This document shows, piece by piece, positions 1 to 64,000 of a stretch of 64,000 nt of DNA. Both the position numbers and the translations under genes were made by a program. Within the stretch, counting starts at the first letter, position 1, and every line of letters begins with the position of its first letter. The stretch comes from Lachnospiraceae bacterium (lineage in GTDB: Bacteria; Bacillota_A; Clostridia; Lachnospirales; Lachnospiraceae), in NCBI GenBank assembly GCA_021770615.1, contig JAETQR010000015.1, positions 21,941 through 85,940 on the forward strand. Reading direction: 5' to 3'. The notes under the pieces are model-generated. The model did not search any database and was not told the origin of the DNA. It saw nothing but the letters and a program-made list of their open reading frames with translations.

Positions 1-67
1 CAATAAACCATAGTGCAACTTGTACAAATAACAAATAAAATTTTTGTGCAACATTTTATTTACAATA

Positions 68-76
68 TGTTATAAT
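68..76 (+). promoter_or_regulatory. extended -10 promoter for the antisense RNA
   Basis: A perfect TATAAT at 71-76 is preceded by TG one base upstream (68-69), giving an extended -10 element. No good -35 lies at normal spacing; TTGTGC at 44-49 is too far upstream. It would start a short plus-strand transcript near 83 that runs into the terminator hairpin at 141-175. Confidence 0.55.
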
Positions 77-82
77 ACTTAT

Positions 83-175
83 TAGAAAAGGTGCACCTAT
101 AGCAACGGTTCGCCTCAGTTAATAGTTACTACATCAAATTAGCAACCTAACTTTGGTCGGAGCGGTTGCTTTTTT
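83..175 (+). ncRNA. candidate antisense RNA antitoxin (type I TA)
   Basis: This plus-strand transcript of roughly 93 nt is inferred from the extended -10 promoter just upstream and from an intrinsic terminator at its end (AGCAACC at 141-147 pairing with GGTTGCT at 164-170, then a T run). It is convergent with, and overlaps, the 3' end of the small peptide gene at 147-269, whose stop codon lies inside the terminator hairpin. Convergent overlapping RNAs that share a terminator are the layout of Fst/par-type type I toxin-antitoxin loci. The transcript itself is inferred; the hairpin, promoter and overlap are seen. Confidence 0.45.
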
Positions 176-269
176 GATGCTTATAGTTATGAATCATTTC
201 AATGGCCTTCACAATCGAATTAAACAAACCGACTGCTAAACCAATTACTTTGATTACGACATCTAACAT
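147..269 (-). CDS. small hydrophobic peptide, candidate type I toxin (40 aa)
   Basis: This 40-residue reading frame begins MLDVVIKVIGLAVGLFNSIV, a hydrophobic or amphipathic helix, and ends in a short polar, basic tail (HNYKHQKSNRSDQS). That fits a small membrane peptide of the type I toxin kind. A purine-rich site (AGGAGAGG) lies upstream and a near-consensus promoter lies at 389-416. An antisense RNA candidate overlaps its 3' end. I do not recognise a named family: it is not an obvious Fst, TxpA or BsrG homologue. A 12-codon TTG-started leader frame (263-301), with its own GGAGG at good spacing, ends overlapping this start codon and may couple translation. Toxin function is inference from architecture. 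Confidence 0.45.
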   Translation of the reverse strand: MLDVVIKVIGLAVGLFNSIVKAIEMIHNYKHQKSNRSDQS

Positions 270-388
270 CTCAAAGTTATTTCCTCTCCTGTATTTTCCA
301 ATAGGCAACACCTCCAAATTGCAGGAAGTTCCGTATGTAAATACGTGTGAGAGACGAAACCGCTACCGTTTAAGCGCGCCTTTACTAT

Positions 389-416
389 ATTATACTATAC
401 TTTTAATGAAAATCAA
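389..416 (-). promoter_or_regulatory. promoter of the small-peptide transcript
   Basis: On the minus strand, TTGATT (411-416) and TATAAT (389-394) are separated by 16 bp, a near-consensus sigma-A promoter. It would give a leader of about 110 nt before the peptide start at 269. Confidence 0.6.
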
Positions 417-464
417 CACTTTTCTCCACATATCACTTCACCCATAGAAAAGGGATCGCAAAAC

Positions 465-546
465 AGGAAGAGCAGCCAATTCCCCTTCAAAACTTTTCGC
501 AAGCTCCGCTTGTGTTTGTTTTGAAGGGGAATTGGCCGCTCTTCCT
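465..546. repeat. palindrome A1: conserved loop with locus-specific arms
   Basis: This is an inverted repeat with about 29-bp arms (one mismatch) around a 24-nt centre, TTTTCGCAAGC followed by TCCGCTTGTGTTT. The centre recurs almost unchanged at 26847-26937 (opposite orientation) and 26997-27084, while the arms are different in each copy. It lies just beyond the stop codon of the HD-GYP gene and so may also terminate that minus-strand transcript. Confidence 0.8.
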
Positions 547-574
547 GATTTCCCACCTTTTCTCTGCCTCCCTT

Positions 575-1270
575 TTACTCCGGCACCGTCCCATCCTCGA
601 TCATCTCGATCATATATGGCACGATGTTCGGATCAAAGTGCTTTCCACTGCACTCTTTCAGTTCTTTCAGAATATACTCCTTGTCATGATTATTTTTATA
701 AACTCTTTTACTTGACATCGTATCGTAGCAGTCAGCCACACAGATGATCCGCGCAGATAACGGAATCTCCTCACCTTTCAGCCCCTCATTGTAACCATTT
801 CCGTCATACCTCTCATGATGGTATCTGGCCCCGTCGCTGATCCCTTCGATCGCAGTAAAATCTTTTAAGATCTCACCGCCAATGGAGGGGTGGCTGCGGA
901 TGATCTGCATTTCCTCTTCTGTCAGTTTTCCGGGTTTCTTTAAAATACTGTCCGGTATCCCGATCTTCCCAATGTCATGAAGCATCGCCATATAATAAAT
1001 CTGTTCCTGTTCTTCTTCGGTAAATCCCATTCTTTTTGCAATTTCTCTCGAATACACCGCCACACGGATCGAATGGCCATTCGTATCCTCATCTTTTGCA
1101 TCGATCGCATGTGCAAATGTCTCAAGAGACTCATTCACGATGGACTTATAGACACGCTGTTTTCTCTGCAGCTCTTTTATTTTGGTACGTATGTACAAAA
1201 AACAAAATACCGTGCAGGACAATACAAATACACAAATCAAGGCAACCCATAAACTATCATTGTTTCCCAT
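575..1270 (-). CDS. membrane-anchored HD-GYP domain protein
   Basis: This 231-residue protein has one N-terminal membrane segment (about residues 7-27), a short linker and an HD-GYP domain. The HD motif is LHDIGKIG (about residue 98). The GYP region reads HHERYDGNGYNEG, so the canonical proline of GYP is asparagine. HD-GYP proteins are typically cyclic-di-GMP phosphodiesterases; the altered GYP may weaken that activity or change specificity. The start is supported by GAGAGGAAAT upstream. It follows the HAD gene by 13 bp, probably in one transcript, and palindrome A1 lies past the stop. The window also holds a GGDEF protein at 54064-55812. Confidence 0.85.
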   Translation of the reverse strand: MGNNDSLWVALICVFVLSCTVFCFLYIRTKIKELQRKQRVYKSIVNESLETFAHAIDAKDEDTNGHSIRVAVYSREIAKRMGFTEEEQEQIYYMAMLHDIGKIGIPDSILKKPGKLTEEEMQIIRSHPSIGGEILKDFTAIEGISDGARYHHERYDGNGYNEGLKGEEIPLSARIICVADCYDTMSSKRVYKNNHDKEYILKELKECSGKHFDPNIVPYMIEMIEDGTVPE

Positions 1271-1283
1271 ATTCCATTTCCTC

Positions 1284-2081
1284 TCAAATCAATTTGATCA
1301 ATTCCCTTAGTACTCCATCTTCCCTGTATGAACCGCATATCCCGCCGGCCACACATTTCAATTCCTCCCTGGCGTTTTCTACAGCAAAACTTTTCCCCGC
1401 CATTTTCAGCATATCAATATCATTCTGATTATCCCCAAACGCCATCGTCTCCTCTCTGGAAACCCCCAGCCTGTTCTGGATAAACTCCACTGCGCTCCCC
1501 TTTCCCGAAGACATCGGTACACAGTCAAGCCACTGTATCCCCGCCAGATTTAACCGGATACGCTTCTCCCACCTCGGACGAAACCATGGATCTGTCAGCT
1601 GTTCGACCATATTGTGATGATACAAAGAAATTTTTACGATATCATCCGAAATATTCGTTTGCAGATCCCCCACTGCTTCCATATCAAATCCATACGCATT
1701 CACCATCCAGCGGTACAATTCTGAATCTTCACTCGTAGCATAGTCACGTTTTACGCCACAGACCATAATATCACACTGCGGAATCTGTCTGGCATCCTCA
1801 ATAATCTCATGACAGATCTCCCACGGAATGATTTTTGAGTAAATGCATTCTCCCTGATAAAATACCAGGCTGCCGCCATCTACTGCAAAATAAATCATAT
1901 CCTTTACCGGTTCAAATAATTTTTCCACACTGACACGCTGTCTCCCGCTGCAGACAACAAACTTTATCCCCTTTTCACCCAGTCGTTTTATTACATCGTA
2001 ATATTTCGGATTAAAAGACTGAACCGATCCCCCATCCTCTACAAGCGTTCCATCCACGTCTGTGACCACAAGTCGGATCAT
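1284..2081 (-). CDS. Cof-type HAD-IIB family hydrolase
   Basis: This 265-residue HAD-superfamily phosphatase has motif I DVDGTL near residue 9, motif II around VVCSGR, and motif IV FGDNQNDIDML near the C-terminus. These features are typical of the Cof/YbiV group acting on sugar phosphates or other small phosphomonoesters, and the substrate cannot be told. I chose the ATG that begins MIRLVVTDVDG because the family starts just before motif I and a purine-rich GAGGGGGA lies upstream, though with a long spacer. It sits between the ilvC terminator and the HD-GYP gene, which it probably shares a transcript with. Confidence 0.85.
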   Translation of the reverse strand: MIRLVVTDVDGTLVEDGGSVQSFNPKYYDVIKRLGEKGIKFVVCSGRQRVSVEKLFEPVKDMIYFAVDGGSLVFYQGECIYSKIIPWEICHEIIEDARQIPQCDIMVCGVKRDYATSEDSELYRWMVNAYGFDMEAVGDLQTNISDDIVKISLYHHNMVEQLTDPWFRPRWEKRIRLNLAGIQWLDCVPMSSGKGSAVEFIQNRLGVSREETMAFGDNQNDIDMLKMAGKSFAVENAREELKCVAGGICGSYREDGVLRELIKLI

Positions 2082-2184
2082 ATTCTTAAAAAATCCCCCT
2101 CTTTCAATAATTTTCCTGCCAAAGCAGCTCGACACCGCCAGTTTAACCCCTGTTTCATCCCACACCATCAAGCAAATACAACGG

Positions 2185-2221
2185 AAAAAGAAAGCCCGGT
2201 CAGCACTCCTCCAACCGGGCC
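2185..2221 (-). terminator. ilvC intrinsic terminator
   Basis: On the minus strand GCCCGGT and ACCGGGC (2194-2200 and 2214-2220) form a GC-rich stem followed by a T-rich run. It lies directly after the ilvC stop codon and separates ilvNC from the HAD gene. Confidence 0.75.
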
Positions 2222-2236
2222 ATATATTACAACATT

Positions 2237-3283
<1,047 letters not shown>

Positions 3284-3299
3284 TTATAAAATATAAAGC

Positions 3300-3360
3300 C
3301 CCTCCGGTTAGAACCGGCGGATGGTTTTCAATATGTAAGGCGGATAACCCGCCATGAACC
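3300..3360 (-). other. small hairpins in the ilvN–ilvC spacer
   Basis: On the minus strand the spacer holds GGCGGGTTATCCGCC and CCGGTTCTAACCGG, the second followed by a pyrimidine-rich stretch. They could be a weak attenuator or an RNA processing site between ilvN and ilvC. I saw no T-box or leader peptide. Confidence 0.35.
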
Positions 3361-3390
3361 CGCGATCCCGGTTTCATCAGTTTGCTCTGG

Positions 3391-3879
3391 TTACTCGTCT
3401 AAAAATCCCCTCGCAAGCCCGGTGATCCCCGTGCGGACAAGTTCTTTTATCTCATAACCGTCCAGCAATTTTGTGAAAGCATTCAATTTCGCCTGATTTC
3501 CGGTCAGCTCGATCATCATGGAATCCGAAGCCACATCGACGATCTTGGCACGGAAGATCTCTACGATCGCATTGATCGCAGGCCTCGCCTCTTTTGCCGC
3601 CGAAACTTTTACTAAAATGAGTTCCCTGCACACCGAAGCCTCTCCCGTCAGTTCTTTCACTGCGATCACATTCTCAAGTTTACAGATCTGCTTCTCGATC
3701 TGGTCCAGTATGATCTTATCCCCGGTTACAGCGACCGTCATCCTGGAAACTGCTGCATTCTCTGTCTCGCCTACTGTGAGACTGTCTATATTATAACCGC
3801 GTCTGCTGAACAGACCTACGACACGGGACAAGGCTCCCGGCGTATTATCGATCAAAATAGATAGCACCATATTCTGCAT
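3391..3879 (-). CDS. ilvN: acetolactate synthase small (regulatory) subunit
   Basis: This 162-residue regulatory subunit of acetohydroxyacid synthase binds branched-chain amino acids for feedback inhibition. It has an N-terminal ACT domain with the typical LSILIDNTPGALSRVVGLFS stretch and RGYNIDSLTVG, then a second ACT-like domain that starts about residue 80. The length fits IlvH/IlvN. I chose the ATG eight bases after AAGGAG. A near-perfect promoter lies directly upstream. The catalytic subunit gene is not in the window, so the small subunit is separated from it or ilvB lies elsewhere. Confidence 0.95.
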   Translation of the reverse strand: MQNMVLSILIDNTPGALSRVVGLFSRRGYNIDSLTVGETENAAVSRMTVAVTGDKIILDQIEKQICKLENVIAVKELTGEASVCRELILVKVSAAKEARPAINAIVEIFRAKIVDVASDSMMIELTGNQAKLNAFTKLLDGYEIKELVRTGITGLARGFLDE

Positions 3880-3908
3880 ATCGATCACTCCTTACTGTTC
3901 AAAAACTA

Positions 3909-3937
3909 ATTGTACCAATTTCATCCATTCTTGTCAA
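3909..3937 (-). promoter_or_regulatory. promoter of ilvN–ilvC
   Basis: On the minus strand TTGACA (3932-3937) and TACAAT (3909-3914) are separated by 17 bp. It lies between the LCP stop and the ilvN start, so ilvNC has its own promoter within the larger minus-strand block. Confidence 0.8.
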
Positions 3938-3942
3938 CAAAA

Positions 3943-4980
3943 CTATTTCTTATAGATAAAGTCATACAGAGAGGACTTATTCTTAGGGATATCCGGTACA
4001 AGACACTGCTGGCCGCCGATCGACTGGCTTGTATACCCACCCTCTACCGGAAGACTGTGCTGGTTCATCTCTGTTGTTCCCATCTGAATGATCGCCAGCA
4101 TATAAGAATAAATATCATCTTTCGTGAGGTCGGTCTTGATATTCGGCATTATGATGTCGACAAGTTCCATCCACTTATTGAGTGACATTGATTTTACCTT
4201 TTTCAAAAGCGCCTGCATCACGAGCCGCTGCCGCTCTGCACGCCCATAGTCATCTCCCTTTCCGGAGGCCGTCAAAACGGCCGGGTAATGGCCATTCTTC
4301 CATTTCCCATGACGGATCCGGCAGTATCCAAGCGCCTGATATCCGTTCAGCATCTGTTTTCCCTCTTTTACATTTCTGAATTTTTTGCGTTTGATATAAT
4401 TTGTATCATTCAGGTTCACTGCCTCGGATTCCGTAAGCGTAGCTTCCACTCCACCCACGGCATTGATCACATCCACGAATGCGTCAAAATTCACTTCCGC
4501 ATATCCATTCATCTTAACCCCAAAGTTCGATACGATCGTCTCATAGAGGAGTTTGATCCCTCCCAGTGAATAAGCAGCATTCAGTTTCTGTTTACCATGC
4601 CCCGGGATCTCCACATACATATCTCTCATCAAAGAAGTGATCTTTAGTTTTTGATGTTTCATATCAAGCGTAGCGATCATCATCGAATCCGAACGTCTTG
4701 CCACCCCATTTGAGTCCTGCTCATCCGGATTTTTATCCGCCCCCACAAGAAGAATATTAATGATCGCAGAATCACTCACGGTATCGTACTTGGAGATATC
4801 CACTTTATCCAGTGAATCCTTTTTATCAAAATTGATGAGGCTCAGTGAACCATTGAGTCTGTATTGTGCTGTAGCGGCAATACTTCCTAACGCCATGCTG
4901 AACAGAATCCCGATCACAAGGAAAATCCTGCCAACGATCTTTTTCTTTCCCTTTTTTTCTTTTTTATTTTTTTTTGCCAT
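3943..4980 (-). CDS. LytR-CpsA-Psr (LCP) family protein
   Basis: LCP enzymes transfer lipid-linked wall polymers such as teichoic acids or capsule onto peptidoglycan at the outer membrane face. The 345-residue protein has a lysine-rich cytoplasmic start, one membrane segment (about residues 17-38) and an extracellular LCP domain. The domain motifs are ARRSDSMMIATLD, MRDMYVEIPG, KLNAAYSLGG and DYGRAERQR, which hold the phosphate-binding arginines. It directly follows two glycosyltransferase genes, which suggests a shared role in making and attaching a wall glycopolymer. Confidence 0.93.
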   Translation of the reverse strand: MAKKNKKEKKGKKKIVGRIFLVIGILFSMALGSIAATAQYRLNGSLSLINFDKKDSLDKVDISKYDTVSDSAIINILLVGADKNPDEQDSNGVARRSDSMMIATLDMKHQKLKITSLMRDMYVEIPGHGKQKLNAAYSLGGIKLLYETIVSNFGVKMNGYAEVNFDAFVDVINAVGGVEATLTESEAVNLNDTNYIKRKKFRNVKEGKQMLNGYQALGYCRIRHGKWKNGHYPAVLTASGKGDDYGRAERQRLVMQALLKKVKSMSLNKWMELVDIIMPNIKTDLTKDDIYSYMLAIIQMGTTEMNQHSLPVEGGYTSQSIGGQQCLVPDIPKNKSSLYDFIYKK

Positions 4981-5010
4981 CTTATCCTCCGTTCCTTATG
5001 CGCACCTTCG

Positions 5011-5931
5011 CTATATGAGCAGGAATAAGGCCACATTTCTGATAAAGCCACTTTTACAAAATCCATACCGGAGCATCGCTTTTTTACGCCTCCATATTCC
5101 CATCCGGGACATTTGGGCAAACTGAAGCGCGATCTCCCGCTTTTCCTCTGCCAGCTCTGTGCCAAAGATATCATAAAAAGCACGTCCCTGCGCAAAGGCA
5201 GCGCGGATCGCTTCCCTCTGTCTGTGCAGATTCGATATCCTGTTTTTTGCATAATCAAAAAAGCTGCTTCCGCCAATCATATTACCACTATGCTGCCGAT
5301 ATTGCAAGGTGGTTTCTTGGATATAGGAAATTTTTCCAAAATGACTGCAGATCAGAGCAAGCCACCAGTCGTGCACCCGGATCTCTTCCGGCAGCACCTT
5401 GAGATACTCCCTGACGATCCCATTGATCATGATCGTACAGCCGATGCACTTATTTTCCATAAAAAGATGCGCCGTGTCAAGTTTTTTCACATCCAGATGG
5501 CTGCTTTTATGAAAAGAACCGAGCTCCTGTCCGTTCCCACTGTCAAAATTCATGGCATCCGTAAACACCATAAGAGGGAATTCATCCTTATTTTCTTTTT
5601 CCAGTTGTTTCATCCTCTCATATGTTTTTCGTATTTTATCTCTGTGCCAGATATCATCCTGATCGCAGAGCATGATATACGGACTCTGGCTCCTGCGTAT
5701 GCCCTCCAGAAAATTCATCGTGTATCCAAGGTTTTTCTCATTTTGATGAAACGTGATACAATTATAACGTTCCACGTACTCTTTCACGATCTGCACCGTG
5801 CCATCGGAAGAACCGTCATCGCACACCTCGATACAAATATCTTTAAAATCATTATCGAGCAGCGAATCTAACTGCTCCCTAATATATTTCTCTCCATTAT
5901 ATGTCGCCAGCACAATATGGATCTGAGCCAC
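5011..5931 (-). CDS. glycosyltransferase family 2
   Basis: This 306-residue GT-A fold transferase begins with IHIVLATYNGEKYIREQLDS. The nucleotide-sugar site is DDGSSDGT (about residue 39) and the metal-binding motif is CDQDD (about residue 90). The overall pattern resembles rhamnosyltransferase-like enzymes that work on surface polysaccharides, but donor and acceptor cannot be told. No transmembrane segment is clear apart from a hydrophobic C-terminal end (NVALFLLI). It sits one base after the neighbouring GT2 gene and upstream of the LCP ligase. Confidence 0.9.
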   Translation of the reverse strand: MAQIHIVLATYNGEKYIREQLDSLLDNDFKDICIEVCDDGSSDGTVQIVKEYVERYNCITFHQNEKNLGYTMNFLEGIRRSQSPYIMLCDQDDIWHRDKIRKTYERMKQLEKENKDEFPLMVFTDAMNFDSGNGQELGSFHKSSHLDVKKLDTAHLFMENKCIGCTIMINGIVREYLKVLPEEIRVHDWWLALICSHFGKISYIQETTLQYRQHSGNMIGGSSFFDYAKNRISNLHRQREAIRAAFAQGRAFYDIFGTELAEEKREIALQFAQMSRMGIWRRKKAMLRYGFCKSGFIRNVALFLLI

Positions 5932-5932
5932 A

Positions 5933-6874
5933 CTAACACCTCCCGCTCCAGTACCTCTTATTCATACTGAGCTTCTTTACCAGCCATCCCGGCAGCTTTT
6001 CATACCGGAGTCCAAGCCGGTATCCGATAAACTTAAAACCGCTCTGAAAGATCAGATCAGGGATCAAATACCATTTCCCGCATCGTACCAGATGCCTTAT
6101 CGTGTCCTTGATAAGCCGTATCCCCTCCGACTCCGACTTGATGCTTTCAAAGATTTCCCGGTACTGCCTCTGTGATACCCCCAGGTCAAAATTTCTTGTC
6201 AGTTGCTCTCTGTACGTGTATTTATGGGAATGAACCACCCTGGCATCCGCCGCATAGGCAATTTTATACCCCGCACCGATCACGCGTGAAGCAAAGATCA
6301 TATCTTCATTAAAAATGGTCTCCGTAACAAAACCTCCCAGTTCTTCATACACGCTCTTTTTATACATCGCACAGGCATTGGAACAAAAATAAGTCTTGAT
6401 CCCAAGCCGCTTAAGATCGTCTGAACTTTTGACAGAAGATTCTTCCGGATAATTAAACATTCTCGTATAACTTTCGATCACCCCTGCCGCTTCTCCCGGT
6501 GTCTGTCTGGCGTAAGCTGTGGCAATCTTTTCTTCCGACGTAATATGCCGGTACATATTTTCGATCAGATACTCATCCTCCGGTACTGCATCCTGTGTCA
6601 TAAAGAGCATATACTCTGCCTCCGAAAGAGATGCGCCCTGATTTCTCGTCCCCCCGTGATCAAACTCATCTTTATCGACCGGGATGATCTTCATATTTTC
6701 TGCCCGCTTAAGGATTTCTTCTACTCTCTCGTCCTCACTGTCTCCGACCATCGTCTGCAAAAAAAGAATATGCGCCGGCTTCATCGTCTGAATTTTTAAT
6801 TTTTCAATCAGCCGTTCCAGTTTTTCATCCGGCCGGTACACCGGTATGATCACATCTACTTTACCTGTGTCCAT
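5933..6874 (-). CDS. glycosyltransferase family 2 (rhamnosyltransferase-like)
   Basis: This 313-residue GT2 protein starts VDVIIPVYRPDEKLERLIEK. It has FDHGGTRNQGA around residue 71, a segment common in rhamnosyltransferase-like enzymes, then MTQDAVPEDEY as the probable metal-site region, and FNEDMIFASRVIGAG (about residue 187) in the acceptor region. It lies between metH (stop one base upstream of its ATG) and the second GT2 gene, in the tightly packed operon that ends with the LCP protein. Confidence 0.88.
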   Translation of the reverse strand: MDTGKVDVIIPVYRPDEKLERLIEKLKIQTMKPAHILFLQTMVGDSEDERVEEILKRAENMKIIPVDKDEFDHGGTRNQGASLSEAEYMLFMTQDAVPEDEYLIENMYRHITSEEKIATAYARQTPGEAAGVIESYTRMFNYPEESSVKSSDDLKRLGIKTYFCSNACAMYKKSVYEELGGFVTETIFNEDMIFASRVIGAGYKIAYAADARVVHSHKYTYREQLTRNFDLGVSQRQYREIFESIKSESEGIRLIKDTIRHLVRCGKWYLIPDLIFQSGFKFIGYRLGLRYEKLPGWLVKKLSMNKRYWSGRC

Positions 6875-6875
6875 A

Positions 6876-9341
6876 TCACGAGCCTCCGTTTCCGAGTAGC
6901 CGGTTTACAAGTTTAACAGCTTCCCTGGCATCCTTTGAATATCCGTCTGCACCGATCTCTTTTGCATAGCTTTCTGTGACCACTGCGCCTCCGATCACGA
7001 TCTTTGCCCGGATGTTCTGTTCTTTCGCCATCTCCACCAGATTTTTCATCTCTGTCATCGTGGTCGTCATAAGAGCGGACAGGCCGATCACTGCCGCATC
7101 CCTCTCCCTCGCTGTATCTAAGATCAACTGACTCTCCACATCTTTCCCAAGATCAATAACATCATACCCGTAATTTTTCAGCATAAGAACGACAAGATTT
7201 TTCCCAATATCGTGAATATCACCTTTTACGGTAGCCATAACGATCGTATCAAGTTTTTTGTCCCTGCGCTCTTTCGCAAGGAGAGGTTCCAGATAGTCAA
7301 TGGCTTTTTCCATCGTCTCCGCACTCGAAATGAGCTGCGGAAGAAAATAAGTCCCTTTCTCAAACAGCTCCCCCACATGGTTGATCGCCGGGATCAGATA
7401 TGCATCGATCATAGCTGCCGGCGCTGTCCCCTGTTCCAGTTCCTTCTTCACAAGCTCTACGACCTGGGAATCTTTTCCTTTTACAACAGACAGAAAGAGC
7501 GGATGAGCATTTTCTCCTGCGGCACCATCGTCCTTCTTTCCTATCGCGCCCTTTTCAGACACTTTATTTTTCACAGTGTCTGACGAAATCTCTGCCGGAC
7601 ATACGCCGTTGATATAATTTAAATCTGCTCCGGATTTATTCAGAAGCAGATCCGATGCCAGCGCCGCATTGGTAAGCAATGTCTGTCCGGGATTGGCGAT
7701 CGCCATCGTGAGGCCTTCCCCGATCGCCATCGTAAGGAACGCACTGTTTACAAACTGCCGCTCCGGAAGCCCGAATGAAATATTGGAGAGACCGCATATC
7801 GTCGCCACTCCCAGCTCATTTTTACAATATCGTATCGTCTCAAGCACTTCCAACGCCGCCCTTTTATTGGCACCGATCGTTGCCACCAGACCATCCACCA
7901 CAATGTCCTTTTCCGACATTCCCTGGCGTTTGGCCTCTGTCATTATTGTGTTTATGATCTGTTTTTTCTCTTCAAGATCCTTTGGAAGCCCTTTTTCAGA
8001 AAGCGGCAGAAGGATAAACATCGCCCCGTATTTTTTTGCTGCCGGAATCAGCTTCTCAAACTTTTCCGGCTCCAGTGAGATGGAATTGATCAAAGCTCTT
8101 CCCGGATAGATCCGAAGCGCTTCCTCCACCACATCCACATAACTGGAATCAATACTGAGCGGTACATCAACCGTTAATGTCAGCTCATGGATGACACGGA
8201 GCATCATCTCCTTTTCATCAATGCCATTCATCCCCATATTCACATCAAGGACTTTCGCTCCCTTTTCCACCTGTTCTTCTGCCATTGAGACAACGAGGTC
8301 TAACTTCCCTTCTTTTAACTCTGCCTGCAACGCCTTTTTTCCTGTCGGATTGATCCTTTCACCCACAATGGAAAAAGTACCGCCCAGATCGATTTCCACA
8401 AAATTTCTTTCATTTGTCAGCGCCCGGATCTTTTTATCCTCCGGCATAGCAGCTTTTTTCGAAGAAAGACTCTCTTTCAGACACCGGATGTGTTCCGGCG
8501 TCGTCCCACAGCAGCCGCCTAAAACCGTAGCCCCAAGATCCACAAGCGGCATCATCGCCTCTGCAAATTCACCGGGTCCCATCCCGTATACGGTCTTTCC
8601 ATCGACTAACTGCGGCAGTCCGGCATTTGGTTTTACGACCAAAGGAATGCCGGAAACCTTACTCATCCGCTCCACGATCTCTGTCATCTTATCGGGTCCT
8701 GTGGAGCAATTCAGCCCTACAGCATCCGCCCCCATCGCCTCTAATACGATCACGGCTGTCTCCGGGCCCGTCCCATACAGTGTCCGCATATCCTCCTGAA
8801 ACGTAAGCGTCACAAGAACGGGCATCCCCTCCCCACACGTTTCGCGGATCGCAAGAAGCGCCCCCCGGCACTCCTGAAGACTCATCATCGTCTCCACAGC
8901 AAACAGATCCACACCAGCTTCCTGTAAAAACAGTGCCTGTTCTTTATATACATCGATCAACTCCTCAAACGGGAGTGTCCCGATCGGATACAGCTGCTCT
9001 CCTGTCATAGTCATATCGCCGGCGATATAGATCTTCCGCTCCGTACCGCTTTCGGCCACAGCCCGCCTCGACAGCCCGACAAGACGCCCGGTCAGTTCCT
9101 TCTGACGGGATTCCAGCCCGTACTCTGCCAGTTTGATCCGGTTACAGGTAAATGTAGGTGCATAGAGTACATCACTCCCTGCTTCGATATACCCCTTCTG
9201 CAGTTCCACAAACACATCCGGGTGTTCTAAGATCCATGTCTCCGGACAATCACCCGCCTGCATCCCATGCTCCTGAAGATTGGAACCGGTCGCACCGTCC
9301 AGGATGACAAATCCTTGTTTCAAATATTCTCTAAAATTCAT
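6876..9341 (-). CDS. metH: cobalamin-dependent methionine synthase, without reactivation domain
   Basis: This enzyme methylates homocysteine to methionine using methyl-tetrahydrofolate and B12. The 821 residues comprise a homocysteine-binding zinc barrel (GLNCSTGP and GGCCGTTPEH supply the zinc cysteines), a pterin-binding barrel (from about FSIVGERINPTGKKAL), a helical B12 cap, and a B12 domain with DIHDIGKN, whose histidine is the lower cobalt ligand. E. coli MetH is about 1,230 residues. The C-terminal AdoMet-binding reactivation domain is absent, a known feature of many Clostridia, so reactivation must use another protein. The start overlaps the proS stop by 11 bases, which implies coupling. 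Confidence 0.95.
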   Translation of the reverse strand: MNFREYLKQGFVILDGATGSNLQEHGMQAGDCPETWILEHPDVFVELQKGYIEAGSDVLYAPTFTCNRIKLAEYGLESRQKELTGRLVGLSRRAVAESGTERKIYIAGDMTMTGEQLYPIGTLPFEELIDVYKEQALFLQEAGVDLFAVETMMSLQECRGALLAIRETCGEGMPVLVTLTFQEDMRTLYGTGPETAVIVLEAMGADAVGLNCSTGPDKMTEIVERMSKVSGIPLVVKPNAGLPQLVDGKTVYGMGPGEFAEAMMPLVDLGATVLGGCCGTTPEHIRCLKESLSSKKAAMPEDKKIRALTNERNFVEIDLGGTFSIVGERINPTGKKALQAELKEGKLDLVVSMAEEQVEKGAKVLDVNMGMNGIDEKEMMLRVIHELTLTVDVPLSIDSSYVDVVEEALRIYPGRALINSISLEPEKFEKLIPAAKKYGAMFILLPLSEKGLPKDLEEKKQIINTIMTEAKRQGMSEKDIVVDGLVATIGANKRAALEVLETIRYCKNELGVATICGLSNISFGLPERQFVNSAFLTMAIGEGLTMAIANPGQTLLTNAALASDLLLNKSGADLNYINGVCPAEISSDTVKNKVSEKGAIGKKDDGAAGENAHPLFLSVVKGKDSQVVELVKKELEQGTAPAAMIDAYLIPAINHVGELFEKGTYFLPQLISSAETMEKAIDYLEPLLAKERRDKKLDTIVMATVKGDIHDIGKNLVVLMLKNYGYDVIDLGKDVESQLILDTARERDAAVIGLSALMTTTMTEMKNLVEMAKEQNIRAKIVIGGAVVTESYAKEIGADGYSKDAREAVKLVNRLLGNGGS

Positions 9342-11070
9342 CGGCTCTCTTTTCAATCTCTGCATAAAGTTCCCTCACCAGTTCTTCGATCGAATCCGCA
9401 GCTTTTTCAAGTTCCGCCTGTCTGCTGATCGATTTGTCCCTCGTCGTGATCTCCACACATCCGTTTTTCATATTTCTTGGGCTCACTACAGCCCTCACTG
9501 GCACTCCTAACAGATCCGCATCGGAGAACATCGCCCCGGCACGCACCTCTCTGTCATCATAGACCACTTCGAGCCTTCTCTTTTTCAGTTCCTCATACAG
9601 ACGGTCTGCATAAGCGCGGCACTCTTCATCGTCCACGCGCACACAGCACAGATGTACTTCCCACGGTGCGATCGTGATCGGCCATACGGGACCGTATTCA
9701 TCATGTCTTACCTCACAGACCGAGGCAGCCAGACGGCCGACACCGATCCCATAACATCCCATGACCGGATTCTTTTTATTTCCCTCGTTGTCCAAGTACT
9801 CCATTCCCATCGGTTCCGTATATTTCGTTCCGAGCTGAAAAATATTTCCAACTTCAATCCCGCGCTCGATCTTTAATGACTTTTTCCCACAGCAGGGACA
9901 GATCCCGCCCTCGACTGCTTTGGCAAAATCACCGTACTCCACATCTCCCATATCCCGCTTTATATCGAGGCCGGTATAATGCTTTCCATCGATATTCCCG
10001 CCACAACACAGATTTGCGATCCCTTCTAAAGAACGGTCGATCAGAACGGTGTAATCTCCATTCAGGGCATACGGCCCGATGGAACCAGCCTGCAGGCCGC
10101 ACTCCTTCGTAATGACTGCCGGATGGATCGCACAGCCTAAATGATTTTTTATTTTCGTCTCATTTGCCTCAAGGTCTCCACGCAAAAACAGCACGATATA
10201 AGAATCATCTTCATTCTTCTGGTAAACGACTGCCTTACATGAATTCTCCACCGGAAGTCCCAAAAACTCACACACATCATCGATCGTGTGCTTATCCGGG
10301 GTATCCACGAGTTTTAATTCTTCCTGCGGCAGTGTCTGGTTATTTTCGACGATACATTCTGCCGCCTCCATATTCGCACGGAAATCACACTCTGAACAGA
10401 GGACGATCGAATCCTCCCCCACCGGGGTCAGAAGCATATACTCATGGGAAATGCTCCCTCCCATCATCCCCGAATCCGAGGCAACTACGATCACCTCCGG
10501 AATTCCGGCTCTGGCAAAGATCCTCTGGTATGCCTTATAGCATCTGTCATAGTATTCCTCCAGATCCTCCTGTGATGTATGGAAAGAGTAGGCATCCTTC
10601 ATCGTAAATTCACGCACACGGATCAACCCTGCACGAGGACGCGCCTCATCACGAAACTTTGTCTGTATCTGATAGATCATAAACGGATATTTGGTATAAC
10701 TGTTCGCATATTCCCTCACAAGATGGACTGCCGCCTCCTCATGGGTCATTCCAAGAAGCATCTGGGCGTTGTTTCTGTCCTTAAACCGCAAAAGCTCACT
10801 GCCCACACTCTGAAACCGCCCGGACTCCTCCCACAGGCTCCCCGGAAGCGCCACCGGAAATAATACCTCTTGTCCATCAATGGCATCCATCTCCTCCCGT
10901 ATGATTGCCTCAATCTTCGCCGTAATGCGTTTGAGCGGCGGGAACTGGGAAAATATACCATTCGCCATGTTTTTCATATAGCCGCCACGGATCATAAGTG
11001 CATGGCTGTCAATCGCACAATCCGATGGCTTCTCCTTAAATCTGTCTCCTACTAACCGATCCAATTTCAT
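9331..11070 (-). CDS. proS: prolyl-tRNA synthetase
   Basis: This 579-residue bacterial-type (ProS1) enzyme charges tRNA-Pro. Class II motif 2 is seen in FRDEARPRAGLIRVREF and motif 3 in GCYGIGVGRLAA. The insertion between them, about residues 230-385, is the YbaK-like editing domain that clears Ala-tRNA-Pro. A C-terminal anticodon-binding domain follows (from about WPITIAPWEVHLCCV). AAGGAGGAG precedes the ATG. The gene sits between the MATE and metH genes with short spacing. No T-box was seen upstream. Confidence 0.97.
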   Translation of the reverse strand: MKLDRLVGDRFKEKPSDCAIDSHALMIRGGYMKNMANGIFSQFPPLKRITAKIEAIIREEMDAIDGQEVLFPVALPGSLWEESGRFQSVGSELLRFKDRNNAQMLLGMTHEEAAVHLVREYANSYTKYPFMIYQIQTKFRDEARPRAGLIRVREFTMKDAYSFHTSQEDLEEYYDRCYKAYQRIFARAGIPEVIVVASDSGMMGGSISHEYMLLTPVGEDSIVLCSECDFRANMEAAECIVENNQTLPQEELKLVDTPDKHTIDDVCEFLGLPVENSCKAVVYQKNEDDSYIVLFLRGDLEANETKIKNHLGCAIHPAVITKECGLQAGSIGPYALNGDYTVLIDRSLEGIANLCCGGNIDGKHYTGLDIKRDMGDVEYGDFAKAVEGGICPCCGKKSLKIERGIEVGNIFQLGTKYTEPMGMEYLDNEGNKKNPVMGCYGIGVGRLAASVCEVRHDEYGPVWPITIAPWEVHLCCVRVDDEECRAYADRLYEELKKRRLEVVYDDREVRAGAMFSDADLLGVPVRAVVSPRNMKNGCVEITTRDKSISRQAELEKAADSIEELVRELYAEIEKRADEF

Positions 11071-11088
11071 TTTGCTCCTCCTTCTTTC

Positions 11089-12483
11089 TTATAAAGTCTT
11101 TATCTTATTCCGGTATAATCGGATAAAAAATACGGTACTGAGTACCAGTGAGCCAATCTCTGCGATCGGAAATGCCCACCACACAGAACCGAGCCCGGCA
11201 AACTTCGCCAACAGATATGCCACCGGAAGTATGATGACGAGCTGGCGCAGCACTGAAACCGCAAGGCTCACAAATCCCTCACCAAACGCCTGAAAGGTCG
11301 ACATAAAAATGATCGAACATCCGGCAAACATAAAGCACGTCCCAATGATACGCAGGGCCGGGACACCGATCTCAAGCATCGTCGGCGAGGCGTCAAACAA
11401 TGACAAAAGCAGTTCCGGAACACACAGGAAAATACACATTCCGACCAACATGATCGTCACCGATATCATGACGCTGAATTTTACTGCTTCCACGATCCGC
11501 TCCTTATGCCTTGCCCCGTAGTTGTAGGCCACGATCGGGATCAGACCGTTGTTCAGACCAAATACAGGCATAAAGATAAAACTATTTAATTTAAAATAAA
11601 CGCCGAATACGGCAACTGCTGTCGTTGAAAACGGAGCCAGTATTTTATTCATCCCATATGTCATGACCGAACCGATCGCCTGCATAATGATCGAAGGCAC
11701 ACCGACCCAGTAGATCGTCTTGATCGTCGCTGCCACCGGCTTCATTCCCTGAAGTGAAAAATGAATATCCGTATTCTTTTTCAGATTAAATACGATGGAA
11801 AGCGACATGGCGATCACCTGACCGATAACAGTAGCCAGAGCTGCTCCGCGTATACCCATCTCCGGCATTCCAAAATATCCAAAGATCAGGATCGGATCGA
11901 GAATGATATTGATGATCGCCCCCGTTCCCTGTGTGATCATGGTATAAAATGTCTTTCCCGTAGCCTGAAGGAGACGCTCTAACATCATCTCAAACAAAAA
12001 TCCAAAAGAAAGGATCATACAGATCGACAGATAACCCGTACCGTATTCCACGATCCTTGCTGCATTTGGCAAAGACATATCGACCTGCGACTCAAAAAAT
12101 ATCCGGGCGCCAAATATCCCAAACAGACAAAACAGCGCATAGCTGATAAACATAAGAAAAATGCCGGCATTCGCTGCACGGTTCGCCTCTTCAAATTTTT
12201 TCTCACCCAGACTTTTTGACAAAAGCGCATTAACGCCGACTCCGGTACCACCGGCCACTGCGACCATAAGCGTCTGGACCGGAAACGCAAGCGATACTGC
12301 TGTCAGGGCGTCCTCCCCGACCCTTGAGACAAAAATACTGTCTACAATATTATATAATGCCTGTACGAGCATCGATGCCATCATCGGAAGCGACATGCTG
12401 ATGATAAGCTGCTTCACCGGCATGACTCCCATCTTATTTTCCTGCTGTCTCTCTGCCGTGTGTTCCATTTTACTTTTCTCCAT
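11089..12483 (-). CDS. MATE family multidrug/metabolite efflux protein
   Basis: This protein of about 464 residues has twelve hydrophobic segments in the MATE pattern, with the first repeat beginning near MPVKQLIISMSLPMMASMLV. Proteins of this type export cationic compounds by exchange with sodium or protons; the substrate is unknown. Two starts are possible: the one used, just after GAGAGAAG, and an internal ATG 15 bases later that follows ATGGAG. It begins 8 bases after the phosphoglycerate-mutase family gene and precedes proS by 18 bases. Confidence 0.9.
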   Translation of the reverse strand: MEKSKMEHTAERQQENKMGVMPVKQLIISMSLPMMASMLVQALYNIVDSIFVSRVGEDALTAVSLAFPVQTLMVAVAGGTGVGVNALLSKSLGEKKFEEANRAANAGIFLMFISYALFCLFGIFGARIFFESQVDMSLPNAARIVEYGTGYLSICMILSFGFLFEMMLERLLQATGKTFYTMITQGTGAIINIILDPILIFGYFGMPEMGIRGAALATVIGQVIAMSLSIVFNLKKNTDIHFSLQGMKPVAATIKTIYWVGVPSIIMQAIGSVMTYGMNKILAPFSTTAVAVFGVYFKLNSFIFMPVFGLNNGLIPIVAYNYGARHKERIVEAVKFSVMISVTIMLVGMCIFLCVPELLLSLFDASPTMLEIGVPALRIIGTCFMFAGCSIIFMSTFQAFGEGFVSLAVSVLRQLVIILPVAYLLAKFAGLGSVWWAFPIAEIGSLVLSTVFFIRLYRNKIKTL

Positions 12484-12491
12484 TCTTCTCT

Positions 12492-13142
12492 CTATTTCCT
12501 TATAAGCGATGACTTCCAATTATTTCTCAAAAGCTCCGGGTATCTTTCCAGATGGGAAAAATCATTAAAACGTTCCAGATAAAACAGATTTCTCTCTTCA
12601 TCAAAACAGATCTGCGTGATCGACGTGTTTTCCAGATCGATCGCAAATTTCAATTTATTTTTCATCGGCGTCTGTGTCAGATGTGCACAGAGAGCCCGTA
12701 TCACCCCGCCATGCGTCACGATAGCAATGCGTTGTTCCGGTAACTGACAGATCCTCTCCACATGCGGCATGACACGCCGGATGACATCTGCCCCGTTTTC
12801 CCCTCCGGGATAAGGAAGATCGCTCGTCTGCATCGCACGTTCCCTGCGGAACTCTTCATATTCTTTCAGGATCACATCATCCTCTTTTCCGGTCATCGTT
12901 CCAAAATCAATCTCCCGGAAATCTGCAATCTGCTTCGGTTTAAGCTCCAGTGTACTGCCAATGACAACCGCTGTCTCCACCGCACGTTTCAGCCCGCTGC
13001 AGTACAGCTTTTCTATCTGATAGTATGTAAGCCTGTCCGCCAGAAGCTCTGCCTGCGTTCTTCCTGCCTCATCCAGACCGGCATCCACATTGCACCTTTT
13101 TGAACTCTGTCTTCCATGCCGGATCAGAAAGATCTCCTTCAT
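12492..13142 (-). CDS. histidine phosphatase family (phosphoglycerate mutase-like) protein
   Basis: This 216-residue protein of the histidine phosphatase superfamily has the phosphate-accepting motif LIRHG at residue 5. The second catalytic histidine lies in VTHGG near residue 148, with the acid around REIDFGTMTG. Members include phosphoglycerate mutases, CobC-like phosphatases and broad phosphatases; the substrate is not clear. The start follows AGAGGTGATGAGG. A consensus promoter at 13173-13201 makes this the first gene of the long minus-strand operon that runs to the LCP gene. Confidence 0.88.
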   Translation of the reverse strand: MKEIFLIRHGRQSSKRCNVDAGLDEAGRTQAELLADRLTYYQIEKLYCSGLKRAVETAVVIGSTLELKPKQIADFREIDFGTMTGKEDDVILKEYEEFRRERAMQTSDLPYPGGENGADVIRRVMPHVERICQLPEQRIAIVTHGGVIRALCAHLTQTPMKNKLKFAIDLENTSITQICFDEERNLFYLERFNDFSHLERYPELLRNNWKSSLIRK

Positions 13143-13172
13143 CCTCATCACCTCTGAATCATTCAGGTTCTT

Positions 13173-13201
13173 ATTATATAACGTATATTTATTTTTGTAA
13201 A
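13173..13201 (-). promoter_or_regulatory. promoter of the histidine phosphatase–MATE–proS–metH operon
   Basis: On the minus strand TTTACA (13196-13201) and TATAAT (13173-13178) are 17 bp apart. It sits 30 bases upstream of the first gene and 21 bases from the edge of palindrome B1. Confidence 0.75.
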
Positions 13202-13221
13202 GCAGGCATTTGCAGCCACTG

Positions 13222-13494
13222 TGGAAATCAATTTTTAATTGTTACTCTTCTCCCGAAAACTGATGAAAGATTGTACAATGGAGAGAATGTTTCCCGATAA
13301 GAACCCGCTTGCGCTTAAAATAAACATGTAGCGGTACAAAGGCTACAAGGTGTAAAAATCACACCTGGTGCGTAGCACCTTATACGCAGCCTAAGGACCG
13401 ACACGTTTATACGGTCCTTATCGGGAAATATTCTCTCCATTGTACAAAACTTCATTAAGTTTCGGAAAAGAGTATCAACTAAAAATTGATTTCC
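13222..13494. repeat. palindrome B1: about 115-bp conserved core with 78-bp arms
   Basis: This large inverted repeat has arms at 13222-13300 and 13417-13494 that match at about 85%, with unpaired differences. The core between them (13301-13416) is itself a nested hairpin and matches the core of the repeat at 31847-32097 in reverse orientation. Shared blocks are ATAAACATGTAGCGGTACAA, CTTATACGCAGCCTAAGGAC and the ATGTTTATACGGTC edge. At the apex B1 has AGGTGT..ACACCT plus GGTGCG..GCACC, whereas B2 has one short hairpin. The arms have no relation to those of B2. Confidence 0.85.
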
Positions 13495-13528
13495 ATATAT
13501 GGTTTATATGATTGGCGCCGTTGAACCA

Positions 13529-13600
13529 GGGTGCCAAAAGCACTTTGTTATGAAGGGGATTGGCAATATGCACATTAAGACAAAGGGCTTTTAACATCCT
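13529..13600. repeat. relic of palindrome family C (no core)
   Basis: An imperfect stem (AGGGTGCCAAAAGC with GGCTTTTAACATCCT) encloses GGGGATTGGCAATATGCAC. Both parts match the outer borders of the C repeats at 28018 and 28819 (GGGGTCAAAAGCCC and TTGGCAATATGCAC), but the roughly 95-nt C core is missing. It lies directly past the LytTR stop codon and could serve as its terminator. Confidence 0.55.
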
Positions 13601-13605
13601 AAGCT

Positions 13606-13929
13606 TTATATATAATGCATCTTTCTCAAAAAGTCACTCTTATATTTCCGCCCGATCGCTATTTCCCCTATCTCATCTTTTAAAATTATGACATTTTCCG
13701 TGCGATCGATCTTTTCTATAAAAATACAGTTTACAAGAAAGGATTTATGGCATTGGCACAAATAATCATTTCCAAGAGCCAAATGGATACTGTTCAGCGT
13801 AACATATGGTATATAAACGATTCCTTCCAGTGTATAGATAAAAACTGTCCGGCAGCAATGCTCCACGTAAATGATATCACGGATATCAAAATGATTCATT
13901 TTCCCCTGAATGCACACAAAAACATCCAT
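13606..13929 (-). CDS. stand-alone LytTR DNA-binding protein
   Basis: This 107-residue protein consists almost only of a LytTR domain: FDIRDIIYVEHCCRTVFIYT, then NDYLCQCHKSFLVNCIFIEK and GRKYKSDFLRKM at the end. LytTR domains bind direct repeats in promoters and are usually joined to a receiver domain, which is absent here. No strong ribosome site precedes the start, and the stop codon of the XRE gene upstream lies only 7 bases away, so translation may be coupled. It and the XRE gene probably form one small regulatory operon. Confidence 0.75.
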   Translation of the reverse strand: MDVFVCIQGKMNHFDIRDIIYVEHCCRTVFIYTLEGIVYIPYVTLNSIHLALGNDYLCQCHKSFLVNCIFIEKIDRTENVIILKDEIGEIAIGRKYKSDFLRKMHYI

Positions 13930-13936
13930 GGCATCT

Positions 13937-14299
13937 CTAGTAATACTTTTTATCGTTACCGTCTCCTTTGTTCCCAGCCCGCATCAGATAAGTCCTCTCA
14001 CAGGAATCCAGCAGCTGATGCAGGAAATAAAATGTTTCTTCCGGCGTTCCATAGATAAGATCCCTCGCGATATCTTCTTCTTTGGATCTGCCCGTGATCA
14101 GATAATTCAAGTCGATGCCATAAATTTCCCGCAGCATTTTCAACCGCACAAGACTGAGCGCATGCTCTCCTCTCTCCAGTTTTTGAAAATGTCCCACGCT
14201 CAGTTCGAGTGTCTCTGCCATCTCCTCACAGGAAACATCCAGCATATTTCTTATTTTCCTTAATCTCCTTCCCACCATATAATTGATCCTTAACTTCAT
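13937..14299 (-). CDS. XRE-family transcriptional regulator
   Basis: This 120-residue protein has an N-terminal helix-turn-helix of the XRE/Cro type: RRLRKIRNMLDVSCEEMAET and LELSVGHFQKLERGEHALSL, about residues 10-60. The remainder (about 55 residues) is a helical tail without a recognised domain. The ATG used is preceded by GGAGG at six bases. It is followed by the LytTR gene and faces a second XRE gene on the plus strand across a 303-bp gap. Confidence 0.8.
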   Translation of the reverse strand: MKLRINYMVGRRLRKIRNMLDVSCEEMAETLELSVGHFQKLERGEHALSLVRLKMLREIYGIDLNYLITGRSKEEDIARDLIYGTPEETFYFLHQLLDSCERTYLMRAGNKGDGNDKKYY

Positions 14300-14494
14300 T
14301 CTCAGCCTCCGTGAACACACTTTTACCTGTAACCGGTGTAACGTTATTTATCCCTCCCCCTGACACCATATATTTTACATGTTTTTCAGAAAATTGATAG
14401 TTCAATATTGGGGCATTTTCAATCGTATTGCGAGCATTTCCCGAAATACCGTATCTTTCAAAACCCAACTTTTTTTATTTGAAAACAAAAAAGA

Positions 14495-14537
14495 AACTGT
14501 AGTACTTCCGCAAAATTAAGAATTGAATACTACAGTT
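14495..14537. promoter_or_regulatory. inverted repeat between divergent XRE genes
   Basis: AACTGTAGTA (14495-14504) and TACTACAGTT (14528-14537) form a perfect 10-bp inverted repeat with a 23-nt spacer. In the 14300-14602 gap this is the only clear structure. It could be an operator for one of the flanking XRE proteins, since it sits about 65 bp before the plus-strand start. On the minus strand it is followed by a T-rich run and could be a terminator instead. Confidence 0.4.
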
Positions 14538-14602
14538 CCTTGTGAGAATAACAACTGACAGGTACACTAGAAGCAAAGGTTTTTACAAAGGAGGAAAAAA
14601 GG

Positions 14603-14974
14603 GTGAATACTCAGACAGATTTGTATGATTTCAGACTTGTCGGACTTCGGATACGAAACTGCCGGGAAGCAAAACACATCACTCAGGAACAGTTAGCAAA
14701 TAATACCGGCCTTGCCACGGGAACGATCGGAAAAATCGAACGTGGGATCAACAATCCCAAAGCGGACACCTTAATGCGCATTGCCCGTGAACTGGGAGTT
14801 CCGTGCCGTTTATTTTTTGATCAGCCGGATTCCAGGAAAAAACATTTCTCCCCACAAGCCACCCGTCTGCTCAAATATATGAAATATATGGATGAAAACG
14901 AGATACGTCTTCTTTGTATGATCGCAGAAACTCTGATCCGGAATAAACAGGCCAGCCAGGCGCCGCCAATTTGA
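14603..14974 (+). CDS. XRE-family transcriptional regulator
   Basis: This 123-residue protein has an XRE helix-turn-helix at about residues 14-66: IRNCREAKHITQEQLANNTG, then GTIGKIERGINNPKADTLMR. A C-terminal helical tail of about 50 residues follows, with no known domain. The start codon is GTG, supported by AAAGGAGG eight bases upstream. It is divergent from the XRE–LytTR pair and convergent with spoIIP. An inverted repeat upstream may be its operator. Confidence 0.8.
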   Translation: MNTQTDLYDFRLVGLRIRNCREAKHITQEQLANNTGLATGTIGKIERGINNPKADTLMRIARELGVPCRLFFDQPDSRKKHFSPQATRLLKYMKYMDENEIRLLCMIAETLIRNKQASQAPPI

Positions 14975-15005
14975 ATTCAGATTGGCGCCATCCGGCCGGA
15001 GGAGG

Positions 15006-16187
15006 TCAGTGGGCGGATACATCTCCCTTCAACACATCTGCGATCACCTTCGCCAGGGGAGCCGCCGCATTTTTTGCCTCCTCTACCGTATTATTTTCAT
15101 TTCCAAGTTCAATGAGAAGCGCCCGCTCAGCCACATGCAGGTTATACCGGTACCCCTTCAGGTAGATCGGTTTGGTAAATCCATCGTACTGCTCCATCGC
15201 ATGGCACTTGAGCTGCAGGCTGAATGCAAGATTTGCTTCCAGATTTGGATTGTTCAGATAATCAATCTTACCCGAGCGGTTTCTGCTCATTCCGTTAAAA
15301 AACATGACGATCGCCGTTTTTCTTCCATCGATCATCGTAAATGTATGCTTATTCTTTCCCACAGAATCACGGTGGAGGTCGATCGTCACCTGGATATCCG
15401 GATTCTGGTTCATGATCCGGGTCACTCCCTCCAGAGAGGCATTATATGCCTTACTTCGGTCGATCTCTCCATTGATGAGGTCATACTTTGTCTTATCGTG
15501 ATAAACCCCGTATCCGTTTTTTTCCAGTTCTTCTGTCAGCACATCTCCCACTCCTACGATCGAGTCAGACTCCTTCCCTTTTCTGCTGTCCTCAAATGCT
15601 TCTGTTGCTCCATGGGTGTGATAGATCAATATTTGCTTTTTTTCTTTTTTCTGACTCAATGTCATATTTCTTGTGAGCATTTTTTCCACATCAAATAATT
15701 TTTTTGTGACAGAAGTCGTGGAGTCAATAATATAGAAATGATTCCAGAGATAATTTACATCACGAGTTTCCTTTAGCTTGCTGACATAAGCCGCTGTCCC
15801 TGACTGCATGCCATTCATCGTCTGGATCTGCGCCAGATTTTCACTGGCCACCGCAGAAGCGTCTACAGAACCCGGTACTTCCGGTTCATTATCTCCCCCG
15901 GCTGTCACTTCGCCTGTATTTTCTCCGCCACGATTTTCCATATAGACCAGTTTATTCTCTGCCGGTCTTCCGGCAGAACCTCCCTGAAACCAGAGCCTGT
16001 TTCCCGCCAGGATCGTTGACAGCATATCATTCCGATCCATTCTGCATACCGGAAAGGCATTCTCATACAGGGATGTACCAATTTTTGCCAACACTTCATC
16101 TTTCCGTGTACTATCCGTACACTCAAGAAAAATAAGAACTGCAATAACAAGCACCGACAAAAATATCTGAAACAATCCTCTTTTCAA
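15006..16187 (-). CDS. spoIIP: stage II sporulation protein P
   Basis: SpoIIP is a membrane-anchored amidase and endopeptidase that, with SpoIID and SpoIIM, degrades septal peptidoglycan during engulfment. This protein of about 393 residues has one N-terminal membrane segment and a linker. The catalytic domain has ILIYHTHGATEAF (zinc histidine), VGDVLTEELEKNGYGVYHDK, TIDLHRDSVG and ALLIELGNENNTVEEAKNA. I favour a TTG start six bases after GGAGG; an upstream GTG would add seven residues. It follows gpr, the usual gpr-spoIIP order. Confidence 0.93.
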   Translation of the reverse strand: MKRGLFQIFLSVLVIAVLIFLECTDSTRKDEVLAKIGTSLYENAFPVCRMDRNDMLSTILAGNRLWFQGGSAGRPAENKLVYMENRGGENTGEVTAGGDNEPEVPGSVDASAVASENLAQIQTMNGMQSGTAAYVSKLKETRDVNYLWNHFYIIDSTTSVTKKLFDVEKMLTRNMTLSQKKEKKQILIYHTHGATEAFEDSRKGKESDSIVGVGDVLTEELEKNGYGVYHDKTKYDLINGEIDRSKAYNASLEGVTRIMNQNPDIQVTIDLHRDSVGKNKHTFTMIDGRKTAIVMFFNGMSRNRSGKIDYLNNPNLEANLAFSLQLKCHAMEQYDGFTKPIYLKGYRYNLHVAERALLIELGNENNTVEEAKNAAAPLAKVIADVLKGDVSAH

Positions 16188-16244
16188 TCCCATCCTCCCA
16201 CACCACACATATATAATAATATATAGCGCATTTCCGCAAATATA

Positions 16245-17156
16245 TTACTGAAAGGATTTTTTCTGGAAACAATGGTTAAATACTCTTGCCAGATCTTTTG
16301 CGATCACAGCCACGGACTCGTCAATATTTTTTGGCGTCACATACAAATTATCCATTTCATCCTGAAATACTTCGCGGATAAATTTGTCGATTTCATCTTC
16401 ATTATAACCCTGCTTTGTCAGAACTTTTTCCAGATGGTCACTTATGATCGTTTTCGCATCCACCACGGTAGGCACGCCGACAGCGATCACCGGAACCCCA
16501 AGGCTCTTTTTTGACAGCTCCTTTCTGTGGTTTCCGATTCCGGAACCGGGGCTGATACCGGTATCTGTTATCTGTACCGTCGTACAGAGCCTTGACATAC
16601 TCCGCGCCGCCAGGGCATCGACCACGATCACAAGATCCGGAGACGTTTCTCTCACGATCCCTTCTAACACCTCTGCTGCTTCCATCCCGGTCTGTGCCAT
16701 AACGCCGGGCGAGATCGCACTCACACTTCCATATTCATTCTCTTCCATAAAAGTGCTACCAAACTCCTGCTCCAGATGTCTTGTGACAAAGATACATTCC
16801 ACCATCCTCGGCCCAAGAGAATCGCTTGTAACCTGCCGGTTTCCAAGCCCTGCGATCAGCACGGATTTTTGCCGGAGCCCTTCTACCAGCTGTTCCAGTT
16901 CATTACAGATGCATAAGAGCAGATTTTCTTTGGAAATATCATCTTTTGGCATATCCTCTGACTCAATGGTCACATAACAGCCCTTTGGCTTTCCCATCGC
17001 CTGACTCCCTTTGTCATCCTGAATACGAACTGTAGTAATATGCGCTTTCCCTTCCTTATCATAATGCTTCTCCAAAACGACACCCTTTACCTCTACATTG
17101 TTTCTGGGAAAACTCTCCCGTATTTCAAGTGCAAGATCGGTTCTTCTCTCAGACAT
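16245..17156 (-). CDS. gpr: spore protease (germination protease GPR)
   Basis: GPR is made in the forespore as a zymogen and degrades small acid-soluble proteins at germination. The 303-residue protein begins MSERRTDLALEI, which includes the autoprocessing site. It has the family blocks VLIAGLGNRQVTSDSLGPRM, VVDALAARSMSRLCTTVQIT and DTGISPGSGIGN, then VPVIAVGVPTVVDA and a C-terminal YVTPKNID. The start is set by GTGGAGG five bases upstream. It is divergent from rpsT and precedes spoIIP, an arrangement also seen in Bacillus. Confidence 0.96.
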   Translation of the reverse strand: MSERRTDLALEIRESFPRNNVEVKGVVLEKHYDKEGKAHITTVRIQDDKGSQAMGKPKGCYVTIESEDMPKDDISKENLLLCICNELEQLVEGLRQKSVLIAGLGNRQVTSDSLGPRMVECIFVTRHLEQEFGSTFMEENEYGSVSAISPGVMAQTGMEAAEVLEGIVRETSPDLVIVVDALAARSMSRLCTTVQITDTGISPGSGIGNHRKELSKKSLGVPVIAVGVPTVVDAKTIISDHLEKVLTKQGYNEDEIDKFIREVFQDEMDNLYVTPKNIDESVAVIAKDLARVFNHCFQKKSFQ

Positions 17157-17227
17157 AACTACCTCCACTTTCACTTTTGATGTGATCATTCTGTTCATAG
17201 ATTTACCAAAATATTTCATTTTATGTA

Positions 17228-17256
17228 TTGACACAGCCTGGGATTTGTAATATTAT
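17228..17256 (+). promoter_or_regulatory. rpsT promoter
   Basis: TTGACA (17228-17233) and TATTAT (17251-17256) are 17 bp apart. The leader that follows is about 80 nt long. Confidence 0.8.
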
Positions 17257-17341
17257 AGATGAGTATGTTTGGGTTAATGTCCGTGTCCGTTTAACCCGGC
17301 AGGAAAACTTAAATTATCAGAATAAGATGGAGGTGTTAGAA

Positions 17342-17605
17342 TTGGCGAACATTAAGTCTGCAAAGAAGAGAATCCTTGTTTCACAGAAAAGAGCTGACAG
17401 AAACAAAGCAATCCGTTCTAAGGTGAAAACTGCGATCAAAAAGGTAGATGCTGCTGTTGAGGCAAATGACAAAGCTGCTGCAAAAGAGGCGTTAGTGAAG
17501 GCAGTATCCGAGATCGACAAAGCCAGCAAGAAGGGAATTTATCATAAAAATACTGCTGCGAGAAAAGTGTCACGTCTGACGATCGCAGTAAACAAACTTG
17601 CGTAA
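17342..17605 (+). CDS. rpsT: 30S ribosomal protein S20
   Basis: This 87-residue basic protein of the small ribosomal subunit reads [20 protein letters not shown] after the initiator and ends with [16 protein letters not shown], the usual S20 pattern. The start codon is TTG, preceded by ATGGAGGTG; a TTG start is common for rpsT in Firmicutes. It has a strong promoter and its own terminator and is divergent from gpr. Confidence 0.97.
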
Positions 17606-17675
17606 CCGGTATACATTACGTAGAAGACAGTCGTACTGTTACTACAATTCTACCCGTCACAAAATATATAAAGTC

Positions 17676-17722
17676 AAAAGCAGTGAGAATCGAACATTTT
17701 CATCGATTCCCTCTGCTTTTTT
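17676..17722 (+). terminator. rpsT terminator
   Basis: AAAAGCAG pairs with CTGCTTTT, with an inner stem GAGAATCG with CGATTC, followed by a T run. It lies 70 bases past the rpsT stop. Confidence 0.8.
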
Positions 17723-17762
17723 ATATCAAAAACCAATTTCTCTGTTTCTTTGTCGGAAAAGG

Positions 17763-17791
17763 TTTACAATCCCCTGAAAAAATGGTATTAT
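17763..17791 (+). promoter_or_regulatory. promoter of the dCMP deaminase gene
   Basis: TTTACA (17763-17768) and TATTAT (17786-17791) are 17 bp apart, 31 bases before the start codon. Confidence 0.7.
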
Positions 17792-17822
17792 TTTAAGTAG
17801 TTATATCAATCGGAGGATACTT

Positions 17823-18302
17823 ATGAAAAACACAGATTATTTATCCTGGGACCAGTATTTTATGGGGATTGCACTCCTCTCAGCAAAAAGGAGCAAAGAT
17901 CCTCACACCCGTGTCGGCGCATGTATTGTAGACATGGACAATAAAATACTGTCGGTAGGGTACAATGGCATGCCCTGCGGCTGTTCTGACGATGAATATC
18001 CATGGGATAATACCGGAGAACCACTTGACACCAAATATGTTTATGTGTGCCACGCAGAATTAAATGCGCTGCTCAACTATTCCGGTTTTAAACTAAAGGG
18101 AGCTAAAATATACACCACACTCTTCCCATGCAACGAGTGTACAAAAGCGCTCATACAGTCTGGAATAACAGAGATTATTTACAAAGAAGATAAATATCCA
18201 GACACGGCAAGCGTTATCGCAGCCAAAAAGATGATGAAGTCAGCTGGCATTACGCATCGGAAATACGATGATTCCGGCAAAAAAATGACGATTACGATCT
18301 GA
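17823..18302 (+). CDS. dCMP/cytidine deaminase family protein
   Basis: This 159-residue zinc deaminase most likely converts dCMP to dUMP for thymidylate synthesis. The zinc and catalytic residues are CHAELNAL (His and the proton-shuttling Glu) and PCNECTKAL (two Cys). The N-terminal [12 protein letters not shown] and the GMPCGCSDD stretch match the ComEB/dCMP-deaminase group rather than guanine or tRNA deaminases. GGAGG lies six bases upstream of ATG. It shares the strand with the chemoreceptor gene that follows 40 bases later. Confidence 0.9.
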
Positions 18303-18342
18303 TCAACAGATTTTCTCAACCAAGAACGGAGGACTGACTAGT

Positions 18343-21069
18343 ATGAACAACGAGACATCAACAAATGAGAAAAAGGGGAAAAAGAAACTGATAACCCCCA
18401 AAAAGAAAATTAAGAAAGAAAAGCCGGCGACTCCAAAAAAGGAACGTGTGAAAAAGAGCAGACCGGAAAAAGTCAAAAAAGAAAATTCTTTTAAAAATCC
18501 TTTTGAAAAACTGAAAAGGCAAAAAACGAAGCCACAAAGAGACAAGATATCAGAGGGCAAACCGGCAGACACAACATCTGTTTCTTCTGCTGTCTCAGAA
18601 AAAAAGAAAAAGAAAACACGCACTGCCGGAAAACCACTGCCAAAACCCGTTGGCCTTATATTGGAAAAAGCAAAACCAGCCGGAGCGTTTGTTGTTCGCC
18701 TGATCCGGATCATCCCGACCCTGATCCCTCAAAAATCAGAAAAGGATGCACCACTTCTGGATGGAAATGTAAAAGTACTTCCCCAGTTCTGCATCCAGAC
18801 AAAGCTGATCGGATGTTTTATCATTCCGGTCATTATGATCATCGTACTCGGAGTCGTATCTTACTCCCGCTCCTCCGGAGCGCTGAATGAAAACTATGAG
18901 GCAGCTGTCTCACAGACGATGAACATGGCAAAAGAATACTTTTCCTTTGTCTTTACAAACATTGAGTCCGACATGAACGTATACCTCGCAGATGAGGATC
19001 TCAGCGCTTATTATTCCGGACAATACAGTACAAATGATGCCCAAAAGACGTCTGTGAAGGATTTGAAAAGCAAATACGATGCCGCCTCTGAAAAACTGGA
19101 CGGCGAGAAAGAAGGTTCCCTTGCCTATTATAAGGCGTACAAAGAAAATGTAGATGCAAAAAAAGAATACGAAGATGCAAAAAAAGTCGTTGAAGATGCA
19201 GAGAATCTGTTCAGCGAGACATACAAATCACTGAATGCCTCGGTAAGTAACAAAGTTGCTGCGAACCAGTTCATCGGAAATATTTACATCTTTAAAGACG
19301 GATGTGATATCATCAGTTCCCAGACCAAACTCCGCTCCACGACCAAGGAGTCTTCAGAGGATGAGGATATCAATTCCGATACGCTCGGACTCTATAAAGC
19401 GTTTTTGGAAAGCAGCCTTGGTAAGGCTGTGACCGGGGATACGATGAAGTACCACTGGTGCGGCCCCATTCCGGAACTGGATAAGATCCTTTCCGTAAAA
19501 AGCGATGACTACATACTCCGGGTCGGACATGACGTATCTTCTACGACAGATGCCGTTATGATCGTCGACATCAACCGCAAAGCGATCCTGAACATCCTAA
19601 AGGATCTGAACCTTGGCGAGGGAAGCTATGTCGGCATTGTTACAGCGGATGCGCAGGAACTTACCGTAAAAGGAAAAGCGCTCAGTTCGGACACAAAGGA
19701 AGAGGATAAAAACGACGAAGATATCGTCGTGGGGGAAAAATTATATTCCGAACAGGATTTTTATAAAGAAGCTCTTGAATCCGAAGAGGAAAGCGGTTCT
19801 GATTATGTCCGTTATGACGGAAAATCCTACCTGTTTACCTACCAGAAGATTGGCACTTCCAACATCATGCTCTGCAGCCTGGTACCGGAATCCGTCATCG
19901 TGTCACAGGCAAACAGCATCCGGATCGTAACGGTCATCATGGTACTGATCTCCTGCCTGATCGCTATGATCGTAGGAACACTCATTTCAAAAGGATTCAG
20001 TAAATCGATCAACAAATCGATCAAAGAACTGGAAAAGGTTTCAAAGGGAGATCTCACTGTAGAATTCCGGACAAACCGCCGCGATGAGTTTGCACTTCTG
20101 TATGGAAGTTGTAATGACATGCTCGCTAACATACGTTCCCTGATCCTTGAAGTGGAATCCGTATATGATGCCCTTACGGTATCACTGAACAAAGTAAATT
20201 CCTCTTCCAGTACATTCTCTGAGACGACCAAAGACATCCAGCACTCCGTACATGAGGTAGAGACCGGTGTCGGAGAGCAGTCAGAAAGTGCAGCGGCATG
20301 CCTGACTGAGATGGACAGCCTGTTTGGTAAGATCAATACCGTAAATGATGATACCAATGAGATTGGAAACATTGCCGCTTCCACACAGGTAGCGATCCAG
20401 ACAGGACTTACCAGTATGGATAACCTGAACAAAAAAACCAAATCCACAACAGAGATCACAGACAGTGTCATTCAGACGATCAAACAGCTTTCTGTTCACT
20501 CTATGAACATCAAGCAGATCGTAAACAGTATCAATGACATCGCGGAAGAGACAAACCTTCTCTCACTGAATGCCTCGATTGAAGCGGCCAGAGCCGGCGC
20601 TGCCGGTAAGGGATTTTCGGTGGTCGCAAACCAGATCCGGAAACTGGCCGATCAGTGTCTTGCCTCAGCCGGAAAGATTTCAAATATTGTAAACGAGATA
20701 ACGATTGCGACAAAAGACGCAGTAGAAACGGCGCAGAATGCAGAGGAAATCGTGGATGAGCAGGTGGAAGCAGTAGATGCTACTGCCCAGTCATTCCAGT
20801 CACTCAAGACTCACATCGAACGCCTTTCCGGATATCTGGAAAATATCCAGAGCAGTTCAAAGGATATGGAAGCCTCCGGCTCCTCTACACTGAATTCTAT
20901 GGAGAACATTTCAGCAATCCTTGAACAGACACTGGCTTCAATCACTTCTGTGGCAAACGTAACCGACAAGCAGTCTGCAGCTCTTACTTCTCTGGATGAC
21001 GCATCCTCGCAGCTGATGGTTCGTGCTGAACGGCTTGGCGATGCGATTTCGAAATTTAAGACGAAGTAG
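18343..21069 (+). CDS. methyl-accepting chemotaxis protein with a long basic N-terminus
   Basis: This 908-residue transmembrane chemoreceptor begins with about 150 lysine-rich residues on the presumed cytoplasmic side, which is unusual. TM1 lies at about 155-175 and a large extracellular sensor domain at 176-524 (Cache-like, family not certain). TM2 at about 525-549 is followed by a HAMP domain and the signalling coiled coil, whose tip reads [20 protein letters not shown] near residue 734. It would report ligand binding to CheA/CheW. No other chemotaxis gene is in the window. A pair of palindromes lies between its stop and the convergent amidase gene. Confidence 0.92.
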
Positions 21070-21074
21070 AAGGG

Positions 21075-21206
21075 TGCGAAAAATACAAAGGGACGCAAAT
21101 AAATAAGAATATATAGGGCACAGGCGGCGGAATTGATCTACGGATCGCAATTAAGCCGCCTGTGCCCTATATATTCTTATTTATTTGCTGGAGTCTTTGA
21201 TTTCGC
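21075..21206. repeat. palindrome D
   Basis: The inner 34-bp arms at 21094 and 21188 (GCAAATAAATAAGAATATAT and GGGCACAGGCGGC) are perfect. Weaker complementarity continues outward to TGCGAAA/TTTCGCA. The centre is a short GATCTACGGATCGC. No second copy of this centre was seen in the window. It lies directly after the chemoreceptor stop and may act as a bidirectional terminator with the convergent amidase gene. Confidence 0.8.
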
Positions 21207-21228
21207 ATCCTCACTATTATAAAGGGCT

Positions 21229-21394
21229 TGGCAATATGGATAAAAAAGAATAAAATCAACAGCCTTATGCACAATGGAGCTGAGACTCAGGAAATCGTGG
21301 AAGCCCTTGCTGAACACGATTTCCATGCAATGAGGCTCTGCGTAATGCTTCGTGCATCCGGCTGTTGATTTTATTCTTTTTTATCCATATTGCC
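21229..21394. repeat. palindrome C1: conserved C core with 36-bp perfect arms
   Basis: The arms (TGGCAATATGGATAAAAAAG plus AATAAAATCAACAGCC) are perfectly complementary over 36 bp. The enclosed core of about 94 nt matches, in reverse orientation, the core of the copy at 28018-28255, including GGAAATCGTGTTCAGCAA and the GATGCACGAA and GTGCATAA edges. It is adjacent to palindrome D, so the convergent space between the chemoreceptor and amidase genes holds two unrelated palindromes. Confidence 0.85.
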
Positions 21395-21420
21395 ACCCCG
21401 TTAATAAAATCCTGATCCAC

Positions 21421-23614
<2,194 letters not shown>

Positions 23615-23619
23615 TCAGA

Positions 23620-23648
23620 ATTATATCCAATTACTTTTTAAATGTCAA
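23620..23648 (-). promoter_or_regulatory. guaB promoter
   Basis: On the minus strand TTGACA (23643-23648) and TATAAT (23620-23625) are 17 bp apart, which is consensus. No purine riboswitch was recognised in the 60-nt leader. Confidence 0.85.
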
Positions 23649-23714
23649 GCAGTAAGCTCTATTTTTTTTACAAAATATTTCACAAAACTTTTTTTCTTTT
23701 TTTCAAAAAAACCC

Positions 23715-23743
23715 TTGCATTCTACAAATAATTATTGTATAAT
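23715..23743 (+). promoter_or_regulatory. tRNA-Gln promoter
   Basis: TTGCAT (23715-23720) and TATAAT (23738-23743) are 17 bp apart, 19 bases before the tRNA. Confidence 0.8.
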
Positions 23744-23761
23744 AGCATTCGTGATTGAAAT

Positions 23762-23833
23762 TGGGCTATCGCCAAATGGTAAGGCACTGGACTCTGACTC
23801 CAGCATTTCAAGGTTCGAATCCTTGTAGCCCAG
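23762..23833 (+). tRNA. tRNA-Gln (CTG anticodon)
   Basis: A 72-nt cloverleaf can be folded. The acceptor stem is TGGGCTA with TAGCCCA, the anticodon arm is CTGGA-CTCTGAC-TCCAG with CTG at the anticodon positions, and the T arm holds GGTTCGAATCC. No CCA is encoded. A strong promoter precedes it and a hairpin follows. Confidence 0.93.
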
Positions 23834-23836
23834 CTG

Positions 23837-23881
23837 ATAAAAGCTTTGGATAACGTCTGGGCGTTGTTTAAAGCTTTTCTT
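23837..23881 (+). terminator. terminator after tRNA-Gln
   Basis: AAAAGCTTT and AAAGCTTTT form a stem with an inner AACG/CGTT pair, followed by a pyrimidine-rich CTTTC. Confidence 0.6.
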
Positions 23882-23951
23882 TCGTTCACAGGCCTTGTGA
23901 ACGGGATAGCGTGTGCATCGGAACACGGTGCAGAAATGAGGATATAAGACG

Positions 23952-25547
23952 ATGAGTGAATCATTAAAAAAAGAAATCGAAAAAAGACGGACCTTTGCGA
24001 TCATCTCACACCCCGATGCGGGTAAAACGACACTAACTGAGAAATTTCTTCTCTATGGTGGCGCTATAAACCTCGCCGGCTCCGTAAAAGGAAGAAAGGC
24101 GGCAAAGCATACCGTGTCGGACTGGATGGAAATCGAGAAGGAAAGAGGGATCTCTGTCACTTCTTCCGTCCTCCAGTTTAATTATGATGGCTTCTGTATC
24201 AATATTCTTGACACTCCCGGGCATCAGGATTTTTCCGAGGATACATACCGTACCCTGATGGCAGCCGACTCTGCCGTCATGGTGATCGATGGCTCAAAGG
24301 GTGTAGAGGCACAGACAATAAAACTTTTTAAGGTCTGCGTCATGCGTGGCATCCCGATTTTTACCTTTGTCAATAAAATGGACCGGGAAGCAAGGGATCC
24401 ATTTGAACTCATCGACGAGATCGAGAATGTCCTTGGAATCCGTACCTGTCCCGTCAACTGGCCGATTGGTTCCGGGAAAAATTTTAAGGGCGTCTATGAC
24501 CGGAACACGAAGACGATCTCCCGTTTTCTTGCGTCTGATAACGGACACAAGATCGAATCTGTAGAAGCCAAACTCGGCGACAGCGGATTAGACGATCTGA
24601 TCACAAAAGAATACCACGATATCCTGGTCGATGAGATTGAACTCTTGGACGGTGCCAGTGATGAATTTGATCTGGAAAAAGTGCGTGCCGGTAAACTTTC
24701 TCCTGTATTTTTCGGCTCGGCGCTGACGAATTTCGGAGTGGAGACATTTTTACAACATTTCCTTGAGATGACTACCTCCCCTCTCCCCCGCAAATCCGGT
24801 GACACTCCCGTAGATCCTTTTTCGGAAGATTTCTCTGCTTTCATATTTAAGATACAAGCCAATATGAATAAAGCTCACCGGGACCGGATCGCTTTTATGC
24901 GCATCTGCTCCGGCAAATTTACAGCAGGCATGGAAGTCATGCACGTTCAGGGCGGAAAGAAAATACGTCTCGCCCAACCGCAGCAAATGATGGCACAGGA
25001 GCGAAAACATGTCGAAGAGGCCTATGCCGGTGATATCATTGGGATTTTTGACCCGGGTATCTTTTCGATCGGAGACACACTGTGTAAGTCCGGGAAAACG
25101 ATCCAATATGCAGGAATCCCCACATTTGCACCAGAGCACTTTGCGAGAGTCCGTCAAGTAGACACGATGAAACGAAAACAGTTCATGAAGGGAATCACGC
25201 AGATCGCCCTCGAAGGAGCAATACAGATCTTCCAGGAGTTCAATACCGGCATGGAGGAGATCATCGTCGGAGTAGTCGGCGTCCTGCAGTTTGAGGTGCT
25301 TCAATACCGGCTTCAAAATGAGTATAATGTAGAAATCCGGATGGAACAGCTTCCTTATGAACACGTCCGCTGGATTGAAAACGAAGATGTGGATGTAAAC
25401 GCCCTTTCCGTCACCTCGGACACAAAAAAAGTAAAGGACTTCAAAGACAACCCACTGCTTTTGTTCACCCATCCCTGGAGCATCCAGACTGTTTTGGAAC
25501 GAAACGAAGGACTGCAGCTCGGCGAGGTATCAAACGCTCAGATGTAA
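23952..25547 (+). CDS. prfC: peptide chain release factor 3
   Basis: RF3 is a GTPase that removes RF1 and RF2 from the ribosome after peptide release. The 531-residue protein has G1 SHPDAGKTTLTEKF, G2 region ERGISVTSSV, G3 DTPGHQDFSEDTYRTL and G4 NKMDR, followed by domains II and III. The length matches RF3 (about 530), and the DTYRTL sequence after G3 distinguishes it from EF-G. GAGGA lies nine bases before the ATG. It follows the tRNA-Gln gene and precedes a secreted beta-helix protein. Confidence 0.97.
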   Translation: MSESLKKEIEKRRTFAIISHPDAGKTTLTEKFLLYGGAINLAGSVKGRKAAKHTVSDWMEIEKERGISVTSSVLQFNYDGFCINILDTPGHQDFSEDTYRTLMAADSAVMVIDGSKGVEAQTIKLFKVCVMRGIPIFTFVNKMDREARDPFELIDEIENVLGIRTCPVNWPIGSGKNFKGVYDRNTKTISRFLASDNGHKIESVEAKLGDSGLDDLITKEYHDILVDEIELLDGASDEFDLEKVRAGKLSPVFFGSALTNFGVETFLQHFLEMTTSPLPRKSGDTPVDPFSEDFSAFIFKIQANMNKAHRDRIAFMRICSGKFTAGMEVMHVQGGKKIRLAQPQQMMAQERKHVEEAYAGDIIGIFDPGIFSIGDTLCKSGKTIQYAGIPTFAPEHFARVRQVDTMKRKQFMKGITQIALEGAIQIFQEFNTGMEEIIVGVVGVLQFEVLQYRLQNEYNVEIRMEQLPYEHVRWIENEDVDVNALSVTSDTKKVKDFKDNPLLLFTHPWSIQTVLERNEGLQLGEVSNAQM

Positions 25548-25591
25548 CGGCTGTCAGATATCCGTTTTACAAAAAAGATAGGAGGATTTTT

Positions 25592-26824
25592 ATGAAAAAA
25601 ATCACGAAAACCGTACTTTTTATTTTATTTTGTTTCACACTGTGTATTTCTGTCTCCCGGCAGGCGGATGCAAAAAAGAATTTTACGATTTCTTCCTCAT
25701 CCAAACCATATAAAAACAAATATGTAAAAACATCGTCTTATAATAAGTATACAAAGCATTATCTGACGATACGTTCTTATCTTGACTATATGGCCACAAA
25801 AGGAGGCGGCACGCTGACTTTAAAAAAAGGAACCTATAACCTCACAAATGCGATCCCTGTCCCCTCTAATGTCACCCTCATCTTAAAAGACGGGGTCGTT
25901 ATGAATAAGACAAATAACACACATCTGAAAACCCTGAAAGCCGGACATGTCATGATCGAGTGCGTCCGCGGTTCCAGATTAACGAAAAAGAATGTGGTCG
26001 GCGGCTACGGCGGCGAAAAGAACATCCGTATCGTGGGCGAAGGAAAAGTCGTTATGAACCTTGGAAAATGTAACAAAAGTGAGGCGATCCGTGTTCCCCA
26101 CTGTTCAAACGTATCAATCGAAAATATTTCTTTCACAAACCTCAGAGACGGTCATTTTATCGAAATCACTGCCGGTAAGGACGTTTCCGTTACAAACTGT
26201 ACGTTTTCAAACAATAAGAACGGAGAGCGCTGTGCCATCAATCTGGACACTCCGGATAAAGTCACAAACGGATTTAACGGAGCGTATTCAAAATTTGACA
26301 AGACACCGGATTTAAACATCACCATCCAAAATTGTGGATTTTACAATCTGTACCGGGGTATTGATACACACCGTTTTTCACCGAACAAATATCACACAAA
26401 TGTACAAATTTTAAACTGTACTTTTAAAAACTCAGTACAGAGTCCGATCATGATGGAAAACTGGAAAAATGCTGTCATCAAGGGAAATACGATCGATGGC
26501 GTGCAGGGATGGAACCAAAACAATATCCAAAAAGAAAAATTTGGTATCTTCATGCGCGGAGGTGTCATTGACCCTGTGATCAGTGAAAACAGTTTCAATA
26601 ACGTCTTTATGCCATTTTACGCAAAGGGGCACAAAGAGCCTGCCGGAGATATCGCCGCCCATTATCCGGCTACCTATAACAGTATATCCGGAGCTTCGAT
26701 CGAATCCATGAAAAATAACACACTGGGAGCAAATGCCATTCTCCGGTATTTTGCGATCAACCATCGTGAGATCCTGTATATCGCGAAGAGTGACAAGCAT
26801 TATGATGCGTACCAGTTTAATTAG
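25592..26824 (+). CDS. secreted right-handed beta-helix protein (pectate-lyase-like fold)
   Basis: This 410-residue protein has a signal peptide (about the first 27 residues, MKKITKTVLFILFCFTLCIS). Repeated short beta-helix rungs follow, such as VSIENISFTNLRDGHFIEIT, VSVTNCTFSNNKNG, LNITIQNCGFYNLYRGIDTH and VQILNCTFKNSVQSPIMMEN. The fold is that of polysaccharide lyases and glycosidases (Pfam beta-helix type), so a role outside the cell on a plant or host glycan is likely, but the catalytic residues and substrate are not clear. AGGAGG lies six bases upstream of ATG. Palindromes A2 and A3 separate it from the convergent thioesterase gene. Confidence 0.75.
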   Translation: MKKITKTVLFILFCFTLCISVSRQADAKKNFTISSSSKPYKNKYVKTSSYNKYTKHYLTIRSYLDYMATKGGGTLTLKKGTYNLTNAIPVPSNVTLILKDGVVMNKTNNTHLKTLKAGHVMIECVRGSRLTKKNVVGGYGGEKNIRIVGEGKVVMNLGKCNKSEAIRVPHCSNVSIENISFTNLRDGHFIEITAGKDVSVTNCTFSNNKNGERCAINLDTPDKVTNGFNGAYSKFDKTPDLNITIQNCGFYNLYRGIDTHRFSPNKYHTNVQILNCTFKNSVQSPIMMENWKNAVIKGNTIDGVQGWNQNNIQKEKFGIFMRGGVIDPVISENSFNNVFMPFYAKGHKEPAGDIAAHYPATYNSISGASIESMKNNTLGANAILRYFAINHREILYIAKSDKHYDAYQFN

Positions 26825-26846
26825 GATTTAATATGTGGTAGATCTA

Positions 26847-26937
26847 ACAAGGGGTAGGATACAGAGAAGTCTGAAAAACAAACACAAGCAAAGCTTGCGA
26901 AAAGTTTTTCAGACTTCTTTGTATCCTACCCCTTTGT
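26847..26937. repeat. palindrome A2
   Basis: The arms of about 33 bp (GGGGTAGGATACAGAGAAGT and TCTGAAAAAC, with the complement at 26904-26937) have one substitution and one extra base. The centre AAACACAAGC followed by AAAGCTTGCGAAAA is the reverse complement of the A1 and A3 centre with only a few changes. It lies 23 bases past the stop of the beta-helix gene. Confidence 0.85.
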
Positions 26938-26996
26938 AAGGTCTTCCGCATTGGAAGAAAACACGTGACGGGGAGAAACTGCGCCCGCAGAAAAAG

Positions 26997-27084
26997 GGAT
27001 GGAGAAGAAAAAACTTAGCGTTCAAAACTTTTCACAAGCTTGCTTGTGTTTGTTTTGAACGCTAAGTTTTTTCTTCTCCATCCT
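26997..27084. repeat. palindrome A3
   Basis: The arms GGATGGAGAAGAAAAAACTT and AGCGTTCAAAAC are perfectly complementary to the right side over about 32 bp. The centre TTTTCACAAGC followed by TTGCTTGTGTTT matches A1 at 465. It is 16 bases from the stop of the thioesterase gene. A2 and A3 are 60 bp apart in opposite orientation and have unrelated arms. Confidence 0.85.
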
Positions 27085-27099
27085 TTCCTGCCTGGTGAT

Positions 27100-27531
27100 C
27101 TATCTCTCCCCACCACCTGTCTTCTCCTTCATCCTCTGAAACAACTCATAAAACCGGGGGCTCTTCTTTTTCAGGTTCACCGGGCAGGAACCGGCGTCAA
27201 GAAAACAGTGTGCACTTTCTCCGGTACATCTGACCTGACCAGAGTCTTTATCTTCTACTGTATAAGAAATAACAAGACGGATCCCATTAAACTTTTCCAC
27301 TCTCGGAATGATCTTCACTGTCTCGCCAAATCCGGTCATGGACACATACCGGCAGCTGACAGAAACGACCGGACAAATAATATTTTCTTTCTCCATCCTG
27401 TCATATCCAAGCCCTTCCTTCTCCATCACATCAACCCGGCACTCTTCAAACCACCGGATATAATTTGAGTGATGGACCACTCCCATCCGGTCTGTCTCAT
27501 AATATTGTACTTTATGCTCATAAGAGTACAT
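27100..27531 (-). CDS. acyl-CoA thioesterase, hotdog fold (YbgC/FadM type)
   Basis: This 143-residue single hotdog domain has the catalytic pattern YYETDRMGVVHHSNYIRWFE, including the aspartate used by YbgC-type thioesterases. It would hydrolyse acyl-CoA thioesters of unknown chain. AAGGAG precedes the ATG. Its start overlaps the 3' end of the ArsC/Spx-like gene by 14 bases, so the two are co-translated. Its stop faces palindrome A3. Confidence 0.88.
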   Translation of the reverse strand: MYSYEHKVQYYETDRMGVVHHSNYIRWFEECRVDVMEKEGLGYDRMEKENIICPVVSVSCRYVSMTGFGETVKIIPRVEKFNGIRLVISYTVEDKDSGQVRCTGESAHCFLDAGSCPVNLKKKSPRFYELFQRMKEKTGGGER

Positions 27532-27877
27532 CTTCCCACTCCTTCTCACGAAATCCGGTAAGCACTGTTTTTTCCGTGACGATGATCGGCCTTTTCACAA
27601 GCATTCCATCCGTAGCCAGTAACTTAAGCTTCTCTTCCCGTGTCATTTGTTCCAACTTTTCCTTCAGATTCATTTCCCGGTAAAGCATACCGCTCGTATT
27701 AAAAAATCTCTTAATATCGGATCCGCTCTTTTCAAGCCATTGCTCCAATTCATCAAATGTGGGATTTTCTTCCTTTATGTGTCTGCTCTCATAAGAAATA
27801 CCATGATCATCCAGCCACTTTGCGGCCTTTTTACAGGTTGTACATTTCGGATACCAGACGAATAAAACTTTTTCCAT
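27518..27877 (-). CDS. ArsC/Spx family protein (thioredoxin fold)
   Basis: This 119-residue thioredoxin-like protein has a CXXC motif (CTTCKKAAKWLDDHG, about residues 12-15), then RHIKEENPTFDEL and the PIIV motif in KRPIIVTEKTVLTGF. This is the layout of the Spx/YffB/ArsC group. Members are either thiol-dependent reductases or RNA polymerase-binding stress regulators, and the sequence alone does not decide which. It overlaps the thioesterase gene and is divergent from the small membrane protein across palindrome C2. Confidence 0.85.
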   Translation of the reverse strand: MEKVLFVWYPKCTTCKKAAKWLDDHGISYESRHIKEENPTFDELEQWLEKSGSDIKRFFNTSGMLYREMNLKEKLEQMTREEKLKLLATDGMLVKRPIIVTEKTVLTGFREKEWEDVLL

Positions 27878-28017
27878 TGGTTATCTCTCTCCTTCCTTCT
27901 ACCTCATTCATATCTGACAAAACTACCTGTCCTCAATATATTGATACCATTATATCAGATTAAGCATATTTGTGTAAAGAAATGTATTATGGATACACTA
28001 TAAACATAATATAATAG

Positions 28018-28255
28018 GATGACGGGGTCAAAAGCCCTTGTTTTTTCATGTGTTGGCAATATGCACAAAAAACAATATCTTCGCAGCTGGATGCACGAAC
28101 CATTCCACAGAGCCTAGGGCGTGGAAATCGTGTTCAGCAAAGGCTTCCACGATTCCCTGAGTCTCAGTTTTATCGTGCATAATGCTGCTCATCTTATTGT
28201 TTTTTGTGCATATCGCCAGACTCTTTGATAAAAAGGGGCTTTTGACCCCGGCATC
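28018..28255. repeat. palindrome C2
   Basis: This is the fullest C copy. The outer stem GGGGTCAAAAGCCC pairs with GGGCTTTTGACCCC. Inside are TTGGCAATATGCACAAAAAA arms, then a core of about 95 nt containing GGAAATCGTGTTCAGCAA, which matches the core of C1 in reverse. It fills the divergent gap of 425 bases between the ArsC/Spx-like gene and the small membrane protein, where the promoters should lie; only AT-rich flanks remain for them. Confidence 0.85.
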
Positions 28256-28302
28256 ATAATAGATTACTATATCAAAAACAACATAGATCAATGGAGGTTC
28301 CT

Positions 28303-28812
28303 ATGAAATATCCGCTTCGGACGATCGAAACGATCAGTCTGCTCATCGCTGTCTTTCTTGGCGTTATCTTTCATTTTATTTACAACTGGAGTGGAGAAAA
28401 TCCCGTAGCAGGGATCTTCTTTCCTGTCAATGAGTCCACCTGGGAGCATTTAAAACTCATCTTTTTTCCCATTCTTCTTTTATCGATTGTGGAATACTTT
28501 CTTCTTCGCGCAGAATACAAAAATTTAATTTGCATTAAATTTATTTCGTCTCTCTTTGGCATGACACTCACTGTCGTCCTTTTTTACACATATCAGGGAG
28601 TCTATGGAAAAAACAGCGAAGTTATGAATATCCTGATCTACCTGATCTCCATGGCCGCCGCGTTTTTGTTTAGCTACCGTTCATTAAAAAACAGACGATT
28701 ATGCGGCGTCCCTGCCTCCCTGTGCCGCACCGGGTTTATCATTCTGGCATTCTTGTTTGCGGTATTTACGCTGTTCCCGCCACACATCGGGCTATTTGCT
28801 TCTCCTTTCTAG
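28303..28812 (+). CDS. small integral membrane protein (DUF6512-like)
   Basis: This 169-residue protein has about five hydrophobic helices, a conserved-looking PVNESTWEHLKLIFFPILLL block near residue 45, and LFPPHIGLFASPF at the very end. I associate this pattern with DUF6512-type membrane proteins of Clostridia, from memory, and the function is unknown. My recollection is that relatives continue a few residues after the PPHI motif, so the C-terminus may have been cut short by the palindrome that begins seven bases after the stop. GGAGG lies five bases before the ATG. It is bracketed by C2 and C3 in opposite orientation. Confidence 0.65.
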   Translation: MKYPLRTIETISLLIAVFLGVIFHFIYNWSGENPVAGIFFPVNESTWEHLKLIFFPILLLSIVEYFLLRAEYKNLICIKFISSLFGMTLTVVLFYTYQGVYGKNSEVMNILIYLISMAAAFLFSYRSLKNRRLCGVPASLCRTGFIILAFLFAVFTLFPPHIGLFASPF

Positions 28813-28818
28813 AAGAAG

Positions 28819-28928
28819 CTGGCAATATGCACAAAAAGCAGCATTATGCACGATTTCCACGCATGAAGCTCAGTGGAGTGGTTCGTGCATCCGGCTGCGA
28901 AGATATTGTTTTTTGTGCATATTGCCAG
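28819..28928. repeat. palindrome C3 (shortened core)
   Basis: CTGGCAATATGCACAAAAA (28819) and its complement (to 28928) enclose a core of about 52 nt that keeps both edges of the C core (GCATTATGCACGATTTCCAC and GTTCGTGCATCC) but lacks the middle. Its right half is a near-identical inverted copy (about 55 nt, few changes) of the left half of C2 at 28055-28110, including the arm. C2 and C3 are thus related by duplication, unlike the other copies. Confidence 0.8.
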
Positions 28929-28929
28929 A

Positions 28930-28952
28930 CCCCTTTATGAAAAGGGGCTTTT
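28930..28952 (+). terminator. terminator after the DUF6512-like gene
   Basis: CCCCTTT-ATG-AAAAGGGG followed by CTTTT forms a short intrinsic terminator adjoining C3. Confidence 0.65.
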
Positions 28953-28966
28953 GACACCCTAACCCT

Positions 28967-29033
28967 AATAAAAAAGAACACCACCCGCAGCCATGATCTC
29001 TATGTCCTTTGCGAAGTAGTGTTCTTTTTATTA
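28967..29033 (-). terminator. terminator after amt
   Basis: AATAAAAAAGAACAC (28967-28981) pairs with GTGTTCTTTTTATTA (29019-29033). On the minus strand it ends in a long T run, 22 bases past the amt stop. It should also stop plus-strand readthrough from the membrane protein gene. Confidence 0.75.
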
Positions 29034-29054
29034 AATTGTAGTTTAATTTATGTA

Positions 29055-30803
29055 TCAGTCGTCATCCTGCAATGCGTCAAACCCGCTCTCACCAGTTCTG
29101 ACTTTGATAACCTCCTCGACATCATATACAAAAATCTTTCCATCTCCGATATGCCCTGTATAAAGCGCCTGTTTTGCAACGTCGATCACCCGGTCGACCG
29201 GTACGGCACTCACGATGACTTCTACCTTGATCTTAGGAAGAAGCGTGAAATCTACAGGTACACCACGATAATATTCCGCGCTTCCTTTCTGCGTACCACA
29301 TCCGAGAACCTGTGTGACCGTGATCCCACTAACTCCAATATCGTTAAGTGCTGTTTTAAGTTCTTCAAACTTATTCTGCTTACATACGATCGAAATCTTA
29401 CTGATCTTTTCATCCCCGGCAGATTTCGTCACAGCTCCCGGTGCTTTTGCTGCCGGTGTTACCTCTGTGACAGATACTGCTTTTTCTACAGGAACACTCC
29501 CTATTGCTTCTTTTAACGGGCCGGCGCCTGTTGATGCCGAATAGAATCTGTCACCTGCCGGCATGAAATCAGCATATGCCGACGGAAGACCATGTTCTGT
29601 CGCATCCAGACCGAGAATTTCTTCCTCTGCCGTTACACGAAGCCCACACACTTTATTGATCACCGTAAAGATAACTGCCATCACCACGGCGGCATACAGG
29701 CCGATCACTACGACTCCTAAAAGCTGTACGCCAAACTGACGGAAGCCGCCCCCATAAAACAGACCATTTTCATAATCAAACAGTCCGACCGCCAGCGCAC
29801 CCCAGGCGCCATTGAAACCATGGACTGCGACAGCTCCGACCGGATCGTCCACTTTGCATACGTTGTCAACAAACCAGACGCCAAATACGACAAGAAGCCC
29901 ATCTACGATACCGATCACAGTAGCGCCGAGCGCATCTACATTCGCACATCCTGCTGTGATGCCAACCAGTCCGGCCAGCGACGCATTCAGACACATGGAT
30001 ACATCCGGCTTGCCATATTTGATCCAGGTAAATATCATACATACGGTAGTGGCAACTGCAGGAGCGATTGTAGTCGTAGACAGGATCTTTGCCATCTCCT
30101 CCACACTGCCCGCAGCGGCTCCATTAAATCCATACCAGGCAAACCAGAGGATGAAACATCCAAGCGCTCCGATCGTGATATTGTGCCCCGGTATTGCCTT
30201 CGGTTTCCCATCTTTGCCAAACTTGCCGATTCTGGCTCCTAATATAGCTGCACCCACAAGCGCCGTGATTCCACCGACCATATGGATAACCGCTGATCCG
30301 GCGAAATCGATAAAGCCAAGTCCGGCCAGCCATCCCTGACTGTTCCACGTCCACCCTGCCTCGATCGGATAGACCACAGCACTGATAATGATCGAATAAA
30401 TACAATACATACTGAATTTTGTACGCTCTGCCATAGCACCGGATACGATCGTCGCACAGGTCGCACAGAACACAAGCTGGAAAAAGAAATTAGACCAGTT
30501 AAAATTCGCAAAATCTGTGAACATCTGATACTCCGGCCTTCCGATCACTCCGAAAAAGTAGTTCTCCGAGTTCATGATACCATATCCTAAAAAAACAAAT
30601 ACGATCGTTCCCAGACAAAAATCCATCAGGTTTTTCATAATAATGTTTCCGGCATTTTTTGCCCTTGTAAAGCCAGTCTCAACCATGGCAAATCCCGCCT
30701 GCATAAAAAACACCAGTGCGGCACCGATCAGAAACCAGATACCGAATGCCACTTCTGAACTGGCCTGCGTGATAATGTTTGTTAAATCTTCTGCTAACTG
30801 CAT
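29055..30803 (-). CDS. amt: ammonium transporter fused to a PII signalling domain
   Basis: This 582-residue protein has an Amt/Mep channel of eleven membrane segments (about residues 17-430), with IGAALVFFMQAGFAMVETGF, a GGITALVGAAILGARIG segment and FAWYGFNGA/VHGFNGAWG pore-lining segments. After a linker of about 50 residues, a PII (GlnB) domain spans about 470-570 with KISIVCKQNKFEELKTAL and a T loop GTQKGSAEYYRGVP that keeps the tyrosine. In free form PII blocks Amt when nitrogen is plentiful; here gate and sensor are one chain. The start chosen follows AGGAGGA; an in-frame upstream ATG has no such site. A terminator-like hairpin lies in its leader. Confidence 0.93.
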   Translation of the reverse strand: MQLAEDLTNIITQASSEVAFGIWFLIGAALVFFMQAGFAMVETGFTRAKNAGNIIMKNLMDFCLGTIVFVFLGYGIMNSENYFFGVIGRPEYQMFTDFANFNWSNFFFQLVFCATCATIVSGAMAERTKFSMYCIYSIIISAVVYPIEAGWTWNSQGWLAGLGFIDFAGSAVIHMVGGITALVGAAILGARIGKFGKDGKPKAIPGHNITIGALGCFILWFAWYGFNGAAAGSVEEMAKILSTTTIAPAVATTVCMIFTWIKYGKPDVSMCLNASLAGLVGITAGCANVDALGATVIGIVDGLLVVFGVWFVDNVCKVDDPVGAVAVHGFNGAWGALAVGLFDYENGLFYGGGFRQFGVQLLGVVVIGLYAAVVMAVIFTVINKVCGLRVTAEEEILGLDATEHGLPSAYADFMPAGDRFYSASTGAGPLKEAIGSVPVEKAVSVTEVTPAAKAPGAVTKSAGDEKISKISIVCKQNKFEELKTALNDIGVSGITVTQVLGCGTQKGSAEYYRGVPVDFTLLPKIKVEVIVSAVPVDRVIDVAKQALYTGHIGDGKIFVYDVEEVIKVRTGESGFDALQDDD

Positions 30804-30865
30804 AAAATTCCTCCTTTTCTCTGCTGCTTTTGCTTTCCTCACAAAAAACCGGCATTTTCTCCCCA

Positions 30866-30917
30866 AAAAACGACGAGGACGTCAAGTGAATCCATCACTG
30901 ACGTCCTCGTCGTTTAC
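30866..30917 (-). promoter_or_regulatory. terminator-like attenuator in the amt leader
   Basis: On the minus strand, soon after the predicted transcription start, CGACGAGGACGTCA, then GTGA with TCAC around a small loop, then TGACGTCCTCGTCG and a T run form an excellent intrinsic terminator. It lies between the promoter (30926-30954) and the amt start at 30803, so transcription must read through it. This implies attenuation or antitermination in response to nitrogen. I could not identify a partner RNA hairpin such as an ANTAR twin. Confidence 0.7.
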
Positions 30918-30925
30918 GTTGAATC

Positions 30926-30954
30926 ATTATAGGCCTACCTGTTTTAAAAGTCAA
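30926..30954 (-). promoter_or_regulatory. amt promoter
   Basis: On the minus strand TTGACT (30949-30954) and TATAAT (30926-30931) are 17 bp apart, with the leader terminator starting about 10 bases downstream of the -10. Confidence 0.8.
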
Positions 30955-31002
30955 CCCGGTTTTTCAAAGATTACCCAAAATAAGTATCAAACAAGTCAAT
31001 TT

Positions 31003-31752
31003 CTACTCTGAAAGAAGTAGTTCCGGGAAAACATAATACAAAAACTGCCTGGACTCTTCCTTTTTCTCCGAATTAAACACCACACCAAACACCGGTTTCT
31101 CCACAATTCCTCCTCCGTCCCGGAAAATTGCTTCGTATACCGGACTCTGGTCCAGATATACCCCGTACGGACGTCCTGTCTCCTCGTCAGGTACATAAAG
31201 ATAGTCACGGATCGCCGCCAATTCTTCCTCACTTAATAGTTCAGACAGATCCATAAAAATTTCATTCTGCAGATACGTATCATAATCCTCCTGCCCGGCA
31301 ATCATGGAATCTAATTTCTTGGCGTAGATCATAGAAGAGACCTGTGTCACATCGGAAGAAGCCGCCGCACCGACCTCTTTCGCAAGCGCCGTGTCCGTAA
31401 AAAACAAATGGAAGGATGAGAGCTCCTTGTCCGGATCCTTGCCCAGATATTTGACATAACCCTCACCAAATTCTGTCAGGGGGATATCAAATGCCTGCTC
31501 ATTTAAGACCGCACATTGGTATATGATATCCTTTTTGGTAATAACATCCTTATAAATAAAAAATCCCGCCACACACAAAACAAGGATACTGATTATGAGC
31601 GTTCGCAGATAATATGTCTTAAAATGCGTTATCTTCTGTTCCCTGTTCATCCTGCTCCACTTACTTTTTTCAGATTCGCTTTCATCTCTTTTTTCATAAA
31701 TAGAGGCCTGTTCATCCAAAGATGTCTTCTTGCCTTTCACATTCAGTGCCAT
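31003..31752 (-). CDS. membrane-anchored protein of unknown function
   Basis: This 249-residue protein has about 50 charged N-terminal residues, one membrane helix (about residues 50-67, LIISILVLCVAGFFIYKDVI) and an extracellular part with no recognised domain. The part contains acidic and alanine-rich stretches such as TALAKEVGAAASSDVTQVSS and QNEIFMDLSELLSEEELAAI, with no cysteines of note. AAGGAG precedes the ATG. It lies between the amt promoter region and palindrome B2. No function can be named. Confidence 0.75.
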   Translation of the reverse strand: MALNVKGKKTSLDEQASIYEKRDESESEKSKWSRMNREQKITHFKTYYLRTLIISILVLCVAGFFIYKDVITKKDIIYQCAVLNEQAFDIPLTEFGEGYVKYLGKDPDKELSSFHLFFTDTALAKEVGAAASSDVTQVSSMIYAKKLDSMIAGQEDYDTYLQNEIFMDLSELLSEEELAAIRDYLYVPDEETGRPYGVYLDQSPVYEAIFRDGGGIVEKPVFGVVFNSEKKEESRQFLYYVFPELLLSE

Positions 31753-31846
31753 TATCCTGCTCCTTTATCCAGTTCAACAGTAAGTTTCTATTTTATCTAT
31801 TCTATCATTTTTCCCCGGAAAAGAAAAGAGAAATCATTTTCCAAAA

Positions 31847-32097
31847 CACGAAAATTTTTAGCAATTAAAATTCATGAAAAGCTGAAAAAAATTCATACAG
31901 CATCGGGTATATTTCCTGATAAAGACCGTATAAACATGTCGGTCCTTAGGCTGCGTATAAGGCGCAGTCTTGCGCCTTGCAGCCTTTGTACCGCTACATG
32001 TTTATGTTAAGCGGGAGCGGGTCCGAATCAGGAAATATACCCGATGCTGTACAAATTTCGCTGGTTTCATGAATTTTAATTGCTAAAAATTTCCGTG
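31847..32097. repeat. palindrome B2; the right arm overlaps the end of thiD
   Basis: The arms (31847-31919 and 32028-32097) pair perfectly over the inner 28 bp (ATCAGGAAATATACCCGATG and CTGTAC) and over about 34 outer bp with one change, with a poorly matched stretch between. The core (31921-32026) is the reverse complement of the B1 core. The outer right arm encodes the last seven codons of thiD, so the left arm holds an inverted copy of coding sequence. The arms share nothing with those of B1. Confidence 0.85.
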
Positions 32098-32915
32098 CTT
32101 TGCAAACGGTAAAAATGATTAAGCGGGCCATTTCCCTTCCCCAAATCCATCCCATCCCGGATCGCACCCGTAATGTACTCCTTGGCATCCCCCACTGCCT
32201 CTTCCAACGAATCTCCCTGTGCCATTCCACAGGCGATCGCCGATGACAGCGTGCACCCGGTACCATGTGTGTTCTCATTTTCAATCCGTTCATTGCAATA
32301 CCATGTACCTGTACCAGACCGGTTGTTGTACAAAAAATCATCCGACGCTCCTTCTCCATGGCCTCCCTTGATCAGCACAGAACATCCATACCGTAGTGAC
32401 AGATTCTTTGCTTCCCGTTCCCTGTCCCTTCGGGACATTTCCTCCCCGGACAAAATCGTTGTACTACCCAGACTGCACGCCTCCGGCAGATTGGGGGTGA
32501 TGAGGTCCGCCAGAGGAAACAACGTTTTTGTAAGGGCTTTTTTTGCCGGAGGATCTAAAAGCGGCCGTCCACTTGTAGAGACAAGTACCGGATCGATCAC
32601 AACAAACGGCCTCTTTCCGGTAAGATCCCTGTATTTTCTCAAACAATCTGCCACCGCATAAAGATTATCTTCCACCGCTATCATCCCAATTTTTACAGCA
32701 TCCGGGAATATATCCTCAAATACCGCACTAAGCTGCATTCTTACCACTTCTGCCGGCACCGGCCAAACGCCCCGCACTCCCTGCGTATTCTGGCTCGTGA
32801 CAGCCGTTATCACACTCATCCCATACAGGCCATAGGCACCGATGGTCTTCAAATCTGCCTGTATCCCGGCGCCTCCGCTGCAATCGGAACCGGCTATTGT
32901 AAGCACTGTTTTCAT
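32076..32915 (-). CDS. thiD: hydroxymethylpyrimidine/phosphomethylpyrimidine kinase (ThiD/PdxK type)
   Basis: This 279-residue ribokinase-fold enzyme phosphorylates the HMP moiety of thiamine, and in some cases pyridoxal. It starts VLTIAGSDCSGGAGIQADLK, has VVIDPVLVSTSGRPLL, LIKGGHGEGASDDFLYN and the anion hole NTHGTGCTLSSAIA. The usual end would be near GPLNHFYRL; the extra residues STEIFSN come from the arm of palindrome B2. No other thi gene is nearby. Its start overlaps the stop of the histidine kinase gene by four bases. Confidence 0.9.
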   Translation of the reverse strand: MKTVLTIAGSDCSGGAGIQADLKTIGAYGLYGMSVITAVTSQNTQGVRGVWPVPAEVVRMQLSAVFEDIFPDAVKIGMIAVEDNLYAVADCLRKYRDLTGKRPFVVIDPVLVSTSGRPLLDPPAKKALTKTLFPLADLITPNLPEACSLGSTTILSGEEMSRRDREREAKNLSLRYGCSVLIKGGHGEGASDDFLYNNRSGTGTWYCNERIENENTHGTGCTLSSAIACGMAQGDSLEEAVGDAKEYITGAIRDGMDLGKGNGPLNHFYRLQSTEIFSN

Positions 32916-35674
32916 ATCCTATCCCTCCACATCTTTCCCTGAAAACTCTCAATGATACGAACAAGCTTTTTTAATTTGATCGGCTTACTGATGCTTGCAT
33001 TGATACCACTCACCAATGCCTCTCTCGTATCCCCGGACTGTATTCTCTCCGTCATAACGATGATCGGTATTTTCCGGATGTTATTCCCCGGAGTATATTT
33101 AATCTTTCTCGCAAATTCATAACAATTCATATCTTCGAGTTCCTGATCGACCAGTATCACTGAAATAATACCCGCATTAAACTCATCCAGAAGATCCGAG
33201 GCCTCTGCCCCGTTGGAAGCCACATACACCTTGGCGCCATTTACCCGGAGCAAAGGCGCTGTCAGCTTATTGGCATCCCCCTTCTTTTCTACTAATAAAA
33301 TTCCCTGTCCGCTCAGATCACTCTCATGCACATCGCTTATGCTGTTTTTCGTCAGTTCTCCCACAAAATCCCCTGTCTGCTCCGATAAGTAGACCGGAAT
33401 ATCCAACTGAATGATACAATTATGGGTAACACCTTTTCTAAATTCAACCGTACCGCCAAGTAATTCTGCAATCTTACTCGTAAGTGATATGGAGCTTCCC
33501 GCACTTCCCAGAGCGATGATCTTGTCACGGATCGTATTCTCATCCATAAAATCCATTGAGCGCTCGAGGAAATGTTCACTGATAACGGGCCCATCATCCT
33601 CCATCGTAATGCTGATCCGGCATCTGTCACCCTCCTGTTTTGTCTCTCTTACATACAGATTGATCTCGGATCCCTTCGGAGCATATTTTATTGCATTTCC
33701 CAATAGATTGATAAACATTTCCTTAAACCGGAACTCGTGGACATAATATTGCTTTCCCCTTGGGAGTGCAATATTTTCATGAATGGAAATATCTAACCCG
33801 AGGGAAATCTTTCTTGTCTCCTCACATGCATCAGAACAAATATCATACAGATTTACTGTATTTCCTGAACGGTTCTGTGGCACCTGAAGCTGGTTATACT
33901 TCTCGATCTCCCCGATCATCTCTCCCAGATAATCAACGCTTTTTTCTATTTTTTCCAGATTTTCCTCTTTCTTCCCTGTACAAAACAGCTCTTTCATGAC
34001 CATCACCGGAGTGTTTAATTCCTTCACGATATAATCCATGAATGCCTTTCTCTCCTCAACTGACTGTCTCGCTTCGGTAAGTGCATCTGTCAAAAGCTTC
34101 TGGCTGGCTTCTTCCTGATACTGTTCATCCGCACGGATCACGTTTACATCCCGTACCCAGAAAATGACCGTATTCACATCTGATCCATAAAAAGAAAAGG
34201 AACAGATCATATGCTTATATTTCTGATCCCTTCCCTTTACACGGCAGAAGCGGTAGCCTTTCGGCTCTCCGGAGTGCAGGATCCGGAGCATCTGCTCCAG
34301 GCTCAGAAAAAATGATATCTCCTTTTGATCCTCCGGGATCACCCGGTTCTTAGACCACCAGAACAAAAAGGAGTCATAATACCGGTTTCCCCGGTAATCT
34401 TCCCACCCATTATCATCGATAAAGTATGGGACAAAGGACTCCGTCGGAACATCGATCTTTAAAATGAAGCTGTAATCTTTTAAAATCTGCTCATCAAAGA
34501 TCTGGTGCAGCTCCTGTCTGACGGTAACCGGAACCGTCATATAACTTACTTTTTTTACATAGCCCACAACCCGGGAAAGTTTCTCCTTTTCATACACTTT
34601 ATTGATGTAAAACTCATAATTATCATAATACTTTTTTCCGGTCTCCATATTTTTTGTCAGCATACGTATATTATCATAGCGGCACTGTTCATTTTTAATA
34701 AAGAAGATAAGTTTTCTCCTGTCTCCCTGGTATATAAATTCGCTGTCAAATAACAATTTTTTATAATTTATCTTTGTGATGTCGTTCAGGCACAGTGCCG
34801 TATCTTCTGTCACATATTTGCGGCCGAAAAGACGAAGTTCCTCCCCATGGACATCATATTCATACATGAGATCCGCCGTATTTCTCATCCCCATACGGTA
34901 TTTCTCTTTTTCCTTCATCAAATCAAACTGTGCCATCTTCCTGCTTGTGATGTCGATCAGGATTGCCAGATACTCCTCTCCCTCTTCTCTTGCATCATAA
35001 TAATTTCCAAGCATCCGGTACCAGCGGACTCTCCCATCGTCTTCCTTTCTTGCCCGGAACTCATAATCAACCGGATTATGGGCGGCTGCCTGTGTGACGA
35101 GATACTCCCTGAAACCGGGCAGATCCTCCGGAAACGTATATTTACCTGAAGAGCCCAGATATTCTTCTCTGTCCGTCCCCATCAACTCAAAATAGTGCTG
35201 ATTCGCCTCCCGGATATAAAAATTATCTTTCCCGATCACAAGAAAAACCACGCCTCCCGGAACACTCTCGTAAGTGACGTCCCTCTGACGGATCAGCCGT
35301 TCCCTCTCATCAATATCTACGACCACACTCCGCACATATTTCTTTCCGCCGCGCATGACCATGCTTCCCGTATCCCTTACCCATATATAATTTCCGTCTT
35401 TTACCTTCAACCGGTATGTACACTCATATTCTCCGGACTCCTTTTCAAATCCGTACACCTCTTCGACGATCCGCGATACATCCTTCGGATGAATGCACTC
35501 CCTCACTTTCATCCCTGACAATGAATCCTTTTCCTCCGCATCCAGGCCAACCAGACGGGCATAATCATCATCCGCCTCTACGATCGAAAAATCCACATCG
35601 TAAACACACAATTTGCTCCCGTAACGAATACTTTTCTTCAGCATCTCCAGTTCTTTTTCCAGATTTTTTTCCAT
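32912..35674 (-). CDS. PAS-rich hybrid histidine kinase, degenerate
   Basis: This 920-residue soluble protein has PAS-like domains at about residues 15-120, 135-245 and 255-370, with a less certain fourth at 400-525, then a coiled linker, an HisKA-like segment, a HATPase domain (650-770) and a receiver domain (795-912). The H-box reads MDYIVKELNTPVMVM, where the phospho-accepting histidine of the usual SHEIRTP is lysine. The ATPase N box (NLLGNAIKYA) is kept but the G1 box (DDGPVIS) is altered. The receiver keeps VDQELED (phospho-Asp) and SKPIKLK but has LLVEKKG in place of the acidic pair. It is probably a pseudokinase. It is followed by thiD with a four-base overlap. Confidence 0.85.
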   Translation of the reverse strand: MEKNLEKELEMLKKSIRYGSKLCVYDVDFSIVEADDDYARLVGLDAEEKDSLSGMKVRECIHPKDVSRIVEEVYGFEKESGEYECTYRLKVKDGNYIWVRDTGSMVMRGGKKYVRSVVVDIDERERLIRQRDVTYESVPGGVVFLVIGKDNFYIREANQHYFELMGTDREEYLGSSGKYTFPEDLPGFREYLVTQAAAHNPVDYEFRARKEDDGRVRWYRMLGNYYDAREEGEEYLAILIDITSRKMAQFDLMKEKEKYRMGMRNTADLMYEYDVHGEELRLFGRKYVTEDTALCLNDITKINYKKLLFDSEFIYQGDRRKLIFFIKNEQCRYDNIRMLTKNMETGKKYYDNYEFYINKVYEKEKLSRVVGYVKKVSYMTVPVTVRQELHQIFDEQILKDYSFILKIDVPTESFVPYFIDDNGWEDYRGNRYYDSFLFWWSKNRVIPEDQKEISFFLSLEQMLRILHSGEPKGYRFCRVKGRDQKYKHMICSFSFYGSDVNTVIFWVRDVNVIRADEQYQEEASQKLLTDALTEARQSVEERKAFMDYIVKELNTPVMVMKELFCTGKKEENLEKIEKSVDYLGEMIGEIEKYNQLQVPQNRSGNTVNLYDICSDACEETRKISLGLDISIHENIALPRGKQYYVHEFRFKEMFINLLGNAIKYAPKGSEINLYVRETKQEGDRCRISITMEDDGPVISEHFLERSMDFMDENTIRDKIIALGSAGSSISLTSKIAELLGGTVEFRKGVTHNCIIQLDIPVYLSEQTGDFVGELTKNSISDVHESDLSGQGILLVEKKGDANKLTAPLLRVNGAKVYVASNGAEASDLLDEFNAGIISVILVDQELEDMNCYEFARKIKYTPGNNIRKIPIIVMTERIQSGDTREALVSGINASISKPIKLKKLVRIIESFQGKMWRDRI

Positions 35675-35696
35675 AACGGATCCCTCTCATATCCTC

Positions 35697-36167
35697 TCAT
35701 TGACGGCTGATACAAATACGCATCGGCGTGTAACGCATGCCATCCTTTTTCTGCTCCGGGGACAGCGGCTCAAACCCCATAGCCGCATACGCTTTCCTTC
35801 CCGCCGGCGATGAATTGACCGTGATATATTTAAGTTCCGGATTATTTTCCATACAATATACGGCTGCCCGCCTTACAAGCCTTTTTGCCACTCCCTGCCT
35901 CTGATACGGTTTGTCCACAAAAAGAAGGCTGATATGAAATCCACCCCGCATTGAGATCACACCTGTCAGCCTGTCCGATTCATAAGCCCCGAAAAATACC
36001 ATTTCCCCTGACCTCATCATCTCTTCCATATTTTCCCTTCCGATAAAATGCCGGAATGTCTTTCTCCCCATCTCTTCATAATCCTTCGCATCACATTCCT
36101 CAAACACCTTCCAGACTAAATCCAGCGCCTTGGAAAGCTGCCCTTTGTAAAGCCTGCATATCTGCAT
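35697..36167 (-). CDS. GNAT family N-acetyltransferase
   Basis: This 156-residue GNAT protein has the acetyl-CoA binding motif VDKPYQRQGVAKRLVRRAAV (Q/RxxGxG/A type) at about residues 86-105 and a C-terminal SSPAGRKAYAAMGFEP, the usual motif B. The acceptor is unknown. The ATG chosen lies shortly after a GAGAAGAAG site; a longer form would add 26 lysine-rich residues. It lies upstream of the hybrid kinase gene and is divergent from the GH2 gene. Confidence 0.85.
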   Translation of the reverse strand: MQICRLYKGQLSKALDLVWKVFEECDAKDYEEMGRKTFRHFIGRENMEEMMRSGEMVFFGAYESDRLTGVISMRGGFHISLLFVDKPYQRQGVAKRLVRRAAVYCMENNPELKYITVNSSPAGRKAYAAMGFEPLSPEQKKDGMRYTPMRICISRQ

Positions 36168-36199
36168 ATCATCTTCTTCTCTCTTTTTCTTATTTTTAC

Positions 36200-36228
36200 T
36201 TGAATCCTTATCTTTAGTATAATATAAT
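36200..36228 (+). promoter_or_regulatory. promoter of the GH2 gene
   Basis: TTGAAT (36200-36205) and TATAAT (36223-36228) are 17 bp apart. A reading-frame start at 36233 would fall before the transcription start, which supports the downstream ATG at 36278. Confidence 0.65.
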
Positions 36229-36277
36229 CTATATGAAAGTGTCAAAACTTTTTAACAATGAAAGGCAGGAACAGGAA

Positions 36278-39200
36278 ATGAAACAGCTTTTTAACGATAA
36301 CTGGAGTTTTTGCAAATTTCCACTGGAGACCCCGATGGAACAAATCCTGAATGCAGATAACTTCACACCGGTGGATCTTCCCCATGACTGGATGATCTAC
36401 GACACAGAAAATCTATATGAACAGGCAGTCAGCTGTTACAAGAAGACATTCCACAAGAATGAACTCCTGTCAGATACTCCTGCCAAAAAGATCTGGCTCG
36501 TTTTTGAGGGCGTCTACATGGATACAACTGTTTATCTAAACGGGACACATATATTTACGTGGAAAAATGGTTATTCCGAATTTATCATCGACCTGACAGA
36601 TCTCCTTGCGGATGGTGAAAACGAACTGCTTGTAAGAAACGAATATCACCTTCCAAACAGCCGCTGGTATCCGGGTTCCGGCATATACAGGGATGTGTGG
36701 CTCATCACATCTGACGACGCACATCTGGTACATAACGGCACCTACCTCTCCACCAGACGTCTTGGGAAAACGTGGGAGGTTTTCATGGATACGGAATACA
36801 TCTGTGAAAATGCGGACAATGCCGGAGAGGGAACGATCCGTCATATCATAACCGATGCAGACGGAAAAGAAATCCAGACTCATGAACACACGGTCATGCT
36901 CTCTTCCAAAGTTCAGACAGATAAACAGGTCATGACTGTGATCGATCCTTTATTATGGGATACGGAATCCCCTTATCTGTATCAGATCACATCCGAACTC
37001 TATGTAGATGGGGAAAGAAAAGATTTCCTGACACAAAATCTCGGTTTCCGTCAGATCGAATTTGATGCAGACAAAGGATTTTTCTTAAATGACAGGCATA
37101 TAAAAATAAATGGCACCTGTGAACACCATGTACTTGGTGCTCTCGGCGCCGCCATGAATAAAGCGGCTCTACGCCGCCAGCTCCTCACATTAAAGGAAAT
37201 GGGAGTAAACTCAGTGCGAAACGCACACAACATGCCGCCGGAGCATATGCTTGAGCTGTGTGACGAACTCGGCCTCCTGCTTTATACTGAAAGTTTTGAT
37301 ATGTGGGAGCGCACCAAAACCGATTATGATTATGGAAATGATTTCAGCGAATGGTGGAAAAAAGACCTGACAAGCTGGGTCAGACAGGACCGCAACCATC
37401 CGTGTGTGTTCATATGGGGAATCGGAAACGAAATCTACGATACCCATTTTGACCGGGGACTGGAGCTCACAAAAGAACTGCACGAAGCTGTCCGTGAGCT
37501 GGATTACCGGGAAAATGCCTATACGGCCCTTGCGTCAAATTATATCGAGTGGGAAGCCGCCCAGAGGACCGGGGAGATCATCGATCTCGTCGGATACAAT
37601 TATCTTGACAAGTGTTACGATGAACATCATGAAAAATATCCGGACTGGAAAATATTTGGAAGCGAGACAAGCGCCACGCTGCAGAGCCGCGGCATTTATC
37701 ACTTCCCATTATCAAACCGTCTGCTGACCACAGACGACCTTCAGTGCTCTTCCCTTGGCAACTGTACGACAAACTGGGGAGCCAAAAATTCAGAATACAC
37801 GATCATCAACCACAGAGACAGAGAATTCTGTTTCGGGCAGTATCTCTGGTCCGGCTTTGACTACCTGGGAGAGCCGACGCCATACTTTACAAAAAATTCC
37901 TATTTTGGTCAGATCGATACTGCCGGTTTTAAAAAAGATAGTTTTTATATGTATCAGTCAGCCTGGACTGACTATAAAAAGAACCCGGTCATTCATCTTC
38001 TGCCCTACTGGGACTTCAATGAGGGACAGCTGATCGATGTGCGAATTTTTTCTAACGCCCCCAAAGTGGAACTTCTCTACCAGGGAAAAAGCCAGGGGAT
38101 CGTGGAGTTTGACCATGAGCACGGACAGGTACTTTCGGGTGACTGGCAGATTCCTTATTCTGAGGGTACGATCACAGCTCTGGCCTATGATGAAAATGAT
38201 ACGGTCATCGCAAGAGATGAACAGCGTTCGTTCGGGGATCCGGCTACGATACGGCTCACACCGGATAAAAAGACGATGAATGCCGACGGAGAAGACCTGA
38301 TCTTCCTCACGATCGATACTCTTGACAAAGATCAGGTACTGGTGGCAAATGGGCGAAGCAGGATGCATGTATCTGTGAGCGGCGCCGGACGCCTGATCGG
38401 TCTTGACAATGGCGACAGTTCCGATTATGACCAATACAAAGGAACGAGCAAAAAATTATTCAGCGGAAAACTGTTAGCGATCATTGCCGCCAAAACAGAG
38501 CCCGGTGAGATCCATGTCACAGTCACATCACCATCCCTGCCGGATGCCACCATTACGCTAAACTCACTTCCGGCAAAGAAGCGGCGTGGCGTCTCCTGCC
38601 AGATGGAAAACCAGGAAAATCCTCTCATAGAAAAAACAAGAGCGGATGGCTCGGTCGTTCCTGACCGGACAAATGAAATACCGGTCAGAAAGATCGCACT
38701 TACAAACCACGGAACAAATCATCTGGATGCGGAACACACATCCGCCACGATAACAGCCAGACTCTATCCGGAAAATACGACTTACAACGACATTTGTTTT
38801 AAAGCCGTGACCCTGAACGGAGTAGACAGCAATGCGGTTAAAATAGAGACCGATCCCGAGACCAATACCGCTTTCCTGCAGGCGGCCGGGGACGGCGAAT
38901 TCCGTCTTCTATGTACATGCAATAACGGTCTGGATCACGTCGAAGTGATGTCTGAACTGGAATTTGAGGTATCCGGCCTCGGCCAGGCCACACACAATGC
39001 CTACGATATGGTTTCGGGCATTAATTACAGCCAGAGCTCCGATGACGGATTGATCCTCAGCTTTCAGGGTGGTGTATATATAACGGGAAATGAACGCACA
39101 ACTGTGACATTTGAAAATGTAGATTTTGGAGATTACGGTTCGGATGAGATCCATCTTCCGATCTTCTCTTTCAGCGACGATCTTCCGCTCGAAGTATGGC

Positions 39201-39808
39201 AGGGTATACCGGACACACCGCAAAAAGATCAGACGCCAGCCCAAACAGGTACTGTATCCCCGGATGGTGAATGCCTGCTAAGCGATACCTATCACGCAAA
39301 GAGCTGGTACAACCACTATCAGGAAAATGTATTTAAACTGTCAAAACGTCTCAAGGGAGTACAGACAGTCACGATCGTCGTCTATCCTGAAATCAAAATG
39401 TCCCTTCAGGGCTTCTACTTTACAAAGATTGAAAAAGCTTATGCGAAACTCAATGCATCGGACTGCACAAATGTTACCGGAGATATGTTTACGATCGACG
39501 GGGATGCGATCCGGGAAATCGGAAACAACGTGACCGTTGAATACGATAACATGCATTTTGATAAAGATGGATTTCATGGAATCACGATCCACGGACGCTC
39601 TCATATCGAAATGAATACAATACACGTCCGTTTCGCCCCGGCCGACGGAAGCGGTGATGTCATCAACCAGATCATTGACTTCCCATACAGCGACGAGGCA
39701 CAGACACTTACCTTTGATCTGGAACCTGTTTACGGAGACTATGACCTGAACCTCATCTTCCTCCCGGGATGTAAATTTGATCTGGAATGGCTGCAGATTG
39801 AGAAATAA
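36278..39808 (+). CDS. beta-galactosidase-like glycoside hydrolase family 2
   Basis: This large cytoplasmic glycosidase (about 1,176 residues, no signal peptide) has an N-terminal sugar-binding jelly roll (VDLPHDWMIYD, then GSGIYRDVWL), an Ig-like domain and the TIM barrel. The acid/base glutamate lies in FIWGIGNEIYDT and the nucleophile in FGSETSATLQSRG. The NGTCEHHVLGALG and SVRNAHNMPPEHMLELCDEL stretches are also typical. About 550 residues follow, with DUF4982-like and Ig/invasin-like sheets and a likely carbohydrate-binding tail, so it probably acts on host or plant beta-galactosides. Palindromic terminator sequence follows. Confidence 0.9.
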   Translation: MKQLFNDNWSFCKFPLETPMEQILNADNFTPVDLPHDWMIYDTENLYEQAVSCYKKTFHKNELLSDTPAKKIWLVFEGVYMDTTVYLNGTHIFTWKNGYSEFIIDLTDLLADGENELLVRNEYHLPNSRWYPGSGIYRDVWLITSDDAHLVHNGTYLSTRRLGKTWEVFMDTEYICENADNAGEGTIRHIITDADGKEIQTHEHTVMLSSKVQTDKQVMTVIDPLLWDTESPYLYQITSELYVDGERKDFLTQNLGFRQIEFDADKGFFLNDRHIKINGTCEHHVLGALGAAMNKAALRRQLLTLKEMGVNSVRNAHNMPPEHMLELCDELGLLLYTESFDMWERTKTDYDYGNDFSEWWKKDLTSWVRQDRNHPCVFIWGIGNEIYDTHFDRGLELTKELHEAVRELDYRENAYTALASNYIEWEAAQRTGEIIDLVGYNYLDKCYDEHHEKYPDWKIFGSETSATLQSRGIYHFPLSNRLLTTDDLQCSSLGNCTTNWGAKNSEYTIINHRDREFCFGQYLWSGFDYLGEPTPYFTKNSYFGQIDTAGFKKDSFYMYQSAWTDYKKNPVIHLLPYWDFNEGQLIDVRIFSNAPKVELLYQGKSQGIVEFDHEHGQVLSGDWQIPYSEGTITALAYDENDTVIARDEQRSFGDPATIRLTPDKKTMNADGEDLIFLTIDTLDKDQVLVANGRSRMHVSVSGAGRLIGLDNGDSSDYDQYKGTSKKLFSGKLLAIIAAKTEPGEIHVTVTSPSLPDATITLNSLPAKKRRGVSCQMENQENPLIEKTRADGSVVPDRTNEIPVRKIALTNHGTNHLDAEHTSATITARLYPENTTYNDICFKAVTLNGVDSNAVKIETDPETNTAFLQAAGDGEFRLLCTCNNGLDHVEVMSELEFEVSGLGQATHNAYDMVSGINYSQSSDDGLILSFQGGVYITGNERTTVTFENVDFGDYGSDEIHLPIFSFSDDLPLEVWQGIPDTPQKDQTPAQTGTVSPDGECLLSDTYHAKSWYNHYQENVFKLSKRLKGVQTVTIVVYPEIKMSLQGFYFTKIEKAYAKLNASDCTNVTGDMFTIDGDAIREIGNNVTVEYDNMHFDKDGFHGITIHGRSHIEMNTIHVRFAPADGSGDVINQIIDFPYSDEAQTLTFDLEPVYGDYDLNLIFLPGCKFDLEWLQIEK

Positions 39809-39818
39809 GCAAAAACCG

Positions 39819-39870
39819 GGCAGCATCCGGGGATAAATCGAATAGCCGGATGCTGCCTAAATTTGTTTTT
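39819..39870. terminator. bidirectional terminator after the GH2 gene
   Basis: GGCAGCATCCGG (39819-39830) pairs with CCGGATGCTGCC (39846-39857), with A-rich sequence before and T-rich sequence after, so it can stop transcription in both directions. Confidence 0.75.
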
Positions 39871-39913
39871 ATTTTATTATATTTCTTATACATGTCTGGG
39901 TACAGGTACACTA

Positions 39914-39956
39914 CAAGTTGCAAAGCAACTTGCTAATAAGTTCGTTAGAACTTATT
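39914..39956. terminator. twin small palindromes past the lipoprotein gene
   Basis: CAAGTTGC-AAA-GCAACTTG (39914-39932) and AATAAGTTC-GTTA-GAACTTATT (39935-39956) lie side by side, right after the lipoprotein stop. Neither has a strong T run, so terminator function is uncertain. Confidence 0.5.
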
Positions 39957-39957
39957 T

Positions 39958-40632
39958 TTATCCTGCCATTGCACTTACATCCATGCAGGCATTCAGAATC
40001 TGCGTATAGGTAGCCTCTGAGATAACAAATACATTTCCCTGTGATTTATCACGGGTTACTGCGACATCTATATTTGTCTCCTCGCCGTACTCAACGTTCT
40101 CCAACTTCTTCGTCATGATATCCAGAAGATATTCCAGTGTTTTTGCTGTGATTTCTTCCGTTGAAGGTACTTTATTCGAATTTTTCTTTACCTGTTTCTC
40201 CACATATTCTGTGGCTTTTTGCTGTGCCTCGCTCATTACCCCTTCAAATATTTTCATCTGGGATACCTTGACCGGAACAGTATAGGAATCACTGCTGTTT
40301 TTTACAGCATCTCCGACCTCATACTTACATTTACTATACATATTTTCAAAGAGCTCCCGGTACTTCTGCTGCATCTCCTCACTCATACTGACCGAACCTG
40401 TCATCGCCTCTAATTCCTTATCCATGCGTTGGTCATATTCTTTCTGGGCCTCTTCTTCTTTGATATTCGCCATCGCTGTATAGTCATCAAATTTTGCCTT
40501 TGTCAGAGCATCCAGACATCCCTGGACATATCTCTTGGCATCAAAATCCGTACCACATGCTGTCACACTCATGCAGATCACAAGTGCCAATGCGATCGCG
40601 ATCGCTCCTCGTTTCATTCCTCTTTGTCTCAT
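39958..40632 (-). CDS. lipoprotein of unknown function
   Basis: This 224-residue protein has a lipoprotein signal (GAIAIALALVICMSVTACGT, lipobox ending VTAC). After the lipid-bound cysteine comes FDAKRYVQGCLDALTKAKFD, a helical region and a lysine-rich stretch (QQKATEYVEKQVKKNSNK), then two conserved-looking strands. It resembles small secreted lipoproteins common in Clostridia that I cannot name further. AAGGAGG lies eight bases before the ATG. Palindrome E lies in its upstream region. Confidence 0.8.
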   Translation of the reverse strand: MRQRGMKRGAIAIALALVICMSVTACGTDFDAKRYVQGCLDALTKAKFDDYTAMANIKEEEAQKEYDQRMDKELEAMTGSVSMSEEMQQKYRELFENMYSKCKYEVGDAVKNSSDSYTVPVKVSQMKIFEGVMSEAQQKATEYVEKQVKKNSNKVPSTEEITAKTLEYLLDIMTKKLENVEYGEETNIDVAVTRDKSQGNVFVISEATYTQILNACMDVSAMAG

Positions 40633-40762
40633 ACAAATCCTCCTTATATTGACTATTGGTTCACATGTTTTCTCCCATTTTCTCACACGCCCTGTCTGGA
40701 TATTTTACCATAACTGGCGTATTTTGTAAATATGCATGTGAGGTTTTGGGATTACTACTCGT

Positions 40763-40942
40763 GTTTACAGATTCCGTATTTGCCAGAAGATGTCTGTCCA
40801 ACATGGGCACTCCCGTTCCATAAATACGCAGCGGCATGGACACATAAAAATGCAAAACATGCACTTTTATGTGTCTCATGCCGGCGCATTTATAACCCAT
40901 GTTGGACAGACATCTTCTGGCAAATACTGCAATTCTGTAAAC
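40763..40942. repeat. palindrome E (related to family B)
   Basis: The arms GTTTACAG..GTATTTGCCAGAAGATGTCT with GTCCAACATGGG match their complement over 36 bp without error, and the outer part differs by small indels. The core (40808-40894) is a nested hairpin. It begins CACTCCCGTTCCATAAATAC and contains GCAGCGGCATG; this resembles the B core start (CTCCCGCTTAAC, ATAAACATGTAGCGGTA), and both end in a TTTAT border. It is the main structure in the 378-base gap before the lipoprotein gene. Confidence 0.8.
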
Positions 40943-41010
40943 CAGCATTCAGTTGGTGCAAAATAAGTCCTGTCGTTATCTCTCAGCTCCCTTATATAGT
41001 TATCTGCATC

Positions 41011-41130
41011 CTAACCTCGTTCCGTTGCAGGTATAACAAACTGTTCAAGATCTATATTGATTTTTGTTTTAACTTCTGATGTCTCTAAAAGTACATTTGC
41101 ACGTATTGCTTCTCGTCTAGTCGCTGTCAT
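41011..41130 (-). CDS. small protein of unknown function (39 aa)
   Basis: This 39-residue frame, MTATRREAIRANVLLETSEV and KTKINIDLEQFVIPATERG, is preceded by GGAGG six bases before the ATG. That is a strong sign it is translated. It has no recognisable domain. It lies 132 bases downstream of the DUF4238 gene on the same strand and upstream of palindrome E. It may be a remnant of a longer gene or a true small protein. Confidence 0.45.
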   Translation of the reverse strand: MTATRREAIRANVLLETSEVKTKINIDLEQFVIPATERG

Positions 41131-41262
41131 AAAACACCTCCATCCTAAAAGTCTATCGTCTGTATACCATCTGGTTATGTATATGCATATTCTATTTTCT
41201 AACAAATGAGAAGCTGCCAATCCTTCAGACTATAATTCACATATCAAATACTGTTGCAAATT

Positions 41263-42171
41263 TTATTTTATATTAACCCTATCTTTGTTTTTAAAGGCAA
41301 ATCCCTCGTATGCCTCTTTTATCAGTACAGAGTTTACATATCTTACTTCATCTTCATACATTTTTTTTACGCGAATCTTTATTAGCCTTTTATTAGTACT
41401 CAATTTAGGTTTTTTCAAAATCTCTTCATTAAGGACTGCAACACTTCTGGGGGCTCCTTCGACACCATTAGCAACAAGTAAAACGATTCTATCTGGTGAA
41501 ATTGGAAATATGGAATACATTGGAATTTCTATTCCTCCATCCGTTACACCATAAACAACTGTTGGATAAACATCACTTACAATAAAATCTATATGACCTC
41601 TTCTCTCTGCTACAATAAAATAAAGACCAAAATACCCAAAAGTATCTCGTATGAAAAATAACTTAATAGGGTCATCTATCTCCTTATGGCTCAATACTTC
41701 TCTTAATGACCTACAATTAACTAAATTCCCTAAATTTCTTTTCCAAAAATCAGATAAATCCCCATTTTTCTGATACTTAGAATAGAATGTTTTGTTCTCA
41801 ACGGACGCTTCAATTCCAAACTTATCACTTGTAATTTTTGATCTAAATGCCATAATTGCAAAGAAAAGTTTCAATTTTTCATCTTCATCCAAAGTTATTA
41901 ATATTTCATTCTCGTAAAGAAATCTTTTTATGATAATTTGTGCAACTTCACTTTCAAAGCGAGCCATATCTGTCTCTATTTTCATTGGATTTTCAATATT
42001 ATTTATATCATCACGATATAAATTTCTGACCATAAAAATCTCTTTGGTTTTTCTCTTAGATATTTCTAAAGTCCTTTTGTTATAGTAAAACAAATGACTT
42101 TTATCATCAAAACAAAAATTCCTTAAAATAAATTGTGGAATATAATGATGCTTTACGGGTTCTCTATTCAT
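41263..42171 (-). CDS. DUF4238 family protein
   Basis: This 302-residue protein begins with the DUF4238 signature VKHHYIPQFILRNFCFDDKS (about residues 5-24) followed by HLFYYNKRTLEI. Family members are uncharacterised and scattered among accessory regions of many bacteria. The gene is much richer in A+T than its neighbours and has several rare AT-ending codons, suggesting horizontal transfer. It lies between cysS (71 bases away, same strand) and the small protein gene; no transposase or attachment site was seen. Any function, including defence, is speculation. Confidence 0.8.
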   Translation of the reverse strand: MNREPVKHHYIPQFILRNFCFDDKSHLFYYNKRTLEISKRKTKEIFMVRNLYRDDINNIENPMKIETDMARFESEVAQIIIKRFLYENEILITLDEDEKLKLFFAIMAFRSKITSDKFGIEASVENKTFYSKYQKNGDLSDFWKRNLGNLVNCRSLREVLSHKEIDDPIKLFFIRDTFGYFGLYFIVAERRGHIDFIVSDVYPTVVYGVTDGGIEIPMYSIFPISPDRIVLLVANGVEGAPRSVAVLNEEILKKPKLSTNKRLIKIRVKKMYEDEVRYVNSVLIKEAYEGFAFKNKDRVNIK

Positions 42172-42242
42172 TATATATTACTCTTCCTTACCATTTGTGA
42201 AAAACCGACAAACACTCGCACAGTAACAAAAACTGTTTGAAA

Positions 42243-43661
42243 TCACAGCACTTCCCACACAACCCCTTCTCTTGTATCCTTGATGACAATTCCCTTTTCT
42301 TTCAGCTCATCACGAATCGCATCTGCCCTGGCAAAATTCTTCTCCTTCTTTGCGGCAGCTCTCTCTGCGATTTTCTCCTCAACATAGGCGGTGAGCTCTG
42401 CATCTGCCGCCGGTTGCTCCGTTTCCTCCCATGCCCTTGCCAGCCCAAGTGACAACACTTCGTCAAAGACTTCGATGATCTCCCGCTTTGTCGCTCCATT
42501 CATCTCTGCCTTCAAAACATCATAAAGAACCGTAAGTCCCATCGAAGTATTGATATCGTTTCCTACCGCCCCGGCAAACTTCTTCCTGTACTCTGCGACC
42601 AGCGTTTCATCCACTTCTCCCTCATCCGGAACTGCCTGGATCCTTTTCATCAGCTTCTCATACGCTGTGGCCACATTATCCAGTGCTTCATAAGAAAATT
42701 CAAGCGGCTTACGGTAATGTGACTGCAGACAGAACATACGGTAGACCATCGGGTCATACCCTTTTTCTTCGAGAAGGGATACCGTAAGGAATTCACCTTT
42801 GGATTTGCTCATCTTTCCGTTTGTTGTATTTAAATGATTCACATGGAACCAGTAGTTGCACCATTTATGTCCCAGATAAGCCTCACTCTGGGCGATCTCA
42901 TTCGTGTGATGCGGGAAAATATTGTCCACGCCACCACAATGGATATCCATGTACTCGCCAAGATGCCGGATACTGATACTGGAGCACTCGATATGCCATC
43001 CCGGATATCCGGTTCCCCAGGGGCTCTCCCATTTCAACTCCTGATCCGCAAACTTGGATTTTGTAAACCAGAGTACAAAATCTGTTTTATTCCGTTTATT
43101 CGTATCTTCCTCTACATCATCCCTGACGCCGACCTGGAGTTCCTCCTCATTCTGGGCAGAAAGTACATAATAATCTTCCAGTTTTGACGTATCAAAATAC
43201 ACGTTTTCTCCGGCCACATAGGCATAGCCCTTTTCTAAGAGTACCCCGATCATATGTATGAATTCATCAATACAGTTCGTCGCAGGCTCTACAACATCCG
43301 GGCGCTTAATATTAAGTTTCTTGCAGTCCTCAAAAAACGCATCCGTATAAAAAGCAGCAATATCCATAACCGATTTATGCTCTCTTTTCGCACCGGCAAG
43401 CATTTTATCCTCTCCGGTATCCCCATCGCTCGACAAATGTCCGACGTCTGTAATATTCATAACCCGTTTTACCTCATATCCGGCAAAACGGAGGTATTTT
43501 TCAAGTATATCTTCCATAATGTAGCTTCTCAGATTTCCAATATGGGCAAAATGATATACCGTCGGCCCACACGTATACATCGCTACTTTACCCTCTTCAT
43601 TCGGGATAAACTCCTCCACCTTTTTTGAAAGTGTATTGTACAGATAAGTCTTACCGTTCAT
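42243..43661 (-). CDS. cysS: cysteinyl-tRNA synthetase
   Basis: This 472-residue class I synthetase charges tRNA-Cys. It has the zinc-cysteine motif MYTCGPTVYHFAHIGNLRS (HIGH variant HIGN), IECSSISIRHLGEYMDIHCG with zinc ligands, and the KMSKSKGEF active-site loop. A helical C-terminal part binds the tRNA. The ATG is preceded by GGAGGAAGG. It lies downstream of the DUF4340 gene after a terminator-like hairpin. I saw no T-box leader. Confidence 0.97.
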   Translation of the reverse strand: MNGKTYLYNTLSKKVEEFIPNEEGKVAMYTCGPTVYHFAHIGNLRSYIMEDILEKYLRFAGYEVKRVMNITDVGHLSSDGDTGEDKMLAGAKREHKSVMDIAAFYTDAFFEDCKKLNIKRPDVVEPATNCIDEFIHMIGVLLEKGYAYVAGENVYFDTSKLEDYYVLSAQNEEELQVGVRDDVEEDTNKRNKTDFVLWFTKSKFADQELKWESPWGTGYPGWHIECSSISIRHLGEYMDIHCGGVDNIFPHHTNEIAQSEAYLGHKWCNYWFHVNHLNTTNGKMSKSKGEFLTVSLLEEKGYDPMVYRMFCLQSHYRKPLEFSYEALDNVATAYEKLMKRIQAVPDEGEVDETLVAEYRKKFAGAVGNDINTSMGLTVLYDVLKAEMNGATKREIIEVFDEVLSLGLARAWEETEQPAADAELTAYVEEKIAERAAAKKEKNFARADAIRDELKEKGIVIKDTREGVVWEVL

Positions 43662-43696
43662 GTCCTTCCTCCTGGAACTATTCAGTCTTTCAAAGA

Positions 43697-43725
43697 GAAA
43701 ATCCAGCAAAAGCTGGATTTTCTGC
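43697..43725 (-). terminator. terminator after the Gld-type exporter operon
   Basis: GAAAATCCAGC (43697-43707) and GCTGGATTTTC (43712-43722) form an 11-bp stem with a four-base loop; on the minus strand a T-rich stretch follows. It separates the DUF4340 gene from cysS. Confidence 0.65.
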
Positions 43726-43753
43726 TCTCGGTATGATTATATTACTTTTCCTG

Positions 43754-45286
43754 CTACTGGTCAAGTTCGAGTAGAGACGTAAACGATTCGATCACGTCGT
43801 CTACCGCCAGTTTATCGACAAGGAAATAATCCATTCCATTCTTATCCACACGGTAAAAATTCGTCCCGTCATACGGATAATAAGTTACGGTGACATCCCG
43901 CCCCTCTTCATGGTACACCGCTGTCAGCACCGGCTTTTTGCTGACTGGCTTGACAGAATCCTTCGCCGATGAAGTAAACTCAAGCAGAAACGCTTTTGAA
44001 TACGGAGTCAGAAAAGCCTCCTCATTCTCATCCGAAACCGGCTTACCATTCAGCGTCCACACGTTTTTATCCTTATCTCCCTCTCCTTTTTCTGTCGAAT
44101 GGGTAACGGTGATCTTCTTTCCGCTCTCACCAAGTGTAACCTCATATCCTTTGATATCCGTAGCAAGTGTGGAATACACACTGTGATCCATGTACGTATA
44201 GGCATCAATGCCGGTTATATTCTCCACATTCTGGCCGGACATCGTATAGACATGATCTGAGCCCTTCAGTCTCACATAATAATCCCCCTCATCGGTCTTA
44301 TCCCCGATGTAAAGCGTATAACTTTTATTGTCCCGGTATTTTTCCGGCACAACGGAAGCCTTATTCGTATTTTTATTTGCCTGGGAAGAAGACGCCGGTT
44401 CCGCCGTCGCCTCCGGAATCTCATAGCCATCCTTCAATTCAAAATACCTGACTTCGGCAGAAACGGCTGGTTTATCCAACCCATATTTTGCAAAATCAGT
44501 GCATCCATATTCGATCAGTTCCTGAAAGGAAACCGAGGTAAAAAATCCCTGCAGCGTATTCCAGTCATTCGTGCAGGAACCAGCCAGCGGTTTTTTATAC
44601 GGTTTGGAAATGATCCAGTTCGTATAAGCATCTACCTTTTCCTCATCCGGTACGACTTTTGCCTCAAAGGTATCCTTGTTTCCATTTTTCACAGCAATGT
44701 ACGTGAGATAGTCGGCGTTGACATCCGCAATCTCTTCCTTTACGATCAGGGAATTCCGCTCTGTCTGGAACGCACTATAAAATGTATCTGTAAAGGTATA
44801 TATCTTATCTGAAACCGAGGAAAGTCCGTAATTGCCACCCTTTACCGGAACGCTCCCTCCAAACTGAAACTCGTATTCTTCCCCATCTGACGTCGTGATC
44901 TGAACGGTCATTTGCGGTTTATCAAGTCCGTATTCGGAAAATCCTGACTCTCCTGCCTCCAGTTCCTTTCCGGAAGTCACAGGTGCCAGACCGGAAAACA
45001 TTGCCTCCACTGCATCGGCATCGACCGGCGCATCCGGAAGTTCTTTTAACTTCCAGTCCTCTCCTTCTTTGGACAGGGAAATCTCATCTCCCTCTTTCCT
45101 CTGGATATGAACGGCCGTTATCTTTTCCTTATCGATATTTACGACATTTACCACCTCAGAAGAGCTGTCCCCGTCTTCCTCTGTCCCATTCTCTCCTTTG
45201 GGAAGGAAAACGTACAGGCAGATGGCTGCAGCCATAAGAATACACAGGCTCACGAGTGTAACAATCTTTTTCTTCCCCTTTGACAT
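43754..45286 (-). CDS. DUF4340 domain-containing protein
   Basis: This 510-residue protein has one N-terminal membrane helix (about residues 7-27, KKIVTLVSLCILMAAAICLY) and an extracellular part of repeated DUF4340 units, with segments such as KLKELPDAPVDADAVEAMFS, then SGFSEYGLDKPQMTVQITTS and TDFAKYGLDKPAVSAEVRYF. DUF4340 proteins occur next to Gld-type ABC exporters in Clostridia and Bacteroidetes, with no known biochemical role. Its start overlaps the stop of the GldG-like gene by one base, so translation is coupled. Confidence 0.85.
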   Translation of the reverse strand: MSKGKKKIVTLVSLCILMAAAICLYVFLPKGENGTEEDGDSSSEVVNVVNIDKEKITAVHIQRKEGDEISLSKEGEDWKLKELPDAPVDADAVEAMFSGLAPVTSGKELEAGESGFSEYGLDKPQMTVQITTSDGEEYEFQFGGSVPVKGGNYGLSSVSDKIYTFTDTFYSAFQTERNSLIVKEEIADVNADYLTYIAVKNGNKDTFEAKVVPDEEKVDAYTNWIISKPYKKPLAGSCTNDWNTLQGFFTSVSFQELIEYGCTDFAKYGLDKPAVSAEVRYFELKDGYEIPEATAEPASSSQANKNTNKASVVPEKYRDNKSYTLYIGDKTDEGDYYVRLKGSDHVYTMSGQNVENITGIDAYTYMDHSVYSTLATDIKGYEVTLGESGKKITVTHSTEKGEGDKDKNVWTLNGKPVSDENEEAFLTPYSKAFLLEFTSSAKDSVKPVSKKPVLTAVYHEEGRDVTVTYYPYDGTNFYRVDKNGMDYFLVDKLAVDDVIESFTSLLELDQ

Positions 45287-46719
45287 CAGTTCTTCCTCCT
45301 TCTAAACCAAATCGCAAATCCGACACCTAAAAGGATGAGCGGAATCAGTACAACAAGAAGCACTGTGAAGAAAATACGGTCTCCCTCCTGGATCATTACC
45401 GATTCCTGATTCAGGCTCCGTGTCGGTATCGCCAGGGTAGATGTCTCTTCCCCGGAAAGGTACGAAATCGAATTTAAGATCATGGAACGGTTTCCAAACT
45501 GGTTCGTCGCGATCACATCCGAAGAGGTGAAATCCATGGCACCAAATACCACGATCTGGGTCGCATTTCCCTGACCCTTCGTATTTTCCGCATAGACGTC
45601 CTTGATCGCCACTGCCACATTGAACGGACCGTCCACATCACCGTCTTCCTTCTCGACCGTCTGGGTCTTTACATTTACTTTTGAATACGCCGAATCTGCT
45701 GTTGTAAGAAGCGGTTCCACCGTAAGCGTACTTCGCACATCACTCTGCGTCGTCATTCCCCTTGCCACAGACACAACAACCATCTTATCACTGGTGTCTG
45801 CCGTAATCTCATGATCCGCCGGAACCGGAATAAACCTCGTCGGATGGCTGTCATCATAAGCTCCCTCGCTGTCGATGATATATCCATCGACTACATTGAC
45901 GCCATAATCTGAAATCAGCTTATTATAATTTGTCATCGGATCTGTGACTGCCGCATTGAGGAAAAACATCGCCTTTCCTCCCTCTTTCAGATAATCCGAG
46001 ATCAGCGTATACTCGTCCTCATTCAGATCATATTCCGGTGCATTGATCATAAGGATATTACAGTCTTCCGGAACAGTTTTTGCAGAAGACGTCGCAAGCT
46101 CCTCATATTCGACATTCAATTTGCCGAGAAGATCTGTGAAACTGGCACTGAGTTCCCCCTCGCCATGGCCGGAAGTATAATACATCTTCGTGCTGGAATC
46201 ACTGGTCACATTTTGCAGTGCAGCGGTCAGCTGCCCTTCCGCATCCAACGTATACGTCTTCTGGTATGTCGTATAATCAATGTCCTGAACGAGCATATCC
46301 GCACTTGATACGACCCGGCTTTTGTTCCTGGTCTCATTTACAACGATGACATCATTATCATTGATCTCATCTTCGGTATATTCTTTGGCAAAGTTCGGAT
46401 ACACGACCGGATCCTTATCCACTACTTCGATGTTTCCGAGCCCGTCGTACTGCTCGAGAACCTTCTCGATCTGGGTCGCTTGATTTCCCTCCTGGCACAT
46501 ATAATAAAACTTAATCGTATCCTTAATCCCCGCCGCAAGGTTTTTCGTATCCTCTGTCAGGGTAAACTTCTGGTCGCTGCTTAAGTCGACCATCAGATTT
46601 AATTTATTAATTACAAGGTTAAAAACAATGACAAGCACGATCACGATCACCATGACTAACGTCTGGTAACCGCCCATCCGAAACCTGCGGCTTTTAAAAC
46701 TCTTTTTTAAATCTTTCAT
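45286..46719 (-). CDS. GldG-like ABC-type auxiliary transport protein
   Basis: This 477-residue protein has an N-terminal membrane helix (about residues 17-40), an extracellular region with the IFT52/GldG-like ABC_transp_aux fold (LSSDQKFTLTEDTKNLAAGI, MYYTSGHGEGELSASFTDLL), and a C-terminal membrane helix (about 450-472). GldG works with a GldF-type permease and GldA-type ATPase, which matches the adjoining genes. In Bacteroidetes this set supports gliding; here the exported substrate is unknown. Confidence 0.85.
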   Translation of the reverse strand: MKDLKKSFKSRRFRMGGYQTLVMVIVIVLVIVFNLVINKLNLMVDLSSDQKFTLTEDTKNLAAGIKDTIKFYYMCQEGNQATQIEKVLEQYDGLGNIEVVDKDPVVYPNFAKEYTEDEINDNDVIVVNETRNKSRVVSSADMLVQDIDYTTYQKTYTLDAEGQLTAALQNVTSDSSTKMYYTSGHGEGELSASFTDLLGKLNVEYEELATSSAKTVPEDCNILMINAPEYDLNEDEYTLISDYLKEGGKAMFFLNAAVTDPMTNYNKLISDYGVNVVDGYIIDSEGAYDDSHPTRFIPVPADHEITADTSDKMVVVSVARGMTTQSDVRSTLTVEPLLTTADSAYSKVNVKTQTVEKEDGDVDGPFNVAVAIKDVYAENTKGQGNATQIVVFGAMDFTSSDVIATNQFGNRSMILNSISYLSGEETSTLAIPTRSLNQESVMIQEGDRIFFTVLLVVLIPLILLGVGFAIWFRRRKN

Positions 46720-46746
46720 TTTCTACCTCCATTTGTATGCGTTTTT

Positions 46747-47637
46747 CTAATTCCATCTCTTCTTTTTGATCCGCTGTATGGTAATAAAAACAAACAGAAA
46801 ACATACACTCAGATAATAGATCAACGCACTCACATCAAAGATACCGAGTGCGAAATTACTATAACGGTCCACGATGGAAATCGAACTAAGTGTATTTCCA
46901 AGGAGGTTATCAAACGCCTCTGTATTTAAAATAAATGTGACTGTAAGACCGATCTCTGCGAGGATACCAACCAACGCAGAAAGCCACGCATTGTGGATCC
47001 ATATATTCAACACAAATGCGAGAACGGCTACAAGGACAGCCAAAAACCAGAATACAAATGTATGTCCCGTGGGAAGCATCTGGGCCAGGCTTGTCATAAG
47101 ATACGTAAAGATCATGATCACTCCGGACGCTACCGCAGCGATCACCTGGCTCTCCGTAAGGGATGAAATAAACATCCCGATCGCAATATAAGCCGAACCG
47201 AGCAGGAAAAATCCCAGTGCGCTCCCATAAGCAATCGCAAAATCTACACTCTCCGTACCCGTAGCTGCCTCCTTCACAAGGCCCGATAAGATCAGAGGAT
47301 AGACACACACGATCAGCATCGCGATGCCAAGCAACGTGATCAGGGCAAAATATTTTCCAAGGATGATCTTCGTGATCGAAACCGGAGACGTATACAGAAG
47401 CTGATCCGTCTTCTGCCGGTTCTCCTCTGCAATGATCCTCATCGTAAGAACCGGTACGAGAAGCAGGATAAAGAACATCTCGATCCCCTGAAATACAAAG
47501 GAAAAATCCGTGTAACCGTTCATCAGGTTATATACCATAAAATACAATCCTACAAGCACGAGAAAGAACGCGATAAACACCCATCCGATCATGGAGGTGA
47601 AATATGATTTCAATTCCTTTTTATATACTGCTAACAT
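46747..47637 (-). CDS. ABC-2 type permease (GldF-like)
   Basis: This 296-residue protein of about six membrane helices begins MLAVYKKELKSYFTSMIGWV. It has the ABC-2 signature LVPVLTMRIIAEENRQKTDQ (about residues 65-85) with the following LLYTSPVSITKIILGKY. The ATG is preceded by AGGAGG inside the last codons of the ATPase gene, with the two genes almost touching. It forms the membrane part of the exporter with the ATPase at 47639-48658. Confidence 0.9.
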   Translation of the reverse strand: MLAVYKKELKSYFTSMIGWVFIAFFLVLVGLYFMVYNLMNGYTDFSFVFQGIEMFFILLLVPVLTMRIIAEENRQKTDQLLYTSPVSITKIILGKYFALITLLGIAMLIVCVYPLILSGLVKEAATGTESVDFAIAYGSALGFFLLGSAYIAIGMFISSLTESQVIAAVASGVIMIFTYLMTSLAQMLPTGHTFVFWFLAVLVAVLAFVLNIWIHNAWLSALVGILAEIGLTVTFILNTEAFDNLLGNTLSSISIVDRYSNFALGIFDVSALIYYLSVCFLFVFITIQRIKKKRWN

Positions 47638-47638
47638 C

Positions 47639-48658
47639 TTATTCTTCCTCCTTTTCTTCTTTTTTGGCTTTTTCCTTTTTCTTCTTTTTCTCTTCCTTTG
47701 TGAGTTTTCCGCCATACTGGCGCGTCCCCTCACCGGTCAGCCTCAAGAACACTTCCTCGAGTGTCGGAACTTTGTGGTTCATCTCAAGGATCGGACATTT
47801 TGCGTCCGCAAACAGGTAAAAGATCTCTTCTCTGAGATCAAACTCCACAAGACTTGATATCTCCACCTGGTAAACACCCTGTTCCCCGGTATTTAACACC
47901 TTTGTTTCCTTTGCATTTGCTACTTTCTCAAGAAGGCTGCCGATCAGCTCTTTATTTCCTTTCACTTTAAGAGTAAGTTCATTCGTCTGTGCGATATGCC
48001 TTGGAATATTTTCCGGCGTATCCGATAAGATCAGTTTTCCCTGATTGATGATCATGATCTGGTTACACACCGCACTGACCTCCTGCATGATATGGGAACT
48101 TAAAAGGATCGTGTGGGTTTTGCTGAGTTCTTTGATAAGATTACGTATCTCGATGATCTGTTTTGGATCGAGTCCCACAGTCGGCTCGTCCAATATGAGG
48201 ATTTCCGGGTCCCCGACCATCGCACCAGCCAGTCCAACCCTTTGCTTATATCCTTTGGACAAATGTTTGATCAGACGCTCCGATACATCCTGGATCTTCG
48301 TGGCCCGCATGACCTTACGGATCATTTTTTCTTTGTTATTTCCTCTTACCTTCTTTAAGTCGCAGACAAAATCCAGATACTCTCCTACCTTCATGTCCGG
48401 ATAAAGCGGCGGCTGCTCCGGCAGATAACCGATACTTTTCTTTACCTTCTCAGGCTCGTCATAAATATCATATCCGTTTACTGTCACCATGCCCTCTGTG
48501 GCAGATATATATCCGGTGACAATATTCATCGTCGTGGATTTTCCCGCACCATTTGGGCCCAGAAATCCCACGATCTGTCCTTTTTCCACAGTAAAACTAA
48601 GGTCATCTACTACATTCCGGCCTCCATACTGTTTTACCAGATTCTTTACTTCAATCAA
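47639..48658 (-). CDS. ABC transporter ATP-binding protein (GldA/CcmA type)
   Basis: This 339-residue ATPase has Walker A GFLGPNGAGKSTTMNIV (about residue 33), a Q loop region, signature HLSKGYKQRVGLAGAM and Walker B ILILDEPTVGLDP followed by the H loop LLSSHIMQEV. The C-terminus ends in a run of lysine and glutamate (about 21 residues) that overlaps the ribosome site of the next gene. The start codon is TTG, preceded by AAGGAGGGTTAAA. It is the first gene of the exporter operon (ATPase, permease, GldG-like, DUF4340). Confidence 0.93.
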   Translation of the reverse strand: MIEVKNLVKQYGGRNVVDDLSFTVEKGQIVGFLGPNGAGKSTTMNIVTGYISATEGMVTVNGYDIYDEPEKVKKSIGYLPEQPPLYPDMKVGEYLDFVCDLKKVRGNNKEKMIRKVMRATKIQDVSERLIKHLSKGYKQRVGLAGAMVGDPEILILDEPTVGLDPKQIIEIRNLIKELSKTHTILLSSHIMQEVSAVCNQIMIINQGKLILSDTPENIPRHIAQTNELTLKVKGNKELIGSLLEKVANAKETKVLNTGEQGVYQVEISSLVEFDLREEIFYLFADAKCPILEMNHKVPTLEEVFLRLTGEGTRQYGGKLTKEEKKKKKEKAKKEEKEEE

Positions 48659-48773
48659 ATTTAACCCTCCTTAACCGGCCTGCAGCCGGATGATTATCCA
48701 TCAAAAAATGCCGTGTCGTCCAAGCACTCATTTATTGTACTATCTTTATGTTACCAAAATGTGAACAATGTTG

Positions 48774-49313
48774 CTAACGATACATCCACTGGATCAGCGG
48801 AATATTGATCCTTGCCTCAAGAAGGCAGCTTACCACAAATACAAGAAGGATCAAAAGTACCGCCGGCATGGCCTTCTCCCGCCTTCTCTCAAAAATACGG
48901 TAAAAAGAGTAGACGTAGAGTGGGACAAGAAACAGTATGTGCGGACACCCCGCCGCAAGCCAGTAAAGAATCCCCTTCGCCCCCCGAAGCGTGACAAAAA
49001 ACATAAGCAGAAATCCGGACTGCATCCCCACATAGGCAAGAAAAGCTGCCACATACAACTTATATATTTTTGTATACCCGGCCAGCCAGAGCACCGAAAA
49101 CACCTTCCCTCTCTCCCAGAGGATAAAAAAAAGCGCCTGAAAAAAACCCTGTTCCTCTGCTGCCCACAAAACCATATTTTCTTCCATCTGTGCCAACGCC
49201 TCTCCAGCCGGCTTCTGACACAGATAATATAAAATCCCTCCAGAAAAAAAGCCGGCTAAAAAAAACAATACTGCCTTTTTTCTCCGACTCTTCACAAATT
49301 CTACAAAAGTCAT
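48774..49313 (-). CDS. spoIIM: SpoIIM-like membrane protein
   Basis: This 179-residue protein has four or five membrane helices. It starts with a basic FVKSRRKK, then FFLAGFFSGGILYYL, and has the SpoIIM-like block GMQSGFLLMFFVTLRGAKGI with AAGCPHILFLVPLYVYSF. SpoIIM anchors SpoIID and SpoIIP at the septum in the engulfment machinery, and SpoIIP is also encoded in this window. It is shorter than B. subtilis SpoIIM (about 214), so the assignment is likely rather than certain. GGGAGG precedes the ATG. Confidence 0.65.
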   Translation of the reverse strand: MTFVEFVKSRRKKAVLFFLAGFFSGGILYYLCQKPAGEALAQMEENMVLWAAEEQGFFQALFFILWERGKVFSVLWLAGYTKIYKLYVAAFLAYVGMQSGFLLMFFVTLRGAKGILYWLAAGCPHILFLVPLYVYSFYRIFERRREKAMPAVLLILLVFVVSCLLEARINIPLIQWMYR

Positions 49314-49410
49314 ACCCTGTCCTCCCAGCGGGCGACCACACCGGTCTGTCCCCGGCTGCCCTCTTTCTTACAAAATATATGTCTGGGAAACATCGTTTAT
49401 GACTTACGGT

Positions 49411-49944
49411 TTATGACTTGAGATTTTTATAAGCAAGGACGCCCGCGATCGTCTTTGCATCCGTGATCTCCCCCGAATAGATCATCTTCTCGATCTCTCC
49501 GATCGAGTAGCGCTCGATATTTACAAATTCATTTTCATCCAGATGCTGTCTGGAAGGAATGAGATTCTCCGCATAATACACCACGATCTTCTCGCTCGTA
49601 TAGGCAGCTGCTGTATTGATATCGATCAGATGATGGAGTTCCTCCGAGCGGTATCCTGTCTCTTCCTCGAGTTCACGGGACGCACAGATCTTAAAATCTT
49701 CTTCCGTACTGTCTCTTCCCCCGGCAGGGATCTCTAACATCGTATCGTCGATCGCCCCCCGGTACTGCCTCACCATAAGGATCTTTCCCTCATCATCTAC
49801 CGGGACAACAGCCGAAGCCCCTTTGTGTTCGATCAGATCCCAGTGTGCCGTATTTCCATTTGGCACCTGAATCTCCATCGTATAAAAATCAACGATCGCT
49901 CCGTGGTGCTCCAACTTCTTTCCTAAAATTTTAAACTTATCCAT
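49411..49944 (-). CDS. Nudix hydrolase (ADP-ribose pyrophosphatase type)
   Basis: This 177-residue protein has the Nudix box GGRDSTEEDFKICASRELEE followed by ETGYRSEEL, with the GX5EX7REUXEEXGU residues in place (about residues 75-97). The upstream PVDDEGKILMVRQYRGAIDD segment is typical of ADP-ribose pyrophosphatases. It would hydrolyse ADP-ribose or related nucleoside diphosphate derivatives; the exact substrate is not known. It lies between the SpoIIM-like gene and pepD. Confidence 0.92.
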   Translation of the reverse strand: MDKFKILGKKLEHHGAIVDFYTMEIQVPNGNTAHWDLIEHKGASAVVPVDDEGKILMVRQYRGAIDDTMLEIPAGGRDSTEEDFKICASRELEEETGYRSEELHHLIDINTAAAYTSEKIVVYYAENLIPSRQHLDENEFVNIERYSIGEIEKMIYSGEITDAKTIAGVLAYKNLKS

Positions 49945-50011
49945 TGATTCCTCTTTTCTGCAGGGATCACATGCTCCCCGCTTTCACCTGATACCCGGTG
50001 TCAAACCATCT

Positions 50012-51466
50012 TCATTTTGCCAGTTTTTCCAATACTCCGAGAACAAAATCAAAATTCTTTTTTGCAGAAGAGATCGAAAGTCTCTCATGGATTGTATGGA
50101 TATCATGAATATCCGGTCCCATGGAAACGATATCGATCCCCGGGATCTTCTTTGCCAGTATCCCGCATTCCAATCCCGCGTGGATTCCTTTTACCTCGGG
50201 TTCTCTGCCAAATACCCTCTTAAACTCTTCGATCATAAGCTCTCTCAGTACAGAATCTTTCTTGTAATCCCAGGCCGGATATTCTCCCCTCACACGGAAA
50301 CTGCCCGTTATCCCCTCCGACATAATGCACTTTGAAAGCTGTTCCAGCTTCCCAAGCATATAGTCGCGGTAACTCTCTTTCTGACTCCGGAGAGAAAAAG
50401 CAAATGTCATGCCATCCTCTTTTGTCCTGGCCACACCCATATTCAAAGAGCTCTCTACCATCCCCGGCACATCGCTGCTCATCACCTGAACCCCGGTGAT
50501 CACCAGATTCAGAAAAGACAGGACGCTTTCCGTATAACTTTCCGAAAAACAAAACTCACTGCACCGTAAAGGTTCACCGATCGCAAACGCAGCATCCGGT
50601 TCTGCGGCAGAGATCTCCTCTGTCACACATACTGCATTTCTTGTCAATGCTTTGACCAGTTCCTTTCCATCCCCCTCACAAAGCAGACGGGCATCCGCCT
50701 GGCTGGTGATCACATTATCTTTGTCCCCACCCGTGAAAGAAATAAACCGGAACGGCTGCTCCTTCCATGTCATAAATAAAAGCCTGCCAAGTAAGATCGA
50801 CGCATTTAACGGATGCTTGTCGATCTCTGTTCCGGAGTGGCCGCCGGCAAGTCCGCTGACCTTTACAGCAATCTCTGTCCCGCTCTTTTTCTCCTTTTCC
50901 TCCGAAAAAGAAATATCTGCCGAAGCTCCCCCTGCACAGCTGACGAGAAGAACCCCTTCCTCCTCGTTATCCATATTGATAAGCCGATTTGCGTTCAGAT
51001 CCGACGTATCCAGGGCAGACGCCCCATCCATCCCGACCTCCTCATCTGTCGTAAACACGACTTCTAATGGCGGATGCGTATATTCATCACTGTCCAGTAT
51101 CGCAAGGGAATATGCCAGTGCGATCCCATCATCTCCGCCAAGTGTCGTTCCCTCTGAATAGATATAGTCCCCATCGGTCCTTAACGGAAGACCCTGATTC
51201 TGAAAATCATGTGTTCCATCCTCACTGACACATACCATATCCATATGTCCCTGGAGCATGACCGGTTCCTGATTTGTGCAATCTGCAGAAGCGGGTTTTT
51301 TAATGATAACATTCCTGGCCTCATCCACCCGGTAAGACAAATGATGCTCTTTCGCAAAACGGACGAGATATTCACTTATCTTCTCATTATGGTAAGAACC
51401 ACGGGGTATCCCTGAAATCTCCTCAAAATACGTAAAGATTTTTTTATAGTCGATCGACTCTAACAT
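50012..51466 (-). CDS. pepD: aminoacyl-histidine dipeptidase (PepD, M20 family)
   Basis: This 484-residue metallopeptidase of the M20 family likely cleaves dipeptides such as carnosine-type Xaa-His. Metal-binding motifs are LQGHMDMVC (about residue 70), LGGDDGIALAYSLAIL with the bridging aspartate, and TDEEVGMDGA with the catalytic glutamate. The length matches PepD. AAGGAAGGAAATTTC precedes the ATG. It is followed 36 bases upstream by the PFL gene on the same strand. Confidence 0.92.
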   Translation of the reverse strand: MLESIDYKKIFTYFEEISGIPRGSYHNEKISEYLVRFAKEHHLSYRVDEARNVIIKKPASADCTNQEPVMLQGHMDMVCVSEDGTHDFQNQGLPLRTDGDYIYSEGTTLGGDDGIALAYSLAILDSDEYTHPPLEVVFTTDEEVGMDGASALDTSDLNANRLINMDNEEEGVLLVSCAGGASADISFSEEKEKKSGTEIAVKVSGLAGGHSGTEIDKHPLNASILLGRLLFMTWKEQPFRFISFTGGDKDNVITSQADARLLCEGDGKELVKALTRNAVCVTEEISAAEPDAAFAIGEPLRCSEFCFSESYTESVLSFLNLVITGVQVMSSDVPGMVESSLNMGVARTKEDGMTFAFSLRSQKESYRDYMLGKLEQLSKCIMSEGITGSFRVRGEYPAWDYKKDSVLRELMIEEFKRVFGREPEVKGIHAGLECGILAKKIPGIDIVSMGPDIHDIHTIHERLSISSAKKNFDFVLGVLEKLAK

Positions 51467-51502
51467 GAAATTTCCTTCCTTTCCGACGGATCCTCATCCG
51501 GA

Positions 51503-52867
51503 TCAGTTTTTAAAACTGTGGATCGGTGCCGGAATACGGCCCGTCCGGTTTACAAACTCATCACAGCCAAACGGATTTACCGGCATGATCGGTGCATATC
51601 CGAGAAGGCCGCCAAATTCTGCCCTGTCTCCCACTGTTTTTCCCTGTACCGGTATGATCCTGACTGCTGTCGTCTTCTGGTTCACCATCCCGATCGCCAT
51701 CTCATCGGCAATGATCCCGGCGATCGTCGTTTCTTTCGTATCTCCCGGAACTGCGATCATATCCAGTCCCACCGAGCAGACACAGGTCATCGCTTCCAGT
51801 TTTTCTAACGTCAGCGCACCCTCTGTCACCGCATCGATCATTCCCTGATCCTCGCTGACCGGGATAAAGGCCCCGCTCAGTCCCCCTACATAAGAAGAAG
51901 CCATAACTCCGCCTTTTTTTACCTGATCGTTCAACATGGCAAGTGCTGCTGTCGTCCCCGGCGCCCCGGCTCTCTCCAGACCAAGCGCCTCAAAGATTTC
52001 TGCGATACTATCCCCGACCGCCGGCGTCGGCGCCAGCGACAGATCGATGATACCAAACGGAATATTAAGCCTTTTTGACGCCTCGTAAGCCACGAGCTGA
52101 CCCACTCTGGTGATCTTAAAAGCCGTTTTCTTGATCGTCTCGCATACTTTACCAAAATCTTTATCCTTCACTTTTTCAAGCGCTGTCTTTACAACGCCGG
52201 GACCGCTTACTCCCACATTTATAATGGCGTCTCCCTCGGTCACACCATGAAATGCCCCCGCCATAAACGGATTGTCGTCCGGAGCATTACAAAAGACTAC
52301 CAGTTTCGCACACCCTAATGAATCCTCGTCCTTTGTATTCTCTGCTGTTTTTTTGACTATTTTTCCCATAAGACGGATCGCATCCATATCAAGCCCTGTC
52401 TTTGTAGAACCTACATTAACGGAACTGCACACCCGCTCGGTAACAGCAAGCGCCTCCGGGATCGAACAGATCAGATTTTCATCTGCCTTCGTCATCTTCT
52501 TAGAGACAAGCGCCGAATATCCACCGATAAAATTCACCCCGACTTGTTTTGCCGCACGGTCTAATGCCTCAGCGATCTTCACAAAATCCTCCGGCGACTG
52601 ACAGGCCGCTCCCCCGATCAGAGCAGCCGGCGTGATCGAAATCCTCTTATTCACGATCGGTATTCCATACTCCATACTGATCTCCTCGCCAACCGGAACG
52701 AGATTTTGCGCCATCTTCGTGATCTTATCATATACATTTGTACATAACCGTTCCAGATCACTGTCCACGCAGTCGAGAAGACTGATCCCCATCGTGATCG
52801 TGCGGACGTCAAGATTTTCCTTTTCAATCATATTATTCGTTTCGATAACTTCATTTATATTGATCAA
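51503..52867 (-). CDS. PFL family protein (DUF711/UPF0210)
   Basis: This 454-residue protein of the UPF0210/PFL-like family has conserved blocks [15 protein letters not shown] near residue 19, then [30 protein letters not shown] ([20 protein letters not shown]) and a glycine-rich C-terminal part. Family members resemble pyruvate formate-lyase-type folds but have no known activity. The start is TTG; no strong ribosome site was seen. It is followed in the genome by an ACT-domain gene, the usual pairing for this family. Confidence 0.85.
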
Positions 52868-52887
52868 AGTAAATACCCTGCCTTTCC

Positions 52888-53160
52888 TTAAAGCCTGTGC
52901 ATCTTGTCAAAAATATCTTCCCGCTGGACTTTAATGATGCAGCCGATCTCTTTTCCAAGTTCTTCCATCTCTTCCGATATCTCCACAAATTTTTTCGTAG
53001 ACAGATCGGTATTTACAACCATCATCATGTTAAAAAAACCATCCACGATCGTCTGGGAAATGTCAAGGATGTTGATCCCGTTTTCCGAAAGATACGTGCA
53101 TACCTTTGCAATGATTCCCACACTGTCTTTTCCCACCACTGTAATAATTGTCTTTTTCAT
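52888..53160 (-). CDS. ACT domain-containing protein (UPF0237)
   Basis: This 90-residue single ACT domain reads [20 protein letters not shown], then [20 protein letters not shown], a GcvR-like pattern. Such proteins bind small ligands, possibly amino acids. The ATG is preceded by GGAGGAAAGA. It lies 20 bases upstream of the PFL gene, with which it is commonly paired, so the pair likely acts together in an unknown process. Confidence 0.88.
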
Positions 53161-53241
53161 TCTTTCCTCCATTGGCGCACTTCTTACCGGCCCGGTTTGG
53201 CCGGAGCTGTGCGCATATAAACTTATTCAAAGATCTATGTG

Positions 53242-54048
53242 TCAGCACACCAAAACCGGTGCCGTCGGTGCCTGCCTCCCTGCCACCCCGAGAAATAACC
53301 CGTTTTCTTCCCACGAGCCATATTCTCGTTCCAGTTCATATTTTACGGTCTCATAAGCAAGTTCCGGATAATTGTTTTCCTGGCTCAAATGGCCTAACAA
53401 TATGTATTTCAAACGATGACGGACCAGATGGCAAAGCATCCGCCCACAGGCATCATTCGATAAGTGTCCCTTATTTCCAAGAATACGGAGTTTGAGCTGA
53501 TAGGGATAACTTCCTGCCTGGAGCATATTGATATCATGATTGGCCTCAAGCAGCACACCTTCACAATCCTCCAGATGAGACAGTGTATAATCCGTATACT
53601 CGCCCATATCCGTAGCCACTGCGATCTTCTCTCCGCTATCACTCACCGTATAACATACCGGTTCCGCTGCATCGTGCGAAATCGTAAATGGCATGACCTC
53701 CATCCCTCCCACGCTGACCGGCACATCCGGACGGATGCACTGAAAAAGCCCCTCGTCTACTTTCCCGCACTTTCCCGTGTCAAGAATATATTTTATCGTC
53801 CCCTCCGTCGCATAGACCGGAATCGCATATTTTCTTAAAATGGGACCTAACCCGCATATATGGTCCGAGTGTTCATGTGTAATAAAGATTCCCTCGATAT
53901 CCTCAATGGAAATATGTTCCGAGGCCAGTCCTTCTTCGATCCGTTTTTTACTGATCCCCGTGTCCACAAGGATTCCTCTGTTTTCTTTCCCGGATCCCAC
54001 AAATATACTATTCCCGCTGCTTCCGCTGGCAATACTGTAAAGTTTCAT
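53242..54048 (-). CDS. metallo-beta-lactamase fold hydrolase (YycJ/WalJ-like)
   Basis: This 268-residue MBL-fold protein starts MKLYSIASGSSGNSIFVGSG and has the metal motif FITHEHSDHICGLGPIL (about residue 59). Later are ATDMGEYTDYTLSHLEDCEG, LEANHDINML and HLSQENNYPELA, a layout like YycJ/WalJ exonuclease-type proteins near the WalKR locus. Here no walKR is nearby. The start follows GGAGACGGAT. It lies 15 bases after the diguanylate cyclase gene. Confidence 0.88.
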   Translation of the reverse strand: MKLYSIASGSSGNSIFVGSGKENRGILVDTGISKKRIEEGLASEHISIEDIEGIFITHEHSDHICGLGPILRKYAIPVYATEGTIKYILDTGKCGKVDEGLFQCIRPDVPVSVGGMEVMPFTISHDAAEPVCYTVSDSGEKIAVATDMGEYTDYTLSHLEDCEGVLLEANHDINMLQAGSYPYQLKLRILGNKGHLSNDACGRMLCHLVRHRLKYILLGHLSQENNYPELAYETVKYELEREYGSWEENGLFLGVAGRQAPTAPVLVC

Positions 54049-54063
54049 ATCCGTCTCCATATT

Positions 54064-55812
54064 CTACATTTTTGTTTCCAGTTCATCACTGTCGATCGTA
54101 ATGCGGTCCCTGCCGTTTCTCTTAGAATGATACATCGCCCAGTCCGCCCTGGTGAGAAGATCCGAAGGATTTTCACAAGTCTCCGGATAAGAGGCAACTC
54201 CTGCACTGACACATACATTCAGGGTCTTATCCTCATAGACTACACTCTCCGTCTTGATCTTCTTGTGAACTTTTTTAACGATCTCATAAACTTCCGCCAG
54301 TGTTTTTCCCTGAAATGCGATCACGAACTCTTCCCCGCCATAACGGCCTGCGATCCCTCCATTTGATACCGCTGCCTGACGGAGCAGGGATGCGACATGG
54401 CAGATGACTACGTCGCCACATGGATGGCCATAGGTATCATTTACCATCTTAAATTTATCAATATCAAAAAGCGCGATTGACACACTGCTCTTTTTCTGGA
54501 TCGCTTCGGATAAATAACCATTCAAAAGCTCTGTCAGGTGACGTCTGTTATAGATCCGGGTAAGTCCGTCCCGGATCGCCATCTGCCTCATCTGCTCATA
54601 TAGCTTCTTATTGGATATCCCGATACTGAGCTGGCTGGCTAACGTCTCATAAAATGTTTGTTTTTCTACAAAAGCATTGATGCTGCGCTTTCCGATCAGC
54701 AGGTTTCCCATCCTTTGTTGTCGTCTTTTTAACGGTACAACGATCAGAGATTCAAGCACCTTTCCCCCATATGCACGAAAGTCCGGACGCTCTTTCCTTA
54801 CATCCATATTCTGGATATATGTGTCCGGTAATACCAAAAGATCCTCCGCGCCTCCTGACACGATAAAATCCCGTATATATTTCTCATAAGCTTCATCAAA
54901 TACGCAGGAAGAGTATACCTCCCGCTTTCCCGCTTCATCTCCGGGCAATTCCAGTTCCGGATCCGGTTCCATGATAACGCCGACATAATCCATATCCAGC
55001 CGGATCCTCATGATCCTGCACACATCTTTCAACAGTTTCCCAATCTCCATCGTCGACGTGATCTCATTTGAAATTTCGTTCTGTACTGACATTTCATCCC
55101 GGGAAAGATTGATTTCTTTATTCGCCGCCTGAAGTTTGATCTTCTGAAGTCCCAGCATCTCATTTGTCCTTTTTATCTGTTGCTGCTGCTCTTTTAATTT
55201 ACTATTTGCTTCATTAAGATCCTCTACTGTCCGGTTTTGCGCAAACAAAAGGCGGACAAAATACAGATAGGTTTTAATGACCAGTTCACACAATATAACT
55301 GCTGAGAAAAAGACAACTGTCGTCGATACGATAAGATTGATCCCCTGATATACAGCATCACAATAAAGAACCTTCCATATAGCCACGATCTCAAGAGCGA
55401 TTCCAAACACAATGTAAATTAATACTCTGTTTAACCTCCCATAAAACGGATAATAGAACGCCGTCTCCGCCGCAAACAAAACGATTGCTACAAGGCTGGC
55501 ACCAGCACCAAGTTCCACCGGCACCATAAAATAAAATACGGTAACACCCAGAATCTGTGCCATTCGGAAACAGGCTCCTGCAACCCCTTTTTCAAACAAA
55601 TCCCATGAACTGTAATACGATATTGTCTCTGAAATAAACATAATAGCAAACAGAACCGTAAAAACAACAGCTGCCGGTAAAGGATATCCCAGCTTTTTCA
55701 CTTCCGGGTCAAAAACAGTCTCCACATTCACCAGGATAAAAATCACATATATCACCATATGAATATAGTAGATCAACTTATGATCCAGTATTTTCTTAAT
55801 ATGCTCATTCAT
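54064..55812 (-). CDS. diguanylate cyclase (membrane, GAF, GGDEF)
   Basis: This 582-residue protein has six N-terminal hydrophobic segments (about residues 14-195), a short coiled coil, a GAF-like region (about 250-400) and a GGDEF domain. The active site reads RYGGEEFVIAF (GGEEF variant), a version often active in making cyclic-di-GMP. The usual inhibitory-site RxxD five residues upstream is not present, so product inhibition is likely weak or missing. The start chosen follows GAGGTG. It is upstream of the MBL gene. The window's HD-GYP protein may be a counterpart. Confidence 0.88.
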   Translation of the reverse strand: MNEHIKKILDHKLIYYIHMVIYVIFILVNVETVFDPEVKKLGYPLPAAVVFTVLFAIMFISETISYYSSWDLFEKGVAGACFRMAQILGVTVFYFMVPVELGAGASLVAIVLFAAETAFYYPFYGRLNRVLIYIVFGIALEIVAIWKVLYCDAVYQGINLIVSTTVVFFSAVILCELVIKTYLYFVRLLFAQNRTVEDLNEANSKLKEQQQQIKRTNEMLGLQKIKLQAANKEINLSRDEMSVQNEISNEITSTMEIGKLLKDVCRIMRIRLDMDYVGVIMEPDPELELPGDEAGKREVYSSCVFDEAYEKYIRDFIVSGGAEDLLVLPDTYIQNMDVRKERPDFRAYGGKVLESLIVVPLKRRQQRMGNLLIGKRSINAFVEKQTFYETLASQLSIGISNKKLYEQMRQMAIRDGLTRIYNRRHLTELLNGYLSEAIQKKSSVSIALFDIDKFKMVNDTYGHPCGDVVICHVASLLRQAAVSNGGIAGRYGGEEFVIAFQGKTLAEVYEIVKKVHKKIKTESVVYEDKTLNVCVSAGVASYPETCENPSDLLTRADWAMYHSKRNGRDRITIDSDELETKM

Positions 55813-55834
55813 AGGAAACACCTCGATTCATGAA

Positions 55835-58117
55835 TCACTTTTCCCAGTACAGATCAACGCTGTCTTTATCATGAAGTGGTGTCGTAAAGTCCATCACATC
55901 CATGCCATTCAGGCGTGATACCAAACGCTTTCCTCCTGATTTTGTAAGATCGATCGGATACACATCAAACACATCGACAAAAGTATGCCTGTCCTTGGCA
56001 GGCATCGTTATCTTCTGTCCGTTTACCTCGATCGAAATACTATGTCCGGGCATCGCAACCGGCGCAGTTGTCGTCCCCGGCCACCCGGCCACAGACGTCA
56101 TCTGTGGCATACCTCCGCCTGCTAATGCATTTTGATATGTCCTCGCGGCCGGATTGCTGATCGGAAGGTCAGCTGCCCATGCCGGAAGTGGTTTTACCGG
56201 CGAGAGCAGTGGATCCGGACCACCCGGTACACTGTAATCATTCAGTCCTGCCGTAACATTGCTGTTTCCTGTCCCCGCATTCTTCCCGGCAATTCCTGAC
56301 AGCCCGGCTGTCTGTGCCTGCCCGGGCTTCGCCGCCGGCCTGGCTGGCTCCGGCGGCTCCACCGGTTCGGGCGGAGTATCATATTCCACCGAAACGCCAT
56401 CTTTCAGACGGGTTTCCATATCTGCTTTTTTACCGTCGACCAAAACATCCTCCTCCGGCTCCACTCCCATAAATTCAAATAACTGTCCCAGCGAATAGGT
56501 ATCCTGGACAGTCACCGAGTCCCCATCTCTTATCTCATAAAAACCGGATTGCACTTTTTGGTTCACCCTGACGATCTTCGGGCACAAAACCACCCGCCCA
56601 AGAAAGGTATATTTCAATTCCTCTTTACATCCGGGAATCCGTCCCACTGTAAGAGAGGCGTCCTCCCCCTTCGTCGCAGGCTTCACCGTGATCACATCAT
56701 TATCCTCAACAAGTTCGTTCAGATTTGACTCTCTTCCATTCCTGACTACCTCAGCCGCCTCCCCGAGGCGTCCCTTTACTTCTTTCTCCTCCCCATTCAA
56801 TGTATACGTAATCCCCTCTCCGCGGGAAGGAAACAAGCTGTTTTGTGAAAAGCCGGCATGGATACAGGCATCCAGTATCGTTGCCTTTCCATTATCATAA
56901 AGCTTAACCCGTTCTTCATTTACCCTCACATGGATAAAACTATTTTTTTGTTCATAGTATTCGAGGCAGATCCCGATCGGGGTCACAAGCGTCGAGTCCT
57001 TTTTCACACTGGTAGCCGAAAAATCAACCTGTTTTAAAACTTCAGCTCCCCGTATGCTGACCCGGTTTTCAGGAAGCCCGATTCGTTCTGCCATCAGTTT
57101 CGTAAAACCGGGCATTTTTCCGCCGCCTCCTACGACAAACACCGCACTCACCGGATTGCCGCCATTTAGTTCAGTGATCTTATCCGATACCTTTTCCACG
57201 ATATAGGACATCGCTTCTTTGGCAGTTTCCTGAATTTCTTTCTGATCCAATTTAAAAGCCTCTCCCATAATATTTTTAAAGGAAATCGCCTTCCGCTTTG
57301 TAGCTGCTCTCTTAACCTTCTCTGCTGTCTCAAAATCCACGAGATATTTTTTGGCGATCGCTTCTGTTATCTCGTCCCCGGCAAGAGGCATCATTCCAAA
57401 CGCAATGATACTTCCGTCTTTCACGATCGATATATCGGATGTTCCCGCCCCCACATCTACCAGAGCGATGTTTAAGAGCCGGAACCGCTCAGGAATAGCC
57501 ACATTGATCGCAGCGATCGGCTCAAGCGTAAGGCTTGCCACCTGAAGTCCCGCCTGCTCGACTGCCGAATAAAGCCCTTCTACTACCTCATCCGGCAAAA
57601 ACGTAGCGATCATTTCCACACCGATCGAAGAAGCCATATGCTCTTCGATCATCTCCATCGGATATCCATTCAGATAGTATTTTACCGGGGAATACCCCAC
57701 ACAGTAAAAGCGCTTATCTTTGTGATCCGCCTCTAACCGGATCTCTTCATATGCCTTTTCCACGGCAACACTGTCTAAGGAATGCACATGTTCTGACGTC
57801 ACCTTTGATTCTGACGGCATCTCATATTCAACATACACATTCTTCGTCTTCAGGACACGTCCTGCCGCGGCGATGCTCACATCTGACAATTCTTCCCCTA
57901 TTTTTTCCTCCAGACGTACCTTTACCTCTTTGATCGTCCGGACCACAGTCGGAATATCGTGAATCTGTCCGTCGATCACTGCTCTCGTCTTGTGCTCGAT
58001 GGAAACCTGTGCCACGACAACGAAACGGTCTGTACCCACCCGGTATCCCACGGTGCCGACGATACTCCGCGTGCCGATATCTAATCCAAACACATAATTA
58101 TCACTAACATTACCCAT
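55835..58117 (-). CDS. FtsA-like actin-fold protein with a long tail
   Basis: This 760-residue protein carries an actin-like FtsA/PilM fold in its first 405 residues: VFGLDIGTRSIVGTVGYRV (phosphate 1), the SHS2-type region, LVDVGAGTSDISIVKDGS (phosphate 2) and VVGGGGKMPGFTKLMAER (adenosine). FtsA itself is about 420 residues. Here a 350-residue tail adds beta-grasp-like units (FIHVRVNEERVKLYDNGK; ISIEVNGQKITMPAKDRHTF) and a proline- and glycine-rich linker. It may organise division or another envelope structure. The start follows GAGGG. It lies upstream of the GGDEF gene and downstream of coaE. Confidence 0.8.
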   Translation of the reverse strand: MGNVSDNYVFGLDIGTRSIVGTVGYRVGTDRFVVVAQVSIEHKTRAVIDGQIHDIPTVVRTIKEVKVRLEEKIGEELSDVSIAAAGRVLKTKNVYVEYEMPSESKVTSEHVHSLDSVAVEKAYEEIRLEADHKDKRFYCVGYSPVKYYLNGYPMEMIEEHMASSIGVEMIATFLPDEVVEGLYSAVEQAGLQVASLTLEPIAAINVAIPERFRLLNIALVDVGAGTSDISIVKDGSIIAFGMMPLAGDEITEAIAKKYLVDFETAEKVKRAATKRKAISFKNIMGEAFKLDQKEIQETAKEAMSYIVEKVSDKITELNGGNPVSAVFVVGGGGKMPGFTKLMAERIGLPENRVSIRGAEVLKQVDFSATSVKKDSTLVTPIGICLEYYEQKNSFIHVRVNEERVKLYDNGKATILDACIHAGFSQNSLFPSRGEGITYTLNGEEKEVKGRLGEAAEVVRNGRESNLNELVEDNDVITVKPATKGEDASLTVGRIPGCKEELKYTFLGRVVLCPKIVRVNQKVQSGFYEIRDGDSVTVQDTYSLGQLFEFMGVEPEEDVLVDGKKADMETRLKDGVSVEYDTPPEPVEPPEPARPAAKPGQAQTAGLSGIAGKNAGTGNSNVTAGLNDYSVPGGPDPLLSPVKPLPAWAADLPISNPAARTYQNALAGGGMPQMTSVAGWPGTTTAPVAMPGHSISIEVNGQKITMPAKDRHTFVDVFDVYPIDLTKSGGKRLVSRLNGMDVMDFTTPLHDKDSVDLYWEK

Positions 58118-58205
58118 ACATATTCCCTCAACTCTCACAAAAACCTCCGGACAAATTGTTTCTAACGGTCTGTCCGCGACATTATTATATCTCAGTATAT
58201 CACAA

Positions 58206-58802
58206 CTACCCTTCTTTTTCCAGAAAATTTTCCATGCATTCCCGTATGTACTGCACCAGTTCTTCCCGCCCGCCATCGTTTATAATGATACGGTCACACT
58301 TTTTGGCAAGTTCAAAATTACTGATCTGGTTTTTCATGATATCCCCGGCCTTCTTTCTCGAATATCCTCTGGACTCCATGAGGCGGCGGATCCGTATTTC
58401 ATCCTCCGTCAGGACTCCCCACACCTCATCGCACAGTCGGTCACATCCTGTCTCAAACAGGATCGCTGTCTCAAGTACAAAGAGCCTGTCCGTCGCATAG
58501 CGTTCGATCAATCCCCTGATCTCCGAAAACACAAACGGGTGAATGATCCCATTTAACCGGCCGAGACACTGCGTGTCCTGATACACGATCCGTGCCAGCG
58601 CTTCCCGGTCGATCTCACCGGACTCTGACGCCAGCTCCTCTCCAAACGTATCTAAGATCACCCGATAAGTATCTGTCCCGGGAAGCATCGCTTTATGCCC
58701 CAGTTCATCCGCCATACATATATAAGCGCCATATTCCTGCTCCAGAATGCGAAGCACCGTAGACTTCCCACTGCCTACTCCTCCCGCAATCCCGATCACC
58801 AT
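58206..58802 (-). CDS. coaE: dephospho-CoA kinase
   Basis: This 198-residue enzyme catalyses the last step of CoA synthesis. The P loop is GIAGGVGSGKSTVLRI at the N-terminus, followed by a lid region with VLETAILFETGCDRLCDEVW. The ATG is preceded by GGGGGAGG. It lies 22 bases after the polA stop, as in many Firmicutes where polA and coaE are paired. Confidence 0.95.
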   Translation of the reverse strand: MVIGIAGGVGSGKSTVLRILEQEYGAYICMADELGHKAMLPGTDTYRVILDTFGEELASESGEIDREALARIVYQDTQCLGRLNGIIHPFVFSEIRGLIERYATDRLFVLETAILFETGCDRLCDEVWGVLTEDEIRIRRLMESRGYSRKKAGDIMKNQISNFELAKKCDRIIINDGGREELVQYIRECMENFLEKEG

Positions 58803-58824
58803 CGCAGACCTCCCCCTTCTCCGG

Positions 58825-61518
58825 TCATTTCGCCTCATACCAGCTGTTTCCCTGCTTCACCTCTGCGATCAGAGGAACATGCAGTTCAGCTGCTGCCACC
58901 ATCTCATGTTCCAGAATTTCCTTCACAGCGTCAATTTCATCCCTCTTTGTCTCGATCAGAAGCTCATCGTGGATCTGCAGGATGAGCTTTGAAGAAAAGT
59001 TTTCCTCGCGAAGCCTGCGGTCCACATTGATCATAGCGATCTTTATAATATCTGCCGCCGTCCCCTGGATTGGGGAGTTCATCGCAATCCTCTCTCCAAA
59101 CTGCCTTTGCATGAAATTTTTTGACTCGAGCTCAGGGATCGGCCGCCTTCTGCCAAACATGGATGTGACATATCCTTTTTCTTTTCCCATATTTATGAGA
59201 GAATCCATATATTCTTTTACCTTTGGATACGTATGGAAATAATCTGCAATATATTTTTCTGCCTCTTTTTTCGTTATATTAAGATCTCTGGAAAGTCCAA
59301 ACCCACTGATCCCGTATACGATCCCAAAGTTTACCGCCTTTGCATTCCTGCGCTGAAGTTCGGTGACTTCTTCATACGGCACATGGAATACCAGAGCCGC
59401 TGTCGTTCTGTGTACATCTGCATTTTCACGGTATGCCTCGATCAGGCGCTCATCACCTGACATATGCGCAAGAACCCTCAACTCGATCTGTGAATAATCG
59501 GCATCCAGAAAAACATATCCCTCTTTCGGAACAAAAACCTTGCGGATCTGTCTCCCGAGTTCCATCCGCACCGGTATGTTCTGCAGGTTTGGCTCCGTAC
59601 TGCTGAGCCTCCCGGTCGCCGTGATCGTCTGATTGAAAGTGGAACGTATTCTGCCATCGAGGTCGATATACACTGACAATCCGTCTGCATAGGTGGATTT
59701 CAGCTTTGTGAGCTGACGGTATTCCAGTATCCTCTCTACGATCGGGCTCTCAAACCTAAGCTTTTCCAATACCTCTGCCGAGGTGGAATATCCGGTCTTT
59801 GTCTTTTTCCCATATGGCATACGGAGTTTTTCAAACAGGATGACGCCGAGCTGTTTGGGGGAATTGATATTAAATTCCTCTCCGGCCATATCATAAATTT
59901 CCTGCTGCAGTACCTCGATGCGCTCTCCCAGTTTTTCTCCGTACTCTCTCAGCGCCTCCCTCTTTACAGCAATTCCCTCCTGCTCCATATGGAACAGAGT
60001 AAACACAAGAGGCATTTCTATTTTTTCAAACAGCTCCATGGATTTTATGAGTTTCAGCCTTTTATGGAGTGGTTTATATGCCCGAAACGATGTGAGAGCA
60101 CAGTAACAGTAGTACTTTACCATTTCCGGCCGCTCCTCCGTATAGGCTCGGTAAACACTCTTCTTTCCAAAATGCTGGCTGTACGGAGCCATCAGAAGCT
60201 CCGCATATTCCGATGCGATATCTTCCTCTGCAAACCCCTTCTGGACCGGGTTGATGATATAGGCAGCAAGCGCAGTGTCAAACGCCCGTTCCGGGCTCAG
60301 ACCGGGCATATATTCCAACTGGCTCTTTAGGTCGCTGGTCACGATCGTCACTTTATGCTCCGATAATCTCTCCAACTGCCCTCTGACCATTTCCTCATGG
60401 ATTCCGTTTCCGACATGACAAAATACCACCTCTTCCCCGGAAGCACATACCACCAGGGCTGCCAGGCGTTCTTCCTCTTCCATAAAAAGCGACATCTGTC
60501 CATCCGTTTCACAGGAAGACTCGTCTCTCCTTTTCGCCAGTATCTTGACAGAGACATACGGACAGGAACAACATTGATCCATAAACGTAATAAATTCTTT
60601 CCCGGTGTCGATCTCACGGAAATATTTCTCAATGGACAGATTCGCCCCTGTGTCATTCTGAAAACGGCTCATCAGTGACTTGAACTCCAGTTTCTGGATC
60701 AGACGGTATGCCTCATCGGTAAAAATATTTTCAATGCGGCAGTCTTCCGGTTTGATCCCCAGGCGGCAGTCTGTCTTTATCGTCGCCAGCTTTTTACTCA
60801 TTAAAGCCAGATCCGTATTATTTTTTACCGCCTCCCTCGCCCTGTTCGGCGTTATTTCCTCCACATGCCCGATCGCATTTTCCACCGTTCCGAATACAGT
60901 AAGTATTTTCACTGCCGTTTTCTCCCCGACGCCCGGCACACCCGGAATATTGTCAGAAGCATCCCCCATAAGTCCCTTGAGGTCGATGATCTGCTCCGGT
61001 GTCACACCGTATTTTTCAATGACCTGAGAGCGGTAATAGTCCTCTACTGTCGTCTTTCCTCCCTTTGTCTTCGGAATCCTGACCTTGACTTTGTCTGTGG
61101 CGAGCTGTAAAAGATCCCTGTCACCGGATACAACAGACACCTCGAATCCCTGCTCTTCTCCGGTCTTTGCCATCGTCCCAAGGATATCGTCCGCCTCGAT
61201 CCCTGCCTGTTCCCGGATCTGTATCCCCATGGCCTTAAGGATTTCTTTCAGAACCGGGATCTGCTCCCCGAGCTCATCTGCCATCGGTTTTCTCGTGCCC
61301 TTATATTCGCCATACATCTCATGGCGAAAGGTAGGCGCCTTCACATCAAATGCTACCATAAGATGGGTAGGTGTCTCCTCCTCCATCACTTTTAACAATA
61401 TATTCAGAAACCCATAAATGGCATTTGTATGGAGTCCCTCTTTATTCGTCAGTTCCGGTACTCCGTAAAATGCCCGGTTGATAATACTGTTTCCATCGAT
61501 CAATACAAGCTTATCCAC
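58825..61518 (-). CDS. polA: DNA polymerase I, with an inactive proofreading domain
   Basis: This 897-residue polymerase serves gap repair and Okazaki fragment processing. The 5' nuclease domain begins KLVLIDGNSIINRAFYGVPE. The middle domain lacks the DxE acidic residues of the 3'-5' exonuclease (around VSVKILAKR), so proofreading is likely absent, as in Bacillus. The polymerase domain has DYSQIELRVLAHMSGDERLI (motif A), RRNAKAVNFGIVYGISGFGL (motif B) and QIHDELLIE (motif C). The start is GTG, preceded by GAGAGGAAAAG. It is followed by coaE. Confidence 0.96.
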   Translation of the reverse strand: MDKLVLIDGNSIINRAFYGVPELTNKEGLHTNAIYGFLNILLKVMEEETPTHLMVAFDVKAPTFRHEMYGEYKGTRKPMADELGEQIPVLKEILKAMGIQIREQAGIEADDILGTMAKTGEEQGFEVSVVSGDRDLLQLATDKVKVRIPKTKGGKTTVEDYYRSQVIEKYGVTPEQIIDLKGLMGDASDNIPGVPGVGEKTAVKILTVFGTVENAIGHVEEITPNRAREAVKNNTDLALMSKKLATIKTDCRLGIKPEDCRIENIFTDEAYRLIQKLEFKSLMSRFQNDTGANLSIEKYFREIDTGKEFITFMDQCCSCPYVSVKILAKRRDESSCETDGQMSLFMEEEERLAALVVCASGEEVVFCHVGNGIHEEMVRGQLERLSEHKVTIVTSDLKSQLEYMPGLSPERAFDTALAAYIINPVQKGFAEEDIASEYAELLMAPYSQHFGKKSVYRAYTEERPEMVKYYCYCALTSFRAYKPLHKRLKLIKSMELFEKIEMPLVFTLFHMEQEGIAVKREALREYGEKLGERIEVLQQEIYDMAGEEFNINSPKQLGVILFEKLRMPYGKKTKTGYSTSAEVLEKLRFESPIVERILEYRQLTKLKSTYADGLSVYIDLDGRIRSTFNQTITATGRLSSTEPNLQNIPVRMELGRQIRKVFVPKEGYVFLDADYSQIELRVLAHMSGDERLIEAYRENADVHRTTAALVFHVPYEEVTELQRRNAKAVNFGIVYGISGFGLSRDLNITKKEAEKYIADYFHTYPKVKEYMDSLINMGKEKGYVTSMFGRRRPIPELESKNFMQRQFGERIAMNSPIQGTAADIIKIAMINVDRRLREENFSSKLILQIHDELLIETKRDEIDAVKEILEHEMVAAAELHVPLIAEVKQGNSWYEAK

Positions 61519-61556
61519 TGTCTTTTCCTCTCTTCTATCTACTGCCTGATGATACG

Positions 61557-61612
61557 AACAAGGAGAGGTGCGCTCCTGTTCTCCTATTCCTATGCGCACA
61601 CCTCTCCTTTTG
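61557..61612 (-). terminator. terminator after the DAK2 gene
   Basis: AGGAGAGGTGCGC and GCGCACACCTCTCCT form a long, slightly imperfect stem. On the minus strand it follows the DAK2 stop (61700) and precedes polA, separating the two transcripts. Confidence 0.6.
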
Positions 61613-61699
61613 TCCTGATACAACGTCACCAATACAACAAAAATAAATATCACTTACGATTTGCTATATTAACATTTCATGGTGTCGTCAGGCTAATCA

Positions 61700-63367
61700 C
61701 TATTCAACAGAAACAAAATAATAGTAGATCGGCTGGCCACCATACTCTGTCTCCACTTCAACATCTTCATATTTCTCACAAATCGCATCTGCGATCTCCT
61801 GAGCCTCTTCCTCCGAGCCCTCTTCTCCGTAATACAACGTGATAAGTTCTGTTTCCTCATCCTTAAGCGCATCGATCAGGCTGAGTGTCGTCTCTTTTAC
61901 ATCGCTTCCCACAACCTCGATCGTCTTGTCACTAAGACCCATGATGTCTCCCTGCTTGATCTCTTTCCCGTCGATCGAGGTATCACGGACTGCATACGTT
62001 ACCTGGCCGGATTTGATCTGCTGCATCGCTTCCGTCATCGTCGCCTCATTGTCTTCCACAGAAGTTCCGTCAATATAATTTATCATGGCAGTAATGCCCT
62101 GCGGAATATTTTTCGTCGGGATCACAACGATATTTTTATCTTTCGTCAGATCCTTCGCCTGATTTGCCGCAAGAATAATGTTGGAATTGTTCGGGAAAAT
62201 ATAGATCGTCTCCGCACCTACTTTTGACACCGCTTCCAATATATCTTCGGTACTCGGATTCATCGTCTGACCGCCCTCGATCACATAATCTGCCCCAAGT
62301 TCCCTGAAAATATTTCCAAGTCCCTCACCGGCAGAGACACTGATAAATCCAACCTCTTTCCATGGCGCCTCTTCCACCTCTTCTTCCTGTTTCTGCGTAT
62401 CCGCAGACTGGATCAGGCGCTCATTATGCTCTTCTCTCATATTATCGATCTTCATACGGGACAGTTCACCATACCTGAGTCCCTTCTGGATCGCCAGTCC
62501 CGGATCATTTGTATGGACATGGATCTTTACGATATCTTCATCCGCCACACACACGATCGAATCCCCGATGCTTTCCAGATATCCTTTCAGGTTCTTTTCA
62601 TCCCGGGAAGTAAATTCCTTCTCCAGCATAATGATAAATTCCGTACAGTATCCAAATTTAATATCCCCTGTACTGATTCCGTCTACATTTGCGCCACTTC
62701 CTGCCTTTTTACTTTCCGGAGCTGCCGTCTCAGATTCATAGTGGATTTCTTTTCCGGTAAGAGCATCGTAAACCCCTTCCAGTATCGTCACAAGCCCCTC
62801 GCCGCCCGAGTCAACGACGCCCGCTTCTTTGAGTACGGGAAGCATATCCGGAGTATTTGATAAAACAACCCGCATTTCTTCGATGACCTGACGGGCAAAC
62901 TCTACGATATCATCACAATTTTTTGCAATTTTGGAGGCCTGTTCCGCTCCTCCTTTCGCCACAGTGAGGATTGTCCCCTCTTTGGGCTTCATAACCGCTT
63001 TATATGCTGAGTCCACAGCCTTTTCAAATGACTGGACAAGAACCTTTACATCGATCTCCTTTTCGTTTCGGATCACTTTCGTAAATCCACGGAGCAACTG
63101 GGAAAGGATCACTCCCGAATTTCCTCTGGCTCCGCGCAGGGAGCCGCTTGAGATCGCCCTGCATATCGTCTCCATGTCAGGCTCTTCGATCGCCATGACT
63201 TCATTCGCCGCCGACATGATCGTCATCGTCATATTGGTCCCCGTATCACCATCCGGCACCGGAAACACATTCAAATCATTTATATATTCCTTTTTTGCCT
63301 GAATCGCTGCCGCCCCCGCAAGAAAACATTTCTTTACAAGCAGCGCATCCATCGTCTTTACTGTCAA
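61700..63367 (-). CDS. DAK2 domain protein (FakA/YloV-like fatty acid kinase)
   Basis: This 555-residue protein has an N-terminal DAK2 (DhaL) kinase domain with the magnesium-ATP loop INDLNVFPVPDGDTGTNMTM at about residue 31 and LRGARGNSGVILSQLLRGF. A middle region and a C-terminal domain follow, as in FakA, which phosphorylates FakB-bound fatty acids. The start is TTG, chosen because GGAGG lies eight bases upstream and alignment to YloV begins there. It follows the Asp23 gene, the normal asp23-fakA order. Confidence 0.88.
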   Translation of the reverse strand: MTVKTMDALLVKKCFLAGAAAIQAKKEYINDLNVFPVPDGDTGTNMTMTIMSAANEVMAIEEPDMETICRAISSGSLRGARGNSGVILSQLLRGFTKVIRNEKEIDVKVLVQSFEKAVDSAYKAVMKPKEGTILTVAKGGAEQASKIAKNCDDIVEFARQVIEEMRVVLSNTPDMLPVLKEAGVVDSGGEGLVTILEGVYDALTGKEIHYESETAAPESKKAGSGANVDGISTGDIKFGYCTEFIIMLEKEFTSRDEKNLKGYLESIGDSIVCVADEDIVKIHVHTNDPGLAIQKGLRYGELSRMKIDNMREEHNERLIQSADTQKQEEEVEEAPWKEVGFISVSAGEGLGNIFRELGADYVIEGGQTMNPSTEDILEAVSKVGAETIYIFPNNSNIILAANQAKDLTKDKNIVVIPTKNIPQGITAMINYIDGTSVEDNEATMTEAMQQIKSGQVTYAVRDTSIDGKEIKQGDIMGLSDKTIEVVGSDVKETTLSLIDALKDEETELITLYYGEEGSEEEAQEIADAICEKYEDVEVETEYGGQPIYYYFVSVE

Positions 63368-63433
63368 TAGTTCGTCCTCCAAATCGTCAATGATACAAGA
63401 CACCTCTGTGCCGGGCTATATCGCCTGACCGGG

Positions 63434-63790
63434 TCAGTTCACCACTTTTACGCCTTCTACACATATCACTATTTTCCCAACTTCCATCCCGGTAAATTCC
63501 TCGACTTTGTATTTAACATTATCTACCAGATTTTCTGCCACAGTCATGATGCTCACACCATAAGCGACGATAATATGCATTTCAATATATAATTTATTTT
63601 CCTCGATCTTTACGTTCACCCCATGCCGGATATTATCTCTCTTTAAGAGCTGGACGATACCATCCTTCATGCTGACAGATGCCATTCCCACAACGCCAAA
63701 GCATTCTACCGCTGCGGAGCCGGCATATTTCGCCAGAACGTCCTCATCCACTACGATTTTTCCCATTTCATTATCTAACTGCCCTCTCAT
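63434..63790 (-). CDS. Asp23/Gls24 family envelope stress protein
   Basis: This 118-residue protein of the Asp23 family starts with GKIVVDEDVLAKYAGSAAVE near residue 10 and has CFGVVGMASVSMKDGIVQLL, then a conserved strand LYIEMHIIVAYGVSIMTVAE. Such proteins associate with the membrane or envelope and respond to alkaline or cell-wall stress. GGAGGG precedes the ATG. It lies upstream of the DAK2 gene, the common arrangement in Firmicutes. Confidence 0.9.
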   Translation of the reverse strand: MRGQLDNEMGKIVVDEDVLAKYAGSAAVECFGVVGMASVSMKDGIVQLLKRDNIRHGVNVKIEENKLYIEMHIIVAYGVSIMTVAENLVDNVKYKVEEFTGMEVGKIVICVEGVKVVN

Positions 63791-63829
63791 ATGAACCCTC
63801 CAATCAAATTTGAAAATACAATTAGTATT

Positions 63830-63858
63830 AGTTTACACCAAATCTTTGGAAAAATCAA
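63830..63858 (-). promoter_or_regulatory. probable promoter of the Asp23–DAK2 genes
   Basis: On the minus strand TTGATT (63853-63858) and TAAACT (63830-63835) are 17 bp apart, about 40 bases before the Asp23 start. The remaining sequence to the end of the window is AT-rich and shows no gene I can support. Confidence 0.5.
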
Positions 63859-64000
63859 ACATTTATGAAGTAATTTACAAGTTCTCTAAATTGCAAAAGT
63901 AAATTCTACTGTCTTTTTTCCTGATGGAAGTTACCTCTGCACAGGTTGAATTTAATTCTGCATATATATTATGATGTTCCTGCCCCTGACAGCAGTGGAA

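Follow-up and report, generated by a model that had tools for sequence, protein, structure and literature searches.

Elements whose centres are alike from copy to copy, while the arms around them differ yet remain complementary to each other, raise the question of where such arms come from and what keeps them paired. We followed this question in a 64-kb stretch of DNA (hereafter, the window) from a sporulating Lachnospiraceae relative, for which the closest compared locus, L001 of a Roseburia sp. MAG, offers syntenic blocks of 78–88% DNA identity and one protein that is 93% identical. The window contains 11 hairpins with an ungapped score of at least 15 and 8 with a score of at least 25, and one 2-mer-shuffled window, taken as the chance control, contains none of either; the folding z-scores of three group A hairpins are −11.8 to −15.2 on both strands. 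The original prediction had listed ten inverted repeats in its text, all of which a sequence check located in their places, and nine in its title, which is one too few. Perfect arms with a score of at least 25 number 8 in the 64-kb window versus 1 in 770 kb of genome G001, an excess left uninterpreted because MAG assembly could hide long palindromes.

Group A is represented in the window by an element at 446–565 (+ strand; core 489–522 on the + strand; arms of about 48 bp), by A1 at 26849–26934 (− strand; core 26875–26908 on the − strand), whose orthologue in L001 has symmetrically changed arms, and by A2 at 26994–27086 (+ strand; core 27024–27056), in which a degenerate outer symmetry extends to the 3′ end of the gene at 27100–27549 (− strand). 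The group B elements lie at 13222–13495 (+ strand; R2 core 13301–13415) and 31838–32106 (− strand; R2 core 31925–32024), and the group E element, for which seven relatives were retrieved from G001, at 40763–40942 (+ strand; inverted repeat 40776–40927; R2 core 40803–40898); all three are members of the R2 model described below. Group C includes palindromes at 21217–21407 (no counterpart in L001), 28007–28266, and, in a shorter form, 28819–28928, together with a one-armed relic at 13529–13600 (+ strand), which had been predicted as a relic and is a C-like half copy. The group D palindrome at 21095–21188 (+ strand), absent from L001, has an apical core of the type TTGATCTACGAATCGCAA common to four G001 loci; D, which the original prediction had assigned to no group, is also a repeated core, with five copies recognised by eye including that of the window. 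The predicted conserved centre with differing arms is found in A, in the two copies of B, and in C; in C, the arms are partly conserved as well.

The B/E superfamily and its insertion sites

Groups B and E together form a single superfamily of MITE-like palindromic elements of about 150–290 bp. Their predicted grouping is confirmed by alignment A4, composed of 19 B/E-type centres (one from Anaerosporobacter faecicola, L011), in which E has the centre of B, a centre also common to several further G001 palindromes. Briefly, the conserved centre consists of CGCTnnCGCT, a stem, nCGyAG, a hairpin, rCG, and a closing stem, and the CGy/rCG bases are paired in 19 of 19 sequences (columns 30–114, 31–113, and 32–112). 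Paired cells amount to 80.1% versus 69.1% after shuffling, and covariation to 0.337 versus 0.154 (0 of 500 shuffles as high), with two-sided changes in 55 cells and G-U in 2; further pair types (25 versus 26.3 shuffled; 414/500) are the one of five covariation measures that does not rise above the shuffles.

A pattern search for B gave 27 copies in G001, the only one of 397 family genomes with matches, and none in the remaining 396 family genomes drawn. Of 397 Lachnospiraceae genomes, 116 contain a match to the R2 model, built from A4, at E ≤ 1e-4. The E-values are rough; by manual count, 54 of the matching genomes fall below 1e-8 and 16 reach the limit of 10 scored candidates. On 15 check loci, R2 matched solely the four model members. 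These searches demonstrate the spread of the core, and the B/E superfamily is widespread in Lachnospiraceae. At gathering score, Rfam returned a tRNA alone and no palindrome for the whole window, weak matches mostly of miRNA type below threshold, and no match for the palindromes of four other loci. As a separate observation, 15 of 15 TwoAYGGAY RNAs in 14 sequence windows lie 164–360 bp downstream of an element.

The ends of the elements support the predicted small mobile palindromes. Terminal repeats of the type CACGGAAATCAATTTT are recognised at both ends in 9 of 29 B copies, and several E copies have similar ends. In the nine two-ended B copies, a signal of target duplication is present, with a mean of 5.2 matching positions out of 9 versus 3.9 in cross pairs (permutation p 0.004) and a perfect match (9 of 9) in one copy; no target duplication was seen at L335 of G306. 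The B arms are homologous from copy to copy yet diverged, often with compensation.

Arms are near-identical in 10 of 10 fetched copies of genome G204 and common to 4 of 5 in G076; the eight copies first fetched from G306 differ chiefly in the middle of the arm, and each of the six from G245 has its own arms around a conserved core. The comparison of occupied with empty sites was possible at two places. One G245 copy has arms that resemble none of those in the five other fetched G245 copies; at its site, the relative G435 has neither arm (flanks 94% identical on the left and 80% on the right near the site). At the site of the G306 copy L335:9758–9918, neither arm is present in G475 (flanks 93% and 92%). 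The syntenic L001 site of the window's B copy at 31838–32106 likewise has no element and no arms, in intergenic DNA too diverged to count alone. Rows with unalignable junctions (L253:1307, L352, and L353) were left out of this comparison. Two other candidates, L253:14377 of G306 against G475 and L350:9453 against L357, were dropped as apparent deletions because G475 keeps the left end of the element. Where testable, these alignments indicate that the mobile palindromes bring their own arms at insertion, although the absences in G435 and G475 could be losses instead of empty sites. The originally proposed mechanism, in which an inserting element copies one flank in inverted orientation, thus fails at the testable B/E sites.

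Symmetric change of paired arms

A palindrome family present dozens of times in a genome, in sister species with 82–99% identical flanks, provides a natural experiment on the persistence of perfect stems. In sequence around known copies, 49 cores were collected from G306 (403 kb) and 33 from its sister G475 (360 kb), at densities that are not genome averages since the sequence was chosen in this way; removal of 5 duplicates among the 82 left 44 and 33 distinct cores, respectively. We kept 11 orthologous occupied pairs on the basis of long matching flanks (on one side only for L253/L314); pairs joined solely by the right-flank repeat, with matches of about 135–290 nt, were dropped.

Over the 384 arm base pairs of these 11 pairs, 19 changes are symmetric (both arms altered, both states complementary), 24 are one-sided, and 1 is of another kind, whereas independent hits are expected to give 0.125 symmetric changes. 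The orthologues have thus undergone symmetric change, in the form of 9 transitions and 10 transversions, the latter being unable to proceed via a G-U pair. Two pairs hold 15 of the 24 one-sided changes: L253/L314 (8 one-sided and 0 symmetric) and L337/L353 (7 one-sided, 2 symmetric, and 1 other). For 11 of the 19 symmetric changes, the 11-mers of both states occur in no other sampled arm; for the remaining 8, another sampled copy also carries one or both states.

Paralogous copies give a similar picture. Arms passed the filter in 65 of 77 copies, and the 51 with arms of exactly 35 bp have 286 symmetric deviations from the consensus and 77 mismatched cells (21 G-U, 22 A-C, and 34 other); the similar numbers of G-U and A-C give no sign of selection on one transcribed strand. 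Among 30 G306 copies, the between-copy difference is 0.283 in the arms versus 0.099 in the cores. In the inner arms of B (26 of 29 copies, 25 pairs each), 430 cells follow the consensus, 88 are changed symmetrically, 106 on one side, and 26 otherwise, so that the claim of uncompensated arm differences in B1 was right for part of the changes and missed the compensated ones. With inherited mismatches counted repeatedly, G-U outnumbers A-C in the B arms of G001 and the window when these are read on the core strand (75 versus 46 in 26 of 29 copies; 44 versus 20 in the inner arms), and in the A arms on the opposite strand (20 versus 12 in 11 of 14 loci; L026, L027, and L031 left out). Altogether, the arms differ from copy to copy because the two arms of each copy evolve in concert, a process demonstrated in relatives of the superfamily rather than in the window itself.

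Group A and its surroundings

Group A, with a core of 34–42 nt and arms of 15–48 bp, is lineage-restricted and less settled than B/E. Copies were kept from 10 loci of G001, 1 of G011, and 3 of the window. The R1 model matches 6 of 39 genus genomes, and its matches in G004, G005, G007, and G014 (L020, L021, L023, and L024) and at L034 of G001 were discarded by eye as not A; in a family-wide search (best 13 candidates per genome scored), G001 alone of 397 genomes matches at E ≤ 1e-5. The two A elements at orthologous positions in the window and L001 differ in their arms mostly by symmetric changes, namely 6 symmetric (3 transversions) and 3 one-sided changes in 23 pairs of A1, and 2 symmetric, 2 one-sided, and 1 other in 19 pairs of A2. 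The G001 site that matches the palindrome at 446–565 has no such palindrome and neither arm.

Beyond the perfect arms, the A flanks retain a weak inverted symmetry (9.46 versus 6.16 in cross pairs; n = 14, p < 1e-4), whereas ordinary hairpins show no such outer symmetry in G001 (n = 35, p 0.16), in relatives (n = 28, p 0.84), or in distant genomes (n = 8, p 0.09). The inverted similarity of A2 to the neighbouring gene 3′ end was equalled by 1 of 300 null gene ends, and in the six remaining comparisons of A or D sites with gene ends, p was 0.03 (D versus L001 coding sequence), 0.09, 0.13, 0.20, 0.36, and 0.76. Rough ORF calling places 7 of 10 distinct A sites between convergent genes and leaves the other three ambiguous. 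A terminator-like pattern is present at both A cores scanned (26700–29100; 9 sites there versus 2.0 in shuffles), and several A arms are followed by T-runs, as judged by eye. The arms of A and D may also act as bidirectional terminators between convergent genes. The prediction that terminator function alone does not account for the arms is supported. We extend the same reading as for the B/E superfamily to A, C, and D, on less evidence.

Origin of the complementary arms and relation to known systems

The best explanation is probably that these are mobile palindromes whose paired arms co-evolve through arm-to-arm template switching. An element inserts with its long complementary arms travelling along, and the inserted arms would then mutate like weakly constrained DNA. 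The palindrome may fold during replication, at which point local template switching (quasipalindrome correction) would often copy a change of one arm into the other. As a consequence of such copying, the arms would drift together, remain complementary, and become locus-specific, while the centre would remain recognisable, presumably retained because the mobility machinery needs it. The template-switch step itself is what we infer; homogenisation of inverted-repeat arms by template switching is described, for yeast inverted repeats and RNA genes, in PMC8794818 and PMC8604942. In a more speculative version, which we regard as rather improbable, the arms would be rebuilt within the life cycle of the element, which would pass through a single-stranded hairpin intermediate with a GTAG-like core and copy arm from arm at each transposition or replication. 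The element would then be selected solely for having some matching pair of arms, and would be a mobile element with free stem sequence and inherited foldability.

The main rival to arm-to-arm template switching is selection for base pairing, in which the hairpin would have a function, at the RNA level or as folded DNA, and compensatory mutations would maintain the pairing of the arms; if strong, such selection could produce the symmetric changes instead. The strand bias of mismatches in the B and A arms, the placement of A between convergent genes at 7 of 10 sites, and the terminator-like tails at both scanned A cores are what it would lead one to expect. It is at odds with the balance of G-U and A-C cells in the 51 copies (21 and 22), with the transversions that make up about half of the symmetric changes, and with the R2 core (2 G-U cells against 55 changed on both sides), and it would require selection at dozens of loci in a single genome, as with the 44 distinct cores in the sampled G306 sequence; we consider it unlikely. 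Several of the same features would also fit insertion of the 42-nt core of A, and perhaps of D, into the loops of older terminator hairpins whose stems became the arms: A lies 3′ of genes that are mostly convergent, T-runs follow several of its arms, and in relatives the A1/A2 site is occupied by ordinary terminators. The stems of those terminators are unrelated, at a divergence too great to be decisive, the symmetry of A runs past its arms, unlike that of ordinary hairpins, and G001 lacks either arm at the site of the 446–565 palindrome, which together make loop insertion quite doubtful.

Inverted copying of the neighbouring sequence to the other side of an inserting core would account for the six fetched G245 copies with conserved cores and individual arms, and it draws further support from the residual symmetry beyond the A arms, which ordinary hairpins lack, and from the similarity of A2 to a gene 3′ end. 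Nevertheless, the two relatives' sites with neither arm contradict it for B/E, the terminal repeats and target duplications of B and the arms common to copies in G204 and to 4 of 5 in G076 argue against it as well, and only 2 of 7 gene-end tests reach p < 0.05; overall we hold this origin to be very unlikely, although it may still apply to group A. Ectopic gene conversion between copies, which would move whole arm pairs from locus to locus, is in keeping with the 8 of 19 symmetric changes that have at least one state in another sampled copy. In the other 11, both states are unique to the locus within the sampled part of each genome, so that no other sampled element accounts for them; conversion moreover leaves the origin of symmetric variants unaccounted for, and appears highly improbable as the source of the concerted change.

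Counts of symmetric and one-sided changes can separate template switching from compensatory selection, a distinction usually approached via RNA genes, and stem covariation in bacterial repeats need not indicate a functional RNA. Among the first 10–15 papers listed by each search of the open-access literature, we saw none that describes the B/E element. Of the known families, MITEs and tagged REPs come nearest, and the elements belong fully to neither. Like the prokaryotic MITEs of the review PMC10969869, the elements are short, multicopy, and intergenic, with terminal inverted repeats and, in B, a target-duplication signal; unlike them, they have a conserved centre and variable yet mutually complementary arms. 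The GTAG/CGTC-tagged REPs of PMC3733652, some dimers of which lie inside longer palindromes, similarly have a hairpin after GTAG-like bases, whereas the present elements are much longer, with a partly paired tag and arms of at least 30 bp that vary by copy; in place of the 20–40 bp hairpin with an unpaired terminal tag by which REPs are defined, we find a longer element with paired CGy/rCG bases. The main text of that paper has no words beginning with "Firmicutes", "Clostridi", or "Lachnospir". Template-switch homogenisation is known for RNA genes, yeast coding DNA, and E. coli (PMC8794818, PMC8604942, and PMC7202029), and the symmetric multi-base changes that keep stems perfect in these accounts resemble those seen here; unlike the hosts and loci described there, it would here operate in a family of mobile elements in Lachnospiraceae. 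The novelty lies in a superfamily, widespread in Lachnospiraceae, that allows the homogenisation of arms to be counted.

RNA neighbours of the R2-type cores

The stretches fetched around known palindromes in two sister genomes, G306 (loci L331, L334, L335, L336, L341, L342, and L345) and G475 (L351, L353, L356, L364, L368, L369, and L370), cover 271 kb and are hence not a random sample; within them, an R2-type core, i.e., the conserved centre of the B/E superfamily, lies 164–360 bp upstream, and on the same strand, of all 15 TwoAYGGAY RNAs (RF01731). By our estimate, only a few percent of these RNAs would be so placed near such cores by chance alone. These stretches contain 32 R2-type cores.

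Several palindromes of G306 and G475 (those in L253, L331, L332, L339, L351, and L314) have the same nested hairpin insert, ~40 nt in length and located close to the closing stem (CCCCGATCTTGTATCGGGG). A 49-bp hairpin (L158:4662–4710), consisting solely of both B terminal repeats, is apparently an internal-deletion derivative.

Hairpin density and other features of the window

Hairpins with an ungapped score of at least 25 number eight in the 64 kb of the window (1–64000), versus one in 770 kb of the relative G001 and none in 380 kb of other relatives; this surplus may be either genuine or an effect of MAG assembly. A reading frame encoding a hydrophobic product of 40 residues (147–269, minus strand), which may resemble a small type I toxin-like peptide, is located within a stretch (65–401) having a second copy in G001 (contig C120, 79%). 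The short repeat F (39866–39966) has ~14 matches in G001.

Loops resembling the group A core

Relatives devoid of group A, namely G004 (L134; G004:C8:19195), G005 (L128:12104), and G007 (L138:7420), possess long hairpins whose loop is of the GCAAGCTTGC type. This loop is similar to the inner portion of the A core, a resemblance rather than an established homology.
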